A stretch of 64,000 nucleotides of DNA from Paramacrobiotus metropolitanus (GCF_019649055.1 NW_026570318.1:1-64000), one strand, 5' to 3'. Numbered from the stretch's first letter, positions 1 through 64,000 are shown. Numbers and translations: made by a program. Notes: generated from the letters alone by a model not told the origin.

Positions 1-214
1 CGCAATTAGCACAAGAAAAGATAATGCCGAAAACACTCACAGCGCCTGCATGTGATTTCCAAGCGATACGAATGAGTAGTTCAAAGACTGACGAAAGTAA
101 CGAAAAAAATGTCTTAATACTGCGCTGACACACGATTAAAGGGAGCAATGTGAGAAGTCACGGGAAAATGCGGAAATTGGTCAACATAAAATTTGGACTA
201 TGAGGGTAAAGTGT

Positions 215-1084
215 TTACACCTGCTTCTCTTTTAAAGGCAGCTGTTTTAAATTCCGAGAATACCATGAAGATGACCACGATCGCGGCCGCCATGTTATGG
301 CAGCGCTCCACCAGCTGCGAACATTGTTAGAGATTGTTTGGCCGGAGACTCTGTCCTGGCTCGTCGACGTGTCACAGGCGTTGGTTGATGGCGCCACTAT
401 CACCGTCTGGCTTGCTGCCGCAGTGGTTGGAAGAGAAGCAGTTAACCTTTTAGATAGTTCCGCTTCGACGCGTTGGAATACTATCGGCCATCTCTATTCA
501 ATCAGCGGAAAAGCATTTTGCAAGACTGAAGGCATGGACGCGAAAGAAAATTTTGATACTGCATAACTTACCAATTCCTTTTCAAGGCGAGCTAATGTTT
601 CGCGACGAGCCACTTGTTCCGGAGTGATGTTGAGTCCGGTTTGTTCGCATATATAACTGGCAATCAGCTGGTTCCGGCCTGTAACATTGTTTGTGTGCAT
701 CATATTTTATCACGTACTGTAGTTAGATTATCACAGTTGATCACTTATGCTTTGTATGGCGTAATTTGCGTTAAATTTAAATGTGTTTATTGATATGTAC
801 CGTACTGTAAATGCCGAAAATCAAAATTCAGTGGAATTAAACATTGCAGAAACATTCTAGTATTTCTGAATTGCCTTCGATTGCTTACTTTTTATCGAAT
901 CGTCGTTGTTCATATCCGTAGAATAGTCTTTTTCCGGTGGGTGAGATTTTGCTGCCTCCCGGAAAGCATTCTCCACGTCGGGAGTCCAGCGTGCTTCGTT
1001 ACTACACACTTCTTGGCTAGCTGAGTCGGTGGGGGTATCATCTTGCTTCCTGATCTCCTCTTCCATTATGTTTTTTGCGATCAT
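215..1084 (-). CDS. TEA-domain (TEAD/scalloped-like) transcription factor gene, three exons, 3' end uncertain
   Basis: Minus-strand gene whose product should bind DNA through a TEA/ATTS domain. Exon 1 (1084-889) begins at ATG 1084 and holds the first helix (RWTPDVENAFREAAKSHPP, aligning with the family pattern W-S-P-D-I-E-x-x-F-x-E-A-x-x-x-x-P-P). It ends at a GTAAGC donor in phase 1. Exon 2 (678-572) starts after TTACAG and carries the recognition-helix region (RNQLIASYICEQTG, compare RNELIARYIKLRTG), ending at GTAAGT in phase 0. The splice restores the TEA reading frame across a 210-bp intron. Exon 3 (493 to a TAA at 215) follows a GAATAG acceptor; it is Ser/Thr-rich and I cannot confirm that it is the terminal exon. 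The domain is divergent: the usual K-x-R-T-R-K-Q-V stretch reads N-I-T-P-E-Q-V. No YAP-binding domain is visible, so the gene either continues outside the window or is a short TEA-only protein. Confidence 0.65.
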
Positions 1085-1109
1085 CAACAAATATACAGAT
1101 GGCAAATTG

Positions 1110-3570
1110 CAATTCGTTCTCTGTTGCAGGCTTCTACGGCGGTGAACGGTGTATCGTGAATGTACAAATGCTGTAAACAGAACAACCGTTTTTTGAACAA
1201 GAGATTACAGTGGCAGAACAAAAATTTGGAATCTTCAAAATCCACCTTACTGTGTCAGAAATATAAGATTCGGCAGAATTCAGATCATAAATTACCGCGG
1301 TCGTTCACTTGTTCTCAGGGTTGTACGCAATATCATGTAATATGAGTGCATGCATAGGCCATAAGGGCAGCAATAAGAAAAAATAATTAGTAACAATCCC
1401 GAGGAAAACGGCAGTTACCTTGTTTTGATTAGAATGCTCGAGCATCTTTTATTGGGTACAATTTACTTATTATTGAGAAAAAATTAAATCCCTGTATTGA
1501 GCGCAAGCACTGTATCTGCATGTACAATATGTCCTCCTGGGGGTTAAAACGTCGAATGTTTATGTATGTATCTTACGCTGCCGCAGCATTTCGATTACGT
1601 ACTGTAATATCAGCCAAATCAACACATTGCGTAAGTAAAGCAGCAGAACGCGCTTTTCCAGTTTAATAGTTCACGAATTCTTCGACCCATGAAATACAAT
1701 AATTCGACGATTCAATACAGCTGTACTTACAGTTTGGCGTCCGTAAAATGCGCAGTTCCAAGGTGAAAAGAGAAAACAAGGGATATATGCCAATTCGTAT
1801 GATGGAGTGTATGTTAGAAATATTATTTTAAAACAAAAACTGCTGAATTCAGCGGTTTGAGTATTAGTAAGTTACGGTAATATTTCTTGATGATTTCAGG
1901 ATATATGCAGCAAATTATGTGTACCGAGCTTAAACATTACTCATAACTAATAAGGACAGCATCGACGATTAAGGGGCGCCGTATATCTGTACTGCGCCAG
2001 TACCGAGCGGATGCTGCCTGCAAGTGTGAACTGTGGAGTACAGGTTGCCATTAGCATCCCATGCGGCTAGAAAATCAATACGAGGAGTACGAGTATATAA
2101 TAATATTATACGCGCCAGTCGCCATTATCGACTGGATCTATCAACTTTTCACGTGGCCCGCGACTATAGAAGAGCAATGTGCATTGAGCAGTGCGAAATT
2201 GTATGGTCATACCGTAAATTCTAGCTGAGCCTGCCTGTTCTACTCTACCTCTCTGCTTGTTCAGCTACGAGTAGACTACGGTATAGTGAATACGATAAAG
2301 ACAGCGTCTCTTACGTTTCTGTAATTTACGTTTCTTATGTTACTCTTACAGGTCACGTTTTTGTAATTTGCAGCAGTTGCTAACGCCTTAACTTATCTTT
2401 AACTGCCTTAACTTGCAAATTAGTCTACAATTTAATACCGGTGATACTTAATAGTGAGATTTCCCTTTATTTATTAATTAGTTTGAGCTTTTACGTTAAT
2501 CCATTTAATTTTTTTAAAGTTTCAGAAATAATTTAAGTTTAATTATGTTTGAAAATTTTTTGTTACTTCTGATATTGTAAAATGTTTAAAACAGTAGTTG
2601 TGTCATTATATCGAAATCACTAACCTGCCTGCGGATCGGATCGGTTAATGTACAAGTTGTATTGGTGGCCCTGCGTTCTCCTCGCCCGGCCTATTACCTA
2701 TGTTGACTTTATCGTGCAAGTGAAGAAGCGCTACCGGGAAGATTAACGGATATTAGTCACTAAGATAGCGGTCGAGTGTAGAACTAGTAAATAATTAGCC
2801 CGCTACCACGGTCTTCAAGCTGGCCTCCCCTTATGCGGGCGTATCTCCAATGCGGCCGCTAGCGGGTGTATGAGTCCTGTTAACGCCGACATGAGTGGAG
2901 AGGGTGTTCCGCCTCGCTGGAACACACAGCCGCTCCCCACTAATCCTCCGCAGCACGACACGCAAGGTCAAATGGACGGCACGCCGATAATCGCTGCTCA
3001 GCAGAATGCAGATCATCTACAAGGAAGAGTCACTGAAATATGTAGGCTCAGGCACGGGTTTCAGGCACGTCTCCGGTCGAGCACATATGTTCTATTATTC
3101 ACGTGCTTCGAGAATGCCTATGGAGTCGGACTATGGACTAATAACCCGTAAACAAATTGGAGTAGTATTTTTATCGATAATCGTGCGTCATTACAACACC
3201 GGCCAGCTCGAGGCTTGAGTTTTAAATTTCTTACAGAACCATTTTCCCGATGCTCAAGGTTACGATTACCCGTGCGTCTTTACACACTGCTTGCAGAAAC
3301 CATCAACTAACCATGTCACTGAGGAAATCAACTGCAGTTTCCCGTTTGTGCTCAAGTACTGTACGGTGTTAGGCATTAACCAGCTGTCAGCGTATGCTCC
3401 GTTACCCAGTACATTGTGTTATCTAGGATAAAAATACAGTACCTTTTCCTTATCGCTTATCGTTTGAAGCGCAGACAGGTCATTCGTTTTCATACAACGC
3501 GCATCGTACGCATATATTTTGTATAAAAACTGAAGAAACAAAACTTCTGTCTGCCGCTGAAATTCTGTTC
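1110..3570. other. Intergenic, no firm gene
   Basis: AT-rich DNA with no convincing gene. One open stretch on the plus strand (from ATG 2877 to about 3150) is Pro/Gln/Asn-rich and could be an exon, but it has no recognisable domain and no clear splice signals. I leave it uncalled. Confidence 0.5.
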
Positions 3571-3577
3571 GTCTGGC

Positions 3578-4486
3578 CTACCGGTTTGGTGCTCCGACAA
3601 AAATGGAAACAACGTCGTAAATTGTGTGCATCCGAATAATATTCAAACATACCGGCGTTCCTGCTGAGCCGAAGTGCGTCAGCGAGTTGAGCCAATAGAA
3701 TAAAATCGGCCGTTTGCGCCATACCGGCGCGAAATGCGCGGCAATGATGGGCATCGGACAGTAGCAGGCCGTGTACCACACAAACGACCCCATCAGCATC
3801 ACGGCGATCTTCCGCTGCCGTAACCTTGCAGCCGTTTCCCGAGCACGTTCCTGTCGCGATCGGAAGATACTGCCGGCCACGCACAGATACAATGCGCCCT
3901 GTAGGCAAAAGGGCACGGTAACGCTCAATTCTATCAGGAATGGGACCATCCGAAGGGGATACTGAATGAGCACACAGGCACCCAGGACGGGACTGAAGCC
4001 ATAATGTCCAAGGGCGTTGAACACGAAGGGGAAGGTGGACAGGCAGGCGATGAGACAGCACACTGCCACCAGGCAGACGGTTGCGCGGCGACTGGAGATA
4101 TGGGGGTAACGACGGGGCAGGAGGATGGCGACGAAGCGGTTGAGGGCCAGGGCGACGGCAAACCAGTGGATGATGGTGAAGAGGAAGTGCCGGGGGAATT
4201 GCACCAGGACGCAGTTGAGAGGCGGGACGTGGCGGAGTTGCGTGATGAGGGGGGAGGTGGTGATAAGGAAGGCCGGGAGGGCGGATAAAGTATCCAGGCA
4301 GAGCAGCCCGATCACCAGCACGTGGGAGCCCTCGCGGAGGGATTGGTGACCGAGGAGGGTGGAGGTCAGGAAGAGGCCCGCCAGGAAGCCACTGCCGGAA
4401 ACGGCAGACTGCAAGCCGTACCACCACAGCAGCGCATCGCGCTCGACAAATGCGATAACGAATAAACTTGAACTGTTGTTGGCCAT
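3578..4486 (-). CDS. Class A (rhodopsin-like) orphan GPCR, single exon
   Basis: Encodes a seven-helix plasma-membrane receptor of 302 residues. I chose ATG 4486 (MANNSS...) because the longer frame upstream opens only at TTG; the short N-terminus then carries an NNSS glycosylation site. Seven hydrophobic segments are visible. TM2 contains LLCLD with the conserved Asp. TM3 starts with the expected disulfide Cys (NCVLVQ) and ends in NRF instead of DRY. Extracellular loop 2 has the partner Cys (GACVLIQ). A basic loop (RARETAARLRQRK) precedes TM6. TM7 has TPVCLNI where NPxxY is expected. These deviations are typical of lineage-specific invertebrate orphan receptors. The ligand cannot be inferred. 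It is intronless, as many expanded GPCR genes are. Long plus-strand frames opposite it are GC-driven shadows. Confidence 0.85.
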   Translation of the reverse strand: MANNSSSLFVIAFVERDALLWWYGLQSAVSGSGFLAGLFLTSTLLGHQSLREGSHVLVIGLLCLDTLSALPAFLITTSPLITQLRHVPPLNCVLVQFPRHFLFTIIHWFAVALALNRFVAILLPRRYPHISSRRATVCLVAVCCLIACLSTFPFVFNALGHYGFSPVLGACVLIQYPLRMVPFLIELSVTVPFCLQGALYLCVAGSIFRSRQERARETAARLRQRKIAVMLMGSFVWYTACYCPMPIIAAHFAPVWRKRPILFYWLNSLTHFGSAGTPVCLNIIRMHTIYDVVSIFVGAPNR

Positions 4487-4489
4487 TCC

Positions 4490-5035
4490 AAACCGCAGCG
4501 GTGTGGATGAAAATGTGGCAGTTGTAGTTGTGCGCCTGCCTAACTGCAAGCGGGATTGAGGTCGGCATCAAATGTGTGTGTATGTGTAAATCTTGCCTTC
4601 TTTCTGCCGGGAGCCCGGTGCGATTTGAGCACCGCTAGCGGCTTAGTTTAGGCCTCTGATCCTAGGATGGAGAAAACGAGATGAGCTCCGTTTGTTGTTA
4701 TTGCCTTCGGTTGTTTTGATAATCCCAGCTGACGTGTTAATGCAGTCTTCTGTTCGTGTTTCCTGAATCCGCTCAACGCATGACATCCAGTCATCATTTC
4801 TAATTTCTCATCCCAACCTAATTAACTTTGTATGGTCGTGGGCGGTTTCCGCAGCGGAAGCGCTGACGGAAGACCTAGTGCGTCACATTAGTTGATATAT
4901 TATTGTGATTGATGAACTCCGTAAATTACAGCCGTAGTGTCGTACACACTATGTATATACATGTAAATTGTAATATACAAGAAACAACCTCGGCTTCGCC
5001 TCCGCGTTTCTTGTGGTCAACAGCCACTTTAAATA
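4490..5035. other. Intergenic, nothing recognised
   Basis: Presumed promoter side of the GPCR followed by AT-rich spacer. I see no gene, RNA or clear repeat before the palindromic element. Confidence 0.5.
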
Positions 5036-5618
5036 AAATGGCCCGGTACATAGCGTCAAAAATGGGACACATACAGTAAAACTTTCGCTTTCTCGCACTC
5101 CGAATCACTTTTTTTGTAATACTTTATATCATTCGAAAGCTAAATGATTTGTATACATTGTTCTGAAAACCGTTTGCGCGCGCAACATCCGGTTGCCGAG
5201 ATATGGCGTACTAAAATGGGCAGAAAATTTAAATGCATTGTTGTGTACCAAAAGTCTGGTTACTACCCGATCTTTTTGAAGCTTTGCTATAAAAGACACA
5301 TGGCCATAAAGTCGAAAGTTCAGGTTCATAGCATTTTCACATAATTTTAAAATGAATTTTAAAATTTTTGAAAGTTTCAAGATCGGGTAATAACCAGACT
5401 TTTGGTACGCAACAATGCATTTAAACTTTTTACTCATTTTAGTACGCCATATCTCGGCAACCGGTTGCTGCGCGAGCAAACGGTTTTCAGAACTATGTAT
5501 GCAAGTCATTTGGTTTTGGAATGGCATAAATTATTACAAAAAAGTGATTCGGAGTGCGCGAAAGCGAAAGTTTTAGTGTATTTATCCCGTTTCTGGCGCC
5601 ATATAACGGGCTATTTCT
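5036..5618. mobile_element. Large palindromic (foldback/MITE-like) element, full copy
   Basis: Two arms of roughly 280 bp are inverted copies of each other. The left arm runs from AATGGCCCGGTACAT through CGCACTCCGAATCAC to a GTACCAAAAGTCTGGTTA block; the right arm repeats these inverted, ending near 5618. Because of the symmetry, similar ORFs appear on both strands, which is a repeat artefact and not a gene. Related sequence recurs at 17311-17372, 24953-25045 (single arms) and 63323-63960 (a second palindrome), so this is a dispersed family. No transposase is present. Confidence 0.8.
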
Positions 5619-5734
5619 CTTAATTAGTTTTCAATGAATATTTATTAGAATAACATATTTCGTCGAAACATAATCGGTACATCGTATTAGCGCAAAAAAC
5701 CTAACGATCACCGTAACCGTTCACTTAACGGTCT

Positions 5735-6325
5735 TCGTAGACTGGACAGTACCGGCAGTTCGGTCACTCCTTCACCTAACGGGTTCCGTACACTGGACAA
5801 TACCGGTAGCTTGGTCACTCGTTCGCCTAACGGGCCCCATCCACTGGGCAGTGGGCAGTACCGGTAGCTTCGTCACTCGTTCGCATCACGGGCTCTGTGC
5901 ACTGGACAGGGCCGGTTGCTCGGTCACCCGCTCACCTAACGGGCTCTGTGCACTGGACAGTACCGGTTGTTCGGTCACCCGTTATCTTGTTTGCCTAACG
6001 GGAAATTTGCGCTGGACAGTACCGGCTGCTCGGTCACCGGCTCACCTATCCGGTCCAGTTTACTGGATAGTACCGGTAGTTCGGTCACCCGCTCACCTAA
6101 AGGGTCCTGTATACTGAACAATACCGGTAGCTTGGTCACTCGTTCGCCTAACGGACTCTGTGCACCCGCTAACTTGCCTAACGGGCTATTTGCGCTGGAC
6201 AGTACCGGCTGCTCGGTCACTCGCTCACCCAACGGGCCCCGTACACTGGATGGTACCGGTAGTTCGGTCACCCGCTCACCTAACGGGCCCCGTACACTGG
6301 ACAGTACCGGTAGCTTGGTCACTTG
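5735..6325. repeat. 51-bp minisatellite, about 11-12 units
   Basis: Tandem units of 51 bp, for example 6244 to 6295, each with CACTGGACAGTACCGG then TTCGGTCACCCGCTCACC then CTAACGGGCC. Units vary by substitutions, with some irregular units (5990-6000 and 6165-6185). Since 51 is a multiple of three, long frames stay open on both strands and give a degenerate 17-residue repeat. The symmetry of both strands argues against coding. Confidence 0.85.
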
Positions 6326-6329
6326 ACTG

Positions 6330-7230
6330 GCCGCCACTCGTGCAGAAATGTCCTCAATGATAACGTTCGATATTACAGCTTAGGACTAAAAAGACGCATA
6401 ACCCCATACCCAGATATCCGTACGCATGTTGCAAGTGCACTTGTACGACAACCGGATATTTTAGCTGAGTCGTACAGCGGGTTTTCGACTACGGCCGGGC
6501 TTTCAGAATATAATATTGACTTTGGTCAGTCTTTTCTGGTTTGCCGGCTCTGGTGTATCCCATTCGTGGCAATATAGATCTGATTTAGGTTACATATGTA
6601 GAGATACATGTAAATCCTTAATTATTAGCCATCATTGTGCTTCGGGCTAACGGCAAATCAACTTGCCGTAGAATTTCCGCCGTATTAGATGAAACTACAG
6701 ACCGTTTAATAGAAGTTTACGGAAACGACACCATTAACGTGGCGCACCTGGCTATCCTCGATGAGATTGTCGACGAGCCACGAACGTTATGTTAGCACGT
6801 TGGCGGTCTTTCGTGAACAGCACTGTTCCTAAGCGCAGCTGCTCATCAGCTGCAGACTAGGGCTAGGCCAGGTGTTACAGCGTGAGAAGTTCATGTCGTA
6901 GCCTGCTAGCTAGAGTAGCTAGTACCTCCATGTCCATTCAACGGGCCGCGAGAATCATTTGTGGAGCGGCGGTGACCGTTGATTTCTGGATCGCTACACC
7001 TTACGAATTACTGGACGGCGGTGGTAGACGCCCATTAAAAACGAGTTAGTAGCATTACATAGGCACATCCTACGGAATCAACTCAGATGATGTGACATTA
7101 AAAAAATATAGAAACTGTGAAGATGTGACACAGCAACGCATATTTTTAATTATGCAGACAGAAATTTAAGAAATGGTTGCACGCAGATTTTGATTTCGGG
7201 TTATTTCCCTTTGGTAGGATATAACGGGCT
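6330..7230. other. Intergenic, nothing recognised
   Basis: No ORF, RNA gene or repeat that I can support. Confidence 0.45.
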
Positions 7231-7232
7231 GC

Positions 7233-7858
7233 GTGTGGGATAACGTTGTCTCCTCTTGGACACCTTCCACAGTGGAAACCGTCACCACGACGGTGATGGC
7301 GAGCCCGGCGCGAGTTGCTGCCGGTTACTCTGGCACCTGCGCTATCCCTGTCATCACCGTGCTCCTCGGCGTCTCCCTCGGCTGTTCCGTCTGGGTCACT
7401 CGCCACTGGCGAATTCCCCGTTGTACGCAACATCTCCACCACTGCCACCGCATTACAACCTGGCTCGGTTACAGTTCGACTATCTACATCGACAACGATG
7501 ATCCCGACGACGATTGGCCGGAACGAGATCCGGATGCATTCGCTTGGCGATTCGTTGGTTTTAATTCCCTTCTCCTCTATGCCGGTTTGAGCGTGTTCGT
7601 GGCGTTGTGGGCGGTCTTCTCCGCGTTACCGGTAGTTATTGTGGCTGGACTGACTATTGCCTGTGTCTCGGCCGACAATGTGGCGAAGAAGCGGTTTTCC
7701 CGGCGACGTTTGTGTGCTTTTGCATGCTGGCTGCGTATTGCATCGGCAGGATTTGGGGGTTGTGGATGAACGGCACGCATTTGATGCAGTTGCACGAAAT
7801 ATTCAGGTGGAAATGCCCAGATTATGGAATTAACTGTTTTCTCAGTTACCGTAAGTAA
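7233..7858 (+). CDS. Possible multi-pass membrane protein (exon or decayed gene)
   Basis: A plus-strand frame from 7233 to 7769 (178 codons) contains two strongly hydrophobic stretches: around IPVITVLLGVSLGC, and a long one (SLLLYAGLSVFVALWAVFSA then LPVVIVAGLTIACV) followed by a basic turn (AKKRFSRRR). The +2 frame then continues with another hydrophobic run (FVCFCMLAAYCIGRIWGLW) and ends at a good GTAAGT donor at 7850. This suggests either a one-base frame break or a missed short intron in a membrane protein, perhaps a chemoreceptor. The region is GC-rich and open in several frames on both strands, so shadow ORFs are possible. No family is recognised. Confidence 0.35.
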
Positions 7859-7873
7859 TTCCATAATTAACTG

Positions 7874-8494
7874 GTGAGTCCAGATCGTTCCGTTTTCCAA
7901 AACATTTACCCTTCAGGGCGTATTTTCTTTCAAAGGAATGCCACGGGAATGCTGCTTTTCGATCCGTCTTCCGCGGCTGGTCGCACACACGAGATCCCAC
8001 ACAAGGCGGAAGCATCGCCCGACCATCCGTCGTCCGTTCAGCGCCCGTCACGGGCGACCACTTTGTTGTTGGTGGTGCTCCCGAATCATTCCGGCTTGGT
8101 CATTGAAAGCCTCGGTGTGCTGCTCCGGCTGCCGGCTGTTGAGGCTTGGATGGAATCGTTCTGTCTTTTGTCATACCAGTAAGAAGAGCGGATCGATGTC
8201 CGCCACGGAACGCTACTGGATATTCGACAACTGCACCGAGTGCAGTACGGACAATAATTATTACTGCCGATCGGTAGAAACTAGAGAGCACTTAAACGAT
8301 CTCCATCTGTGCTGGCTAGCGTGCCAGCTGCACTGGTTGACACCCTTGCACTTGTAGTTGCCCGAGTAACTGCAGCCACAGGATGCACACTACACACACA
8401 CTACACACCGCTTATTACGTACTGTTCGGCGGACGCAGTGCCATTGACAAACTGTTTAAATCTGCACAACGGCTGCGCCCGAGCTGATAAATAA
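7874..8494 (+). other. Possible downstream exons of the 7.2-kb membrane-protein locus
   Basis: Fragments in two frames have some coding character: a hydrophobic stretch near 8060-8180 (TTLLLVVLPNHSGLVIESLG), a Cys-rich stretch near 8190-8330 and another hydrophobic stretch near 8310-8390. None can be joined with confidence. It may be a decayed gene. Confidence 0.25.
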
Positions 8495-8499
8495 TATTT

Positions 8500-10090
8500 G
8501 GCGACCACTACGTTCTTTCACTCGGTCCACAACCTTTCATTCCGCGCATTATAGTACCTTTTGGCCCTAGCGTTCACTTCGTACACGATATTTTCCGGCA
8601 TTGCATTTAAACCAGTTAAACGATGTATTTCCACTGGCAAGTTTGAAGCAGACTTATTTTTACTTAATACTTAATTTTCACCACAACTGTTCTTTTCGAA
8701 ATTATTTTGACTCAAGTTTAAGTTCGTTCTAGTTCTGTTAACATTTCGCAAACTACTGCTGCTGCTTCCATTTTAAATAAATAGCACACAATCCGTAATC
8801 AATCCATGGGCATAGAATCCAGAATTGTAGATGTGCACGTTATATTATTATGTACATACCCTTTTATGTTAATGTACCCTTGCAATATTTGCATCATTCG
8901 TACTACCATAATTATGTCAAGCGGAATTACATTTACCATTAGCTTAAAAATTATCGCTCTACCGATGCACAGCGTACAGCCGTGTGCACTCGAATAGAAA
9001 TGTGTGTCGATTATTCTTGTCCGTCTGTAGGAAAGGTAGTTACCTAATACTCATAATCGTCCTCATACTCATAATCCTACTCATATTCAGTAAGTTATAC
9101 TCATAATGCATATCATAATCATAATCATACTTCGCTCCTATCGGTCATTCATATTTCTGCTCATAATCATAACTTGTATCCGTACCACTGACCGTTAGTA
9201 CGCAATCGCCGCTAAAAAAACAAATACTATAGTAACGCAAACGCAGTATTTCCCGATCGATCGATGGGAAAAATTTAAACGTCGAGATTAATATCTAAAC
9301 TATAAGCTCAGCACGGATTAGTATTGGGTTATGAGTTTATGACCAGTGACAAATACCGCATTTAAAATTGTTGTAATACATATGTTCTGGGTTGCGAATT
9401 TTGTTAAAACGGCAACGGTTTAAGGAGAATTTATACGAGTACTATGGTAGCAAGACTGAAAACGAGATTTTCGAAATTCTACAGTGTAATAAGAATAGTT
9501 ACACCTATTACTGGGCGAAAACTGAGTAAATCTAGGTAGCAACGAAAAAAGTTATTCGAGTTTTTTCGTTGCCGACCAGGAGCGATTTGGCGGGTTAGCG
9601 TATCCTTCTACAGTACTTCCACCTGTGATCAAACTCAGTGAAAAATGTGTTTTATTTACCGTAAACGAACCCATTTTATTTAGTTCTGCCACAATTTAAC
9701 ATATTTCAAAATATTTCAAACTAGTAAACTTGCAAATCATGTGCGGTGTTTTCCGATGATGCCTTTCCTAGAAGTTATATCGATTTTTTTGCGCAGTCTT
9801 CATTGTTTCTTCCCTACTCAGGCTTAAATATTTAGTTCTATCGACTCCATATTAAAAATCCATATTCTATGGGCCTCGTCTGATAGAATTCGGTTTTCTC
9901 CTCTTCACAAAGAGGATTTTCACAATGTAATTTTAACTTAAACAGCGTCTTGACATTGAATAAGATATAAGCAGGTCGTTGCCGCAGAAGGCAAGACGAA
10001 TAATTACATATCACAATTAAGAACCACACAACGGAAATCTGAAGAAAAAAAGGAAGCAAAAATTCTACTAATAGAATGGCCAACGAACGA
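8500..10090. other. Intergenic with a CTCATAATC-type simple repeat
   Basis: AT-rich. Between about 9042 and 9175 the motif CTCATAATC and its variants recur irregularly. Nothing else is recognised. Confidence 0.5.
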
Positions 10091-10092
10091 AT

Positions 10093-12460
10093 CTAGTCGA
10101 CCGGAAGGATCGGGTTGTTTAACCATTCCCTGTATCGCGTTTGCGGCTTTCGGCACCATCCCTGTCCATGCCACCACTGCCCGACGCTCGTACTGATCCT
10201 GCGCTGTGGTTGACGCGTGTTAAGGATCGCGCAGAGCCGGCACCACGAGATCTCAGTAAATTCCACTGCCAGTCGCGCTGTAACGGCGCTCATCCGCCAC
10301 TCAAAATACTTGCGATATTCGGTGGTGTTGGTGCTCAGGAAGACAAGATAATCGGCAAGGGCCTTCGGACTGTCAAAATCCAGAACGTTAATGAAGGAAT
10401 GCGGCGGGAACAGGGCGGAATAGTTGGCTCCCCCGTATACGACCGGCACCGCGCCGTTGTTATAGGCGCGGTTAACTTTCTCGGTGACATAGTCCTTGCA
10501 TATACTGCAATAATAGGAAAAGTGCCCTTATCAGAAATACCGTTCCCAAGCTTCGGGTAAATTCGATGCCACATAATGCTGTAAATACTTTCTCATATTT
10601 TGTATTCGAACCTTTGTACAATGATCGTGGCATTTATCGCTATGGTTTACTTATTTGTGCAGCTGCGCAGATTTACTCCCCTGCAGTATTGCATAATGAT
10701 AAACAGTGATTGAGATTACTTGAAAATAATTGGTCATTGAGAATGTAAAAACAATTTTTTTAAATTTTACGTTAAAAACAAGACCTGCTAAGTTGCGGCG
10801 CGGTCCAAACTTTTCGGGCCCAACATACAGAGCATATACCACATACAGTGGACGACAAAAAGAAGTTGAAATCGACCGGCCAGTGTGCGGTCGCGCCTCG
10901 TCAACTTCATTTTGTCGTCCACTGTAGCAGCACACTGCCATGTGCGTTCCTACCAGGTAGCAATATATAAGGGGACAACCGCTTTACTCAAACCATTTTC
11001 ATGTTCAACTGCCGTCATTCAGCTGTGGTGTGACGTGGCTAACACGGCGCTTATGTACTGCCTGCGTAAACATGGCGCTTATGTTCTGCGCCGGATTTAA
11101 CCACATGTACTGCCCTAACGTCACACTCCAGTCGGGTGACGGCAGCCGTGCCGTGAACTGGTTCGACTTAAATGGTGTGGCCCCTTATATACGAGCTCTG
11201 TACATAGGGGACACAACCAGGCATCTTCCACGGTCCACCTGTACTGCTGCCGTCACCCGATTAGAGTGGGACGTTGTGGCTCCACATGGCGCTTAGGTAT
11301 GTACCGCGCCAGATTTATTTAAACCATATTAGGTAACTGCCGTAACATCATACTCCAGGCGGGTGAGGGCACCAATACAGGGAAACGGTGGAAGATGCCT
11401 GGTTTCGCCCCTTGTGTTAGAAACCAACACATCGCCGAGCAACATGCACCGCAAAAACCGATTTGCAGAATGAGAAAAATGGTTTTATTCACCGGCCAAA
11501 TTGAATAGCGGCTTAAAATATAAGAAAATGATGGTCAGACCGTCAGCCAGCCTGTTGGTCCGACCGAAAGAAATGATGTCTTGAGTTTAACAGCGAATAC
11601 TGCCTCAGAATTTAGGACCGTCACCCGCGCCTCTTAAATTTCTGACTATTTTACGGAAACAACTGACCTGTTTTCGAATGCAAGGTAGAACTTGTAGTTC
11701 ACCAACAGTTTATCGCAGATTTCCGGCGTACTGATATTGCATTGTTTTGTGCCGCAATCGCCGTACACGTCTACGCTAACGTACTGTGCTAGGGTGGCCG
11801 TGTACACGTCGCGGCGGCTCGGCACCGAGAAACAATTGGATACGAATGTGACGACCAGCCCCGTTTTATTCCGTAGTAGTTGATCCAGTTCGCTACTGCT
11901 GTTCCACACCGTCGGCTGGAAAGTGCGGTAGTATAAATCTGATACGATATCCGAATCCAGACGGTATGTGAAGGTCAAATTGTAAAAATCCCGAATCGCA
12001 TCCAGGTTGCCCCACGTATGTACCGGCGTTTCCAAGAAAAAAAAGATATAATACTGGGACGACCGGCGTTCCGCTGGCAGGTCATCCCATAAATGATCGC
12101 GCTCATGAAAAACGATAGCATCGCTCTGCGCCAAACGACTTCGGTTGTCCGACACGACACAGTTGGAGTATGGGCATCGCGTGATGCCGAAGAGCGCTTG
12201 CTGGTATATGGTATGGGAGGGTGTGACAGCACCGCCGAAGAACTTCGTCCAGAAAAGAATGTGATGTTCCGTGATGGTTTGGGTGACAGTAGAATTTGCC
12301 TGGAAAACCGTTTCCATCACCGGAAGGCTGTAATTTTTGATTGAAGGCTGGAAGGCTGGATCGGAGGTTTTCTCCCCTGACAGCATGTTATAGTAGAAGA
12401 CACACAGTCCTCCGGAAAGGAACAGAACGAATCCAGTTCTGGTTTTTGTGGTTTGTGAGT
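10093..12460 (-). CDS. Alpha-1,3-fucosyltransferase (GT10), two exons visible
   Basis: Golgi type II enzyme transferring L-fucose from GDP-fucose to glycan acceptors. The main exon (12460-11668) has an open N-terminal hydrophobic anchor (TGFVLFLSGGLCVFYYNML), then family blocks FHERDHLWDDLP, FTYRLDSDI, VSNCFS, VDVYGDCG and YKFYLAFEN. It ends at donor GTCAGT in phase 2. The last exon (10504-10093) begins after TTGCAG with ICKDYVTEKVNRAYNNGAVP, then PVVYGGANYS, PPHSFINVLDF and WCRLC. The splice recreates the FENS-ICKDYVTEK signature of GDP-fucose-binding sites. The first ATG in the visible frame is 12386, inside the anchor; a CTTTGCAG acceptor at 12461 suggests an unseen upstream exon supplies the start and cytosolic tail. 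The 1163-bp intron carries three inverted-repeat elements. Stop at 10093. Confidence 0.85.
10845..10925. repeat. Short foldback element in the fucosyltransferase intron
   Basis: 25-bp arms (10845-10869 and 10901-10925) are inverted with a single mismatch, beginning ACAGTGGACGACAAAA. The central part can form a further CGACC/GGTCG stem. It is a likely minimal MITE. Confidence 0.8.
10964..11191. mobile_element. MITE family M1, copy 1
   Basis: Ends in TATATAAGGGG and CCCCTTATATA and contains a diagnostic core (ACGTCACACTCCAG then GGGTGACGGCAGC). It is about 228 bp and non-coding. It lies in the fucosyltransferase intron directly before copy 2. Confidence 0.7.
11202..11418. mobile_element. MITE family M1, copy 2
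   Basis: Long inverted ends: ACATAGGGGACACAACC with AGGCATCTTCCAC on the left, and GTGGAAGATGCCTGG with CGCCCCTTGTGT on the right. It shares the core with copy 1 (CATGGCGCTTA and CATACTCCAGGCGGGTGA). Confidence 0.7.
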
Positions 12461-12469
12461 CTGCAAAGG

Positions 12470-14600
12470 CGCACTCTCTGCTTACAGCAATACAACATAC
12501 AGAAATATGACATTATTATTACAATAATAAAATAAATAATATAAATTTGATATATTAATGGGCAAAGCAGCTTGAATATAGCCGCCCTCCCAATTCTACC
12601 TACTAGTGCTCGCAAACCTCTACTCCTAATTCTACCTACTAGTGTTCGCAAACTTGCGAAACGCGGTATGAACGGCGTTCGTCATGTTTTCCCGACGTAA
12701 TGGAAAATTTCATTTAAATGTATTGGCGTCAGATGCAAAAACCGATATTGTCCATGGGAAAAACTGGCTTTATTAAGACACTTTAGTAAAACATCGGCCT
12801 ACCAGAACAACGGTAACGGTCATAACATAGAGGCAATGTTACATTTATGCTTGGAGACGCAGGCTATGAATCCGTGGATGTCTAAATAGTACACAATTAT
12901 GGTGACATACAGAGTACGCTAGCTACATGCAAAAATTATAAATGGATGCGAATTGATTTACCAGTAATCGTTTAAAAATGTATAAATGCGGGAAGTGTTA
13001 GGACGCGGTATTTTCGGGCATGTGCTAGTAAAATTATTGGAACGCAGTCACGACTGCTTCCTCGACTACTTCTTCTTTACTATTTCTTCGAAGTATGTAC
13101 CAAGTAAATGTATCAAGTACTGTATTTTATTAACAATGCGTTAGCGTTGCCAAGTAACTCAAAATCTTATTGAAAACTGTTTCGTTGAAAACTCCTGGTA
13201 ACTGCCTTTTTTCTTGCAGCCTCTATAAAATCGTATGCAGCAAAAAGAAAATACGAGTATTTCCAAAATTCCAAAAATCGTATTCCCAAAAGAATACAAC
13301 ATAATTATGCAATAAAACACAATATACAATAAAGCAGATCTATAGTATGATTTACCGGCTAGTGAACCTAAGTATGAAAACAACTAGGACTGCGCAAAAA
13401 ATTGAAATAATCATTAACCACTGGGCTTAACCGGAAAACACAGCAACAGCACATTATTTGCAAGCTTACTGGCAGCGTCCACTTCCAGCAGGTGCAAAAT
13501 TAGAAACTTGCTGAACTGCGGCATAACTAAACGAAGTTCACGAATAAGGAATACAACAAGTTTTTCACGCAGATGCTAGTATTTTTAAAGCAAAATCGTT
13601 TCTCTGCTTACAATTCTGCAACCGGCACCGGCACCCCCAGAAAACGGCCGAAACTCGTGGAACGGTCGGGATCGATACGCGTTATTTTCCATTCCGCGAA
13701 AAAGCGCGTACCAAATTTAAGGGACAGATGGCAACCGATCCACAACACGAACACGGCCTCCGTAATGATCTCATGGTAGGCCCAGTTCAGGTCGCGGTTA
13801 AGGACCGACGTATGTCTTGGCAAATTTTCCCATTTTATAAAAATCTCGTCAGACTCTTACATAAACGAAAAAAAGAGAATATTAGTCAAAGGTCACGAAA
13901 TGTGAGCTGGCTTCCTACCGTTTGGGGTGTCGGTATAAGTAAGCAGGCACTGTTCTGGATAGTTGAAGAAAGTTCGCGGATCGATACGTCGTACAACCTC
14001 TGGCTTTTGAAACTACGGGAACCTTTGGACCGCTAACCAAGAAATTTTTCAAAGATCTGTCAAAAAAGATTTGCGAATGTAGTGGTAACCCTCGGTCGGG
14101 AGAGTTTTTGCGTCAGAGAATCAGCACCGAGATACAACGCGGAAGTGCGGTGTCTGTCCTCGGAACATTTAATGAGATGCGAGACAACGAGGACGTTTTT
14201 TTAGCTTTTAGATTGGCTGATCGGGAATGATTAGTGCCCGATGTTGTTTTTCTTCTCAGCTCGGCTGTGATTTTGTTATTATTGAAATAAAGATAGGGAA
14301 TGTTGAAGAAAGTGGTTCTTAGACTACGAAAAAAATGTTAGTTGAACAATTTTCTTTGCTTTACCTGAAGTTTGTTCTTTACTCCCAAAAATTATAAGCA
14401 GTGGCAACGTTGAGAAGCCATACTGAGCAGCTGTTACAGAAGCGCCGGCGTGGAGCAAGTAATCCTGAATAACTTCTAATTATCTAGGTGCAAAGGACAC
14501 AATTTACGACGGATGTGGGCTTTGTTTATGTCTACGTAATATACTACATTAGGAATACGCCTTGGCAATGTCAGATCAATTTGGCAGGTTTTTTCGGAGC
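12470..14600. other. Intergenic; one unassigned open exon-like stretch
   Basis: Mostly AT-rich. On the minus strand, 13860-13608 is open and reads like protein (NLPRHTSVLNRDLNWAYHEI then ITEAVFVLWIGCHL) before a GTAAGC donor-like site near 13604. It could be an exon of an unidentified gene but matches no family that I recognise. Confidence 0.35.
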
Positions 14601-14685
14601 TTAAGGAACTGATATGAATGTAGCGCCAATGCGCGCGCGCAACAAATTCAGAAAACGTGAAAAATTTTATAGAAGTACCACCAGT

Positions 14686-15118
14686 TCAGTGGCTAGATTT
14701 AACAGCATGAATGCAACAGTCGTGCACCGTATTTTCCGATTGATATTTAATAATGTGTGTGCCCATCTTCGCCGGTTTTCGGATTTTAAACAGACAGCCT
14801 GTACAGTACAAGAAAATCCCGACGGCACAGAGTTCTTCATGCTCTGCGCCGGCCAAATGTAACAGGAAGGCTTCCGGTTCGTCCCAGCATAGATGGCACA
14901 TTCGACACTGATACTTAGCGCTGCAGCGGCTCGGGGTCGCATTTTGTGGCTGAAACGACGATATTTCGGAAGCAGCCCCCTCGCATCTGTTCGGCGAATT
15001 ACTGGAATTTTCCGTAATTTCTTCCTCTTGCCTTCGTTGGTCGGAGGAACATTGTTCAGATGCTCTGTCTGTTTCCAAGCCTGGTTTTGGGTTATCGGTT
15101 TCATATGAGTTCTGGGAA
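14686..15118 (-). CDS. C2H2 zinc-finger exon of unit A
   Basis: Minus-strand exon starting after a CGTTTAG acceptor at 15119, conserved with the one at 24554. It encodes a Ser/Asn/Glu-rich stretch and then a finger QCRMCHLCWDEPEAF...H (C-x2-C-x12-H-x5-H). A second partial finger follows (YCTGC ... H). The frame is intact to the stop at 14686, unlike its duplicate at 24116-24553. It is probably the 3' part of the gene whose HTH ORF lies at 16182-17124. That ORF is disrupted, so the exon is probably a relic or is expressed alone. Confidence 0.55.
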
Positions 15119-15119
15119 C

Positions 15120-16180
15120 TAAACGGTAAAAACATAATAATTCATTTTATTATAAAAAAGGCTTTTTTTCAAAACATGCGGTTATTATCACACTGTTCAG
15201 CTATGTGTCAGGCATGCATGACAACGTTTGCCAGCACAATTGCATGTTATTATATGAATACTAACTACGTAACCAGGGTCCTCGACACTTTGCCGTTGTA
15301 ACCAATTTTCTCGCGTTCCACACATCCAATCTGCCCGCTCTAAAGTGCTACAGATTCCTCTCAGTGTCGAGAGTGTTCCTGCATCATCAATTTTCTGGAA
15401 AGCCCACTACCCACAGTCCAGTGGTCACTCATAAGCTTGTTACCATGGTGGCCATTAGCTTAACATGGGCTAACTGTAAATGTCCAGATTGTTACTATGT
15501 GTTATTATATCGAATTGCCATTGAAATTAGCGAACTGCGAATAAGCAAAATAACAGGTACTGCTCACGTCTGTTTATTTTGTTCGTGCCTCCTTAATGTA
15601 ATAGACATCGTGCCATTATTTAATACATATACAGTTAACCTTTTTACATGCTCGAAATCCTAAGACATTATTCATCCGTGCTGGGCTTGTTTTATTATTT
15701 ACTTGTTTGTGATTATCGGTTGTTATGTAGTTTAATTAAAGAGCAATAAAAGAGCAGAATAAAAGAGACGGTCAATAAAAGAGCAGCACGTTCCTTTGTT
15801 ACATAAAACTGTGTAGCTCTTGTATATTGCTAGTTTACCTTCCTGTTTTTTGGAAAATTGTTGCGATAGAGCAAAACACTAACGATAAGTAGAAACCTTG
15901 TTTGCGTAAGATTGGCTATAAAGTCCAGTATTCGTATTCATATGTAAACTAATGCTTGCTTCGGCACTTAAGATAATTTTACTGCACCATTCTTTTATCT
16001 TTACAGTATAGATTATAGAATCTTTATCGCACAGAAGGCTTTTTTAACGAGTCTACACCTTAAACGAACCCGCTTTGCTCTTTTTTGTGCTTTCGATCTT
16101 AACCTGCAGATTTGCTACGCAATTTGTGACGTAGGTAAAGCACATTTGGCAAGTTATAGTTGCGGCGGTGTTAATAATAA
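15120..16180. other. Spacer or intron between HTH and zinc-finger parts of unit A
   Basis: AT-rich, without supported features. The equivalent spacer in unit B is only about 580 bp, so unit A has gained sequence here. Confidence 0.4.
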
Positions 16181-16181
16181 C

Positions 16182-17124
16182 TTATTTATAATTACTTTTC
16201 CCGAAATTTCGAGGAATTTCATTGGACATACCGCTGCGGTCTTTATTGGCTGCGGTTTCTTCCTGACTAATCTCCGCACCTTCTGTAGTATCGCATTCGC
16301 TTTCGTTCTTTCGATCATCCTGAAAAGTGCTGGCACCGGCAGCTAATGCGCTTCCGGAGCTCTGCGATGGTACATCCGCTTGTCCGATTTGCTCATGTTG
16401 ATGTCTATTCCATGGATCCCGTCTTTTGTTGGGACGTGAGATGCGCAAAACAGCGCCGAGGTTCGTAAGCGTGATAACTTTATATTCGTCCTTTGCTGGA
16501 GATTTCGAGGGGGAGCTGATTGACGCTGGCTCATAGATCGATATCGATCGGTATCGCGGTGTTACAGGTATAAGAGGTAAACTGGCATCCCTTATAATAC
16601 TTTCACCCACAGCCTTGACGTTTAGTGTGACGCATTATTGCTTGTATCGACCAGCGCTGCTGGAACAGCTTGACAACAGTCGGCCGCAACGCTTCGTACC
16701 TCTTCCGATCCCCTTCCCGAAAGATTACCGGCCTCCCCGTTGCGTGCAGGACCTGACGAATGAAGTCGCGCGATCGCCCGAATTTCCACATTAGGTAGGA
16801 ACACGAGCGACCATTGTCGAATTCGTCCAGGATCTGTTGCTCGTTTGTTGGAGGGAGGTCAAAATTACCCCCGGAATGCACGCTCGCAGCCGTTGCACCC
16901 GTGAAGCAATTTGCCTACCCAGGCGGCGCATTTGGTTCCGCTGGTAAATCCACCGGGTGGTTTGGCATTGCACTGCAATGCAATTCCCTAGTCTCCGGTA
17001 GCGGAAGTGGGCAATTCGCCCGCAACATGATTGTCTTAGGGATTTGTAACCCTCGGATTTCGTCTTGGCTGCTTACGAACGGCAGCTTTTCCGGGGAGTT
17101 CCCGTACCAATCAGTATAATTTAT
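16182..17124 (-). pseudogene. HTH protein pseudogene (unit A copy)
   Basis: Aligned with the intact duplicate at 25132-26073, this copy has three lesions. The start codon is ATA instead of ATG (17124-17122). A TAG replaces TGT at 16917-16915. One A is missing from a short A run near 16618, shifting frame inside the second helix-turn-helix. Remaining open pieces still show both DNA-binding motifs (QQILDEFDNGRSCSYLMWKF and RKRYEALRPTVVKLFQQRWS) and the later Ser/Pro-rich region (SIYEPASISSPSKSPAKD). A local re-initiation at an internal codon is possible, but a full-length product is not. Confidence 0.75.
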
Positions 17125-17310
17125 AATGCGATTTTACACGATCCACCAGTTGTCTAATCTAAGAAGAGAACTCCGTAATAATCGTTGCAATTCCACTTCC
17201 GTTCTGTAACGTTAATTTGATGGAGTAGGCCACACACCGGAACCTCAACCTTTCAAGCCTACAAGAAATATTATTACGTATTGCTGGAATGCTATTTCAG
17301 CCAATTCTGG

Positions 17311-17372
17311 AAAATGGCCCGGTATATACCGTCAAAAATGGGATACATACACTGAAACTTTAATTACACGGA
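17311..17372. repeat. Single-arm fragment of the palindromic element family
   Basis: AATGGCCCGGTATATACC followed by GTCAAAAATGGGATACATACA matches the end of the 5036-5618 element. Only one arm is present. Confidence 0.6.
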
Positions 17373-17379
17373 GTCATCT

Positions 17380-19109
17380 TGTGTGCCGCGCAGGCGCAGC
17401 CCATGGGTTCGTCCCAATCTGGTGTAAAACGGTCTGATATTCATTAAAATGTTTTATACGCTTAGTTCTTCCTTTTCATTAAGGACGCAAGTAGAAAGAG
17501 TTGCTGTTGAATCGGCTGACTGAATCTGAAAAGAAGTGAGGACTTCGCAAAATCTTTCGCAACATATCCAAATCATGCTTTCACACTGGGAGGCTGCCAT
17601 TTGTTCACTTCAACTTCACCAACCGGAAGCTGTTGGATTTCGTAGTTCTAAAGTTTTCCGTTCATTATTTTTACTAACTGTTTTAGTAAGTGATAAGCAA
17701 ACAACCTTTCCGAGGAATTCAGGTTAGGTAGGAAGAAGTCAACTGCCTGAATTTCTGAATGATTACTTAAATGTGCCTCTCAGGCACATGGACGAGGACG
17801 AGTGTTAATCGTGACGACTGAATTCTAACAGTAGGTTCATTTTCCATAACTGCACAAAGTTTCTAGTAATGCCCTCATTTACTCTACCATGGAATATGTA
17901 TACACATACTATGGAAGTATGCAAGTTTTTAAAAGAGGTACTCTGTACACTAATTAAGCTACAGTACTTGGGTACCAAGTTACGCTTCAGGGGTACGTTT
18001 AGCTCGGTAACCGGTAACTAACCTGGATTTAGCTAAACCGTTAAAATACGAACACTGCCTGGCATTATATTATGCTGCAGTACAAATACGTATTACTACC
18101 ATATAGTACGCATTTCCTAGAAAGGGTATTAGACACGATAAAACCTTTTATTTTCTGCCCATAAAGCTATCAACTTCTTGATAAATATTCTTACTCCAAG
18201 CACGATATATTGTCCAGGACATCAATTTTTTTACCTTGTACCGAATGGCTGAACAAAGTGGCGGTCTCTTATTTGTACTGGTATGCGCTGGATCCGCCTA
18301 CTGCTTAATTGATAGTATGTTAGTCTTATTCAAAAGAGCAATATTCGCAACATACAGTAGCTTAAAAGTGGAACAAAATCATGCACAGGCTTGTGCTTCT
18401 CATGAACTGTTTTGTGAAAATTGGTGGACTAAGAGGATGGCCCGGAAGCACAAATTAATTTGCCAATTTCTAAAATAAAAACTGGGGTAATTCTTGTGGA
18501 TAGATTAATTTCACGTCACGCGTGGATAGATTCAGGTCACGCTATTATTTCGCGCAGAGGTTTTTCTCGTTTGTTTTCTACACACAAAAGGCGGTAAACG
18601 TGTTGCCGTATTTACAGCAATCAGGAAGCACGAAAACTGAGAAACCGCATTTTAACTGTAACACTGAAACAAAAATGAAGTAAACAAATCGGTGTTTTTT
18701 GGGAAGTCGCCAGGTGCACTTTCTGCATTACCCCCCCAGCGCAGTGCACCATGTTAATAATTGTTGGGACTTTTTATGGCCGCACTCGGATAAGGGTAAA
18801 ATTGTTTGTATGCCGGCCATCAGTCATGACTCATGATTAGAGTTGTACGAGCGAAAAACAAAATTAATGTCAAAATATTCCTTGACAGTGGTAAATTCGT
18901 AAATGGTTGTTCAGATGATCTTCCTATTTCAGCAGTATTTGCGTAACCATGCGTTGCATAAGAATTACTGTAGCCGCTAGATGAACTGGCACCTCAGAGT
19001 CTGGTGTACGGAAAGCAGCGCGCACGCAGCTTGACGTTCTACGTAACGTGTCGCCGTTGTCGGATCTAAATTCTAAAAGTTGAGCCATTTCGTCTAGCGG
19101 CTAGTGACG
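17380..19109. other. Upstream part of unit A, no gene
   Basis: 17800-18000 corresponds to 26260-26460 of unit B. From about 18120 the sequence is private to unit A and marks the start of the inserted block. No gene is supported. Confidence 0.4.
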
Positions 19110-19117
19110 GGCTACAG

Positions 19118-20670
19118 TAAGGATGTTGCATATCCAATATCCAAAGTGTATCCATATCCAAAATATCCTAATATCATATCCATATCCAAGGCCAGCCGGC
19201 AGGATACGGATATTTTGGGATATTATAAGATATTTTGGATACACCGGATATGCTTGGATATAGCTTGCATTTTGTTTATCAGAACAATAAAAGCTTAGCC
19301 AAAGAATCTACGCTAGATAACAAAAACAATTAGGCTAAGGAGCGATATCCATCTGATTCCTTTCTGTGCTCTATCGCAAGGTGGAATGATTTTATGTTTA
19401 TTTTTTGTTACGGTTGCTTTTATTTTGTAGGCACAAAGCCAAAAACTGTGGATTAATTTCTGTTACGGAAACGTTTGTTGAGCAGGCTTGAAGCCAGGAA
19501 AATCATAATAAAATATGGTAAAATTGACGGTTGTTCAACGGTAGTGGTACGGTAGAAACGGCTTTCGCAAACAAAAAACAAACATTGAAAAAACCTTGAA
19601 ATCACGTTGTACTTTGCGTCGGATAACGTAGGCCCACCGGTTTTCCGTGCACGAATTTTGACTGTGCTCCAACGGTCCCAGACTCTTCAGCAAACGTTGG
19701 GCTAACCGTTGGATGAAGGGCTGTGCAAGTCACTATAAACCTTCAACTACCGGTGGTTTCACGGTCAACCAACGTTTTGTTTACAAGCTGCTTCACTCGG
19801 GTAAAGCTCATAAATTCATAAAGCTCCTAAACTCATCACAAGTAAAGCTAATAAATTCACACAATAATCGCGGAACATTACAAATTTCTCGCTTTATGTC
19901 TGACTTAGTATTAATTACTGCAGCAATTCGCTTTGAATTTGGCACTGAAAATGCCTGGCTAGTTACCCATCCTAATTATAAATAATGTTTTGTATCATAG
20001 TGCCGCAATGCGTTGTACGAGTACATACATAAATAGACCTTTGTTTTCAATTTTACACTAACAATACGGATTCGTATTGGCGGCCCCTTCGCAGGTCTGT
20101 TGGCATCAATCGCTTCGCGGAGCGGAGCGGTTCTAAAAATTGTAACCTGATTCCGCAAGAATACAGCAAACTTTTCATCGGCGGAAAATTTGTCTACAGG
20201 CTTTTGTTTAGCATTTAGCAGTTTTATTAAAGGAAATGCTACAGTGCTTATGAACAAAGTACTCTTCGACTTGCCTACTGTAGACAGAATAGATATAATT
20301 TTTTTAAGGCCTCGTCCCGAATTCAAAGCGAATCTCGTTATGGTACGGTTGCTCAACCACACGAGGTGGCTGTTTGCAGTGGCCACGCCTACAGATACGG
20401 TACGCGAAGCCACCTCGCGAGGTGGAGTTGCTGTATCGCAACGAGATTCGCTTCGAATTCGGGACCAGGTCTAAATGTTACAACGTGTAATTACAAGTAG
20501 TGTCACCGCGATTGCAGTCATTGCACCTCCTTGTTATTCTAGAGACAAAAAATTATTTAAAAATAATTTTTTAGTTAGACAGGATATATCCGGATACGAA
20601 AGGATATATCCATGATAAATCAGGATATATCGTGTATCCAACCCTTAAGTCTTGGATATCCACAACCCTA
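19118..20670. mobile_element. Non-autonomous hAT-like DNA transposon, 1553 bp
   Basis: Flanked by an 8-bp direct repeat GGCTACAG (19110-19117 and 20671-20678), the TSD length of hAT elements. Ends are imperfect inverted repeats: TAAGGATGTTGCATATCC at the left, and at the right the reverse complement TAGGGTTGTGGATATCC. Subterminal regions are packed with GATATCC and TATATCC words on both sides, as expected for transposase-binding repeats. No transposase frame is present. It carries an internal foldback (20310-20469) that may be a nested insertion. Confidence 0.75.
20310..20469. repeat. Foldback element inside the hAT-like transposon
   Basis: 30-bp arms (20310-20339 and 20440-20469), inverted with two mismatches and including GAATCTCGTT; the interior contains further CACGAGGTGGC/GCCACCTCG pairing. 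Confidence 0.8.
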
Positions 20671-22689
20671 GGCTACAGTATAGGGTTATCGCGATAAACA
20701 GTGAAAACAATTCCTCTGAGTTGCATTTTTTGAGGTTTTTTGAACTTCTAGAAAAAACGACAATTCGATAGACGGTTAATACAAGCATCAGTATAGCATA
20801 AAGAATGTCAAACGAAAATTAGCACCCTTCGTTTGTATACTTACATATTTGTTATTACAATAATTACAAAGCCAACGATAATAAATCCAAACTAATGATA
20901 TAGAATGTAATTAATCTAAATTAATGAAAAAAAAGCAAAGGCAGCGGGCGCAGCGGCACACCAAGCGGAAAGCCGGAATTATTTATTAGCCTCGCAATTA
21001 TTAAAGGAAACGCCGCGGCTGTTTTGGGAACTTTACCGGGAAAGAACAAACTGGTTGATAATGCTGATTTTGGTTGTTTTTTTAATTCTTAACTGTGCAA
21101 TGATGGCCGTAGTTTAATGGAATTATGACTGTAATGTCGCGATTTGAACTTAACAAATTAATGATATAAAAATAACTTTGCGACCCTTGAGTCCGTGACC
21201 CGGGTGCATAATAACGTAAAACGTAATTCCGTAATCATGCAGCCTATATGAACTGCCGGTTTAATTTTTCAGTAATTTTTAAATCATTTGTTACTTATGT
21301 ACTTAATATGTTTTTAATGCTGATGGTGAGAAACAAACAATCGCATGCATAAATTTCGGTCGCATTACCTGTATTGTAGCCTTCATCCTTTTTGGCGGAG
21401 CACTCAAAATAAAACGGACATAATCAGCAAGTGTAAAAATATAAAATGAGAATGATACAGTAAATAAAATTCCACGGCGAGTTGGTTGAGATTTAAACAA
21501 ATGTAGATTGATATCCTCCACTCTGCAAGTTTAGCACTGCAGTCTATACTCGCTTCTACACCGCTACTTCCGTCTGCAGATAGAATACTTACAATGCAAA
21601 AACGGAAATCGGACCGCGGCTGAAAAATGCAGTACTAACTTTAGCTAACTACAGAGCAACGGGATATTGCGCATCGAGATAATTTTAATGTTGTTGGTTC
21701 GAGTAGAGATTATATGCGTTGTTGCATTTCCCAGAGTGGACTTGAATAACTGCATTACAACTGCATTATAACACTGCATTGAGTTTGTATAATCATATCA
21801 GTGGCAGGTCTATCGTACTATCCGTATATTCGCATTTGGCACGATTATTGCTAATGAATATTTCATGGTTGCTAGCCGCGCCCGGACGATCACGAACGCC
21901 AGCACACAAGATCAAGAAAGCTGCATCTCGTGGAAAGCGCGGAGTGTACGAAAATATGGTGCGCCGTCTGGACGAGTCACATCAGCTGATCAGAATAAGC
22001 CGACCCGTGTGAGCGGGAAAAAATCAGAGCATGAGCTGGAACCCCTGCTGCGCGCGGTGCGCTACGGAACAGTGTTAATATACAATGTTTCTTATGTTTT
22101 CTTAGGTTAATTCTTAAGCTAACTTATGTGCTGTGTGTTAAAATTGTGTGTTACAGTGTTACAGTATGTTAATTATGGTTTTCTTGTGTTAATTCTGATG
22201 TTTTCTTATATGTTACAATTGTGTGTTACAGTGCTACACTGTAACCGGCCTGCGCGGAAAGCTGTAACTAATTAGAACTTCTGCTGAAAGCGACACATAA
22301 AAACTTTACCGAATCTGAAGTACGGAATCGAAGTCAAAACTTACAGGATTCTTCTCAAAATTCTTAAAATAATTTCGGACTTATAAGTTGCATTTAAAAA
22401 TTGGAGAATTTAATTCTCAGAAAACGGGGACTACGATTTGAATTCAGGTTAAACTACGTGTTGCAGCTTCGTAGCTTTGAAATGATTAAATGCTGCTGGA
22501 ACAGAACTGTGTGCAGTGTGCTTAAACTACAGATCTGTATTGTCCAATAATTTAATTCAGTAATATTCTGCAACCGGTTAGTGTTACTGCGCGTTCAGAG
22601 GTCATCCAGAGCAAGTTTTAAAATTATTTGGATGTAAAATGACTTGGATCAACGGATTTGAGTAGACGCTCGCATCATATACGTACTCC

Positions 22690-22896
22690 ATATATAAGGG
22701 AATTTAACTGCAGAGGCAAACACTCCTTGTACTTGCTGCCGTCACTCGGCTGGAGTTTTACGTTGTGGCTAAACATGGTGCTTATGTACCGCGCCTGATT
22801 TAACCATATGTATTGCCGTAACGTCACACTCCAGGCGGGTGACGGCAGCAAGTACAGGGAGTGCTGGCCACAGCAGTTAAATTCCCCCTATATTAT
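22690..22896. mobile_element. MITE family M1, copy 3
   Basis: TATATAAGGGAATTTAACTG ... CAGTTAAATTCCCCCTATA ends, with inner inverted blocks CACTCCTTGTACTTGCTGCC and GGCAGCAAGTACAGGGAGTG. Same core as the two copies at 11 kb. Confidence 0.75.
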
Positions 22897-23414
22897 CCCA
22901 TTTTTGCACGACCAATATCCTTTAGCATGGCTTTCCATAAAAGCCAGATAAAATCATCGACGCGAAGCGGGATATTGTCTTCGCCAGCCCATATCTTCCG
23001 GAGCGGGCTGTTTACTTTGCACATATGTGCATGCTTGAGGGTCAGCTTACTTGTACGCGTTTTAACATGAAGGTGCCCACGTGAAGGTGCAATATAACGT
23101 GAAGGTGTACGTACCTACAGATACTTTCCGAGTTCCGGTCACACATATATTGTAGGCACCACGCGTTATTGTTTGGAGTACTGATATTCGTATTCCGAAA
23201 ACCTATAAATTACATTGCTTTCGACTGAAGTTAAAGATGAAGGCTTACTTCGACAGGGTTACTATTAGCTATTACCGCTACAGCTCTGTATTAGAAATAC
23301 CTAGAACTCAGAAGTATGGTATTACTCCAGGCTGCTCACAAACAACACATTTATTAACGGCACTTACAAGTTAAACTGGCTGCATAATTAAGATAACAGT
23401 GCATTAGGTTGATA

Positions 23415-23677
23415 ACCAGGGCATGTTCACTTGCCTTTCCTCTCAGAAAAATTCCGTTTTTTGTCTGAAGATAGTAATAAAATCATAGTATGTGTCACGG
23501 GAATGCCTAGAATAGTTGCATCGACAACGATCCAATGGGCGTGGTCAAAACCCAATATTTTGAGGACACCGTTATCCTATGTATTGGCAATGCATTACTT
23601 GCCATAGACGTACTACAAATATATCATACCAAAAAGCGAAATTTTTCTGAGAGGAAAGGCGATGACCATGCCCTGGT
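23415..23677. repeat. Foldback element, about 263 bp
   Basis: Arms 23415-23455 and 23640-23677 are inverted: AACCAGGGCATG ... CTTTCCTCTCAGAAAAATT against AATTTTTCTGAGAGGAAAG ... CATGCCCTGGT. Non-coding interior. Confidence 0.75.
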
Positions 23678-24115
23678 AAGCCAATCCAATAACAATCACA
23701 ATATCAGTCCAGCTGCAAATGCGTGCAACTGGGCGTTTCCTAGTACATCTACCCTGTGTGAACGGCTCTGTACACGAAGAATTAATCTGTATCTGGTGCC
23801 AACAACGACCGGTTCAATTTCAGGCTACAGTTCGTGAAACAGGATTTGAATTTCTTAATAGGTATCTCGCCGAAAGCGAGATCCAGAAAAAGTTTTAACC
23901 AGCTCGATGCAGCGGAAACAGTTTACGGTGAATGAGGGTTTTATTTTAACATTTCCGTTATAGTGTATGAACAATACGGGTTTGCTATGCCCGATATATT
24001 TATGTCGCTCCTTTTTGGCGCTCAAGGAAGTGATAAGGATATATCAATGAATGCGCAAATGATGCTCCAGTAACAAATTCATAAATTGTGAAAACTTTTA
24101 TACATATCACCAATG

Positions 24116-24553
24116 TTATTGACCAGATTTCACCGCATGAACGCAGTAGTCGTGCAGCGTATTTTCCCATTGGTATTTTATAACGTGCTTGCCCATCTTC
24201 GCCGGTTTTCGAGTTTTAAACAGACAACCTGTACATACAGTATAAGAAAATCCCGGCGGCACAGAGTTGCTCATGCTGTGTGCCGGCCAAATGTGACAGG
24301 AATGCTTCCTGTTCATCCCAGATTAGATGGCACATCCGGCACTGATACCTAGCGCTGCTGCGGCTCGGGGTCGCATTTAGTGACTGACACACGGATATCT
24401 CGGAAGCAGTCCCCTTGCATCTGTTCAGCGAAATACTGGAATATTCCGTAATTTTTTCATCTTCCTTTTGTTGGTCCAAGGAGCGTTGTTCAGATGCGGT
24501 GTCGATTTCGAAGCCAGCTTTCAAAATATCGGCTTCCATCTGATTTCTGCGAA
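24116..24553 (-). pseudogene. C2H2 zinc-finger exon of unit B, frameshifted
   Basis: Begins after an ATTCAG acceptor in the same place as the unit A exon. The first finger (QCRMCHLIWDEQEAF...H) is intact. Relative to unit A, four extra bases (a local TGTA-type duplication near 24233-24240) lie between the two Cys codons of the second finger, so the frame ends at 24216 while the rest (KTRKPAKMGKHVIKYQ) continues in another frame. An indel just after the exon start also differs between copies, so which copy is ancestral there is unclear. Confidence 0.6.
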
Positions 24554-24637
24554 CTGAATAATAAAAAAGATATGTTTACGTTTTCATATAAATTAGAAAC
24601 TTTTAAAGAATGCGGTTATTACAATACTATTTACGTA

Positions 24638-24780
24638 CTGTATCTACACAAGTTTAAGAGCCACAAAAAAGTCCGGGTGCGCGCAGAATATCCGACGGCT
24701 TTTTTGAACTTCAAAGAAGCCGCGCGCTATTGTTTACGGCTTCCGCCATTTTGGTGGCTCTTAAACTTGTGTAAATACAG
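24638..24780. repeat. Foldback element, 143 bp
   Basis: Inverted arms of about 31 bp at both ends (CTGTATCTACACAAGTTTAA and TTAAACTTGTGTAAATACAG), extended by GAGCCAC/GTGGCTC. It lies between the two parts of the unit B gene. Confidence 0.8.
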
Positions 24781-24952
24781 TATATAACTTATGTACATAT
24801 CGTCAATGGTACCTTCACTTTTTGTATTAATCTGATCATAATCCGATGGATGCTTAAAATACTTTTTTGTACTAAGTGTATCATTATTAAAGCGGTTATA
24901 ATTATATCAGGCGAGGGTTTCTTCACGAGGCTGGCACAACCTAAGGGAAATG

Positions 24953-25045
24953 GCCCGGTACATGGTGGCAAAAATGGGATACATACACTAAACTTCCGCT
25001 TTCGCGCACTCCGAAATCACGTTTTTGTAAAACTTTATGTCCTAA
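24953..25045. repeat. Single-arm fragment of the palindromic element family
   Basis: GGCCCGGTACATGG ... AAAATGGGATACATACACT ... CGCGCACTCCGAAATCAC matches the outer arm of the 5036-5618 element. Confidence 0.65.
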
Positions 25046-25131
25046 TACTTTCGGTATTGGCCCTCCTATTTGGTCTGTAATTTTTGGTGTACGAAAACTG
25101 CAGCTAGCAACAAATCATTAAAGCGGTTTTA

Positions 25132-26073
25132 TTAATAACTTATTGAAAAGTAGTTTTCACGAAAGTGAGAAGAAATGTATTTTTTTGACATATCGTTCCG
25201 GTTTTTATTCGTTTCGATGTTTTCCTGGATCTCCCTAGCTGCTGTAGTAGGGAATTCGTTTTCGCACATCCCGTCATCCTGAAACATTTTGGTACCTTCA
25301 GCTAACGCGCTTTTGGAGTTCTGCGACGGCACATCCTCTTGCGCGGTTTGATCCTGTTGGCGACCATTCCTTGGATCCCGTCTTTCGTTGGGACGTTGTT
25401 TGCGCACAAAAGCGCCCTGATTCGTAACCACGTTACGATGGTCCTTAGCCGGTGATTTCGAAGGAGAACAGATTGACGCCGGCTCGTAGATCGATCTCGA
25501 CCGGTGTCGCGGTTTTGTGAGAGATGAACTGGCATTTTCTATTATATTTTGCACCAGCAACCGTGACGTTTTCGTCTGACGCATTATGGATCGTATAGAC
25601 CAGCGCTGCTGGAACAGCTGGAGAACAGTCGGCCGCAACGCTTCGTACCGCTTTCGATCCCTTTCCCGAAAAATAACCGGTCTCCCAGCTGCGCGCAGCC
25701 GCTGGCGAATGCAGTGGCGCGACAAACCGAATTTTCGCATAAGGTAAGAGCAGGTGCGACCATTGTCAAATTCGTCGACGATTTCTTGTTCCTTTTTTGG
25801 CGGGAGGTCGGAAGTGTCCCGGGAATGGACGCTCGCAGCCGTTGCTTCAGTGAAGCGATTTGCACACCCAGGCGACGCAATCGGTTCAACTGCAAAATCG
25901 GCCGGGTGGTTTGGCATTATACCGCAGTGTATGGCGCTTGCATCCGGGCGGGAACTGGACATTTCGGCATCAAGATGACATTCAGGATTTCCGCCCTTCG
26001 GAGTTCGTCTTAATTGGCTGCTTAGGAGCGGCAGCGGTTGGGGGGAATCCGCGTCCCTCGCAGCATAATTCAT
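25132..26073 (-). CDS. Tandem helix-turn-helix DNA-binding protein (unit B, intact ORF)
   Basis: 313-codon ORF from ATG 26073. Residues about 92-131 form a homeodomain-like HTH (EQEIVDEFDNGRTCSYLMRK then LSRHCIRQRLRAAGR), and about 142-179 a second one (YEALRPTVLQLFQQRWSIRS ... VQNIIE). This resembles the paired HTH head of Tc/mariner-type or Pax-like DNA-binding domains, but no DDE catalytic domain follows; the C-terminal half is Ser/Pro/Gln/Asn-rich. I infer a domesticated, transposase-derived DNA-binding protein. The matching C2H2 exon lies about 580 bp downstream and may be spliced to it. Paralogues: pseudogene at 16182-17124 and the 59-61 kb gene. Confidence 0.65.
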   Translation of the reverse strand: MNYAARDADSPQPLPLLSSQLRRTPKGGNPECHLDAEMSSSRPDASAIHCGIMPNHPADFAVEPIASPGCANRFTEATAASVHSRDTSDLPPKKEQEIVDEFDNGRTCSYLMRKFGLSRHCIRQRLRAAGRPVIFRERDRKRYEALRPTVLQLFQQRWSIRSIMRQTKTSRLLVQNIIENASSSLTKPRHRSRSIYEPASICSPSKSPAKDHRNVVTNQGAFVRKQRPNERRDPRNGRQQDQTAQEDVPSQNSKSALAEGTKMFQDDGMCENEFPTTAAREIQENIETNKNRNDMSKKYISSHFRENYFSISY

Positions 26074-27959
26074 AATGCTACTAGAAGCGGCACCAGTCTC
26101 TAGACTCTAATCTACTGTAATATTAAAACTCCATAAATAGTCGTTGTGATTTTCACCTCCGATTTTTGTAGTTGATTTTGGGGAGAAGGCCCATCATGTT
26201 TCGAACCTACAAGAAATAATATTTCTGTACGTATCGATGCTATGCTATTTCCAGCAAATAAATCGTGACGAAGGAATTCTAACACTGAGTTTATTTTCCA
26301 TAACGGCACAAGGTTGGGAGTTATACCCGACTAACGATTATACCCCATGGACGATGTTTATATGAGCTTATACTCTGTAGAGTTACGTGAGCTTTTGCCA
26401 GTTACACTACAGTTACTGTAAGCTTTTTTGGGTATCATGTTACGCTCCAGGGGTATGTGTGTACAGTCAGTACAGATACGTACTATGTTTCTTGATACAT
26501 AGAACACCGATTCCGGCCGCAGTACCTCTTACCTGTACCGTAGAACTTCATCCTTTTTGGCAGATCACTCAAAATAAACGGGCATGATGAGCAAGCGCAT
26601 ATTTAAAATCATGAAATATTATAAATAAAATGGTACGGCAAGATGGTACAGATTTGAACAATTGCAGAATGATATGCTCTATCCTGCAGGTGACACTGTG
26701 GTCTATACTCTATACTGTATTCTGCACCGTCACTTCCCTCTGCAGTACTTACAATACGAAAACAGATGTCGGACCGCGGTTCAAAAAAGCAGTACTGATT
26801 TCAACAAACTGTCTGCAACGGTAAAATATGCATTGGGCAGTGAAACAATATGTTGCAGGATCTAACAGAGATATATACAGAGTACCTTTCCTAGAGCAGA
26901 CCTGCAAAATTGCATACGAGACAAGACTGTACAAAACTGTAGTATGTACAATATGTATGAATAACCAGACAGGCTATGGCAAATTCGCCCTTGGCACGAT
27001 TATTGCGGATGAAATATTTCAAGGTTGCAAGCCGCGCCTGGCCGCTCGAGCACACAAGATCAAGAAAGCTGCACTATATGGAAAAGGCGGAGCTTTTACG
27101 AAAATACGTCACGCCGTCCTGACGAGTCACATCCGCTGATAGGAATAAGCCGATCCGTGTCAGCGGGAAAATACGAAAGCATGGGTTGCGAGCCGCTGCT
27201 GTGACTGTGAGCGACGCGCTACGCCACAGTGTCGATGGTACAATTTAACAGCGTTACGAGTGCGTGGTACAATGTAACCGGACTGCGCCGGAAGCTGTGA
27301 ATACTAAGTCCTCTGGTGAAATAGGCACATAAAAATATTCCCGAATCGGAAGTTCTGAATCACAGTCCATTACATGATTCTTTTAAAAATTCTTGGATGA
27401 TGCGCACCCAAAGACCTTCCGGACCAATTTAAACTATTTGGCTCTGAAATGACATAAAAAGGCAATACTGTAAAGTTTTCAACGACCGTTTAATGCGAAC
27501 TCTTATCTGCATGAGCTCGCTTTATGGACTTCCCCCCGCAAGCAGGCCCAGCAAACGTGTGCCCACGTAACACAAAGTGTGCTCACGCAACGTGCACGTG
27601 TTCACCTGAATGATAACTTGTGCTAAAAACCTGCTTAAAAATGGCCAGTACTCCCGCCTTTCACGTAATTATACGGTTTCTGATGTTAACTTCATTTTCA
27701 AAATTATTCCTAGTGTCCATTAATAACAACAACACCGCACCTCGGCCGGAAGTCAGTATGGCCACTCGCAAAGTCAGCTTGCATCTGTATCAGACCGAAT
27801 CGAAATGCCGCATATGAATTGGCGTTGTATATGTACATACGAGTACTTGCACGGTAATATTATTTTGTTGTAATTGTGCAAATGCGTAACGGTTGTAGAT
27901 ATTGCTATCGACTGAAGCTAATGCCACAGTAAGCTTAAAACCAGCTGAAACGTAGTTGC

Positions 27960-28862
27960 TAGTTAGTCAAACCTTGCAATAAACTTCAAAATTCCTTAAC
28001 AATTTTTTCGTTAACTATGGCTGCGTACTTAACCAGCTCATGAATGATGCTAAACCTAATTACACGAGACTATAATAACCATATCCTTAACAGAAATGAC
28101 CACAAACTTAACAGAAATTTATATTACTAAAGGGACAGTACAGTCGACCGAAGCATACCGAAGGAATCCATGTTCACGGATTATTCTGTAGAAATACGTT
28201 ATTTTTATAGATGGTATTCGACCGTTGGTCACCGCCACTAAATGCACATGTGCGCATTTGTTATGCCTATCAAATGGAAATATGCGCCGTGGCCGTTTGT
28301 ATATACTCCCACCACTGGTGGTGTCCTTCCGTCGGCCCGCCACCTTTTATTTAAGCCCCCGGATACACTAGCGGCCAGCGATCATCGTGGTATCCGTTCG
28401 TCGGTCACCACCGCCGGAAGTGAAAAGGACAATGGCAAGCTACTGTTTAAACTTATGGCTGGTGATAACCGTGGTGTCTTGTTTATTCCCGAAGCCCGTT
28501 CACTTGTTGCTGTAGTTGTTAAGCATCGAAGTAGTCACCAGGCGGAAATTTTGCAAGTGCTGTAGAAAGCAAATATAATTTGTTTCTCTCTAGCTCTCAG
28601 TAAAGTACTTTAAAAAAACGACACGTGCATTTTATGCTCATTTTCAGCTGCAAAAGCATCAAGCCAAACATTAGTGCTTCGGATTACTGTCAGACGGAAA
28701 CGTAAAATCTCCACCTAATACCTCCAAGGAGGTCGTCATGGCATCGCATTTCATGAGGCTCAAAAATAAATGTACCCGAATCACTGTACTGAAGATTTCA
28801 TGAATTTGTAGAAATTAAATAAAAATGGGAAATTTTCTTTAATAAAAAATATGAATTTGTAT
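27960..28862. other. Intergenic flank of the giant element
   Basis: AT-rich. An open plus-strand stretch at 28242-28565 (107 codons) has no recognisable domain. The last bases, 28859-28862, are GTAT, the left target-site duplicate. Confidence 0.45.
28859..28862. repeat. Left target-site duplication GTAT
   Basis: GTAT immediately before the 5' LTR; matched by GTAT at 58666-58669. Four bases is within the Ty3/gypsy range. Confidence 0.8.
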
Positions 28863-29295
28863 TGTCAGAGGCACATGACTGCGCCTGGTGCATACGGCCC
28901 ACCATGGACGTATTTGCACTCATGCTTGCCATATCGCCTCTCTCGCTGTACGTACGTGTGCTGCTGCACTGTACTCGTATCCGCTGAAGCGGATATACGC
29001 AGCGCACACACTGAGCATACTTGCTCTCTCGTCCCTCTTTCGCAGTATGACTCAGCGTTCATACGCTCGCGTTGGATCGAGTCCAGTCTGCGCATCAACA
29101 CACAGCTGATGGCACACAGCACGTGCTTGCCGCCAGTTGCTTCTTTCACGCCTTGACGGACGCTCAAGAGCCTTTTCAGCATACACTTGCTTAGCCATCA
29201 GTGCTTTGTTTTGCTTTCCTGCTATTACGCAGCATTGCTCCCCTTTATTTGTCAATAAAGCATCACTCGTTATCTCCTCGTGCTTGCCTGTTACA
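28863..29295 (+). repeat. 5' LTR, 433 bp
   Basis: Runs TG...CA. It contains a perfect AP-1-type site TGACTCA (29048-29054), a short palindrome TATCCGCT-GA-AGCGGATA (28979-28996) and a polyadenylation signal AATAAA (29254-29259) followed by a T/GT-rich stretch, placing the R/U5 boundary near 29275. No clear TATA box; transcription may be initiator-driven. Confidence 0.95.
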
Positions 29296-29384
29296 TGGTA
29301 GCAGATTCATACGGTTTTCGATCCCACGGAATCTTTGAGGAGACGGTGAAGGCTTCACTTTCGGAGAACTCGCGAGGAACCTGA
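29295..29384 (+). other. Short upstream ORF created at the LTR/PBS junction
   Basis: The last A of the LTR and the TG of the PBS create an ATG opening a 29-codon frame that stops at 29382-29384. A GTGAAG that could act as a phase-0 donor lies inside it at 29346. It is the last ATG before the first gag-like start at 30595, so it could modulate scanning or supply a start codon to spliced messages. This is inference. Confidence 0.35.
29296..29305 (+). promoter_or_regulatory. Primer-binding site for initiator tRNA-Met
   Basis: TGGTAGCAGA directly follows the LTR and is complementary to the conserved 3' end (TCTGCTACCA) of metazoan initiator tRNA-Met; the match ends after 10 bases. Confidence 0.8.
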
Positions 29385-30594
29385 AAGTCACTGTCAGACT
29401 GATTGCTGAAGCAATCTCTGCCTTGACTTTGATCGGACTGATCGCATCGTCTTACAGCTGAGGAATAACGAGGATCACTGAAGTGATTCTCACCCAGCTG
29501 GTGAGCACAGTTTTCTCGGTCTCTTCCACATTGAAGAGCACATTCCCAACAGCACGGACTTCTCCCAACCGACGGACCAGACTCGAACGAGAGTCTGCAG
29601 CGCGAACGGATTAATCCAATTATACGGGGACCATCGGTTTGAACACCGACCCGCAACTCTAACAGCGGATTTCAGCACGGAAACGACGGATTTCCGACCT
29701 CGGACGGAGGAAATCGACCGGAACCGACACCGACACCGACACTGGTAAAGTCACGGTTATAGGTCGATTTTAGCCGCAACTAGGTCGGCTTTTTACTTTC
29801 TAACGGTAGAAAACTATTTCTAGCCGTAAGTTTAAACTTTTCATCGGTTAAAAAGTAATTTCTGACGGAGAAACCGACTCGAATTTTGCTTTTGGTCGAG
29901 AACCGACCTGCTAGGTCAACGAACCTGTCTAGACAGTTAGACAAAGGCTAACCGGCAACAGGTCGGAAATTCTTTTCTTTTCAATTTCTAACGGTGTTTC
30001 GACCACCAGAAAATTTTCTAAATTAATAAAACTAATTTCTAACGGTTAAAAACTTCAAAATCCGACTAGATAAACTTTCTAGCCGACCTAAAATAATTTG
30101 TTTTTCTAACGGGAAATAGCGCGAAAATTCTCGAACTTCCTTGTGACGTCATAACGACCGCTTATCAGTACTTTAGAGGCAGCCAATCAGAGTGCAGGGG
30201 AAAGTTCCCATAGCCTAACATAGGCGTGATTCATCGTTTTTTGTAAAATTTGCACACGGCTCGCATTCTACGACGTAGGCAGAAGTGCAAGACCACTTAA
30301 CCTGTTACGTCACACTGGTCAGCACAGTAACATAGGACGTACTATACCGTACTACTATTACGTACTGTACTGTACCATTGTACTGTATATTAATACCCTG
30401 TGTACTGAGTCACCAACAGACACATCAACAACAACAACAACATTTCATCGGACGTTCCTGACCCTCGGAAGTTCCTGAACAAAAAGACGTTCCTGACCTT
30501 ACCGAACAACCTTCACACAGAAGATTGTTTGATTTTCTTTTTCTAACCGATAAAACTTTTAAGGCTCCATCAGAGCCGACCTGAGTTGCCAACA
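29306..30594 (+). promoter_or_regulatory. Long 5' leader, free of ATG
   Basis: About 1.29 kb with no ATG after the LTR/PBS junction. It contains four exact copies of TTTCTAACGG (29797, 29985, 30036, 30103) and several variants, a CRE-type palindrome TGACGTCA (30144-30151), a candidate splice donor and a (CAA)n run near 30425-30445. A T-rich AG (near 30562) precedes the first start. The lack of ATG suggests cap-dependent scanning, with packaging or splicing signals inside. Confidence 0.7.
29826..29831 (+). promoter_or_regulatory. Candidate major splice donor GTAAGT
   Basis: Best donor-like sequence in the leader; a weaker one (GTAAAG) lies near 29743. It would pair with the acceptors at 42264-42265 and 52627-52628. 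No transcript evidence is available here. Confidence 0.45.
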
Positions 30595-30987
30595 ATGTCG
30601 AACTCTCGAGAAAACGAGTACGCGAGAAAGTTCAACAAGGACTACTCTCGGCGTGCGAACATGACCGGAAAGTACTCACTTCGGTACGCCGGTCAGGACA
30701 CGAGTCAGCCGTCCTCAACCGACTCGACTAAGTCGGCCGAAGCAAAGGAGAGACGCAACGAACGGATCCTCCTTGCTGACTCGAATCCGACCTCGGACGA
30801 CAGTTTTGAGGACGCCAGGGATAAAACATTCCTGGACACCCAAGCTGACGTAGCAGCCCCGTCCCACCCGACAGGGGATGGAACAGCTGCAGGCAGAGAC
30901 CACATTGTCTCATGCCGACCAACAGTCGAGCTCACAAAGAGCTCAAGACTCGGTAACGGTCACAAAGACCACCGAGCTCGACCTTGA
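30595..30987 (+). CDS. Gag-like ORF A (N-terminal part)
   Basis: About 130 codons from the first ATG of the full-length RNA (context CAACAATGTC, as at ORF F). The product is polar and basic, Ser/Asp/Arg-rich, with no recognised domain. The frame ends at TGA 30985-30987 in the context CCT-TGA-C. The +1 frame (ORF B) overlaps it from 30854 and continues with coiled coil, so a +1 frame change or an independent start is needed to make a longer Gag. Two perfect ACAAA-loop hairpins (30928-30944 and 30958-30970) lie in the overlap. Confidence 0.6.
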   Translation: MSNSRENEYARKFNKDYSRRANMTGKYSLRYAGQDTSQPSSTDSTKSAEAKERRNERILLADSNPTSDDSFEDARDKTFLDTQADVAAPSHPTGDGTAAGRDHIVSCRPTVELTKSSRLGNGHKDHRARP

Positions 30988-31813
30988 CCGACTTCGAGCA
31001 AGATGCCATAAACTGATCACTCAGATCGTTTTGGCGGATAAAATCGTCGATTCGGCGGAAGGAACACTCCGGAACTCGGAGGATACCCATCGGCTGGAAC
31101 GCACCAGATGGGAACGCGACATGGCGGATGCTAACAAAGGCATCGCTCTCCAACAAAAGGAGATTGATCGGCTAACCGCCATATTGAAGCGAGCCGACCT
31201 ACCGTGCCGATACGAAGATGACCAAATCGCCATGCTTAACGGTAAGCTGGATCGGTCAACCGCGGCAGTCTTCGAGATCAAACACGAACTCGACGAGGCG
31301 AACAAAGCACTCGAAGAGACAAAGAAAGAACTGGCCGATGTACAAACAGCATTGGTCGAGTCGGAACAGGCAGCAGGTGCGTTCCACCAACAACTTAATC
31401 AGGCCAACGAGGAAGCCGAGGTCTATCGCAACGAAGTCGATAGATACGTAACCGAACTCAAGAAGGCCGATAACGAGATCGACCGACTGACACAACGAAA
31501 TGATGAGCTTGAGTCGGAGATGGAACTCCTCTTCACCAGGATGGGACGTCGGTTCATCGATGCGAACGCTCGGGACATGGGCTTTCCTAACCAAAAAGAC
31601 AGCCGACGTCGACCTGGTGGAAGCAAATGCCCAGCTAGCCGACCAGGTCTATGGACTGAATCAAGTCCTCAAGGAAGAACAGAAACTCCGAGCCCAACTG
31701 GAGTACAACCTGAACGAGGCTCAGAAGGTGAACGAGGCGCAACACAGCCGCATTCTTTACCTGGAGGCCCGCGAGGTCGAACTGTACGACTTCGGCGAAC
31801 AGGCAGCCCGTAA
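30878..31813 (+). CDS. Gag-like ORF B, coiled coil
   Basis: Opens at ATG 30878, overlapping ORF A in the +1 frame. Residues about 35-225 are strongly heptad-like, rich in Glu, Lys, Leu and Asp (LDRLRARCHKLITQI, DEANKALEETKKELADVQTA), predicting a long alpha-helical coiled coil, suitable for Gag multimerisation. After about nucleotide 31580 this frame loses protein character (Arg/Pro/Gly-rich), while the next +1 frame (ORF C) takes over the heptads. That marks a second frame change in mid-coil, not at the stop. Confidence 0.6.
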   Translation: MEQLQAETTLSHADQQSSSQRAQDSVTVTKTTELDLDRLRARCHKLITQIVLADKIVDSAEGTLRNSEDTHRLERTRWERDMADANKGIALQQKEIDRLTAILKRADLPCRYEDDQIAMLNGKLDRSTAAVFEIKHELDEANKALEETKKELADVQTALVESEQAAGAFHQQLNQANEEAEVYRNEVDRYVTELKKADNEIDRLTQRNDELESEMELLFTRMGRRFIDANARDMGFPNQKDSRRRPGGSKCPASRPGLWTESSPQGRTETPSPTGVQPERGSEGERGATQPHSLPGGPRGRTVRLRRTGSP

Positions 31814-34274
31814 CCTCACCGAAATGATGAGGCAAATGGACGAGATGGACACGGAAACACGGTGTCTAAGGGAGGAGAAGAAACACCTGGAACAAAGCCA
31901 GGTCGAACTTCTTTCATACCGGGAACAAAGCCGGGTGGAACCCCCCTCATACCGAACGTCCATGGTACAGGACCAACAACAGTCGCGAACAATAAGCGAC
32001 ATCCTGTGGGGAAACAACCCAGCCCAAGAGCTAGCGAAGAAGGAGAACAACACCTCCTACTTCGTTGGAGTCTTGACCGCCGACCCAAGTGTGGGGACAA
32101 TCCCACAACCACCACCCGTACCAAGTGCTCCGGAACCGGAACACAATACGTCGACCGCGGCACCACGAGTACCAACGTCGAATGTGGCGACAACGACGTC
32201 GGCCGGTGCATACACTAGCACTTCGTACGCGACGCGCACAACAATGTACGCGCCGGTACCTAACGCCAGAGGAGACCGGACAACGGACGCCGAACGTCTC
32301 CCAGCCCAGCCACTAAGACTTGGCATGGAAGCATACCGTCCACCACGGACGAACTCTAACCCAAACTTCCTCCGCCAGAATCCGCAGTTCGACTTTGAAC
32401 GCGGACGAGCTCGGTCATTCAACGTGGATGACCAGCGCCAGAACGGACAGAACGGGGAAGATAGCTCCGACCAACAAGGTCGAGCGCCTCCGAACCGACC
32501 TACACAAGGTCGGATGCCGGTTCAGGGAACACAGCCCAACCGGTATGGAAGAGTCTACGACCAACCGAGTGGATTCTATCCGCAGGCGCCGAGACAAAAT
32601 CGAGCGCCCCCTCCACAACAGTATGGAGGACAATCACAACAGCCTCGTTACGATGACCAGGCTCAAGCGCCGCATCCGCAACAGGACGGATACGACGATC
32701 AGTATGAACCAGCTCACCACCAGCAGGTATATGGGGACCAACAAGGTCATATGCCATATGCCAACCTGCCACCTGCCCCGGCCGTACAACAGGCTGAGCT
32801 GCTGGCACAACTGATCCCTCCGGCACAAGATCCGAAACATGTCGCGATAGTACGTGCCATTGCCCACGGACGTCGGCAACCTATGCCGTCGTTCGATGGC
32901 GACCATACCAAGCTACAGGGGTGGCTTAAACAAATTCGAAGCCTGCATCGTCAAGCCCAACAATGGTACGAGGACGATCAGACTTTTATGGCTGACTTGG
33001 TGGCCCAACTAGACGGCCAGGCGGAACACTGGCATACTCTCGAAGCCGCCGGAGAACCACTCGGCGGATGGCCAGTCAACGTATGGCTGACCAAATTCGA
33101 GCAGCAATTCGCCGACAAAAACAAAGAGGTGAACATGATATCTCGGATAAACAAACGGATATTTCGCTTTGGCGAAGAAACGCCCGAGCAGTATTACGAT
33201 GCCATGATGTTCATGAAGTCCCAAGTCCCCACGATGACCGACCAGATGATACTATATCATCTTAAGGAGAACATCCATGAACCTAAACTACGGGAAGCCC
33301 TGGAAATCAAGATGCCGGCGACGCCAATCGAGCTCCGCGACTACTTACGGAGCTTCGTCAACGGCAAGGAAATGTACGAGGTGCGCAAACAACGCGACGG
33401 CGACTATGCCAGAGTTCGGGCGGCAACACCTACGCCTGTCCCAGCTCCACCTCCGGCGATACCGCAACAGACCGGATATCAGCCACATATGATGCCGGGA
33501 TACCAAACTCCGACGGCACAGTACGGACAACTAAGTCCGGCGCCGACGCCACCGGTGCAACAGGCACCAGTCCAGCAACAGACCTGGGCAGGCGCGGCAG
33601 CAGCAAATCTGAATCCCCCGGCACCTGGAGTTGGAGCCCCCGTTAACAATTACGGCGGCCCAGGTTACAGCTCGGGCGTTAACCAAAACAACACAGGTTT
33701 TGGTTACGGACAGAACTTTAACCAGGGATACTCCGCATACGGACAGTATCCTCCACAAGGATACGGCGGCGGAGGCTATGGTCGCGGCAGAGGACGCGGC
33801 GGCGGGAATCGCGGCCGTGGGAACTTCCCTAACCGCGGCGGAGGCGGCGGCCCACAAGGCAACCGACCCCCCCAAGCACAACAAAGTGCTCGGCAGGCGT
33901 CGACGTACGTCGACAAGATGGAGGCAGCCTTCTTCCAGTGGACGAGGGACAAGACCTTCCGATGCAGGCACTGCATGTTCAACAATCATGACGAGTCGCG
34001 CTGCATATATGGCTCGGATAACAATCCGAACCTTCGGTGGTACGACGATTGGTACCGCCGATATTCGACAAATGGCCCAGTTGGCTCGGCTAACCCCTTT
34101 TGGAAGAATGTCGTGCCACCGCCGCGCCAACGCCAACAGGCAGGAGGCTCGGGTAGCCCCGGTAACGGAAACCGGTCACCCGGCCAGGGAATGGCGGAAA
34201 CCGCAACAATAGCGGCGGGAACCAACAAGGTTCCCCGGCATACAGAGAACCGTTGCCGCCCCGCCAGTCGCTGA
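31500..34274 (+). CDS. Gag-like ORF C: coiled-coil end, capsid, RGG box, CCHC knuckle
   Basis: 924-codon frame whose first 29 codons are a shadow of ORF B. From about residue 30 to 145 it continues the coiled coil. Residues about 200-440 are Pro/Gln/Tyr-rich and probably disordered. Residues about 450-640 (PSFDGDHTKLQGWLKQI, WPVNVWLTKFEQQFADK, ETPEQYYDAMMFMKSQ) match the helical capsid region of Ty3/gypsy Gag. An RGG/GGG-rich RNA-binding stretch lies at about 755-795. A C-x2-C-x4-H-x4-C knuckle (C822, C825, H830, C835) follows, as in nucleocapsid. Near 34190 the protein-like frame moves by -1 and runs to a TGA that overlaps the ORF D start as ATGA; the annotated frame ends at 34274. Confidence 0.75.
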   Translation: MMSLSRRWNSSSPGWDVGSSMRTLGTWAFLTKKTADVDLVEANAQLADQVYGLNQVLKEEQKLRAQLEYNLNEAQKVNEAQHSRILYLEAREVELYDFGEQAARNLTEMMRQMDEMDTETRCLREEKKHLEQSQVELLSYREQSRVEPPSYRTSMVQDQQQSRTISDILWGNNPAQELAKKENNTSYFVGVLTADPSVGTIPQPPPVPSAPEPEHNTSTAAPRVPTSNVATTTSAGAYTSTSYATRTTMYAPVPNARGDRTTDAERLPAQPLRLGMEAYRPPRTNSNPNFLRQNPQFDFERGRARSFNVDDQRQNGQNGEDSSDQQGRAPPNRPTQGRMPVQGTQPNRYGRVYDQPSGFYPQAPRQNRAPPPQQYGGQSQQPRYDDQAQAPHPQQDGYDDQYEPAHHQQVYGDQQGHMPYANLPPAPAVQQAELLAQLIPPAQDPKHVAIVRAIAHGRRQPMPSFDGDHTKLQGWLKQIRSLHRQAQQWYEDDQTFMADLVAQLDGQAEHWHTLEAAGEPLGGWPVNVWLTKFEQQFADKNKEVNMISRINKRIFRFGEETPEQYYDAMMFMKSQVPTMTDQMILYHLKENIHEPKLREALEIKMPATPIELRDYLRSFVNGKEMYEVRKQRDGDYARVRAATPTPVPAPPPAIPQQTGYQPHMMPGYQTPTAQYGQLSPAPTPPVQQAPVQQQTWAGAAAANLNPPAPGVGAPVNNYGGPGYSSGVNQNNTGFGYGQNFNQGYSAYGQYPPQGYGGGGYGRGRGRGGGNRGRGNFPNRGGGGGPQGNRPPQAQQSARQASTYVDKMEAAFFQWTRDKTFRCRHCMFNNHDESRCIYGSDNNPNLRWYDDWYRRYSTNGPVGSANPFWKNVVPPPRQRQQAGGSGSPGNGNRSPGQGMAETATIAAGTNKVPRHTENRCRPASR

Positions 34275-34335
34275 ACTCGACGCCACCCAACAATGGGCCG
34301 GCTCGGAGTAACTCCCCGGGAAACGCCCAAGGTCG

Positions 34336-37300
34336 ATGAGCTCCGGTGACTCATTAGACCTCCAACATCCGACCGAACCACCGGACAAGGATAATCCCAC
34401 TAACCAGCCGCTCACTCCCCGGAACGAACCGAACTTTGATCCGTTACAAAAACGGATAGCAACGGTCCTAAACACATTAGGACTGGACTGGAGCAGTTGC
34501 ACGGAGGAAGAACTCCTCACGGCACTGTCCGCCCCCACAAAGGAGGCGACGGCCGCCCGAAAGATGGCAGCCGAACTCGGAATCTTCATCGACAACGGTG
34601 AAATCGAGATCCGGACCGGAACACAAGAAATGGCCGGTCAAAACGACCCAGCGCACCGACAAGACGCTGGAACGACAAAAGCCAAGGAAGGCCAGCAACA
34701 GATAGACACTATACTTCAGTTACTCGGACTGAACGAAAACAGTTCCGAGGAGGACTTCGCAAAAGCGATGTCGACCCCCACAAAGGAGGTAGAGACGGCT
34801 CGGAAGTTAGCCGCTCAGCTCGATGTGTACGCCAACAACGGCACCGTCGAAGCCCGGCCCGGGATGCAACAAGCACTCGAGGCAACCGACCCAGTGCCTC
34901 GACTTGGCGCTGGAACGTCGGAGGTCGGAACGCAGGAATTGCCCGACCTAAGCAGCGCAAACAATGCGACTGCGCCGTCCGTCACACAAAGTGACGTTAC
35001 ACGGCTTGGCCACGGAAGTTGGACCGGATTGCCGGTGAGGATAAACCCAACCGAGCAGCCCAGACGAGGCCCAAGACGTGGAGGACCGGGACGCCGATCC
35101 ACGCACCGGGGCAACAGAAACTTCCCCGATGTATCATCCGCCCGTACAACGGATAGATACGCTGCAACAATGGCAGCCATCGACCTCACCGAAGAATCGG
35201 AAGGAGAAGTCGAAGAATGGGAAACAGTCCCATTGGAAGCACAGGTACCCGTTTACTCTCGGCCGGGAGAAGCGGACCTCTTCCAACGAAAAGAGCAACC
35301 AGCTAGAACGGTAGCCGGTTCTCGAACATTCCTCAACCTCGACTATATGTGGTCAAAACTGAGGCCAACGGACGCCAAAGTGGAGGAATGTAAACGAACG
35401 CAGGTACAACGGTTCGGAACCGCCGAAATACCGAAGGACGGAGTCATGAACCGACCTGAGGTACAAGAAGTGGTTGAAGTCGGAGTCGAACCTACACAAG
35501 GTTCAACTCAACAGCTAACCGACCCCGGACCGGTGTCGCTAATCCCCATCAAACCAACGGTGCGGGAAGTAACCTTTGAAAAAGGAACACACAAGAAACC
35601 GAAGACAGTTCGAGCTTGGACACACGAAATCCAAGTCGGATCCACGCCCACATTGGCGATGTTGGATACCGGAGCGGAGACTTCGCTCATCGAACAACGG
35701 TTTTGCGAGAGGAATGGTTTAACGATACAACCCCTCGGACACTACACCAAAATACTCGGTGTAGGCGGACAAGTCGCTTTCATAGTGTCTCATTGCTGTA
35801 CGGTACCTGTAACAATGCAGGGCTATACTAGCCATCACACTTTCCACGTCCAGCCGACCGAAGCGGACATCCCAGTGCTACTCGGATGCGACTACCTGCA
35901 TTCGAAGTTCACCTTCATTTTGACGCCGATTCCAACCCCGGAACAGCCAGGAGGAACGGTAGTGCAGTCTATCCCGATACCAGAGGCATCGGACACGGTA
36001 GGAAACGAAGTTCGGATTAGTCGGCTTGATCACCCGGCGAACTCCACACGTAATATCTGCCGCGATTGCCGGGATACGAACCGCACTCTGCTGGAGGAAT
36101 TAGCACTCCATAACGTCATAGAGCACTATCAGAAACGGATACGCGACGGTATACTACGACCGGCTAGGACCGTACTGAAGTCTATCCCGATACCAGAGGC
36201 ACCCGCCGATGCGGAAGCCCAGAGCCGAGAGGAAGTACGACAAAAGTACCGAACTTGGTTCTCGGGAGTTCGACATTTTCTCGACCAACGGACGTCGGAA
36301 ATGGCGATCACTCTGCAACAGAACGGAGCGATAACCCCCGACCAGATACTGGAAGCACAACAAAGGTGCGAACCAGTAATCGCCCTCATAAACGATAAAG
36401 AGGACGAAGCATGGGAATGGGAAGACGAACGAATTCCGATCCATCGACAGTATATGGAATACGGACTTCCTGTCCCACGGCCTTTGGAAATGCCATGCCA
36501 AGAACTGGGCTCGCAACTTTTCGCCTACATGCAGCGAGTACGATCGCACGGAGAATCGTCGACGACTGCATTTTGGCAACGGTACGGCGAGGACACCGCT
36601 ATAACGCGACGAGTCCCCGAACCGTTACCGCCACCTATGCCGCACACTCCAACCAACGTGACGTTTGTGAGTAGCCCGGCGAGACCCCAGGAAAATGTAA
36701 TCCTGGACGAAACCGATAAACCCTATCGGTGTGCTATCTGTCAAGACAATATTGACGAGGTAGTACGAGCAATAAAGGCTCACCACGACCTAACTTGGTC
36801 GGACGACAGACCGTCGTCACCGTCGCCTCCGCAACAGGAACGGAAGGTCGATCGTTTTCGGAAGCCCCAACAGTCGAGCATCCGATGGCTGAGCAACACA
36901 AGCCCCCAGCCAACCGACCTTGAGAATCAGGACGGAGTAAGTCGACCAACCCAACCGACGGATAAGGCCGACCAAGCTGAACCGACCACACAGGTCGAAG
37001 TCGGCAACATGCCAGAAGTCGAACCTGAAAACGGATCGGAAGTCGAATTCGAAGATTACCAGTCGGACGACTCGGACATACAAAGTACGAGTGATTCGGC
37101 GGACACAGACTCCGATAACCGACCTTCGGAAGAATCCGAGGAAGAGGACGACGAAGAATTCGACCTGTCAGTCCGACACTGCAAGACGGATAAACCGAGC
37201 ATAAACGACTCGGACGATTCGTCATCGGAGGACGAAGAACCGACCTACGATGTCCGACTAACCACAGCATTGCGAACTATAGTTCACACAGAACTTATAG

Positions 37301-38061
37301 TCGAGCAACCGGAACAAACCGAACAACCTAAGCCGGTCGACTCCGAACAACAGGAGGAACTCGACCAACTTAAGGCTTTGCGGGAATTCGGAGGAGGTAA
37401 ACCGGAGGAAGACGATCTCCGACCTCCAACTATCGTCATCCAGCAGTTGTCAACCGAACAACCGACCTTGGCTAACTTAACCGACCAACAGAAGTCGGAG
37501 CATTTCAACACATGGAAGGCACGAATCGCCAAAGTCACGACGATTGAAGAGCTGAACCTGGACAACAAATGCCCAGAAGTTCACCACTTAAAGCTGGATC
37601 CTTACGTGGAGACGAAAGCGCTAGACCGACAAGTTGTCTTTAACAGCGAACGAGTCTCCCTCCCACCATGGTCAACATGTTCGATCAAAGTACGGACGGC
37701 CAAACCAATGGACCCGAGAAGAAGAATCTACTTCTCTACCCTACAGCGGGTAGTCCGACCTATCCGGCCAATTGAAGCCAAGATCGACATCCGACCTACC
37801 AACGACACGGCTTGGATAAACATCCAGAATACGACCCACCAAACGAAGGTGCTAAAGAAGGGCGTACGACTTGGTCATATGCAATATGCCGATGTCTATG
37901 AACCGGAGATCAACAATGAATTTGTCGAATGGGAACTCCCACACAAAGTGGCGAAGACTTGGCCCCCGACTAGGGAAGTGAAGCCAAAACCCCAATTCGA
38001 AGTTTTCGAGGCAACAGGAGTTCGAGCCCAACGGAAGGTCAAACTCATCCTCGAGCCGTAA
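34336..38061 (+). CDS. Protease-containing ORF D (1241 aa)
   Basis: Starts at an ATG overlapping a stop in the preceding gag-like frame (ATGA). Residues about 39-95 and 123-174 are a tandem duplication (L-x-x-L-G-L ... S-x-P-T-K-E ... A-R-K-x-A-A). A retroviral-type aspartic protease occupies about 430-535: catalytic LDTGAE (D444), then VLLGCDYL as the second conserved block. A putative zinc site C-x2-C-x13-H-H sits at about 799-817. A highly acidic Asp/Ser/Glu region covers about 880-1010. The C-terminal 130 residues look like a beta-rich pre-RT spacer (LKKGVRLGHMQY). The frame ends in TAA two bases before the pol ATG. The protease would cleave Gag and Pol; the acidic insert is unusual. Confidence 0.8.
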   Translation: MSSGDSLDLQHPTEPPDKDNPTNQPLTPRNEPNFDPLQKRIATVLNTLGLDWSSCTEEELLTALSAPTKEATAARKMAAELGIFIDNGEIEIRTGTQEMAGQNDPAHRQDAGTTKAKEGQQQIDTILQLLGLNENSSEEDFAKAMSTPTKEVETARKLAAQLDVYANNGTVEARPGMQQALEATDPVPRLGAGTSEVGTQELPDLSSANNATAPSVTQSDVTRLGHGSWTGLPVRINPTEQPRRGPRRGGPGRRSTHRGNRNFPDVSSARTTDRYAATMAAIDLTEESEGEVEEWETVPLEAQVPVYSRPGEADLFQRKEQPARTVAGSRTFLNLDYMWSKLRPTDAKVEECKRTQVQRFGTAEIPKDGVMNRPEVQEVVEVGVEPTQGSTQQLTDPGPVSLIPIKPTVREVTFEKGTHKKPKTVRAWTHEIQVGSTPTLAMLDTGAETSLIEQRFCERNGLTIQPLGHYTKILGVGGQVAFIVSHCCTVPVTMQGYTSHHTFHVQPTEADIPVLLGCDYLHSKFTFILTPIPTPEQPGGTVVQSIPIPEASDTVGNEVRISRLDHPANSTRNICRDCRDTNRTLLEELALHNVIEHYQKRIRDGILRPARTVLKSIPIPEAPADAEAQSREEVRQKYRTWFSGVRHFLDQRTSEMAITLQQNGAITPDQILEAQQRCEPVIALINDKEDEAWEWEDERIPIHRQYMEYGLPVPRPLEMPCQELGSQLFAYMQRVRSHGESSTTAFWQRYGEDTAITRRVPEPLPPPMPHTPTNVTFVSSPARPQENVILDETDKPYRCAICQDNIDEVVRAIKAHHDLTWSDDRPSSPSPPQQERKVDRFRKPQQSSIRWLSNTSPQPTDLENQDGVSRPTQPTDKADQAEPTTQVEVGNMPEVEPENGSEVEFEDYQSDDSDIQSTSDSADTDSDNRPSEESEEEDDEEFDLSVRHCKTDKPSINDSDDSSSEDEEPTYDVRLTTALRTIVHTELIVEQPEQTEQPKPVDSEQQEELDQLKALREFGGGKPEEDDLRPPTIVIQQLSTEQPTLANLTDQQKSEHFNTWKARIAKVTTIEELNLDNKCPEVHHLKLDPYVETKALDRQVVFNSERVSLPPWSTCSIKVRTAKPMDPRRRIYFSTLQRVVRPIRPIEAKIDIRPTNDTAWINIQNTTHQTKVLKKGVRLGHMQYADVYEPEINNEFVEWELPHKVAKTWPPTREVKPKPQFEVFEATGVRAQRKVKLILEP

Positions 38062-38063
38062 CA

Positions 38064-41000
38064 ATGGTAGAAGTCGTCCTGGACGTACCGGTATCCAAGG
38101 ACCAGAAACTTATGTACCTAGGTGAATCCGACCCCAAACGAGACGGAGTCGAATTCATGGACGGCGTAACCAAGCATGACGGGAAACGATTCACCGTCAT
38201 GGTGGCAAACCACACTCATCGGGAAGTCACCTTACGCAAAGGTGCCCCGATGGGCCGAGCTGAAGCATTTACGATGATGACGGACGACCAGAAGGTCGAA
38301 GAAGCACGAGTCAACACGGCTGAAGTTGAGCAGGAAGACGCGGAATCCCAGGAGGAGCGACGGAGAATCATCGACTCCATGAACTTCGGGAAGAACTTGA
38401 CCGACGAGCAGCTAGCCAAACTGAAGGCAGTTGCATGGGATTACCGGACCGTATTTCCGACCTCGAAGAAACCCTATGGGGACGTCAAAGGGGTAACACA
38501 TACCATTGACGTCCAGGGGGCACAGCCGATTAAGATGAACCCCACCAGGACAAGCTGGAAGGGACGGGAATTCATCCAAAAACACGTGCAGGAGATGCTC
38601 GACCAAGGAGTCATCGAACCGTCATCGGCTGCATGGAGCTTCCTCGTCGTCTTAGCCGCGAAACGGAACGGAGACGGCACGGTAGGAACACGCTTCTGCA
38701 TCAACTATATCAAGTTGAATGCCGTCACGAAGAAGAACAATTACCCACTACCGAACCCGAACGAGCTACTAGACCGATGCGCCGAAATGGAGTATTACGG
38801 CAAGGTAGACTGTCAGTCCGGCTTTTGGCAAATTCCAATGGATGAACAATCCAAGGATTACACCACCTTCGTAACACCCGAAGGAATGTGGAGATTTAAC
38901 CGTATGCCGTTTGGAGTCTGCAACGGACCAGCAACTTTCCAAATGCATATGGACAAGATCACAGCATCAGCTCGGAAGAAGGGTGTGTTCGCCTACATCG
39001 ACGACATCATCTTCTTCGGCAAAACGTTCGAAGACTTCCTTGAGGCTTTCCGAGCAACTCTCGAATGCCTCCGCGACGCTGGATTCACGGTCAAACCCTC
39101 GAAATGTGAGGTAGGAACGGACAGACTGCTGTTCCTCGGACACGTCCTCAGCAAGGACGGAGTCCAGACCGATGACGAGAAAGTGGCCTGTATTGCAGAA
39201 CAAAGCTGCCCGAGAACTGAACGGCAACTTAGGTCGTTCCTCGGACTGGCCAACTACTATCGTAAATTTATCCGAGGATACGCTCAGAAGACATCGAAAA
39301 TGTACGAGCTCCTACGGAAGGACAAAAATATCAAGCTCGATTGGACGGAAGCCCACACGGCTGAGTTCAACGACATCAAGAAAGCGCTAACAGAAGCACC
39401 CGTACTGGCAAAGTTCGACCCGACTAAAAAGACCGTCATCGAATGTGACGCAAGCGGAGCCGGACTTAGTCTACGCGGACCGGAACTCAACTATGGAGTT
39501 ACCGAATGGGAATGCTTGGCCGTGGTATGGGCCGTGCAGAAATTTAAGCACTTCATCGACCACGGACCATTTACCGTAAGGACGGATCATCGAGCATTGC
39601 AGAACCTGCTCCGATGCGAGTCGAACCGACCCGGCATCAACCCTCGACTAACGAGATGGGCACTGGCTTTACAAGGACGGGACATAACCATCGAGTATAA
39701 GCCAGGCGTTTTCTGCGACAATGCGGACGCCCTGTCGAGATGGCCACTCGAACGTAGTGACGACAAAGATCCACACGAAGAGTTGGACCAAGTCCCCAAC
39801 TTCGAGGACTTTAAGGACGAAGTCAGGGTCTGTACAATACGGACTCTTAGACGTCTGAAGGCGAACGCCTCGAAGAGAAGGAAGAAGGAAAAGGAGAACC
39901 CACCGGAAATCCCCCTTCCACCGGTTCTCCCCGGATGCAATGTCATAACTGACTGGGACGACTTGAGTACCACAGAGGTCCGAGTCATTGATATCCCAGC
40001 ACCGGAGACACCGGAACCGACCATTCGGACCGTCAACACGGCGGAGGACGACGAGTTGGAAGCCGAAGAGACGCTCCCACCTCCACCCGAACCGAATTTG
40101 GAACTTCGGAAAGCGCAGCTGCGAGATCCGCAGCTACGCAAAATCATTGACGAACTGGAGAATCCAGAGAAACTCGACCACAAGTCGAAACATCTGGAAC
40201 ACTACCAGATGGCGCAAGGAGTACTGTACCGACTGAAGACGATCAACACAAAGTTGGAACGTTGCTTCGTCGTACCACTCTTTATGCGAAATCAAATCAT
40301 CCGATCGCTCCACGACGGAAAAACCGGAAACCACTTCGGACGGGAGAAAACGATCGAAGCATTAAAGTTACGCTACTTCTGGAATCGCATGAATACCGAC
40401 GCCATCGCCTACATCGAGAAGTGCCGACAGTGCATCATGGCGAACAAGCAACGATGCCCACCACCCGGTAAACTACAAAAGACGGAAGTCGGTGAAGCCT
40501 GGTATCGCATCTATGCGGACTTCAAAGGTCCTCTTCCTCGGACGGAGACGAAGGGATACCAGTACATCGCAGTGGTAACCGACCAGCTGACGAAATTCAC
40601 TGTAGCCCGGGCAACGAAGACGAACACCGCGAGGGAATTCGAACGGTTTTTCGTCAAAGACGTCCTTTTGAAGTACGGAATGCCGACCTTCATCCACTCG
40701 GACAGAGGGACACACTTCACAGCGAAGACGTTCGCTAAGGTCGCACGGATCTTCGGCATCCAACATACACTTGGAACTGCCCATCATCCGGAAGGACAAG
40801 GACAAGTCGAACGGCAAATGCAAACGATATGGGACGGAATAAGGAAGTTCTGCGATGTAAAAGACGGACACCGATGGCACAGAGCCTTGGATTATGTCGT
40901 CTGCGGAATGAACCGAGCCGTCCATGCCGCGACTAAGTTTTCACCGTTCTACATGTTGTATGGTCGAGAAATGACCATGCCACAGGACGTAGTGGCCGGA

Positions 41001-42098
41001 ACGAATACACCGGAAACCTTTACGGATAAAGAACACTACATCCGACGGATCAAAGAACGACTTCAGCGCTCGCACGAAATTGCCCGCATCAACATTGATG
41101 AAGCATTCGAACGAAATGCCGAGCACTACAACAAGAAGAAGTCAAATCCGACCTTCAAACCGAGGGATAAGGTAACGGTGGAATTTCCGACCAAGGACCC
41201 AACTCGGAAGGAACGCTACGACGGAGTTTGGACGGTCATCAACTACGTTGGCCCAAACAACTTACTCCTTCGATGCGAAGACGGACGTGAAGATACGGTA
41301 GCCGTCGACCGAGTAAAACATTGCCGAGTCGAGACAAGTCGACCAGCAACTCGGTCAACTGGCCCAGTAGCCGACCCGACAGAAGAGAAAGCTACTCGGA
41401 AGCCAAAGCAGAAGCCGGAAGAAACCGTCGAGAAACTTTCGGATCCGACTAACGACACGAATAAAACCGAACCGACGGCGAAGAAGAAACGAGGTCGACC
41501 TCGGAAAAAACCTCCGACCGACTTCGAGACACCAGCACTGAAGGAACTTCAGAAGCAAGATGTGATAGCTGCTGACCCAGCACCGACCTCGGAAGAAGTT
41601 GCTAACGATAAAGTTCAACCGACCACCGAGCAACCGAAGAAGTCGGATGATAAGTCGGAAACGCCGGCCCAGTCAGCCAATCAACCAGTAGAGGAACCGA
41701 AGTCGGCAACAAAGCCAGCTCGGAAAAAGAGGACGGTTAATAAAACCGACTCGTCGGCACCGACCACAGAGGCCGTCGTAGCCGACTCGGCAGTCCAACC
41801 GACTAAGCCCAAACGCAAATATACCAAGCGGAAGGTTGACTCGGCACCGACCACGGAAGTCGTAGTAGCCGACCAGGCAGTCGAACCGACTAAGCCGAAA
41901 CGCAAGTATGGAACAGCTAAGAAACCGAAGCTGACGGCACAACAGATGCTGGAGGAAACTGAAGTTGCTGAAGATGAAGCCCATAAGGAAATCCTGGAAC
42001 GGATTACCGAGGGACGGGCGGACTCGGAGAAACCAGTCAAAACAACAAAACCCAAGACACCTAAAACAGCAGTCATAGCAGAACAGACTCAGTCATAG
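38064..42098 (+). CDS. pol: Pol: reverse transcriptase, RNase H, integrase, AT-hook tail (1344 aa)
   Basis: ATG lies two bases after the ORF D stop. Residues about 1-75 form a second copy of the beta-rich pre-RT spacer. RT spans about 140-400 with catalytic D249, YIDD (311-314) and LGHVLSKDG. RNase H has D462, E483, D508 and D555, but D462 and E483 are only 21 residues apart, so the strand segment normally between them is absent. Integrase has an H750/H757/C787/C790 zinc site, D819, D880 and E916 (D,D-35-E) and a C-terminal beta module at about 1034-1090. The tail is Lys/Pro/Thr-rich with an AT-hook (RGRPRK, about 1143-1148) and a tandem duplication of about 29 residues ending in KPKRKY. It copies and integrates the element. 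This copy may be RNase H defective. Confidence 0.9.
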   Translation: MVEVVLDVPVSKDQKLMYLGESDPKRDGVEFMDGVTKHDGKRFTVMVANHTHREVTLRKGAPMGRAEAFTMMTDDQKVEEARVNTAEVEQEDAESQEERRRIIDSMNFGKNLTDEQLAKLKAVAWDYRTVFPTSKKPYGDVKGVTHTIDVQGAQPIKMNPTRTSWKGREFIQKHVQEMLDQGVIEPSSAAWSFLVVLAAKRNGDGTVGTRFCINYIKLNAVTKKNNYPLPNPNELLDRCAEMEYYGKVDCQSGFWQIPMDEQSKDYTTFVTPEGMWRFNRMPFGVCNGPATFQMHMDKITASARKKGVFAYIDDIIFFGKTFEDFLEAFRATLECLRDAGFTVKPSKCEVGTDRLLFLGHVLSKDGVQTDDEKVACIAEQSCPRTERQLRSFLGLANYYRKFIRGYAQKTSKMYELLRKDKNIKLDWTEAHTAEFNDIKKALTEAPVLAKFDPTKKTVIECDASGAGLSLRGPELNYGVTEWECLAVVWAVQKFKHFIDHGPFTVRTDHRALQNLLRCESNRPGINPRLTRWALALQGRDITIEYKPGVFCDNADALSRWPLERSDDKDPHEELDQVPNFEDFKDEVRVCTIRTLRRLKANASKRRKKEKENPPEIPLPPVLPGCNVITDWDDLSTTEVRVIDIPAPETPEPTIRTVNTAEDDELEAEETLPPPPEPNLELRKAQLRDPQLRKIIDELENPEKLDHKSKHLEHYQMAQGVLYRLKTINTKLERCFVVPLFMRNQIIRSLHDGKTGNHFGREKTIEALKLRYFWNRMNTDAIAYIEKCRQCIMANKQRCPPPGKLQKTEVGEAWYRIYADFKGPLPRTETKGYQYIAVVTDQLTKFTVARATKTNTAREFERFFVKDVLLKYGMPTFIHSDRGTHFTAKTFAKVARIFGIQHTLGTAHHPEGQGQVERQMQTIWDGIRKFCDVKDGHRWHRALDYVVCGMNRAVHAATKFSPFYMLYGREMTMPQDVVAGTNTPETFTDKEHYIRRIKERLQRSHEIARINIDEAFERNAEHYNKKKSNPTFKPRDKVTVEFPTKDPTRKERYDGVWTVINYVGPNNLLLRCEDGREDTVAVDRVKHCRVETSRPATRSTGPVADPTEEKATRKPKQKPEETVEKLSDPTNDTNKTEPTAKKKRGRPRKKPPTDFETPALKELQKQDVIAADPAPTSEEVANDKVQPTTEQPKKSDDKSETPAQSANQPVEEPKSATKPARKKRTVNKTDSSAPTTEAVVADSAVQPTKPKRKYTKRKVDSAPTTEVVVADQAVEPTKPKRKYGTAKKPKLTAQQMLEETEVAEDEAHKEILERITEGRADSEKPVKTTKPKTPKTAVIAEQTQS

Positions 42099-42274
42099 GG
42101 CCATAGGTGTAAAACTTAGAATAAGTTTTAGGTAGCTTAACAGTAGCTAGGCATAGATGGACCTTTGGTGTCGAAATGGAACCTCTTCAGTTGACCGGAA
42201 CATCTTCAGTTGAATGTACGGGAGTTGGTAGAATTCTAACGCGCCGTATTTCCTTTCCTTGACAGCAAGCAACA
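42099..42274 (+). promoter_or_regulatory. Pol/ORF F intergenic region with splice acceptor
   Basis: Contains CATAGGTGTA soon after the pol stop (compare ATAGGGTGTA at 52569), three ATGs that would block simple re-initiation, a branch-point-like TTCTAACG, a pyrimidine run and TTGACAG ending at 42265. After splicing there, the next ATG is that of ORF F nine bases downstream. Confidence 0.6.
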
Positions 42275-45200
42275 ATGTCAGGTCGTCACCGACACGACCC
42301 ACCTTCCAGCGGATCGAACAGCGGACGTAGTGGCAGCGGATCGAACCGATCACAGCCCTACCCGACTTCCTATACGACTCATCGCTCGACATCGCGATCG
42401 GATAATTCGCGGTCGGCCACACAGACGCCTTTACCGCAGGTAAACAATCCTCAAGCTAACGCAACGGCTAATGTTTTAGCAGGTCTTACGGTCGGGCCCC
42501 AACGTGGAACGATACCGCCGCAAATCCTGCCACCGAACACAGCAGTCGATAACACAGGCTGCTTGTGGAATCTCGGAACTGGTACGAGTCAGACGACTCC
42601 GACAACGGCAGCAGACCCACATGGTCAAATGCCACCGTATCAGTGGTCGGCACCGACCAGCTCGGCATCAACAATGATGACCGGAGCAGCTTACCCGACA
42701 CCGACAATGGTGCCAGGGATGACTAACACACCTGTAACGGTCTACATGGTGCCCACAATGGCGCCGGGAATGACTAATATGACTAGTCCGATCTATACGA
42801 CGCCCACATTGGCGCCGAATAGTTTCGCATATAGTGGACCGCCAGTGCGATTTGTAACAGTTCCGCCTACGCCCGGACTGCCACCTCCACAAATCGCAAC
42901 GATGAGCATGGTCAACCCAGACGGCACAATCTCGCCACCAAGGCCAGTATTGCTAACGCCGCCGACCTCGCCGACTCATCTTAGGCCACCCGGACAACAG
43001 AATCTCTGGATGGATCCGAATGCGACGACCCATTTGATGAACCGGCTGAATCAGCACCGAAGTCAGGTCGGAGGGCAGAGCCAACAAGTGCCTGCTTCGA
43101 CGACGGCCACACAGGCCGCAACGTCGATGCCTCCACCTTATGCGGTCGTCCAACAGATCAACACCAACGGTAGAACTGAAGCGGAATTGCGCCAGCAGGC
43201 AATAATGGCCCGTGCTCACATAGACACGATTAGCCAAGCAGTGACGCAGACTTCACAAATGGACCCGAGCCACGCTCCGTACAGAACGACGTTGTTGGCT
43301 GAACTGGCGTATTACGAGAACCGTCTCAACGAAGCTAACAAAATGCTTCACGCCAAGGAGCAAAACCACCTCCGGATCTGCCAACAAGCAGTGGCCCGAC
43401 ATGTGGCGCAGAGACTAGGAGACCCGGATCCCGGCCCTCCAAGTCTGGTCGACATACCGACCTCCCAGCCAACTCCGTCGACCTCGACAGGCCAACAAGT
43501 GCCTGGCCGAGCACCTTCACTGGAGATCGGAAAACTCCGCGTCAGAAAGGAGGACGCCATGAAGGAGGCGGTGAAACTCCGAATGAAGTACTCCAAAATC
43601 CCCCACACGGCGGAGAACTATACCGCCGAGATGGGACGGATAGACCGAGACGAAACTCGGTGGACTGATACGGCTGCCGACATGGAAAGAAAGATACGAG
43701 CTCAAGAACAAAACTTGCGCTCGTCGGGAATCTCAGCACCGACCACACAGGCGGTGATCGACGAAGAGATTCGATTAGCCCGGCTGGATGCTTTAGCACA
43801 AAAGCGCAACGAATACCTCCGCGAGATACAACAGGTGAAGGAACGCCTGCCTACACTCAATCCGACTGACAAATACCATCAGCAAACCGTCAAAGGCAAT
43901 CTCGACTTGATTGCTGACTGGACGAAGAAACTGATGGAAAAGGAGGACGAAATCCGAGCACTCCAGCCGACGACAACCCAACCAGCGGTTGTCTCGACAA
44001 ACCAACCCCAACAGATGATAACGGTCAACGTAGGCCAAGGGTTGCTACCACTCCAGATTCCAGTTTTTCAGACGAACCCGACACATCAGGTCCCACAAGG
44101 ACCACCTGTATTACCGCTCCCAACACTGCAGGAGCTGCGGGACTTCCTACGAACGGCTGGAATAGTCGTGGAACGAATGGGCGCAGTCCTCGAAGACACG
44201 CCGAGAACCGAGGAATCGATGAATATCGATAATGACAGAAGAGCCATCACCGACTACATGGCCAAACTCCAGTCATACCTGACCGCAGGAATGCCGGCGA
44301 ATATAGAACAACTGGACGCCATCCGAACAAGGATGCGGAATGCCCAGAACCGAATGAATCGGTACCCCCAGCTCCTCCAGAACTTGGACGCAGCTGAACG
44401 CCGGTCATCAGACGTACCGATGCCCACATTGGCAGACGTACGGTCCGCCCTCCAGACGGGAGACCGAATCCTCGACGAATTAAGGATGACACAAGGCGGA
44501 AACGTAGTGGCTATTACTAACAGAGCTCGGACGGTGAACGACCTCTACCGAAGCCTAAGAGTCGCCCGCCAACTGGCAGAACAACACGGCGGCATAACTA
44601 CAGACGATCAGGCCATCCGACTGGATATGCATTACCGAAGGATTCAACAGATAATCCAGAGCTACACAGGTGGAGCCGAACAACGGGTCCCCCAGCTCAG
44701 GTATCACGCGATGGCGCTGCAAATCGGTCAGGATGACCAAACGATAGAAGTTTGGAAAACCATCCTCGACGGCAAACAAGCCCTCCAAGGAATCTACGGA
44801 CGCATAGCTGACGGAATCCGAGATCCTACCGACTTAGACCCAGTTCGGAAAGTTAACGATCTCATAGCCCACATAGGGCTAACTGAAGATCTTACTCGGT
44901 ATGGCTTACCCACCACAGAGGTGGACAAGCACCGACTCCGAACAGCTATGGACCAGGTGAAGACGGCCATTTTGGCGGAGAAACTTCCGACCCAACAGAC
45001 GGATAACGCCCAACCGACGACGCTACCGTCTGGAGCCGTCGTGACTTCACCGATATCATCGCCCCCGCCACCGACCACGCAGGTCGACAGCGGAGCGCAA
45101 CCGCCGAATTCCCAAGTATTCGACCCGGCACGACTCCGGACGCTCGAAAGCTTGAAACGGAGGCGGGATGACGCAATCAATCAGTCCAACACCATTATAG

Positions 45201-46720
45201 AACGGATGCAGAAACTCCCAACAAGTGGAGCCGACCATCCCCAGAAGTTCCAAGTCTTGCTGGACCAGTACAAAGAGACGTCCGACCGCCGAATGGAACT
45301 CGACAAACTGATTCAAGTCGAGCAACAGATGATTCAGCTAACCGCGACACCACGGTCGCCGAGGACCACACAGGCCTTAGCGACACCAGCAGTGGACGGC
45401 GAGAAAACATTCGCCGACGCGAAAGCCGCCCTAGAAGAGGCGCAGAAGATCCTGGAGAAGATACGCGAACGGTCACGACAAGGACTTGAACGGTTCGTTC
45501 TCCAGAAGATAAATGACTTCACAACTCACATAGAGTTGATGGAAACCTTAGTCCAGTCTGGACAGCCACAAACGTTGGCGCATCAAAGGCTAGTACAGCC
45601 AGGAGTCGAGTTATTGGCAAAGCTCAACGAAGAGCACCGAGCCATCTTAACCGAACCGACGACGACCACACAGGCCGTAACGTCGAAACCTCCATCACCC
45701 GACAGGACGGTCCATTACGCCGAACTCGCCATAAAAGAAGCGGAAACCACTCTAAGGCGGATTCAGCAACGTGCCGAGAAGGGACTTGAGCCGAACGCGC
45801 AAAGGATAACTTCTGAGTTCGACACTCACATACAACTTGTGAGGAACCTGATACAACCAGGCAAGGTCGAACCAGGAGTACAGTTCCGACTCGCAATGAA
45901 CAGTATAGGTCAGCTGCGGGAATATGAACGAAGCCAACGCCGGCCAGCGTCACGGAGTCAAAAACGACCAGAGGACTCTGACACAGAAGTTTCGGAGGCA
46001 CTACCGTCGACCTCATCGGCGGCGGAGATGCACTCGGCGATGCGGAAAAACCGCAGACAAAGGATGTCCTCCATAATCAGTGATGGATGGGACTTACTGG
46101 AAGACCTCCAGCGAACTTTTGTGCAGAACACACCAACCGACGAAGAAACGTTGCGAGTGGCACGGCAGAAGATGAACGATCTGACGGCCTACCTGAAAAA
46201 GGCAGACGATCTCATCCGCAAAGAAGAACCGACCGATGTCGACGAACGACAACTCAGGTCGGTAGTTGAACGGATCACAGAGATCCTCAACAAGGAACCC
46301 GAATATACTCGGATTGCCACACCGTCGCCACCTCGCCGAGCACCACCGACTACAACGGCGGTGATGACTCTAGTCGGCACAACGCCTATGGATAACCTAC
46401 CGGGTAACTTGGACATAATTACCCAAGCCGGACAGGATCTAGCCGACATCTACTTCCACCGACTTAGTGGAACTCTAACGGAACAAGAGGAAGCCGACCT
46501 GTCCCGAGTTGACCGAGCCTTACGACTCGAACTCGATTGGGCCGATACTCTAGGCTCATGGGGAACTCCTCCACCAGGTCCGAACCGAGACCGACTAATT
46601 GAAGCTTTGCAGTCGGTGGTTGACCATGTCAAACAGTACTTGGCAAACCCGAACAAAGCGGGAGCGCCAGTACCAGCTCGGGAGAGAGAACCTTCCCCAG
46701 TCCCATCAGTTCGGACTTGA
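42275..46720 (+). CDS. Accessory ORF F: giant helical-repeat protein, first part (1481 aa)
   Basis: Starts at ATG 42275 (context CAACAATGTC). Residues 1-280 are Pro/Thr/Ser-rich and low-complexity, including a repeated PTMVPGMTN/PTMAPGMTN unit. Residues about 300-580 are Gln/Glu-rich and helical. From about 617 to the end there are roughly eight helical units of 70-100 residues of spectrin-like character. The two clearest neighbours share R-x-x-x-G-L-E, an F-x-T-H-I heptad and a terminal L block (FTTHIELMETLVQSG and FDTHIQLVRNLIQPG). No enzyme motif, signal peptide or membrane anchor is seen. It stops at TGA 46718-46720 in the context ACT-TGA-C; the +1 frame continues the same repeat type. 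A structural or assembly role is inferred only. Confidence 0.7.
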   Translation: MSGRHRHDPPSSGSNSGRSGSGSNRSQPYPTSYTTHRSTSRSDNSRSATQTPLPQVNNPQANATANVLAGLTVGPQRGTIPPQILPPNTAVDNTGCLWNLGTGTSQTTPTTAADPHGQMPPYQWSAPTSSASTMMTGAAYPTPTMVPGMTNTPVTVYMVPTMAPGMTNMTSPIYTTPTLAPNSFAYSGPPVRFVTVPPTPGLPPPQIATMSMVNPDGTISPPRPVLLTPPTSPTHLRPPGQQNLWMDPNATTHLMNRLNQHRSQVGGQSQQVPASTTATQAATSMPPPYAVVQQINTNGRTEAELRQQAIMARAHIDTISQAVTQTSQMDPSHAPYRTTLLAELAYYENRLNEANKMLHAKEQNHLRICQQAVARHVAQRLGDPDPGPPSLVDIPTSQPTPSTSTGQQVPGRAPSLEIGKLRVRKEDAMKEAVKLRMKYSKIPHTAENYTAEMGRIDRDETRWTDTAADMERKIRAQEQNLRSSGISAPTTQAVIDEEIRLARLDALAQKRNEYLREIQQVKERLPTLNPTDKYHQQTVKGNLDLIADWTKKLMEKEDEIRALQPTTTQPAVVSTNQPQQMITVNVGQGLLPLQIPVFQTNPTHQVPQGPPVLPLPTLQELRDFLRTAGIVVERMGAVLEDTPRTEESMNIDNDRRAITDYMAKLQSYLTAGMPANIEQLDAIRTRMRNAQNRMNRYPQLLQNLDAAERRSSDVPMPTLADVRSALQTGDRILDELRMTQGGNVVAITNRARTVNDLYRSLRVARQLAEQHGGITTDDQAIRLDMHYRRIQQIIQSYTGGAEQRVPQLRYHAMALQIGQDDQTIEVWKTILDGKQALQGIYGRIADGIRDPTDLDPVRKVNDLIAHIGLTEDLTRYGLPTTEVDKHRLRTAMDQVKTAILAEKLPTQQTDNAQPTTLPSGAVVTSPISSPPPPTTQVDSGAQPPNSQVFDPARLRTLESLKRRRDDAINQSNTIIERMQKLPTSGADHPQKFQVLLDQYKETSDRRMELDKLIQVEQQMIQLTATPRSPRTTQALATPAVDGEKTFADAKAALEEAQKILEKIRERSRQGLERFVLQKINDFTTHIELMETLVQSGQPQTLAHQRLVQPGVELLAKLNEEHRAILTEPTTTTQAVTSKPPSPDRTVHYAELAIKEAETTLRRIQQRAEKGLEPNAQRITSEFDTHIQLVRNLIQPGKVEPGVQFRLAMNSIGQLREYERSQRRPASRSQKRPEDSDTEVSEALPSTSSAAEMHSAMRKNRRQRMSSIISDGWDLLEDLQRTFVQNTPTDEETLRVARQKMNDLTAYLKKADDLIRKEEPTDVDERQLRSVVERITEILNKEPEYTRIATPSPPRRAPPTTTAVMTLVGTTPMDNLPGNLDIITQAGQDLADIYFHRLSGTLTEQEEADLSRVDRALRLELDWADTLGSWGTPPPGPNRDRLIEALQSVVDHVKQYLANPNKAGAPVPAREREPSPVPSVRT

Positions 46721-47840
46721 CGTCGAACTCCCATACGTCGACAACGCGGTCGACCAGAAGGAAGTTGACATCGGCGAAGTCGAGAATCAGTACCGAGAAG
46801 CGGTCGATGTCATGGAAAAGCTCGGAAAACAACTCCGAGAACTCGACCCGAACAACCCCATGGAAAGACGAATGCGCGATGCCTTGGATCAGCAGTACAG
46901 TATCTGCTCCAGGCGGGTCGAGGATTTGTGGAAAATCTTAGAAGCTAACCCACAAAGGGTTCAGCCGACCCCTCCGCAACAACCGCCTCAGCCCACATTG
47001 GCCGAGCAACGCGAAGCTCTTGACGAAAAGTTGGCTCGCACACGGAGGATTGCCGAGAGCTTGCAACGTCAAGTCGATTACATGGACGGAACAGATCCGA
47101 CCATCCGTAACATTCGGACGGCAATTGAAGACCAAATCCGAGTCTCCCAGATGCACATTCAAGACGTGCAAGTCGACCTCGAAATCTTACGGCAGAAGGA
47201 ACTCGAAGAATTCCGGAAGGAACAACGTGCATCCGGGTCACAACAGCTGACCACTTCGAGCCAGCCGACTTCGACAACAGCTCGGAAACAACCTCAGCCG
47301 ACCTCAACAGTAGGACCGGCTCAACCGAAACCAATGGAAATGCCCGACCGACCCATGTCTCCGGCGACAGAAGCTCGGATCATGGAAGCCATACCGGATA
47401 CCGGCGAATTGGCAAGTACGGTTGCACCTTATATCGTTAAATTACTGGAGAGGGTAGCCGAACTCATCACGGAGATGAGGGCCCGCAGAAACTTCTGCGT
47501 CGATAACAGCCAGGAAGCGAACGACCTGGATCGAGACATCCTAGCTTGGGGAAACAACGCCCGGTTCATACGACGACTTTGTCACCCGGACGCCCCACAA
47601 ACGACTAGGGCTCGACAACACCTTATTCGAACTATCTCGTGGCTGGATACAAGGGTGAACGAGTACGAGGAAGAGAAGGAACGGGACAAGGAGCAGGAAT
47701 CGACCAACTTGGCAACAAAAGCCATGGCAGAAGGTCGGCCGTCTCGGATCACAAAGATCCAGTCGGCTCGAAACCGAATTTTGACTCTGTCCGACTTCCA
47801 CCTCCAGCCCCACCAGCCAAACCCGACCTTGAATGGATAA
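46599..47840 (+). CDS. Accessory ORF G: helical-repeat protein, middle part
   Basis: Open in the +1 frame relative to ORF F; the nominal start is TTG, so an independent start is doubtful. Before about 46715 it is a shadow of ORF F; after that it becomes protein-like and carries three more helical units (YREAVDVMEKLGKQLRELD; LARTRRIAESLQRQVDYMDG; VAELITEMRARRNF) separated by Pro/Thr/Gln-rich linkers. The protein-like reading then moves to the frame of ORF H near 47750. ORF G is best understood as the middle segment of one long coding region, reached by a +1 frame change at the ORF F stop or broken by an indel in this copy. Confidence 0.6.
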   Translation: MKLCSRWLTMSNSTWQTRTKRERQYQLGRENLPQSHQFGLDVELPYVDNAVDQKEVDIGEVENQYREAVDVMEKLGKQLRELDPNNPMERRMRDALDQQYSICSRRVEDLWKILEANPQRVQPTPPQQPPQPTLAEQREALDEKLARTRRIAESLQRQVDYMDGTDPTIRNIRTAIEDQIRVSQMHIQDVQVDLEILRQKELEEFRKEQRASGSQQLTTSSQPTSTTARKQPQPTSTVGPAQPKPMEMPDRPMSPATEARIMEAIPDTGELASTVAPYIVKLLERVAELITEMRARRNFCVDNSQEANDLDRDILAWGNNARFIRRLCHPDAPQTTRARQHLIRTISWLDTRVNEYEEEKERDKEQESTNLATKAMAEGRPSRITKIQSARNRILTLSDFHLQPHQPNPTLNG

Positions 47841-50800
47841 AGGCAGTTAACACACAGTTACTGCGAGCGGACGCCGTCATTGTCGAGCTGCGTAAGATGA
47901 TGGACGAAACCGACCAACAGAGTCCACAATACTGTCAGATCGACATTAACCTCGGACACTTGGAGAACAATACCAAGGAAGCCCGATTTATTCTCCGACC
48001 AACAACAGTGTGGTCGGCAAAGAATCAGGAACGGCTGCAAACTTTGACGGCCATGATTCAGTCCTTTGTAGACGATTTCTACAAGCGGAAGGAAGCGGAA
48101 GAGCAACGTAAGCTGAAGAGGCCGCCCTCCGCCAAGAAGCCGAAGGTACAACCGGTCAAGCCGACGCAGAAAGTCTCACCGGTCGGTCACCAAGACGACC
48201 CGATGGGCGATGTACCGGTACCAGGGCTTGAAGGAGAAGACGAACTTATGGACACGTCGGAGGAAGTCGGAACAACAGAAGTCAACCGACCTAAGCCCCT
48301 CGAACGACCTTCGACTTTGCCTGGACTCACACAAAGGGAACCCCAGAGCGAACGGATCGAGGACCACGGACCACGTAGGCGCCTCTTTCCGACTAAGTCG
48401 CCGTCACCGGTCAGAACCAAGGAACAACTCTTGGAGATCTTAAAGGCGACTCCCTCCAACTTACCACCGGCTGAAGAAAAGCCGAGCCCGTCACGGAAAG
48501 TGATGGGAGCAAAGGCTCTGTTCACCCCGGCCGTACATAAGAAGTTAGTCGGCCAAGCTAAAACATTGGACCTTCAACGGATCCTTTACGAAGCACAACT
48601 TCAAGGAGGAATCCGAGACCGAACTATGACCGAAGAGCAACAGACTCAGATGGCACGGAAGATCCATGCGACGATCCAGGATAGGGACAAAGTCCTTAGA
48701 CGGTTGGTGACTTTAAGATGCGGAAAGCAGGAGTTACGACAACTCCCGCTGGATTCGACAATGATCCAGACCATTCAACGGCTCCGCAATCCTAGCATCA
48801 ACCCGGGCGCCTATACACTGGAAATCCAACCTCGGCCCGGAGAAGAGGTGACCGAGAAGATTCCGATAACGATGTCGGACAGTAGTGAAGAAGAGGAGAA
48901 CGCGGACAACAACGACTCCGATGACTCCACCAAACAGAAGGCGGCGGCACCATCAAAGGGATCAACGCCGAAACGGGGCAGATCGCCGGTAAAACAAATT
49001 TCACCGACCCGATCAGCATCCCAGCCGACCAAGCTGCCGAGCCAACCACCAATTGAGAAACCACTCAGGTTCTCACCTCGGAATACCCCTACAAAACCGA
49101 AGAAAACCCAAGAGGAGATGGACACAACATCCCCTTCAGAAGCGCGAGTCGAAACTACGGTCGTAGCGTCACCACAAAGGGACGAACCGACCTCCATCCA
49201 CTCCGGCCCCCGTCTAACAATTGACGAATCTCGGACAAACGAGTCGGCAAATGAGTCGGTTAACATACCGACCAAACGGAGTACGGTGAAGGAGAAACCA
49301 CCCCAGGACTCGTCACGGGAATTTCACGACGACCTAGCCCTACAACACGAAAAGGACTTGACGAGGTCGGAACAGGATGCCTGCATCGACATGGCATACC
49401 CAGAGGATAGGGAACTCTGGCACTCGCTGAGAATCCGACGTGCCAGCATAGTTGGAAACACCACGGAAGCTCGGCGTGACCATGACCGACTTACCGAGAA
49501 GATGGCCGACGTTATGAAACGAATGGGAGAACATTACCGAGCGGAAAAGAGCCGACCTAAAGCCCTACAAGTGGCTACGCCGACTCAACATAAAGCCACC
49601 GCCCCGGAGCCCAAGTCGACCAAGAAGACGGCACAACAACCCGTCAATATGAAAGTTCCCCCTCCGACTAGACAACCTTCCGTCCAAATCGACGACGACT
49701 TCGATGCTCGGGTCATCAACTCGGCTAACTCCGCGAAATCCCACAAGGATAAACGGAAGGCCAAGAAGGAAGCAGCGATACAGTCTGCCAAGCCGCAACC
49801 GACGGAAACCCAGAAGAAACCAGTCAAGTCGGAAGCCAAGGAACCGGCCAAACCGAAGTCGGATTCCACGGTAAAAACGCCGAAGCCTAACCCGGCTAAA
49901 CGACATAAGTCGTCTGACGACCTGGACATCTCGGATGCCGGCCCACAAAGGACCGAGCAGAGGGAGAAGGCCCAACAGCCGCCCGACAAGGAAGCGGTGG
50001 AGCGTAAATTCAAAGAAGTCATGGAGCGAACCGGCACAAAGCCGGCTAAGACTTCAGGAGGTCGGCTACGAAAACCGCCGACTCCGACCGAAAAACCTCA
50101 GCCCTCCACATCCAAGCAACAGTCCGATGTGGAATCCGACCTCATCTCGGACATCGAGGAAAAGGACTCAATCTCCGACCATGGAGAAGGGGATCCATAC
50201 GAAGGATTTAAGGGCGATCTGAAAGAAATGTTCGACCACGGAGCGGACACTGACGAATCACAGTGGCCAGCCCCGGACGACGTACGAGAACGCCTTCCGG
50301 ACGAACAGCCGGACGATCCGGTCGAAACTTTAATCCGTACCGTAAGAGTACACGTGGAAGTTGTCCGTAGTATCCGAAATGCCAAGGAAAACGGCACGGA
50401 TATCTATCAGTCCTTAGTCCGAGACCTGTCCAACAATATCCAGGCAGGAGGCGAAACCGGAACATGGTTGACGCATCAACTCATGATGCAGATCGTCGCC
50501 TGGACTTTGGATTTCGGATTGGCAGTAGCCGTTCACCGACAATGGGGACGGATGGCCGAACTGCTTCCACCGGACCTCATCAAATCACTTAAAAGTGCAG
50601 CTGCAAGGAATGCGGACGATACACCGACCAGAATCGCGCGGTGCATTGGATATATTCGGAACCCTCGTGGATCGACTCTGGTCCAAATTGCCCGTGTATA
50701 CAACGTGATGTACATGGATAAGAAGGGGAACATCGACGAAATTATCAAGTATAGGATAGGCGAACGAATCGCGCTTCTGGTCGAGCAACATACTCTCCAG

Positions 50801-52411
50801 ACGACTAACGCAGAACGCGATGTGCCAGTACGGTATACCGTGCCAAACTTCATACCGGAACAACATCGGCGTGAATCTAACCTCCGGATGTCTTATGTCA
50901 ACACAGACAGGCCTCCGGCTGGTACGGAACCGACCGAAGAGTACAGTGACTCCAACGAACAACCGTCGGAGGACGCAGCCGCCATGTTGCACATAGCTCG
51001 AACGGCTGCACAATCGTCACAAAAACGAGTCCAAGTCTTAACCCGACCCCGAGCACCGCACGAACCGACAACATATGTCGGTACGGCAGCAGCCCCAGCG
51101 GGACGAGCAAGCACCGCCAAACCAACTCGGAGTGCAAAAGGACGGTTTATACCAAGGGACGTACAGTCACTCCCGCCGCCCTCGCCTATGGAAGTTTCGC
51201 CGGAACCGGAAGACTTGACCCAACAGAAGGGAAAGTCGAAGTCGACCAGGACGAAGTCGACTAAGCCGGCTAAGAAGAAGGAACCGAAGTCATCTGAGCT
51301 GATCTCGTCGTCTGAGGAAGAAACCGACAACGATGATGACGACGACGAAGATTTCCAAACACCTGGGAACGGGTCACCAAAGGACGACGACGATGACGAC
51401 GATGGGAATGGTAAACCTCCACCACCATCAAACTCGGCACCTCAACAGCAGGGCGAACCGGAGATACCGGACAAACAATCCGAAGAAAAGGATAGCGGTG
51501 ACAAAGCCGACGATCCTAAAGGCAACGGGGATGAGGGTGGAGTATACATCCCTCGTAAGTACGGCCAACGGATATCACTGACGCCCGACTCCGAGCCACT
51601 TCGCTCGGACTTTCATGAAGATATGATAGAAGTCCTACCAGACGACATTCCCCCACTGGTCAACGTTAGGTTGAAGTATACCGGCATTAAATCGGCTTCG
51701 AAACCTAAGCCGAGTGTCTCAGAATATGACGCGGGATGGATGTACACATTCGCCGCTTTGAAGGCCTTGGCTACACGTGGACCGAAGTTCGCCACACCAA
51801 GAATCGCCTTCAAACTCCTCCAACACTGGAAGGTAGATGAGACGGGCGACTGGAGACAGCTAAGTCAGAACAACGTACGCCATTACTGTGACCTGGGATA
51901 CCACGCAGGGAAAATAATACGTACATACACCAGCGGAAAGCGGATGTACTACGAGTTCCCACCGGCTAAAAGAGACCCGGCACCTTCAACATATGAAGGA
52001 TGGATACACGCCATTGAAGCGTGCATGGGAATGTCTTGGCATCCGGAAGGATTAACCCGCGGAGAAATTCTCCACCAACTCATAGCACGGTTTGAGTTTG
52101 AATGGAAGACGGCGGAACCGCAACTAGTCGACCCTAAGTATAAGGCTAAACCAGACCCGACCGCCGGACGGAAGAAATACTCCCTGGAAGACGACTTAGA
52201 GTTCGTCCTGGAAAAAGGGCTTGCCCAACAACGGTTCGCCACAAATACCGATAAAATCCAGGGTGGTCAACGGTTCATCGCCTTAAATCCATCAACTCAC
52301 CGTTATGGACATTTACCGAAGGAACGATCGACCTCGGCACAAGTGACCGAGCTGGCTGACTCGCACCAAGCAGGTCGGCCAGAGTCGACGGAGGCACCTA
52401 CTCGGGAATGA
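47639..52411 (+). CDS. Accessory ORF H: last part of the giant protein (1590 aa)
   Basis: Opens at GTG 47639 inside ORF G and becomes protein-like from about 47750. It first carries one more helical unit (LEWIKAVNTQLLRADAVIVE ... FVDDFYKRKEAEEQ), then long Lys/Pro/Ser/Thr-rich disordered segments. A compact helical domain lies at about 893-1058 (VETLIRTVRVHVEVVRSI ... RIGERIALLVEQH). An Asp-run acidic stretch lies at about 1226-1258, and a second globular domain at about 1303-1558 (GWMYTFAALKALATRGPKFA; DGRKKYSL-type basic end). Neither domain is recognised. The basic and acidic disordered regions suggest nucleic-acid binding. Codon use and CGAC-rich composition match the rest of the element, so it is not a recent capture. 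Confidence 0.7.
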   Translation: MAGYKGERVRGREGTGQGAGIDQLGNKSHGRRSAVSDHKDPVGSKPNFDSVRLPPPAPPAKPDLEWIKAVNTQLLRADAVIVELRKMMDETDQQSPQYCQIDINLGHLENNTKEARFILRPTTVWSAKNQERLQTLTAMIQSFVDDFYKRKEAEEQRKLKRPPSAKKPKVQPVKPTQKVSPVGHQDDPMGDVPVPGLEGEDELMDTSEEVGTTEVNRPKPLERPSTLPGLTQREPQSERIEDHGPRRRLFPTKSPSPVRTKEQLLEILKATPSNLPPAEEKPSPSRKVMGAKALFTPAVHKKLVGQAKTLDLQRILYEAQLQGGIRDRTMTEEQQTQMARKIHATIQDRDKVLRRLVTLRCGKQELRQLPLDSTMIQTIQRLRNPSINPGAYTLEIQPRPGEEVTEKIPITMSDSSEEEENADNNDSDDSTKQKAAAPSKGSTPKRGRSPVKQISPTRSASQPTKLPSQPPIEKPLRFSPRNTPTKPKKTQEEMDTTSPSEARVETTVVASPQRDEPTSIHSGPRLTIDESRTNESANESVNIPTKRSTVKEKPPQDSSREFHDDLALQHEKDLTRSEQDACIDMAYPEDRELWHSLRIRRASIVGNTTEARRDHDRLTEKMADVMKRMGEHYRAEKSRPKALQVATPTQHKATAPEPKSTKKTAQQPVNMKVPPPTRQPSVQIDDDFDARVINSANSAKSHKDKRKAKKEAAIQSAKPQPTETQKKPVKSEAKEPAKPKSDSTVKTPKPNPAKRHKSSDDLDISDAGPQRTEQREKAQQPPDKEAVERKFKEVMERTGTKPAKTSGGRLRKPPTPTEKPQPSTSKQQSDVESDLISDIEEKDSISDHGEGDPYEGFKGDLKEMFDHGADTDESQWPAPDDVRERLPDEQPDDPVETLIRTVRVHVEVVRSIRNAKENGTDIYQSLVRDLSNNIQAGGETGTWLTHQLMMQIVAWTLDFGLAVAVHRQWGRMAELLPPDLIKSLKSAAARNADDTPTRIARCIGYIRNPRGSTLVQIARVYNVMYMDKKGNIDEIIKYRIGERIALLVEQHTLQTTNAERDVPVRYTVPNFIPEQHRRESNLRMSYVNTDRPPAGTEPTEEYSDSNEQPSEDAAAMLHIARTAAQSSQKRVQVLTRPRAPHEPTTYVGTAAAPAGRASTAKPTRSAKGRFIPRDVQSLPPPSPMEVSPEPEDLTQQKGKSKSTRTKSTKPAKKKEPKSSELISSSEEETDNDDDDDEDFQTPGNGSPKDDDDDDDGNGKPPPPSNSAPQQQGEPEIPDKQSEEKDSGDKADDPKGNGDEGGVYIPRKYGQRISLTPDSEPLRSDFHEDMIEVLPDDIPPLVNVRLKYTGIKSASKPKPSVSEYDAGWMYTFAALKALATRGPKFATPRIAFKLLQHWKVDETGDWRQLSQNNVRHYCDLGYHAGKIIRTYTSGKRMYYEFPPAKRDPAPSTYEGWIHAIEACMGMSWHPEGLTRGEILHQLIARFEFEWKTAEPQLVDPKYKAKPDPTAGRKKYSLEDDLEFVLEKGLAQQRFATNTDKIQGGQRFIALNPSTHRYGHLPKERSTSAQVTELADSHQAGRPESTEAPTRE

Positions 52412-52628
52412 GGAAACGCAGAAAGCGTTAGAGGAGTGGCATAACCGACCTTCCTTCATTGACACCACATAGGCGTCACCGACCAACAGAAGTCGACCTA
52501 CCTCATTAGACGACCACAAAGGCGTCTCGGACCAGCTCGAGAACCGACCTGGCCCGACCGTAGTAACTATAGGGTGTAGATTTATAGGATGCAACCGAGA
52601 AACGGTTTGCTTACTTTTGTTTTGACAG
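52412..52628 (+). promoter_or_regulatory. ORF H/ORF I intergenic region with splice acceptor
   Basis: Contains ATAGGGTGTA near 52569 and a strong pyrimidine tract (TTTGCTTACTTTTGTTTTGACAG) ending at 52628. The TTGACAG end matches the acceptor at 42265. ACA-loop hairpins occur at 52465-52481 and 52503-52520. Confidence 0.6.
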
Positions 52629-54809
52629 AACCGAACGGAAGCTTACACGGTGGACTGCCGACAGTGCAGGAATAACGCGACACGGGATAACAACAGGTTG
52701 CCATGTGCGGAATGCATCGTGTCCTTCACCAACGAACGGGTCACTGGTACCGGAGCACAGATGCGAGCTCAGGCAGCGGCACTTTACATTAATGTTGTCG
52801 CTGGAAACCTGAGTGCATACCGGTACATAGCCCGAAACGAGACTCTGGTGGACCAGCTGCAAGCTCACGAACAGGATAATTTGGCCACCATTCACCGCCA
52901 ACGAAGCGACGACCCAAGATGGGAAGGAACTGTACCACCAGTCTTAACAGATAGACTGTGGGTGTATAGACAGGCGCAAGACGTACACCGCCAATTGGAG
53001 GACCAAAAGAGACTTAGGGAGGTTGACAAACGAATTGCCTCGATGAAGGTCCATCCTCCACCGACCGACTATGAACCGGAAATCAAAATTCGGTTACCGG
53101 CACCCACACAGGGTCGCTCGGATAGCGAACAGTTGATCCATGATGTACGTGACGTCTTTGTCGGAGACCCAAACCGACCATTGACGAGCGCATCGGTCAC
53201 CATGATGATGAACATGCCGGATGGAACCCAACAGCCGGTTACCCTCACACCGGCGACTCAGGAACAGTTGATGGCAATCCCACACAGGGCAACGCCAGTG
53301 GTCACACAGGCCCGTCCAACTGTTTCTCAGCAGATCCCCCAACACGGAACTCGGACTTATTCGGCGGGTCAACAGCAGCAGCGCCGACCTAGCAAAAACT
53401 TAGCGGGACACGACCTTCGGCATAGAATTGGTCCGGTTGATCTTCGAGACAGAATCGAAGAGCAACGGGCCGTAATCCGACAAGCTGGAAAAGAGCCAAC
53501 CAGAGCTCCACCAGGAAAACGGACTGGATCCGGAGAAACGGGAATCGGACTTACGGTCGACTTAACAAATAAGTCGAAACGTAATTTTGTCCCACCTGAA
53601 CAGCAGCCGGAAGCTCAACAAGTGGAACCGGCGGCCGAAGTCCAAGCAGAACCAGCAGCTCAACAAGAGCAGATGGACGTCGAAGTGGCCGACCAGATGG
53701 CACAACTACCACATGTAGAAGTGCCGGCTCGAGAAGATCCTCGTTACGACCAAGCCCGACAGCAGGGAATCGAAGTCGTCATGCCACATCCGACCGAGCG
53801 AACGAACCACATCATGAACGTCATGAATTACGAGGAACGGTACCGACCACAAATCTGGCGGATGGTAGAAAACCTTCGTCAGTTCCTCGTCCGATCCGGA
53901 TATCAGACGCTGTTCGAGCAACACCAGTGGCAGGCCGACTTCAACATGAATGCGCACACAGCACAGAATGTCGAACATCCGTATGTCAGATCGAACGCGT
54001 TACCGTCGATGACCGACCCGGTCTTGCTGAATGTACCATTGTACAGCCCGGACGGAACACGTGCGAGCCAACTAGGAGCTCGGGAATACTCCCATGACGA
54101 GTTGGAGAGTGTTGCACAGTTCGTCATCACGGACGCCCACCCAGCCTTTGTAATTACCGCGGCTCGGGCAGCACTGGACTTAACCCAGTATCTCCCAGAA
54201 GGGGAGATCGACATCGCCCAGGACGGAGTCGCGGCATTCCTGCGATTCATCTTCGCAGCACGACTTGGCAATTACTTTTGCCATTACACCTTGTACGGAC
54301 TGTACCAAAACGAGATGATACCAGCGGCCTTGGAAACCCTCGTAGCCCAACTTGGCACACCGATGAGAAGTGTTATCCTCGCCGTCTGGATGCGCGACTT
54401 GCTGTATACCCACGAACGGTATGCGACAAAGTATGCCTTTCGTGAGGATCACGTAGATCCCAGCGATGACGCGACTCGGTTGATCAGCTGGTACCGCGAG
54501 AAGAAGACTTTGCCTAGTGGATTCAACTCGTCACCCTACGAACCTTGGATGTCGGACGACATTGCACCCGGTGCACAACCATATGCGCTGAGGCTCCGTA
54601 AACAAGCGGCCAAGGAATCGAGGAAGGGCAAAGCAGACCGCTCCGGCCAGGAGACGGACGAGACCGACGAGACGTCTCAACGGAGTGGCCCGGCAACTTG
54701 CAGACCCAAGGATCCAAACATCCGGCCACATGACCGACCTCGCCCGGACGACGAAGAAGATGAAGACTACTTCGGCGGCGACAAACCCGTCGAAGTCCCA
54801 CTCAGTTGA
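52629..54809 (+). CDS. Accessory ORF I: zinc-motif protein without its own ATG (about 726 codons)
   Basis: Frame open from the splice acceptor at 52628/52629 in phase 0. It begins with a C-x2-C-x12-C-x2-C motif (DCRQC ... PCAEC), located before the first in-frame ATG (about 38 codons after GTG 52650). The first ATG of any frame after the acceptor (52703) is out of frame. The start codon must therefore come from an upstream exon, or the Cys motif is not translated. Residues about 60-360 are polar, Gln/Pro-rich; about 385-640 form a helical globular region (RPQIWRMVENLRQFLVRSGY; GVAAFLRFIFAARLGNYF); the tail is acidic. No family recognised, no signal peptide. It ends at TGA 54809, followed by an 8-bp hairpin. 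Confidence 0.65.
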   Translation, partial: NRTEAYTVDCRQCRNNATRDNNRLPCAECIVSFTNERVTGTGAQMRAQAAALYINVVAGNLSAYRYIARNETLVDQLQAHEQDNLATIHRQRSDDPRWEGTVPPVLTDRLWVYRQAQDVHRQLEDQKRLREVDKRIASMKVHPPPTDYEPEIKIRLPAPTQGRSDSEQLIHDVRDVFVGDPNRPLTSASVTMMMNMPDGTQQPVTLTPATQEQLMAIPHRATPVVTQARPTVSQQIPQHGTRTYSAGQQQQRRPSKNLAGHDLRHRIGPVDLRDRIEEQRAVIRQAGKEPTRAPPGKRTGSGETGIGLTVDLTNKSKRNFVPPEQQPEAQQVEPAAEVQAEPAAQQEQMDVEVADQMAQLPHVEVPAREDPRYDQARQQGIEVVMPHPTERTNHIMNVMNYEERYRPQIWRMVENLRQFLVRSGYQTLFEQHQWQADFNMNAHTAQNVEHPYVRSNALPSMTDPVLLNVPLYSPDGTRASQLGAREYSHDELESVAQFVITDAHPAFVITAARAALDLTQYLPEGEIDIAQDGVAAFLRFIFAARLGNYFCHYTLYGLYQNEMIPAALETLVAQLGTPMRSVILAVWMRDLLYTHERYATKYAFREDHVDPSDDATRLISWYREKKTLPSGFNSSPYEPWMSDDIAPGAQPYALRLRKQAAKESRKGKADRSGQETDETDETSQRSGPATCRPKDPNIRPHDRPRPDDEEDEDYFGGDKPVEVPLS

Positions 54810-57800
54810 GATCGAGTTCCCACATTGGAACTCGGTCCCCCACTTGGAACAGCCGAGGGGACTCAACGCCGAGAAACGGCATGGTCGAGAATCGACCTGA
54901 CTGAGAAACAGTCTAGCTGAGAAACAGCACCGTCGAGAAACGACTTCGGAATGGACATTTTTCTTCAGTTCTTTTCACAGAAATCGACCAACCATGTACG
55001 CGGCGGACGTCAACGACGACTTTGCCAGAAAGCTGACTACACAAGTCAGCCGGATTCTTCGGTTTGACCCGGACACGAGTGGTTAGACCTGACAAGCCGG
55101 CTTCTTCCACCGTTCCGGTACGTCTTCCGAGGAATCCCCTGGATAGAACTGAGCAACCGACCTCAGTTCCCCGGTAAGGCATATCTGCTAACATAGCAGA
55201 TCGTCAACCACGTTCTGCGACCATCGGAGCCAACAGAAGCCCCAACCCGCGTTACATGGAGCCGACCGATAGTTACATGGTACAGATCACGCCATTAACT
55301 ACGACCGGCTAGGAAGATTACTCCGGCCAACCGACTCCGGAGCATAGACCGAGAGGATTACGCTAACATGGCGCTGAATACGTCGCTGCGTGTTCACCGC
55401 CATGTTTGCCGAGCACCCGTGGCCAACCTCGGAACCGGGTAGCCGAGCAGCCTTCACCAGTGTAAGACGCGGAAATCCCTCGGCCGAATGCCAACAGTGC
55501 AGGAACACTCGGATTTCTCTTTACGTACTCAAGCCGACCACAAAGGTCGACTTTGTACTTCGCCCATAACTTGGAGACATTACGGACACAGCTGCGTCAG
55601 CCGACCACACAGGCCGGTTGTGCAAACCGACCACACAGGTCGGCTTTGGAAACGATAGCCAGAACGACTACAGGAAATCCATATCATGGCCGACCACACA
55701 GGTCGACCATGGCGACCAACAAGAGTCGACCAAGAAGAATGGACGGAAGCCAGGAGTGGTTACGTGGCAACTTCACCGGATTCTCCGGTTGAACCCAGAC
55801 CTACAGGAACTCAACTAGGAACCTGTACCCGGAGTCCAACCGAAGTCTCCCCCGGAGGATATCGGGTAAACCAGCCGATTCACCGGTGACCACGACTACG
55901 CGCGTCTTGAACGTGCAGCCATTACCTGAAGAGGAACAGCGACGGTGATTTGGCCACCATACCAACGACTCCGCCGCGACCTGCTTCCCCATGTCTCCAA
56001 TGGAACATCCTAGGCAGATCGGATTAGAACATCCGACCTGCACCCCTTCACCGAACCCCGCTGGCGACGACCGCCTGCCCGAACACCAACGGCCAGTCGG
56101 CCTTCGTCAGCGGCAGAGGAACCTTCCCCGATGACGACGACCACTTGCCCGCAACAGTACCGGCCAATTGGCCAGCGTTATCGGCAAAGAAAAATTTCCC
56201 CGCGGACGTGAGTGGCCTACCCCCAACAGAAGCGGCTAGGCGTCTCAGGTTCACGGCACAACAAAACGGAAGAATCAGATCTGACGACCTCAGGGACTTG
56301 CATGTGCATGAGGTTTAAACAGCTCGTCAACTGGGGCCACAAAGACCCTATGTTGTAGGCGAGCATACTTGCATGATGAAGTCACTCGGCCAACAGACGC
56401 CGGAAGAAATTGTGACCGCGCGGGATTCGGCCGCCCACAGGACCAGCCGACAGTAGCTCGGATCCGACCCAGAGTTCTTGTTAGGAATTACAGGAAGAAC
56501 GGAGTTGTGCTGCCGAACATCCTTCTGCCAGTCCAACACTGACCGAAGGATGTCCGAACAACGGGGACCCGGTCAACTGTAGCCGGACGCACAGGACTCC
56601 TGACAGAAGGTCGACTTGATGAACGCCGACTAGCCCCACATTGGGCGTAACGGTATAAGTCGCCTTAACCGACCTCAAAACGCAGATCGGAAGTGACCTA
56701 ACAGAGGTCGGAAGCACACGATAACAAGTCGGAAAGAGTGATCGGAAGTTGGAAACCGACCTTCCAGCGGAAAAATTTAGCTTTTTGGCGGGTGAACACA
56801 AAGTTCATCCGACCTTGAGGAAGTCAGACATAGCCGACCTTGGATGACGCATAACCGACCCCGAATGGAAGTCGGTAGTCACCGGATAGAAGTCGGAAGG
56901 ATGCCACAACAAGTCGGCAAAGGCGTTTTGAGGCTGAGAACCGACCTTCCAACGGAAGAATCCGACCTTCGGACGGACGAACACACAGTTCATCCGACCT
57001 TCCGAAGCCAACCATAACCGACTATAAGTCGGAAGTCGGAAACTCAGTCAATACGACGGAAGAAGAGTGACAGCTGTCTGCGGTGGACGAATTCGACTTG
57101 AAGGAACTTGTTTAGCCCCACATGGGCATGTTATTACAGGTTAACCATAGTCGACCACCGACGGATAGGATGACCGACCTTGACTACAGGTCGGATGGGA
57201 TTGCCGACCTCGACAGAAGGTCGGATAACAACGGAACATATTGGACGGAAGTCGACTTGACACTTCCGCCGAAGAAACCTATGATTTCCGATCGGACCTT
57301 CGAGCCAGTTCGACTCGGATTACTCCAAACCAGGCTCGTGGTAGCAGATTGAACGGTTGTAACCGACCACTTTCGAACGGAACTGCTGTACATGACGACC
57401 ACACAGGCCGCATGATTTACATACAGCTTTTTCCGACCTGAACTTCAGGAATTCGGGACATAGCCGAATTTCCCCAGCCGCCGGTCGACTTACCGGTAGG
57501 CCGACCTTGGTCAAAACCGACCTCGGTCCTATTCCCCATTCAGAGAGGATGCTTCGGCATTTGCAACTGCAACAGTGCCTCTCTATCCCTGACGGACGGA
57601 CACGGGTCGGAAGTAAGTGTTTAACCGTGCTTATCCGACCTCGGTGAGTGTAACCGGTCACGACGGGTAACTCGGGAACTGATGCCCCGGACCCAACTTA
57701 CCGGATGAAAAGTGGACAGGAGACCCCGTGGAGACTCAACTGCCCCGTGGACGTCATCCTAGTCGGAATAGGACCCCCGGACAGATTTTTGCATTTTTTT

Positions 57801-58231
57801 TTAGCATTTCTCCTAACAAACGGAATTGTATTTTTCTAGTTAGATCTCTTTAACAGATCTGTTTTGTAACCCCTTTTGCTCACTGGAATTGTGATTAAAC
57901 TTTATTTCATACTTTCTTTCGCGCTGCATAAACTTTCATTACATTTTCTTTCACATTGTTCTCCGATGCCAACAGAAGCAAGAAGCCAGCCAACAGAAGC
58001 ATCACCGGTCCAACGAAACGCCCGAGCGGCTTCCGGATTTTTCGGCCGTGAGTGGTTTCCACTCATGGGTTCGGAAGTGAAGAAGGGACGGTCGACCAGA
58101 CACCGGACTCCCACTGCCAGAGGACGCGTACCAGCGACCCCACATTGGGTCCGACTGGAGAGTTGTGCGGTACTGGTGCGGTACTGAGTCGGAGCATCCT
58201 TCGCAGGAGCTCGGATTCCCGCCCAGAGGCA
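54810..58231 (+). other. 3' non-coding region of the giant element, hairpin-rich
   Basis: 3.4 kb without a supported ORF. It is full of CCGACC/GTCGG words and contains the longest ACA-loop hairpins (54813-54834, 55531-55553, 55627-55643, 55686-55710, 56791-56809, 58137-58152). A diverged tandem duplication covers about 56740-56850 and 56935-57030 (CCGACCTTCCA-CGGA ... ACAGTTCATCCGACC). A T-rich block lies at 57785-57960. Immediately before the 3' LTR there is no good polypurine tract. Confidence 0.65.
55531..55710 (+). repeat. Cluster of three or more long ACA-loop hairpins
   Basis: 55531-55553 has nine arm positions with one C-A mismatch around ACAAA. 55627-55643 is a 6-bp perfect stem CCGACC/GGTCGG around ACACA. 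55686-55710 has ten arm positions with one C-A mismatch around ACACA. A fourth imperfect one lies at 55600-55620. This is the densest cluster in the element. Confidence 0.75.
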
Positions 58232-58665
58232 TGTCAGAGGCACATGACTGCGCCTGGTGCATACGGCCCACCATGGACGTATTTGCACTCATGCTTGCCA
58301 TATCGCCTCTCTCGCTGTACGTACGTGTGCTGCTGCACTGTACTCGTATCCGCTGAAGCGGATATACGCAGCGCACACACTGAGCATACTTGCTCTCTCG
58401 TCCCTCTTTCGCAGTATGACTCAGCGTTCATACGCTCGCGTTGGATCGAGTCCAGTCTGCGCATCAACACACAGCTGATGGCACACAGCACGTGCTTGCC
58501 GCCAGTTGCTTCTTTCACGCCTTGACGGACGCTCAAGAGCCTTTTTCAGCATACACTTGCTTAGCCATCAGTGCTTTGTTTTGCTTTCCTGCTATTACGC
58601 AGCATTGCTCCCCTTTATTTGTCAATAAAGCATCACTCGTTATCTCCTCGTGCTTGTCTGTTACA
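58232..58665 (+). repeat. 3' LTR, 434 bp
   Basis: Identical to the 5' LTR except one extra T in a T run (near 58540) and a T for C near 58657. AATAAA at 58624-58629. The flanking GTAT at 58666-58669 is the right target-site duplicate. Confidence 0.95.
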
Positions 58666-58669
58666 GTAT

Positions 58670-59215
58670 TAATTCTTTAAGACTCAGTAACGATTTTACC
58701 AGTAAACAAACAGTAGTAAACAGTAAACAAATAGTAAACAACTCGGTAAACAATTCTTGGTTTGCCGCTTCGCTTCGGTCTTCTAGTGCCAGACAACAGT
58801 ACAGTTTCCTAGAGATTTGAATACCTTCTTATCTCCGGCAGCAGTTATGAAACGAATTTCAAAATTTTCATTTTTTATTCGTCATATTTTGCAGTCAGCA
58901 GTCGGATGTTGCGCGCGCACAGTTTTCAGAAGATTGTACACTCATACAGCTGCTGTGCAGTTTGCATGGTGTAGTATTCAGCTGTTGTATCGCATATTAC
59001 ACTTGTATTTGAGTAAGTTACTAAATGTCACCATTTAAAATCCCATGCTAGATTGTCATCCTAGCCGAAATGGGCTGCCAGCTATGCTTCGAATTAAATT
59101 AAATTAAATTAAATTTAAATCACTACTCTAGGAGATAGGACATTCCAAACTAAACAGCTTTCATTCTGGTCCGGCCCGTCTTTAACTAGCCACTAGCTAG
59201 AATTTGCACAACTAA
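58670..59215. other. Intergenic; AAATT microsatellite
   Basis: A run of AAATT units at about 59091-59117 and GTAAACA repeats near 58700-58750. No gene supported. Confidence 0.5.
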
Positions 59216-59217
59216 AC

Positions 59218-59714
59218 TTATCTACCTTTTGAAAGGAACTTTGCAGCCAACGTTTTAAGGCTTTTCTTTTTTTTCCTCTTGATCCCCAAATGAGCCAACC
59301 GATGGGTGTGCAGGTGCGCTGACTGGATGAAACCTTTCTTGCAGATCCCGCAGACCCACTTGCGGATATCCTGGTGTGAATCCATGTGGGCATTTAGCGT
59401 ATTTGATTGGGCAAATTTCTTCGGACAAAGTCCACAACTAACATGCATAAAAATATCACACCATGTTTACGTGGCCATCTTTTGTAACATAAATGCCTGG
59501 ATACGAAGCCCTAGCCAAGCATTGTATAAGCTCTTGTTGCTTACCAAAAAGGTTTCTCTCCTGTATGAACTCTGTGGTGAACCTTAAGAACCTTTTTACT
59601 GGAATACCAGTTACCACACACGGGACACTGCTGCGGCATTGCTTTCTTTTTTCCTACCGCTGGTTTCCGCTCCAAGGTCTTTGCAGTGCCATGCTGATCG
59701 TTTTGTCCCGCGTA
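59218..59714 (-). CDS. C2H2 zinc-finger exons of the third HTH/zinc-finger gene
   Basis: Two exons. The upstream one (59714-59545) starts after CTGTGCAG and encodes a finger CPVCGNWYSSKKVLKVHHRVH and the canonical HTGEKPF linker, ending at donor GTAAGC in phase 2. The downstream one (59437-59218) starts after ATGTTAG; joining restores the linker-to-Cys spacing of the second finger (CGLCPKKFAQSNTLNAHMDS-H). A third finger follows (CGICKKGFIQSAHLHTHRLA-H), then a Lys-rich tail (KRKKKKSLK, probable nuclear localisation) and the stop. The intron is 107 bp. All three fingers are C-x2-C-x12-H-x3-H with intact ligands. I infer that these exons belong to the HTH ORF directly upstream, giving an HTH plus C2H2 DNA-binding protein. 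Confidence 0.75.
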
Positions 59715-59765
59715 CTGCACAGGTGACGTTGTCGCCGGTCGCCTATGGCGGATTAAAGCGATATA

Positions 59766-60243
59766 TGTATGGACGATTTCATACCACTCCAAAAAACGAC
59801 CCATTATTTTTCGATATGTGTTCCTAGGGTTCCCGCGAATACCCCCAGTAATCGTTCGTGTTTTGCCAGTATTCCGACGTATCCGCTCCATATCCGGTAT
59901 GTGTCTCTCTGCCACAGGCGCTGCATTCCGTGTATTCCGCCAGTATTCTTCGAAAAACTAAGAAAACCAAGAAAAATTTTAAAAACATAATAAAACCTAA
60001 GAAAAGCTAAAATATCGGAGGAATACGGAAGAATAGGCAGAGGACGATGAATACCGTTGGAATACGCGGAATATAGGGCCCGATGCAGAGAAACACTTAA
60101 GAGATACGGAGCGGATAAGACGGAACACAGGCAGAACGTGAAAGAGTACTGGCGGAATACGCGGGAATACTAAGAATACGTAGCGGAAAATGATAGGTCG
60201 AATTTTTGGAGTGGTACGAAACGAGCCATAAGTGCTTAAAGCA
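59766..60243. mobile_element. Foldback element within the third HTH/zinc-finger gene
   Basis: Inverted ends: TATGGACGATTTCATACCAC followed by TCCAAAAA on the left, matched by the reverse complement of 60165-60243 on the right (TATGGCTCGTTTCGTACCAC, TCCAAAAA, then TTCCCGCG). GGAATAC-type words fill the interior. It lies exactly between the end of HTH similarity and the zinc-finger exons, so it is probably intronic, but it supplies the last 70 or so codons of the open frame. Confidence 0.65.
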
Positions 60244-61013
60244 GCGTCCCGTATTATCTTTTCCACCCAAAATGCTGTAGTTTTAGCGCGTCTTCTTGTC
60301 GCATGAAGAGACAAGCCCTCCTTAAACAGTTTCACCACCATTGATCGTACCACGTCGTACCGTTTTTGTTTACGTTCACGGAAGGTTCTCCCTGCTGCGC
60401 TCAGCAGCTGCCTGATATAGTAGCCGGAAACATTCGTCTTCTGGATAATATAACAGCAGGTGTGACCTTTGTCGAATAAATCCACAATTTCCTGTTTGTC
60501 TTCCGGGGTTAGGTTGTCGGGGTCCCGCATCTTGCCGGTTTCTTTTTCTTTCTCCGGTACGTCCTGAGATCTCTGGATACTGGATCCCCAGTACGAGCGC
60601 TCAAGCATGGAACGAACAGTTAAGAGGCAGACTTGTACAGTCGTTGATGCGTGGGCGCCGTCGTTGACACTGGTGTTCCTCTTAATAAACCTCCCCCTTC
60701 TCCCAGCTGCGTACAACACTTGCTTAATGTTGTAGCGGGACATGCTGGCCTTGCGCATAATGTAGGACTCACTGTAACCTTCATCGAATAGATCCACAAT
60801 TTCTTGCTTTTCTTCCGCTGTGAGCTCGCATACTTGGCGCTTTATGACACTCGCCATTTCGTTGGTTGGCTGGTCCCGAGAGTTTCGGATGCTAGAGGCT
60901 GAATACCCGGGAGAAAACGAAGGCGGGATGAGTTCTGAACCGTCCTCGGCATCCAAACGCTGGTTTCTTCTTTGCTCCGAATTTGGCTGCCTCTGAACTA
61001 GGTCGGTTTGCAT
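60243..61013 (-). CDS. Triple helix-turn-helix exon of the third HTH/zinc-finger gene
   Basis: Starts at ATG 61013. Three related HTH motifs: residues about 64-105 (TAEEKQEIVDLFDEGYSES ... IKQVLYAAGR), 168-209 (TPEDKQEIVDLFDKGHTCC ... IRQLLSAAGR) and 218-256 (YDVVRSMVVKLFKEGLSLHA). The open frame runs on to 59997, but the part below 60243 is foldback DNA, so the real exon probably ends near 60240; no strong donor is obvious there. It is the best preserved of three paralogues in the window; the unit A and B copies lack the first HTH. No DDE domain. Probably a nuclear DNA-binding protein of transposase ancestry. Confidence 0.65.
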
Positions 61014-61019
61014 GTTTCG

Positions 61020-63320
61020 AAAGAAATTAGTGGTGGTTGCCGTGCCAGTATAGATAAATATCCACCCTTCGCACCATCATGCACATTGATCGTACGGTAA
61101 ATCTGGTACAAACCGGACTCCCAAGTATTTAAATGTGATTTTCTCCTCGACTGTTTTTAGATAAACCTCCACTGGATTACATTTCCTAAACTTTTCGATT
61201 CAGACCTAGAAAAAAGAAAACCTGTTCATTAATAGCCTGGTAAAGCAAACTGATATAGCTGCCGCACAGGAAATTCATACGATACGAGGCATTTAAACTT
61301 TACGTTGAAATTTTGACCTTTGCGTTGAGTACTTTACTGGTTGTTTCTTTTAACGGTGTGTAATGATTTCTTGCCAGTTTAATATCCACCATTTTTTCGT
61401 CTGCTGACAAAAACCGGCCGGGTGACTTTCCCTATTTTGCTCAAGTCTGTCGTGATGTTGTCGCAGGGCTACGTGAAACGTGATCACCCACTTTCTGGCT
61501 TCTGCTGAAAAGTGATACGCTACGCTATGATAAGTGAATGGACGACAACAATTATTTTTTTGCCGAGCCGTATCGCTGTCGGCTTTTATTTTGGTGGATT
61601 CAGGGAAGTTTGCTCATTTCTGAGTACTTAAAAGTTTTAAAATCGGGTCACCCGCGTTTTGGAGTTATTTGCGTGCGGACGTAAGGATTTATGATTTAAA
61701 CCACACCACGCGAGCACTGTCTCGTGATCGACCGGAAGCGAGGACACCGGAATGTTCTTGCCACCCGTACAACAGGTCATAATTGCGAACTTCTCGCGAT
61801 CGCATTCGCTGCGGAACTCATTAGCACAAAAAACTGAAGATGCTAAGTTTAGTATCAAAAAAATGTGGCGCCTTTGGCTGCCAGTGGTGGCAAAATTATA
61901 AGCAATAAATGGCACGGTAATGGCAACAGCCAGAAGACGTATGATAAGGAGTGGCAATAGTCAAAGGAGTTGTTTATTTTATTAAAAAAACGAGGACAAC
62001 AATCAAAAAGTGGTGCAGGAGGGTGACGAAAAGCCATTTCTTACCTTTATGCGATTAGCAGTGGATATTTGTGATTTGCAATTTGGCGCAACGAAAGCAA
62101 AAGCTTCCATTTGGATAATGCTGCCATAACAAGAGAAATATTCGAGGTGTTCAGAAATAGCTCCGAATCAAGGATTAAAAACAATCATCGGTATCTGGCT
62201 GGTTATGATCTTCATTATCATCTCTCTCATCATCGCTGTCTGGTCCGTCCTAGAGTAATTCTTACATTTTCAAAAAATCATTATCTTTCCTTCTTCAGAA
62301 TGACGCTGGTTACATGCACCGATTCAGCAACATATCTGTACAGTATAGATCAGTTTTTCGGCAACACCCCCAGAAATAAACTTCTTATACTACCATGTAT
62401 AATTACTACTTCAATCAGTATTTCTGACGGAGTATTTATAGGTTGAAGGCAACACGTGATCGATAAAACATGCTCGAGACGTGAAAAAGGAAAACTAAGA
62501 GTTCGGTTGGGTGCTTCTACATACAGAGTATGTTACAGCTTACAAGGTCAGCACGGTGACTGCGGGCTAGCTACAGTTGTAAGCGGTCATTAATCGCTAT
62601 CTACAATACTAGCACATTCACAATTTGGCAACGCAACCCCATTACTTCAAGTACGGAAAATTTTAATGTTTTATAGAAGTACTTGTTCCGGCATCGTTGC
62701 ACCACAGGGTGCATGTAAACCTCCTTACAAACGTACAAACTCTATAGACACATAGTTATTGCTCTATGGCGTAACCTGTTGAGCCGGTTATTTCCGTACA
62801 TGCATATTAGTTTGTTATAATCTTACCCATACTAATAATTGTCGAAGAACCGAAACTGCTTTTTACGGCTGCAGTTCTCAGTGATTCCGCGTATTCATAT
62901 AGATATATCAAAATGCGCGTTACGTCGGTCCTGATATGTACACAAAAGTGTTATCGCAGTTGCCGAACAAATTACTTTTGATTCCTTTTTTATAGTAATT
63001 TTTATAGTAAAATTAAACAGGAAAAACAGGTTTCACACAGGTCAAGCGGGGTGCCACAAGGCCATTCCAATTTTTTCCCATTCCGACGGCTGCAGACTGC
63101 CATTAATTCTGTATATGTATATTGCTTTCCCATGTGACTTTCAGAAATTTCGGGTCCGGTTCTGTTTACGAGTAATTCTTGTCATTCTGTGCATGTTTTC
63201 CATTCATTCCCATAACTTTTGATATAAAAAAGTGTTAAATGGGGAAAAATGGGATCCATATTAGTCTATCCCCGTCTAAAAGTGCCGGCAAACTGAGACG
63301 CACCCGCTGCTGCGCTTAAG
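61020..63320. other. Mostly intergenic; one weak exon-like ORF
   Basis: On the minus strand 61957-61637 is open, with a hydrophobic N-terminal stretch and a Cys-rich part (FCANEFRSECDREKFAIMTC). A TCTTCAG acceptor-like site near 61840 suggests only the Cys-rich part could be an exon. No family is recognised. The rest shows nothing that I can support. Confidence 0.3.
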
Positions 63321-63322
63321 GG

Positions 63323-63960
63323 AAGTGGCCCAGTATATGGTGCCAAAGTCGTGTACATGCAAGAAAACTTTCACTTTCGCGGACTCCCAAAGACATTTTT
63401 GTTTCGGTTTATGACATTCTATACAGAGTGTAGCCAGAAGATTTGTATACACTGGCGTGAAAACCATTTGTGCGCGCAACATCCGGTTCGGGAGTTATGA
63501 CTGTTAGAAAATTCCAAAAAGTTTAAATGCATTCAGGTGTACCAAAAGTCTCATTATGAAGCGATCTCCTCAAATTTTGCTCGAAAACGCACGTAATCAC
63601 GAAGAAAGTTTTTACACCGATTCACTATTCTAGCATGTTTTTCACATTTTAATTAATAAATTTTGAAATTCATTTTAAAGTTCGAAAAAATCATGGAAAT
63701 CTGGATCGGTGTAAAAACGATCTTCATGGACACGCGCATTTACGTGCAAAATTTAAGGGAGATCGCTTCATAACGAGACTTTTGGTACACCTGAATGCAT
63801 TTAAACTTTTTTGAATTTTCTAACAGTCATAACTCCCGAACCGGATGTTGCGCGCACAAACGGGTTTCACACCAGTGTATACAAATCTTCTGTCTATAGA
63901 ATGTCATAAACCGAAACAAAAATATGTGTTTGGGCATTGCCGTTGCTCTAGGAGTGCGAG
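63323..63960. mobile_element. Second palindromic element of the 5-kb family
   Basis: Inverted arms around a centre near 63645: the left arm has GGCCCAGTATATGG, GCGCGCAACATCCGG, TTTAAATGCATTCAGGTG and GTACCAAAAGTCTC, and the right arm repeats these inverted. It shares the outer block and the GCAACATCCGGTT and TTTAAATGCATT words with 5036-5618 but has a different centre. The end of the right arm lies close to the window edge. Confidence 0.75.
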
Positions 63961-64000
63961 AGGAATGAATGAACATTCCTCTCTGAGTGCGAGAGGAATG

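Follow-up and report, generated by a model that had tools for sequence, protein, structure and literature searches.

In the tardigrade Paramacrobiotus metropolitanus, a 29.8-kb LTR retrotransposon of the Ty3/gypsy type carries dozens of short hairpins with ACA in the loop along its sense strand. The data support the view that selection on the nucleotide sequence maintains these hairpins and that, in most groups of copies, this selection depends on the loop. The hairpins resemble address labels for a protein: the loop is common, the stems are varied, and silent positions are spared. We lean towards the explanation that they are many-copy recognition sites for a protein of the element, most likely the Gag nucleocapsid, for packaging or self-recognition.

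The element and its hairpins

By the window, we mean the whole stretch of DNA that was analysed (64,000 nucleotides, GCF_019649055.1 NW_026570318.1:1-64000). The LTRs of the element were located by self-blastn and its flanks were read directly: a 4-bp target-site duplication (GTAT) lies on both sides, at 28859-28862 and 58666-58669. The main features are:

28863..58665, +, whole Ty3/gypsy LTR element
28863..29295, +, 5' LTR (99.5% identity with the 3' LTR)
58232..58665, +, 3' LTR
31500..34274, +, Gag frame, with a capsid-like part from 32886 and an RGG stretch from 33771
33963..34004, +, CX2CX4HX4C zinc knuckle of Gag, a candidate reader of the hairpins
34336..38061, +, ORF with a retroviral-type aspartic protease (35629-35901; Pfam PF13975, 3.5e-7)
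38064..42098, +, ORF with reverse transcriptase, RNase H, and integrase (Pfam)
42275..46720, +, accessory ORF, 1481 aa (one relative, from P. metropolitanus, with 8000 candidates scored)
47639..52411, +, accessory ORF, 1590 aa (relatives P0121 and P0122, both P. metropolitanus)
52650..54809, +, accessory ORF, 719 aa (no Pfam match)

The capsid-like part of Gag has a weak match to DUF4939 (E 0.017, below the cut-off). In the reverse transcriptase ORF, the match spans 1335 nt, or 48 nt less than in the nearest copies (1383 nt).

We scanned 28863-58665 without bias for perfect Watson-Crick stems of at least 5 bp with loops of 4-7 nt, and we compared the counts to 150 local dinucleotide shuffles (100 for the minus strand). 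The sense strand has 186 hairpins (88.7 +/- 9.7 in shuffles), of which 65 have ACA within the loop (7.6 +/- 2.7) and 32 have the loop ACAAA, ACACA, AACAA, or CACATT (0.84 +/- 0.81). The sequence-only reading of this DNA had described dozens of recurring ACA-loop hairpins, always in the sense orientation. This is confirmed, with a signal stronger than it had claimed, and it was right about the orientation: the minus strand has no excess of ACA loops (3 vs 2.0 expected) or of those four loops (0 vs 0.13). It had started the array at 30896, but the first ACA hairpin is actually at 29521. The ACA hairpins are listed below; those from 31885 to 41343 were also compared across aligned copies.

29521..29538, +, CACATT loop, 6 bp
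29926..29943, +, GACAGT loop, 6 bp (a second hairpin, 29936-29952, overlaps)
30896..30911, +, CACATT loop, 5 bp
30928..30944, +, ACAAA loop, 6 bp
31147..31163, +, AACAAAA loop, 5 bp
31885..31903, +, AACAAAG loop, 6 bp
32090..32107, +, GACAAT loop, 6 bp
32468..32482, +, AACAA loop, 5 bp
32495..32513, +, ACACA loop, 7 bp
33554..33568, +, AACAG loop, 5 bp
33680..33706, +, AACACAG loop, 10 bp (two-sided pair change in copies)
33746..33764, +, CCACA loop, 7 bp (two-sided pair change, one copy)
33875..33890, +, AACAAA loop, 5 bp (two-sided pair change, one copy)
34014..34029, +, AACA loop, 6 bp
34217..34235, +, AACAA loop, 7 bp
34439..34457, +, ACAAA loop, 7 bp
34465..34483, +, ACACA loop, 7 bp
34980..34996, +, ACAAA loop, 6 bp
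35161..35177, +, AACAATG loop, 5 bp (stem intact in 13/13 aligned copies)
35216..35234, +, AACAG loop, 7 bp (two-sided pair change, one copy)
35488..35504, +, ACACA loop, 6 bp (two-sided pair changes in copies)
36740..36756, +, GACAATA loop, 5 bp
36983..36997, +, ACACA loop, 5 bp
37281..37295, +, ACACA loop, 5 bp (two-sided pair change, one copy)
37736..37753, +, TACAGC loop, 6 bp
38839..38853, +, GAACA loop, 5 bp
38866..38884, +, TAACACC loop, 6 bp
40174..40188, +, CACAA loop, 5 bp
40191..40211, +, AACACTA loop, 7 bp
40759..40775, +, CATACAC loop, 5 bp
41087..41100, +, ACAT loop, 5 bp
41328..41343, +, GACAAG loop, 5 bp
42133..42149, +, TAACAGT loop, 5 bp
42666..42679, +, ACAA loop, 5 bp
43104..43118, +, ACACA loop, 5 bp
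43447..43462, +, ACATAC loop, 5 bp
43790..43805, +, AGCACA loop, 5 bp
44089..44103, +, CACAA loop, 5 bp
44320..44335, +, GAACAA loop, 5 bp
44865..44881, +, ACATA loop, 6 bp
44910..44924, +, ACAGA loop, 5 bp
45522..45538, +, ACATA loop, 6 bp
45825..45843, +, TACAACT loop, 6 bp
46272..46286, +, ACAGA loop, 5 bp
46821..46839, +, AAACAAC loop, 6 bp
46947..46961, +, ACAAA loop, 5 bp
47236..47252, +, CAACAGC loop, 5 bp
47746..47760, +, ACAAA loop, 5 bp
49255..49272, +, TAACAT loop, 6 bp
50031..50045, +, ACAAA loop, 5 bp
51064..51082, +, ACATA loop, 7 bp
51983..51999, +, ACATA loop, 6 bp
53441..53461, +, GACAGAA loop, 7 bp
53557..53577, +, ACAAA loop, 8 bp
54813..54834, +, CACATT loop, 8 bp
55032..55050, +, ACACA loop, 7 bp
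55535..55549, +, ACAAA loop, 5 bp
55627..55643, +, ACACA loop, 6 bp
55691..55705, +, ACACA loop, 5 bp
56695..56709, +, AACAG loop, 5 bp
56793..56807, +, ACAAA loop, 5 bp
57204..57224, +, CGACAGA loop, 7 bp
57450..57470, +, GACATAG loop, 7 bp
58136..58151, +, CACATT loop, 5 bp

Their spacing is random (CV 0.87, with a uniform 95% range of 0.81-1.22), and they are sparser in 47840-54809 (6 in 6.7 kb). The excess survives the dinucleotide-shuffled, codon-shuffled, and antisense controls that had been proposed along with the original claim, and it is confined to the sense strand. With other block sizes or Markov models of order 3 and 5, 7.7-8.7 ACA hairpins are expected (maximum 18). The coding part has 51, as compared to 6.8 +/- 2.6 in 150 synonymous shuffles (maximum 13) and 5.8 under codon-order permutations, and the ACA is found in every codon phase (20/13/18), so protein repeats do not explain the hairpins, as had been argued. 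The loop coordinates and codon phases quoted earlier at 34986, 46952, and 50036 agree with our scan. Hairpins do occur in non-coding DNA as well, with 3 in the 5' untranslated region (0.44 expected) and 9 in the 3' region (0.81 expected). The LTR has no perfect-stem ACA hairpin (at least 5 bp) on the sense strand (0.09 expected), and the host flanks have no excess on that strand (5 vs 7.4 and 1 vs 1.0). If mismatched pairs and loops of 4-8 nt are allowed, then there are 135 ACA hairpins (24.8 +/- 4.7 expected). In predicted local RNA folding (~120-nt context), 79 ACA hairpins have a mean pair probability of 0.84 on the sense strand and 0.75 on the minus strand; it is 0.59 for 144 non-ACA hairpins and 0.50 for 397 shuffled ones.

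Conservation and loop preference among copies

When this element is compared to its relatives L009-L016, 4-fold sites are changed in 25/463 cases (5.4%) in ACA stems, 88/595 (14.8%) in non-ACA stems, and 1687/10122 (16.7%) outside hairpins. For whole ACA hairpins, 4-fold divergence is.070 vs.159 in a circular-shift control, and none of 500 shifts reached it. In all six groups of copies, motif stems are less diverged than sites outside and better conserved than control pairs:

A, motif stems.092, other-loop stems.181, outside.182
A2, motif stems.198, outside.266
A3, motif stems.113, outside.186
B1, motif stems.023, other-loop stems.132, outside.127
B2, motif stems.061, other-loop stems.109, outside.118
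C, motif stems.062, other-loop stems.133, outside.144

Several results blur the loop dependence and count against our preferred explanation: no sparing of ACA stems is seen with L023 as the reference (.176 vs.173); other stems are likewise somewhat more conserved than control pairs; non-ACA stems of A2 are as spared as its ACA stems (.183 vs.198); and the remaining stems of B2 also diverge little (5/83, or.060 vs.117, in two copies).

The preferred loop differs between subfamilies, which fits recognition by a changing reader. Subfamily A has 11-27 ACA loops per 7 kb (2.0-3.8 expected; seven sequences counted), B has 6-8 CAAYA loops, i.e., CAATA or CAACA (0.0-0.3 expected; six sequences), and C has 6-10 AACC loops (0.6-0.8 expected; five sequences) and also prefers CAA. 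Fifteen further family A stretches (L009-L023) have 10-30 ACA hairpins per 10 kb, with 2.0-3.5 expected. Five-base loops in family A mostly have A at both ends and C or G second. These loop words overlap, which also counts against our preferred explanation: ACA lies inside 12/26 CAAYA loops of B1 and 5/18 of B2, and of the 22 loops assigned to CAAYA in A, 21 are of the CAACAG type with ACA inside. In B1, CAA-type stems are nearly frozen (2/162, 1/51, and 1/111 changed), while ACA stems are unconstrained (15/105 changed,.143 vs.127 outside). Loop dependence is further blurred by C, where ACA stems are conserved (4/181) but little more numerous than expected (4.2 vs 2.4 per copy), and by AGA stems, which show constraint in A, A3, and C. 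The zinc knuckle of Gag is also found in copies of A, B, and C, followed by an NPNxRWYxDW-like stretch, even though the DNA upstream barely aligns between them; this favors our preferred explanation. L010, L011, and L017 have a different type of knuckle yet have ACA loops, which counts against our preferred explanation.

An unrelated Ty3/gypsy LTR element of this genome (at C45, ~8.6 kb) is rich in hairpins without a shared loop, which likewise counts against our preferred explanation.

The sequence-only reading took the varied stems for compensatory change. Because stem variation inside one element is not covariation, other copies were needed, and we counted two-sided Watson-Crick changes in five groups. 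These are enriched in A (14/93 variable pair columns vs 6.7% in the control, p 0.004) and in C (4/35 vs 3.6%, p 0.04) but not in B1 (0/18), A3 (5/58, p 0.18), or A2 (4/70, p 0.63), so the claim stands for the first two groups only. Single sites turn over while counts remain above chance: this element and L018, with counts of 25 and 19, share 4/21 sites at the same place.

What may read the hairpins

If our preferred explanation is correct, which we rate slightly better than a coin toss, each site would consist of a short, perfectly paired stem, whatever its sequence, displaying an A-rich loop of the preferred type (ACA in family A). The loop would be read by an RNA-binding protein encoded by the element, most likely the Gag nucleocapsid with its RGG stretch and one CCHC knuckle, and Gag would be loaded along the whole length of the 30-kb RNA. 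Loop identity would separate the element's RNA from host RNA and from rival subfamilies with other preferred loops. Each site would be dispensable, so sites would come and go while the total stays well above chance. It is our inference that the sites are read in RNA rather than in a cDNA strand, that Gag reads them, and that they serve packaging or self-recognition.

The same RNA sites might instead be read by a host protein or by the product of an accessory ORF, with a role in how the 30-kb RNA is exported, kept stable, or translated. All of the RNA-level evidence fits this equally well. Also, the element has many ORFs on one strand, and its large accessory ORFs have relatives in P. metropolitanus while a family search with them gave nothing above the cut-off. 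On the other hand, a single host reader should impose one loop on all subfamilies of the genome, and preferences differ; nor are the hairpins limited to ORF starts or the 3' region, as they spread from 29521 to 58151. We consider this a serious alternative, albeit an unlikely one.

A less probable alternative is that the hairpins act in minus-strand cDNA, which is single-stranded during reverse transcription and where the loop is the complement (TGT), for example as protein-binding sites or second-strand start sites. Among stems of this element with a single defect, A.C (which is G.T on the minus strand) exceeds G.U, by 22 to 7 in 6-bp stems and by 20 to 2 in 7-bp stems. Two A.C in one 7-bp stem occur 4 times (0.74 expected), and the G.U share in A3 stems is under the control (.25 vs.43). 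But one-sided changes in controls already favor A.C (3146 vs 2066), the G.U share is at or above the control in A, A2, B1, and C stems, and two A.C in one 6-bp stem never occur (1.6 expected). Over five groups, G.U accounts for 89/193 column marks of one-sided change (46%, control 43%). Because sense RNA helices should tolerate G.U better, this lack of preference counts against the reading of RNA.

Slightly more doubtful still is the idea that selection acts generally on the folding of the genome (genome-scale ordered RNA structure) and that the loop motif is a by-product. In the element at C45, counted with both LTRs, there are 75 hairpins with short loops (3-5 nt) where 24 are expected, and they lack a loop motif; a second and a third element stretch have 26 vs 15.2 (C36) and 16 vs 13.5 (C67); and the non-ACA stems of A2 are spared too. 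However, other-loop stems in A, B1, B2, and C diverge about like the sequence outside, and their number per copy is near chance in A (21.6 vs 16.8), B1 (26.8 vs 23.7), and B2 (24.5 vs 23.3); it is further from chance in A3 (29.8 vs 17.5) and C (25.2 vs 18.3).

It is very improbable that the hairpins are a mutational by-product, in which fold-back or template switching by reverse transcriptase writes short palindromes that then drift. This would also yield perfect stems and steady numbers with turnover, but motif stems are better conserved than control pairs in every group, and the sparing of silent sites follows the loop in A and B1. Broken stems in L009-L016 mostly have a single-base difference (41/60 cases, with 34 further cells with gaps) and not a block replacement. 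The amino acids under ACA hairpins are not more diverged from relatives than those elsewhere in the case of P0001, P0002, and P0121, but are slightly more divergent for P0003 (.411 vs.468). Finally, the sense strand is A-rich and T-poor, which favors A-rich loops on one strand, but an artefact of composition or codons is refuted, as the dinucleotide, third- and fifth-order Markov, synonymous, and codon-order controls never reach the observed count.

Comparison with known systems

Yeast Ty3 (Metaviridae) shares LTRs, retroviral-type enzymes, and a single CCHC knuckle in Gag with this element (PMC4974528), which is several times larger and has accessory ORFs. The available excerpt of PMC4974528 describes no dispersed hairpins for Ty3, and it reports that, with proteins supplied, Ty3 does not need nt 429-4979 in cis. 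That most of the internal sequence of Ty3 is dispensable in cis counts against our preferred explanation. Burro, a giant gypsy element of planarians, is also Ty3/gypsy-like, with a total of ~30 kb and an internal part of >20 kb, and its polyprotein of 4,873 aa contains MATH, BIR, ankyrin, and BCL2-like parts (PMC6431247); our element has no match to any of these four, and the excerpt of that paper does not mention a hairpin array.

Retroviral Psi shares with the role that we propose that RNA structures are recognised by Gag, as excerpts of PMC8096270 and PMC11449360 indicate. Psi has been mapped mostly close to the 5' end (PMC2951377, in excerpt), unlike the sites here, which are spread along the element. 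The dispersed packaging signals of single-stranded RNA viruses (MS2-type; Twarock, Stockley and colleagues) also consist of many stem-loops along the genome with a common short recognition motif, according to the excerpt of PMC6281560. Unlike those, the candidate recognition sites here are in an LTR retrotransposon, amount to 65 perfect ACA hairpins per element (135 with looser pairing), and have preferred loops that vary between subfamilies within one genome.

The element and its hairpins

The hairpins lie in a single giant retrotransposon:

28863-58665: LTR retrotransposon, 29.8 kb, with LTRs that are 99.5% identical over 434 bp

Its termini are TGTCAG...GTTACA (of the TG...CA type), a GTAT target-site duplication flanks both sides, and its Pfam domains come in the order protease (PR), RT, RNase H, and integrase. 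With near-identical LTRs, a target-site duplication, and this domain order, it is a Ty3/gypsy (Metaviridae) element. TGGTAGCAGA at 29296-29305, immediately 3' of the 5' LTR, would suit as a primer site for initiator-tRNA-Met. Gag has a CCHC knuckle and a weak capsid match (DUF4939, E 0.017, below the cut-off). The accessory ORFs 3' of the enzyme domains have no Pfam match above the cut-off, an Rfam scan of 28800-58700 gave 0 matches at the gathering score, and a search of a collection of viral contigs gave no relative. The nearest RT proteins belong to Paramacrobiotus metropolitanus itself. A search of the 169.8-Mb genome for RT gave 97 matches (best 95 of 1674 candidates scored), and the long matches, the window's own included, have 78-100% amino-acid identity. 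The RT-RNase H match in the ORF at 38064-42098 spans 1335 nt, or 48 nt less than the 1383 nt in the nearest copies. Toward its end (51386-52408), the 1590-aa accessory ORF is well conserved in two relative proteins (P0121 and P0122). By eye, we thought that this part resembles winged-helix domains; the structure prediction had a pLDDT of 35 and was discarded.

The sequence-only reading had claimed that ACA-loop stem-loops are scattered along the element in the sense orientation at far more than the chance number. We scanned for Watson-Crick stems of at least 5 bp with loops of 4-7 bases, with no loop chosen beforehand, and the claim is borne out against each control, whether dinucleotide shuffles, codon shuffles, or the antisense strand.

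Hairpins in the element, observed and expected
Class: observed; expected (control)
All hairpins: 186; 88.7 +/- 9.7 (local dinucleotide shuffles)
ACA in the loop: 65; 7.6 +/- 2.7 (local dinucleotide shuffles)
Loops named by the sequence-only reading (ACAAA, ACACA, AACAA, CACATT): 32; 0.84 +/- 0.81 (local dinucleotide shuffles)
ACA in the loop, coding DNA: 51; 6.8 (synonymous shuffles)
Five-base loops: 69; 21.4
ACA in the loop, imperfect pairs allowed: 135; 24.8

ACA is the most enriched loop trinucleotide. The minus strand has just 3 ACA-loop hairpins and 0 with the named loops, and in the host DNA of the window there is no excess. Codon-order permutation and Markov models likewise fall short of the observed ACA count. 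Given the numbers with imperfect pairs, there are about 110 sites beyond chance. The five-base loops have A first in 52 of 69, A last in 48, and C or G second in 47, and 31 of them are closed by C-G. In local RNA folds, the mean pair probability is 0.84 for ACA hairpins (0.75 on the minus strand); other hairpins average 0.59, and hairpins of shuffled sequence 0.50.

By part of the element, the coding frames contain 51 ACA hairpins, the 3' region 9, and the 5' untranslated region 3 (63 of the 65, with junctions omitted). We rejected the idea that they are regularly spaced, as the coefficient of variation (0.87) falls inside the uniform range. An internal duplication (56666-56838 and 56852-57022, 72% identity) has a 9-pair ACA hairpin in each half, with a single G.T defect in one and a single C.A defect in the other. 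The host DNA contains long imperfect palindromes at 5036-5623 and 63316-63934 (592- and 564-bp alignments, 80-84%). The two are related and are probably a foldback-type repeat. The host DNA also has a tandem array of a 51-bp repeat at 5720-6323.

Selection on the stems across copies

We compared 26 copies, of which 20 were sampled as 10-kb stretches from Gag to RT and six as 7-kb stretches, with L001-L008 left out of the analysis. Fifteen of the 20 (L009-L023) belong to subfamily A, as does the window's element, and have 10-30 ACA hairpins each, versus 2.0-3.5 expected. The fewest are in L023 (10) and L016 (13), both of which align only partly. About half of L016 is unaligned: it is included in these counts, in the control-pair comparison of A.C with G.U changes, and in the four-fold test with the window as reference (which covers 31700-41600), and is absent from the analyses of pair conservation, covariation, turnover, loop classes, and every copy as reference. 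The analyses of pair conservation, covariation, turnover, subfamily loop counts, loop-class divergence, and every copy as reference are confined to 7 kb upstream of RT.

Stems under a subfamily's preferred loop (motif stems) are conserved at silent positions. With the window as the reference, four-fold degenerate sites diverge by 5.4% within ACA stems, compared with 14.8% for other stems and 16.7% outside; for whole ACA hairpins the divergence is.070, versus.159 under a shifted mask, and none of 500 shifts gave a value as low. When each copy in turn serves as reference, the divergence of motif stems is below that outside in 6 of 6 groups (A, its subgroups A2 and A3, B1 and B2 of subfamily B, and C). 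Therefore, selection acts at the level of the nucleic acid. Motif stem pairs are also more conserved than chance Watson-Crick pairs of equal spacing in 6 of 6 groups. As for dependence on the loop, in A, B1, B2, and C the other stems diverge about as much as outside; they are intermediate in A3 (.154 vs.186 outside), and in A2 they are spared like motif stems (.183 vs.198; outside.266). Similarly, the conservation of non-motif pairs lies between that of motif pairs and chance pairs, and in A2 it equals that of motif pairs (.801 vs.797). So A, B1, and C show a clear dependence on the loop, which A2 does not. In distant homologues, amino-acid identity under hairpins is not clearly different from elsewhere, and back-translation could form the hairpin in 3 of 18 changed cases versus 3.8 expected, which does not discriminate.

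Stem variation had also been read as compensatory. Among copies there are series such as gaacct...aggttc, gaactt...aagttc, and gaactc...gagttc in which the ACACA loop stays the same. When every pair column is counted a single time, two-sided Watson-Crick changes prove enriched in A (14 of 93 variable columns vs 6.7% in the control, p 0.004) and in C (4 of 35 vs 3.6%, p 0.04), these p-values being rough because the copies are related. The enrichment is absent from B1 (0 of 18), A3 (5 of 58), and A2 (4 of 70). We consider that covariation lends moderate support to the pairing.

Turnover of sites and the preferred loops

Individual hairpins come and go between copies. The window has 23 of 25 places in common with L009 (97% identical in the upstream part), 17 of 25 with L013 (89%), 4 of 21 alignable places with L018 (76%), and 3 of 18 with L020 (75%). 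The copies' own counts are 25 in the window, 26 in L009, 27 in L013, 19 in L018, and 16 in L020. Two copies in B, L024 and L025, are 79% identical and share 8 of 15 places, so the pace of turnover differs. Judging from these alignments, individual sites are dispensable, while their number remains above chance (2-4 expected).

The upstream regions of A, B, and C barely align, matching at about 70% over no more than 1.8 of 7 kb, and each has a hairpin array. The six copies of B have 6-8 CAAYA loops per 7 kb, versus 0.0-0.3 expected, and the five copies of C have 6-10 AACC loops, versus 0.6-0.8 expected, plus other CAA loops. On the minus strand, the subfamily loop words occur 0-3 times per copy. 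The loop words overlap between subfamilies: of the 26 CAAYA loops in B1, 12 read CAACA or CAACAGAA and so contain ACA; CAATA and CAATTA loops are peculiar to B. The constrained stems also differ. In A they are those with ACA (divergence.099), CAACAG-type (.044), and AGA (.019) loops, and the remaining stems are unconstrained (.225 vs.181). In B1, CAA-type stems are nearly frozen (.009-.02), and ACA stems are not (.143 vs.127 background). C shows a more mixed pattern, with divergences of.108 for AACC stems,.046 for stems with other CAA loops,.075 for AGA, and.022 for ACA, against a background of.145. In B2, with two copies only, the remaining stems are low as well (.060 vs.117). The group labelled A2+A3 in this analysis holds A3 copies only (L019, L020, L022, and L023), so A2 (L017, L018, and L021) has no loop-class values.

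Candidate readers and known systems

We regard it as confirmed that the hairpins are a selected system, at the level of RNA or, less likely, of cDNA. A shared loop preference, free stems, a spread over the whole RNA, and sites in the sense strand only are what one would expect of a protein that recognises its own RNA at many places. Gag is the best candidate, as copies from each of A, B, and C have a CX2CX4HX4C knuckle followed by an NPNxRWYxDW-like stretch, and the best explanation seems to us that Gag would recognise the hairpins, either to package the RNA or to tell it from other RNA. Packaging in yeast Ty3 depends on the nucleocapsid and its zinc finger (PMC4974528). More tentatively, rival subfamilies of the giant element within one genome might tag their whole RNA with scores of free-stem hairpins, with the loop as a password (ACA; CAATA/CAACA; AACC/CAA) that the matching Gag reads. 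We think this somewhat more likely to be wrong than right. If true, it would be a code for self versus non-self RNA that evolves by turnover of sites, like transcription-factor sites, and a means of loading a 30-kb RNA into particles.

A protein from an accessory ORF, or a host protein, is a rival to Gag as the reader. Within A, differing knuckle types accompany similar loops, and the loop lists show no clear split by knuckle type. L010, L011, and L017 have a knuckle that differs in type from the one prevailing in their group, which suggests recombination between subgroups.

Another rival is general folding, that is, genome-scale ordered RNA structure with no fixed motif. It would fit the sparing of non-motif stems in A2, but the non-motif stems of A and B1 are unconstrained. 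Unrelated elements bear on it as well. Three unrelated Ty3/gypsy stretches from this genome have 26, 36, and 16 hairpins versus 15.2, 15.0, and 13.5 expected, with 4, 3, and 1 ACA loops in sense and 5, 4, and 0 on the minus strand. One of the three, on contig C45, is hairpin-rich without a shared loop motif, as general folding would predict: scanned over its whole length in separate pieces and with both LTRs counted, it has 75 hairpins with 3-5 nt loops versus 24 expected, a threefold excess. (This element is about 8.6 kb long, in stretches L038 3449-6000, L036, and L039 1-2575, and its LTRs are 99.7% identical over 303 bp.) So hairpin richness may be wider among the LTR elements of P. metropolitanus. 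Among the elements compared, a preferred loop was found in the giant family alone; the silent-site results are for that family, each of the others being represented by one copy.

That the hairpins act in minus-strand cDNA is less likely, given the one-sided loop motif and the coding orientation; we argue the strand from these and not from wobble pairs, because G.U is not clearly preferred over A.C. In the window's element, A.C defects outnumber G.U, which we first read as pointing to the minus strand. We dropped this, as control pairs of other copies lean similarly and the groups disagree (G.U share.46 in A,.40 in A2,.25 in A3,.73 in B1,.38 in B2, and.57 in C; controls.38-.50).

In the literature on hairpin arrays or packaging in retrotransposons, on giant tardigrade elements, and on the host, titles and the first parts of abstracts report no such array, which does not prove its absence from print. 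Unlike the Burro polyprotein, with its MATH, BIR, ankyrin, and BCL2 domains, the element's scanned frames have no such Pfam match. Retroviral Psi lies mainly in the 5' leader, whereas the ACA hairpins here are mostly in coding frames, with some in the 3' region. Dispersed packaging signals have likewise been put forward for single-stranded RNA viruses (PMC6281560). The element too has numerous stem-loops whose stems vary and whose loop motif is shared, and its sites are under nucleotide-level selection (with the loop dependence not seen in A2); Gag, whose knuckle co-occurs in the three subfamilies, would be a candidate for the coat protein's role. In this natural system, sequence alone reveals that each genome carries tens of sites, that sites turn over, and that selection at silent sites is loop-dependent in the best-sampled groups. 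The array hints at a way for a 30-kb retrotransposon to manage its RNA. With three loop preferences among related elements of one genome, three Gag types set against three loops offer a direct test of many-label RNA marking by a retroelement.
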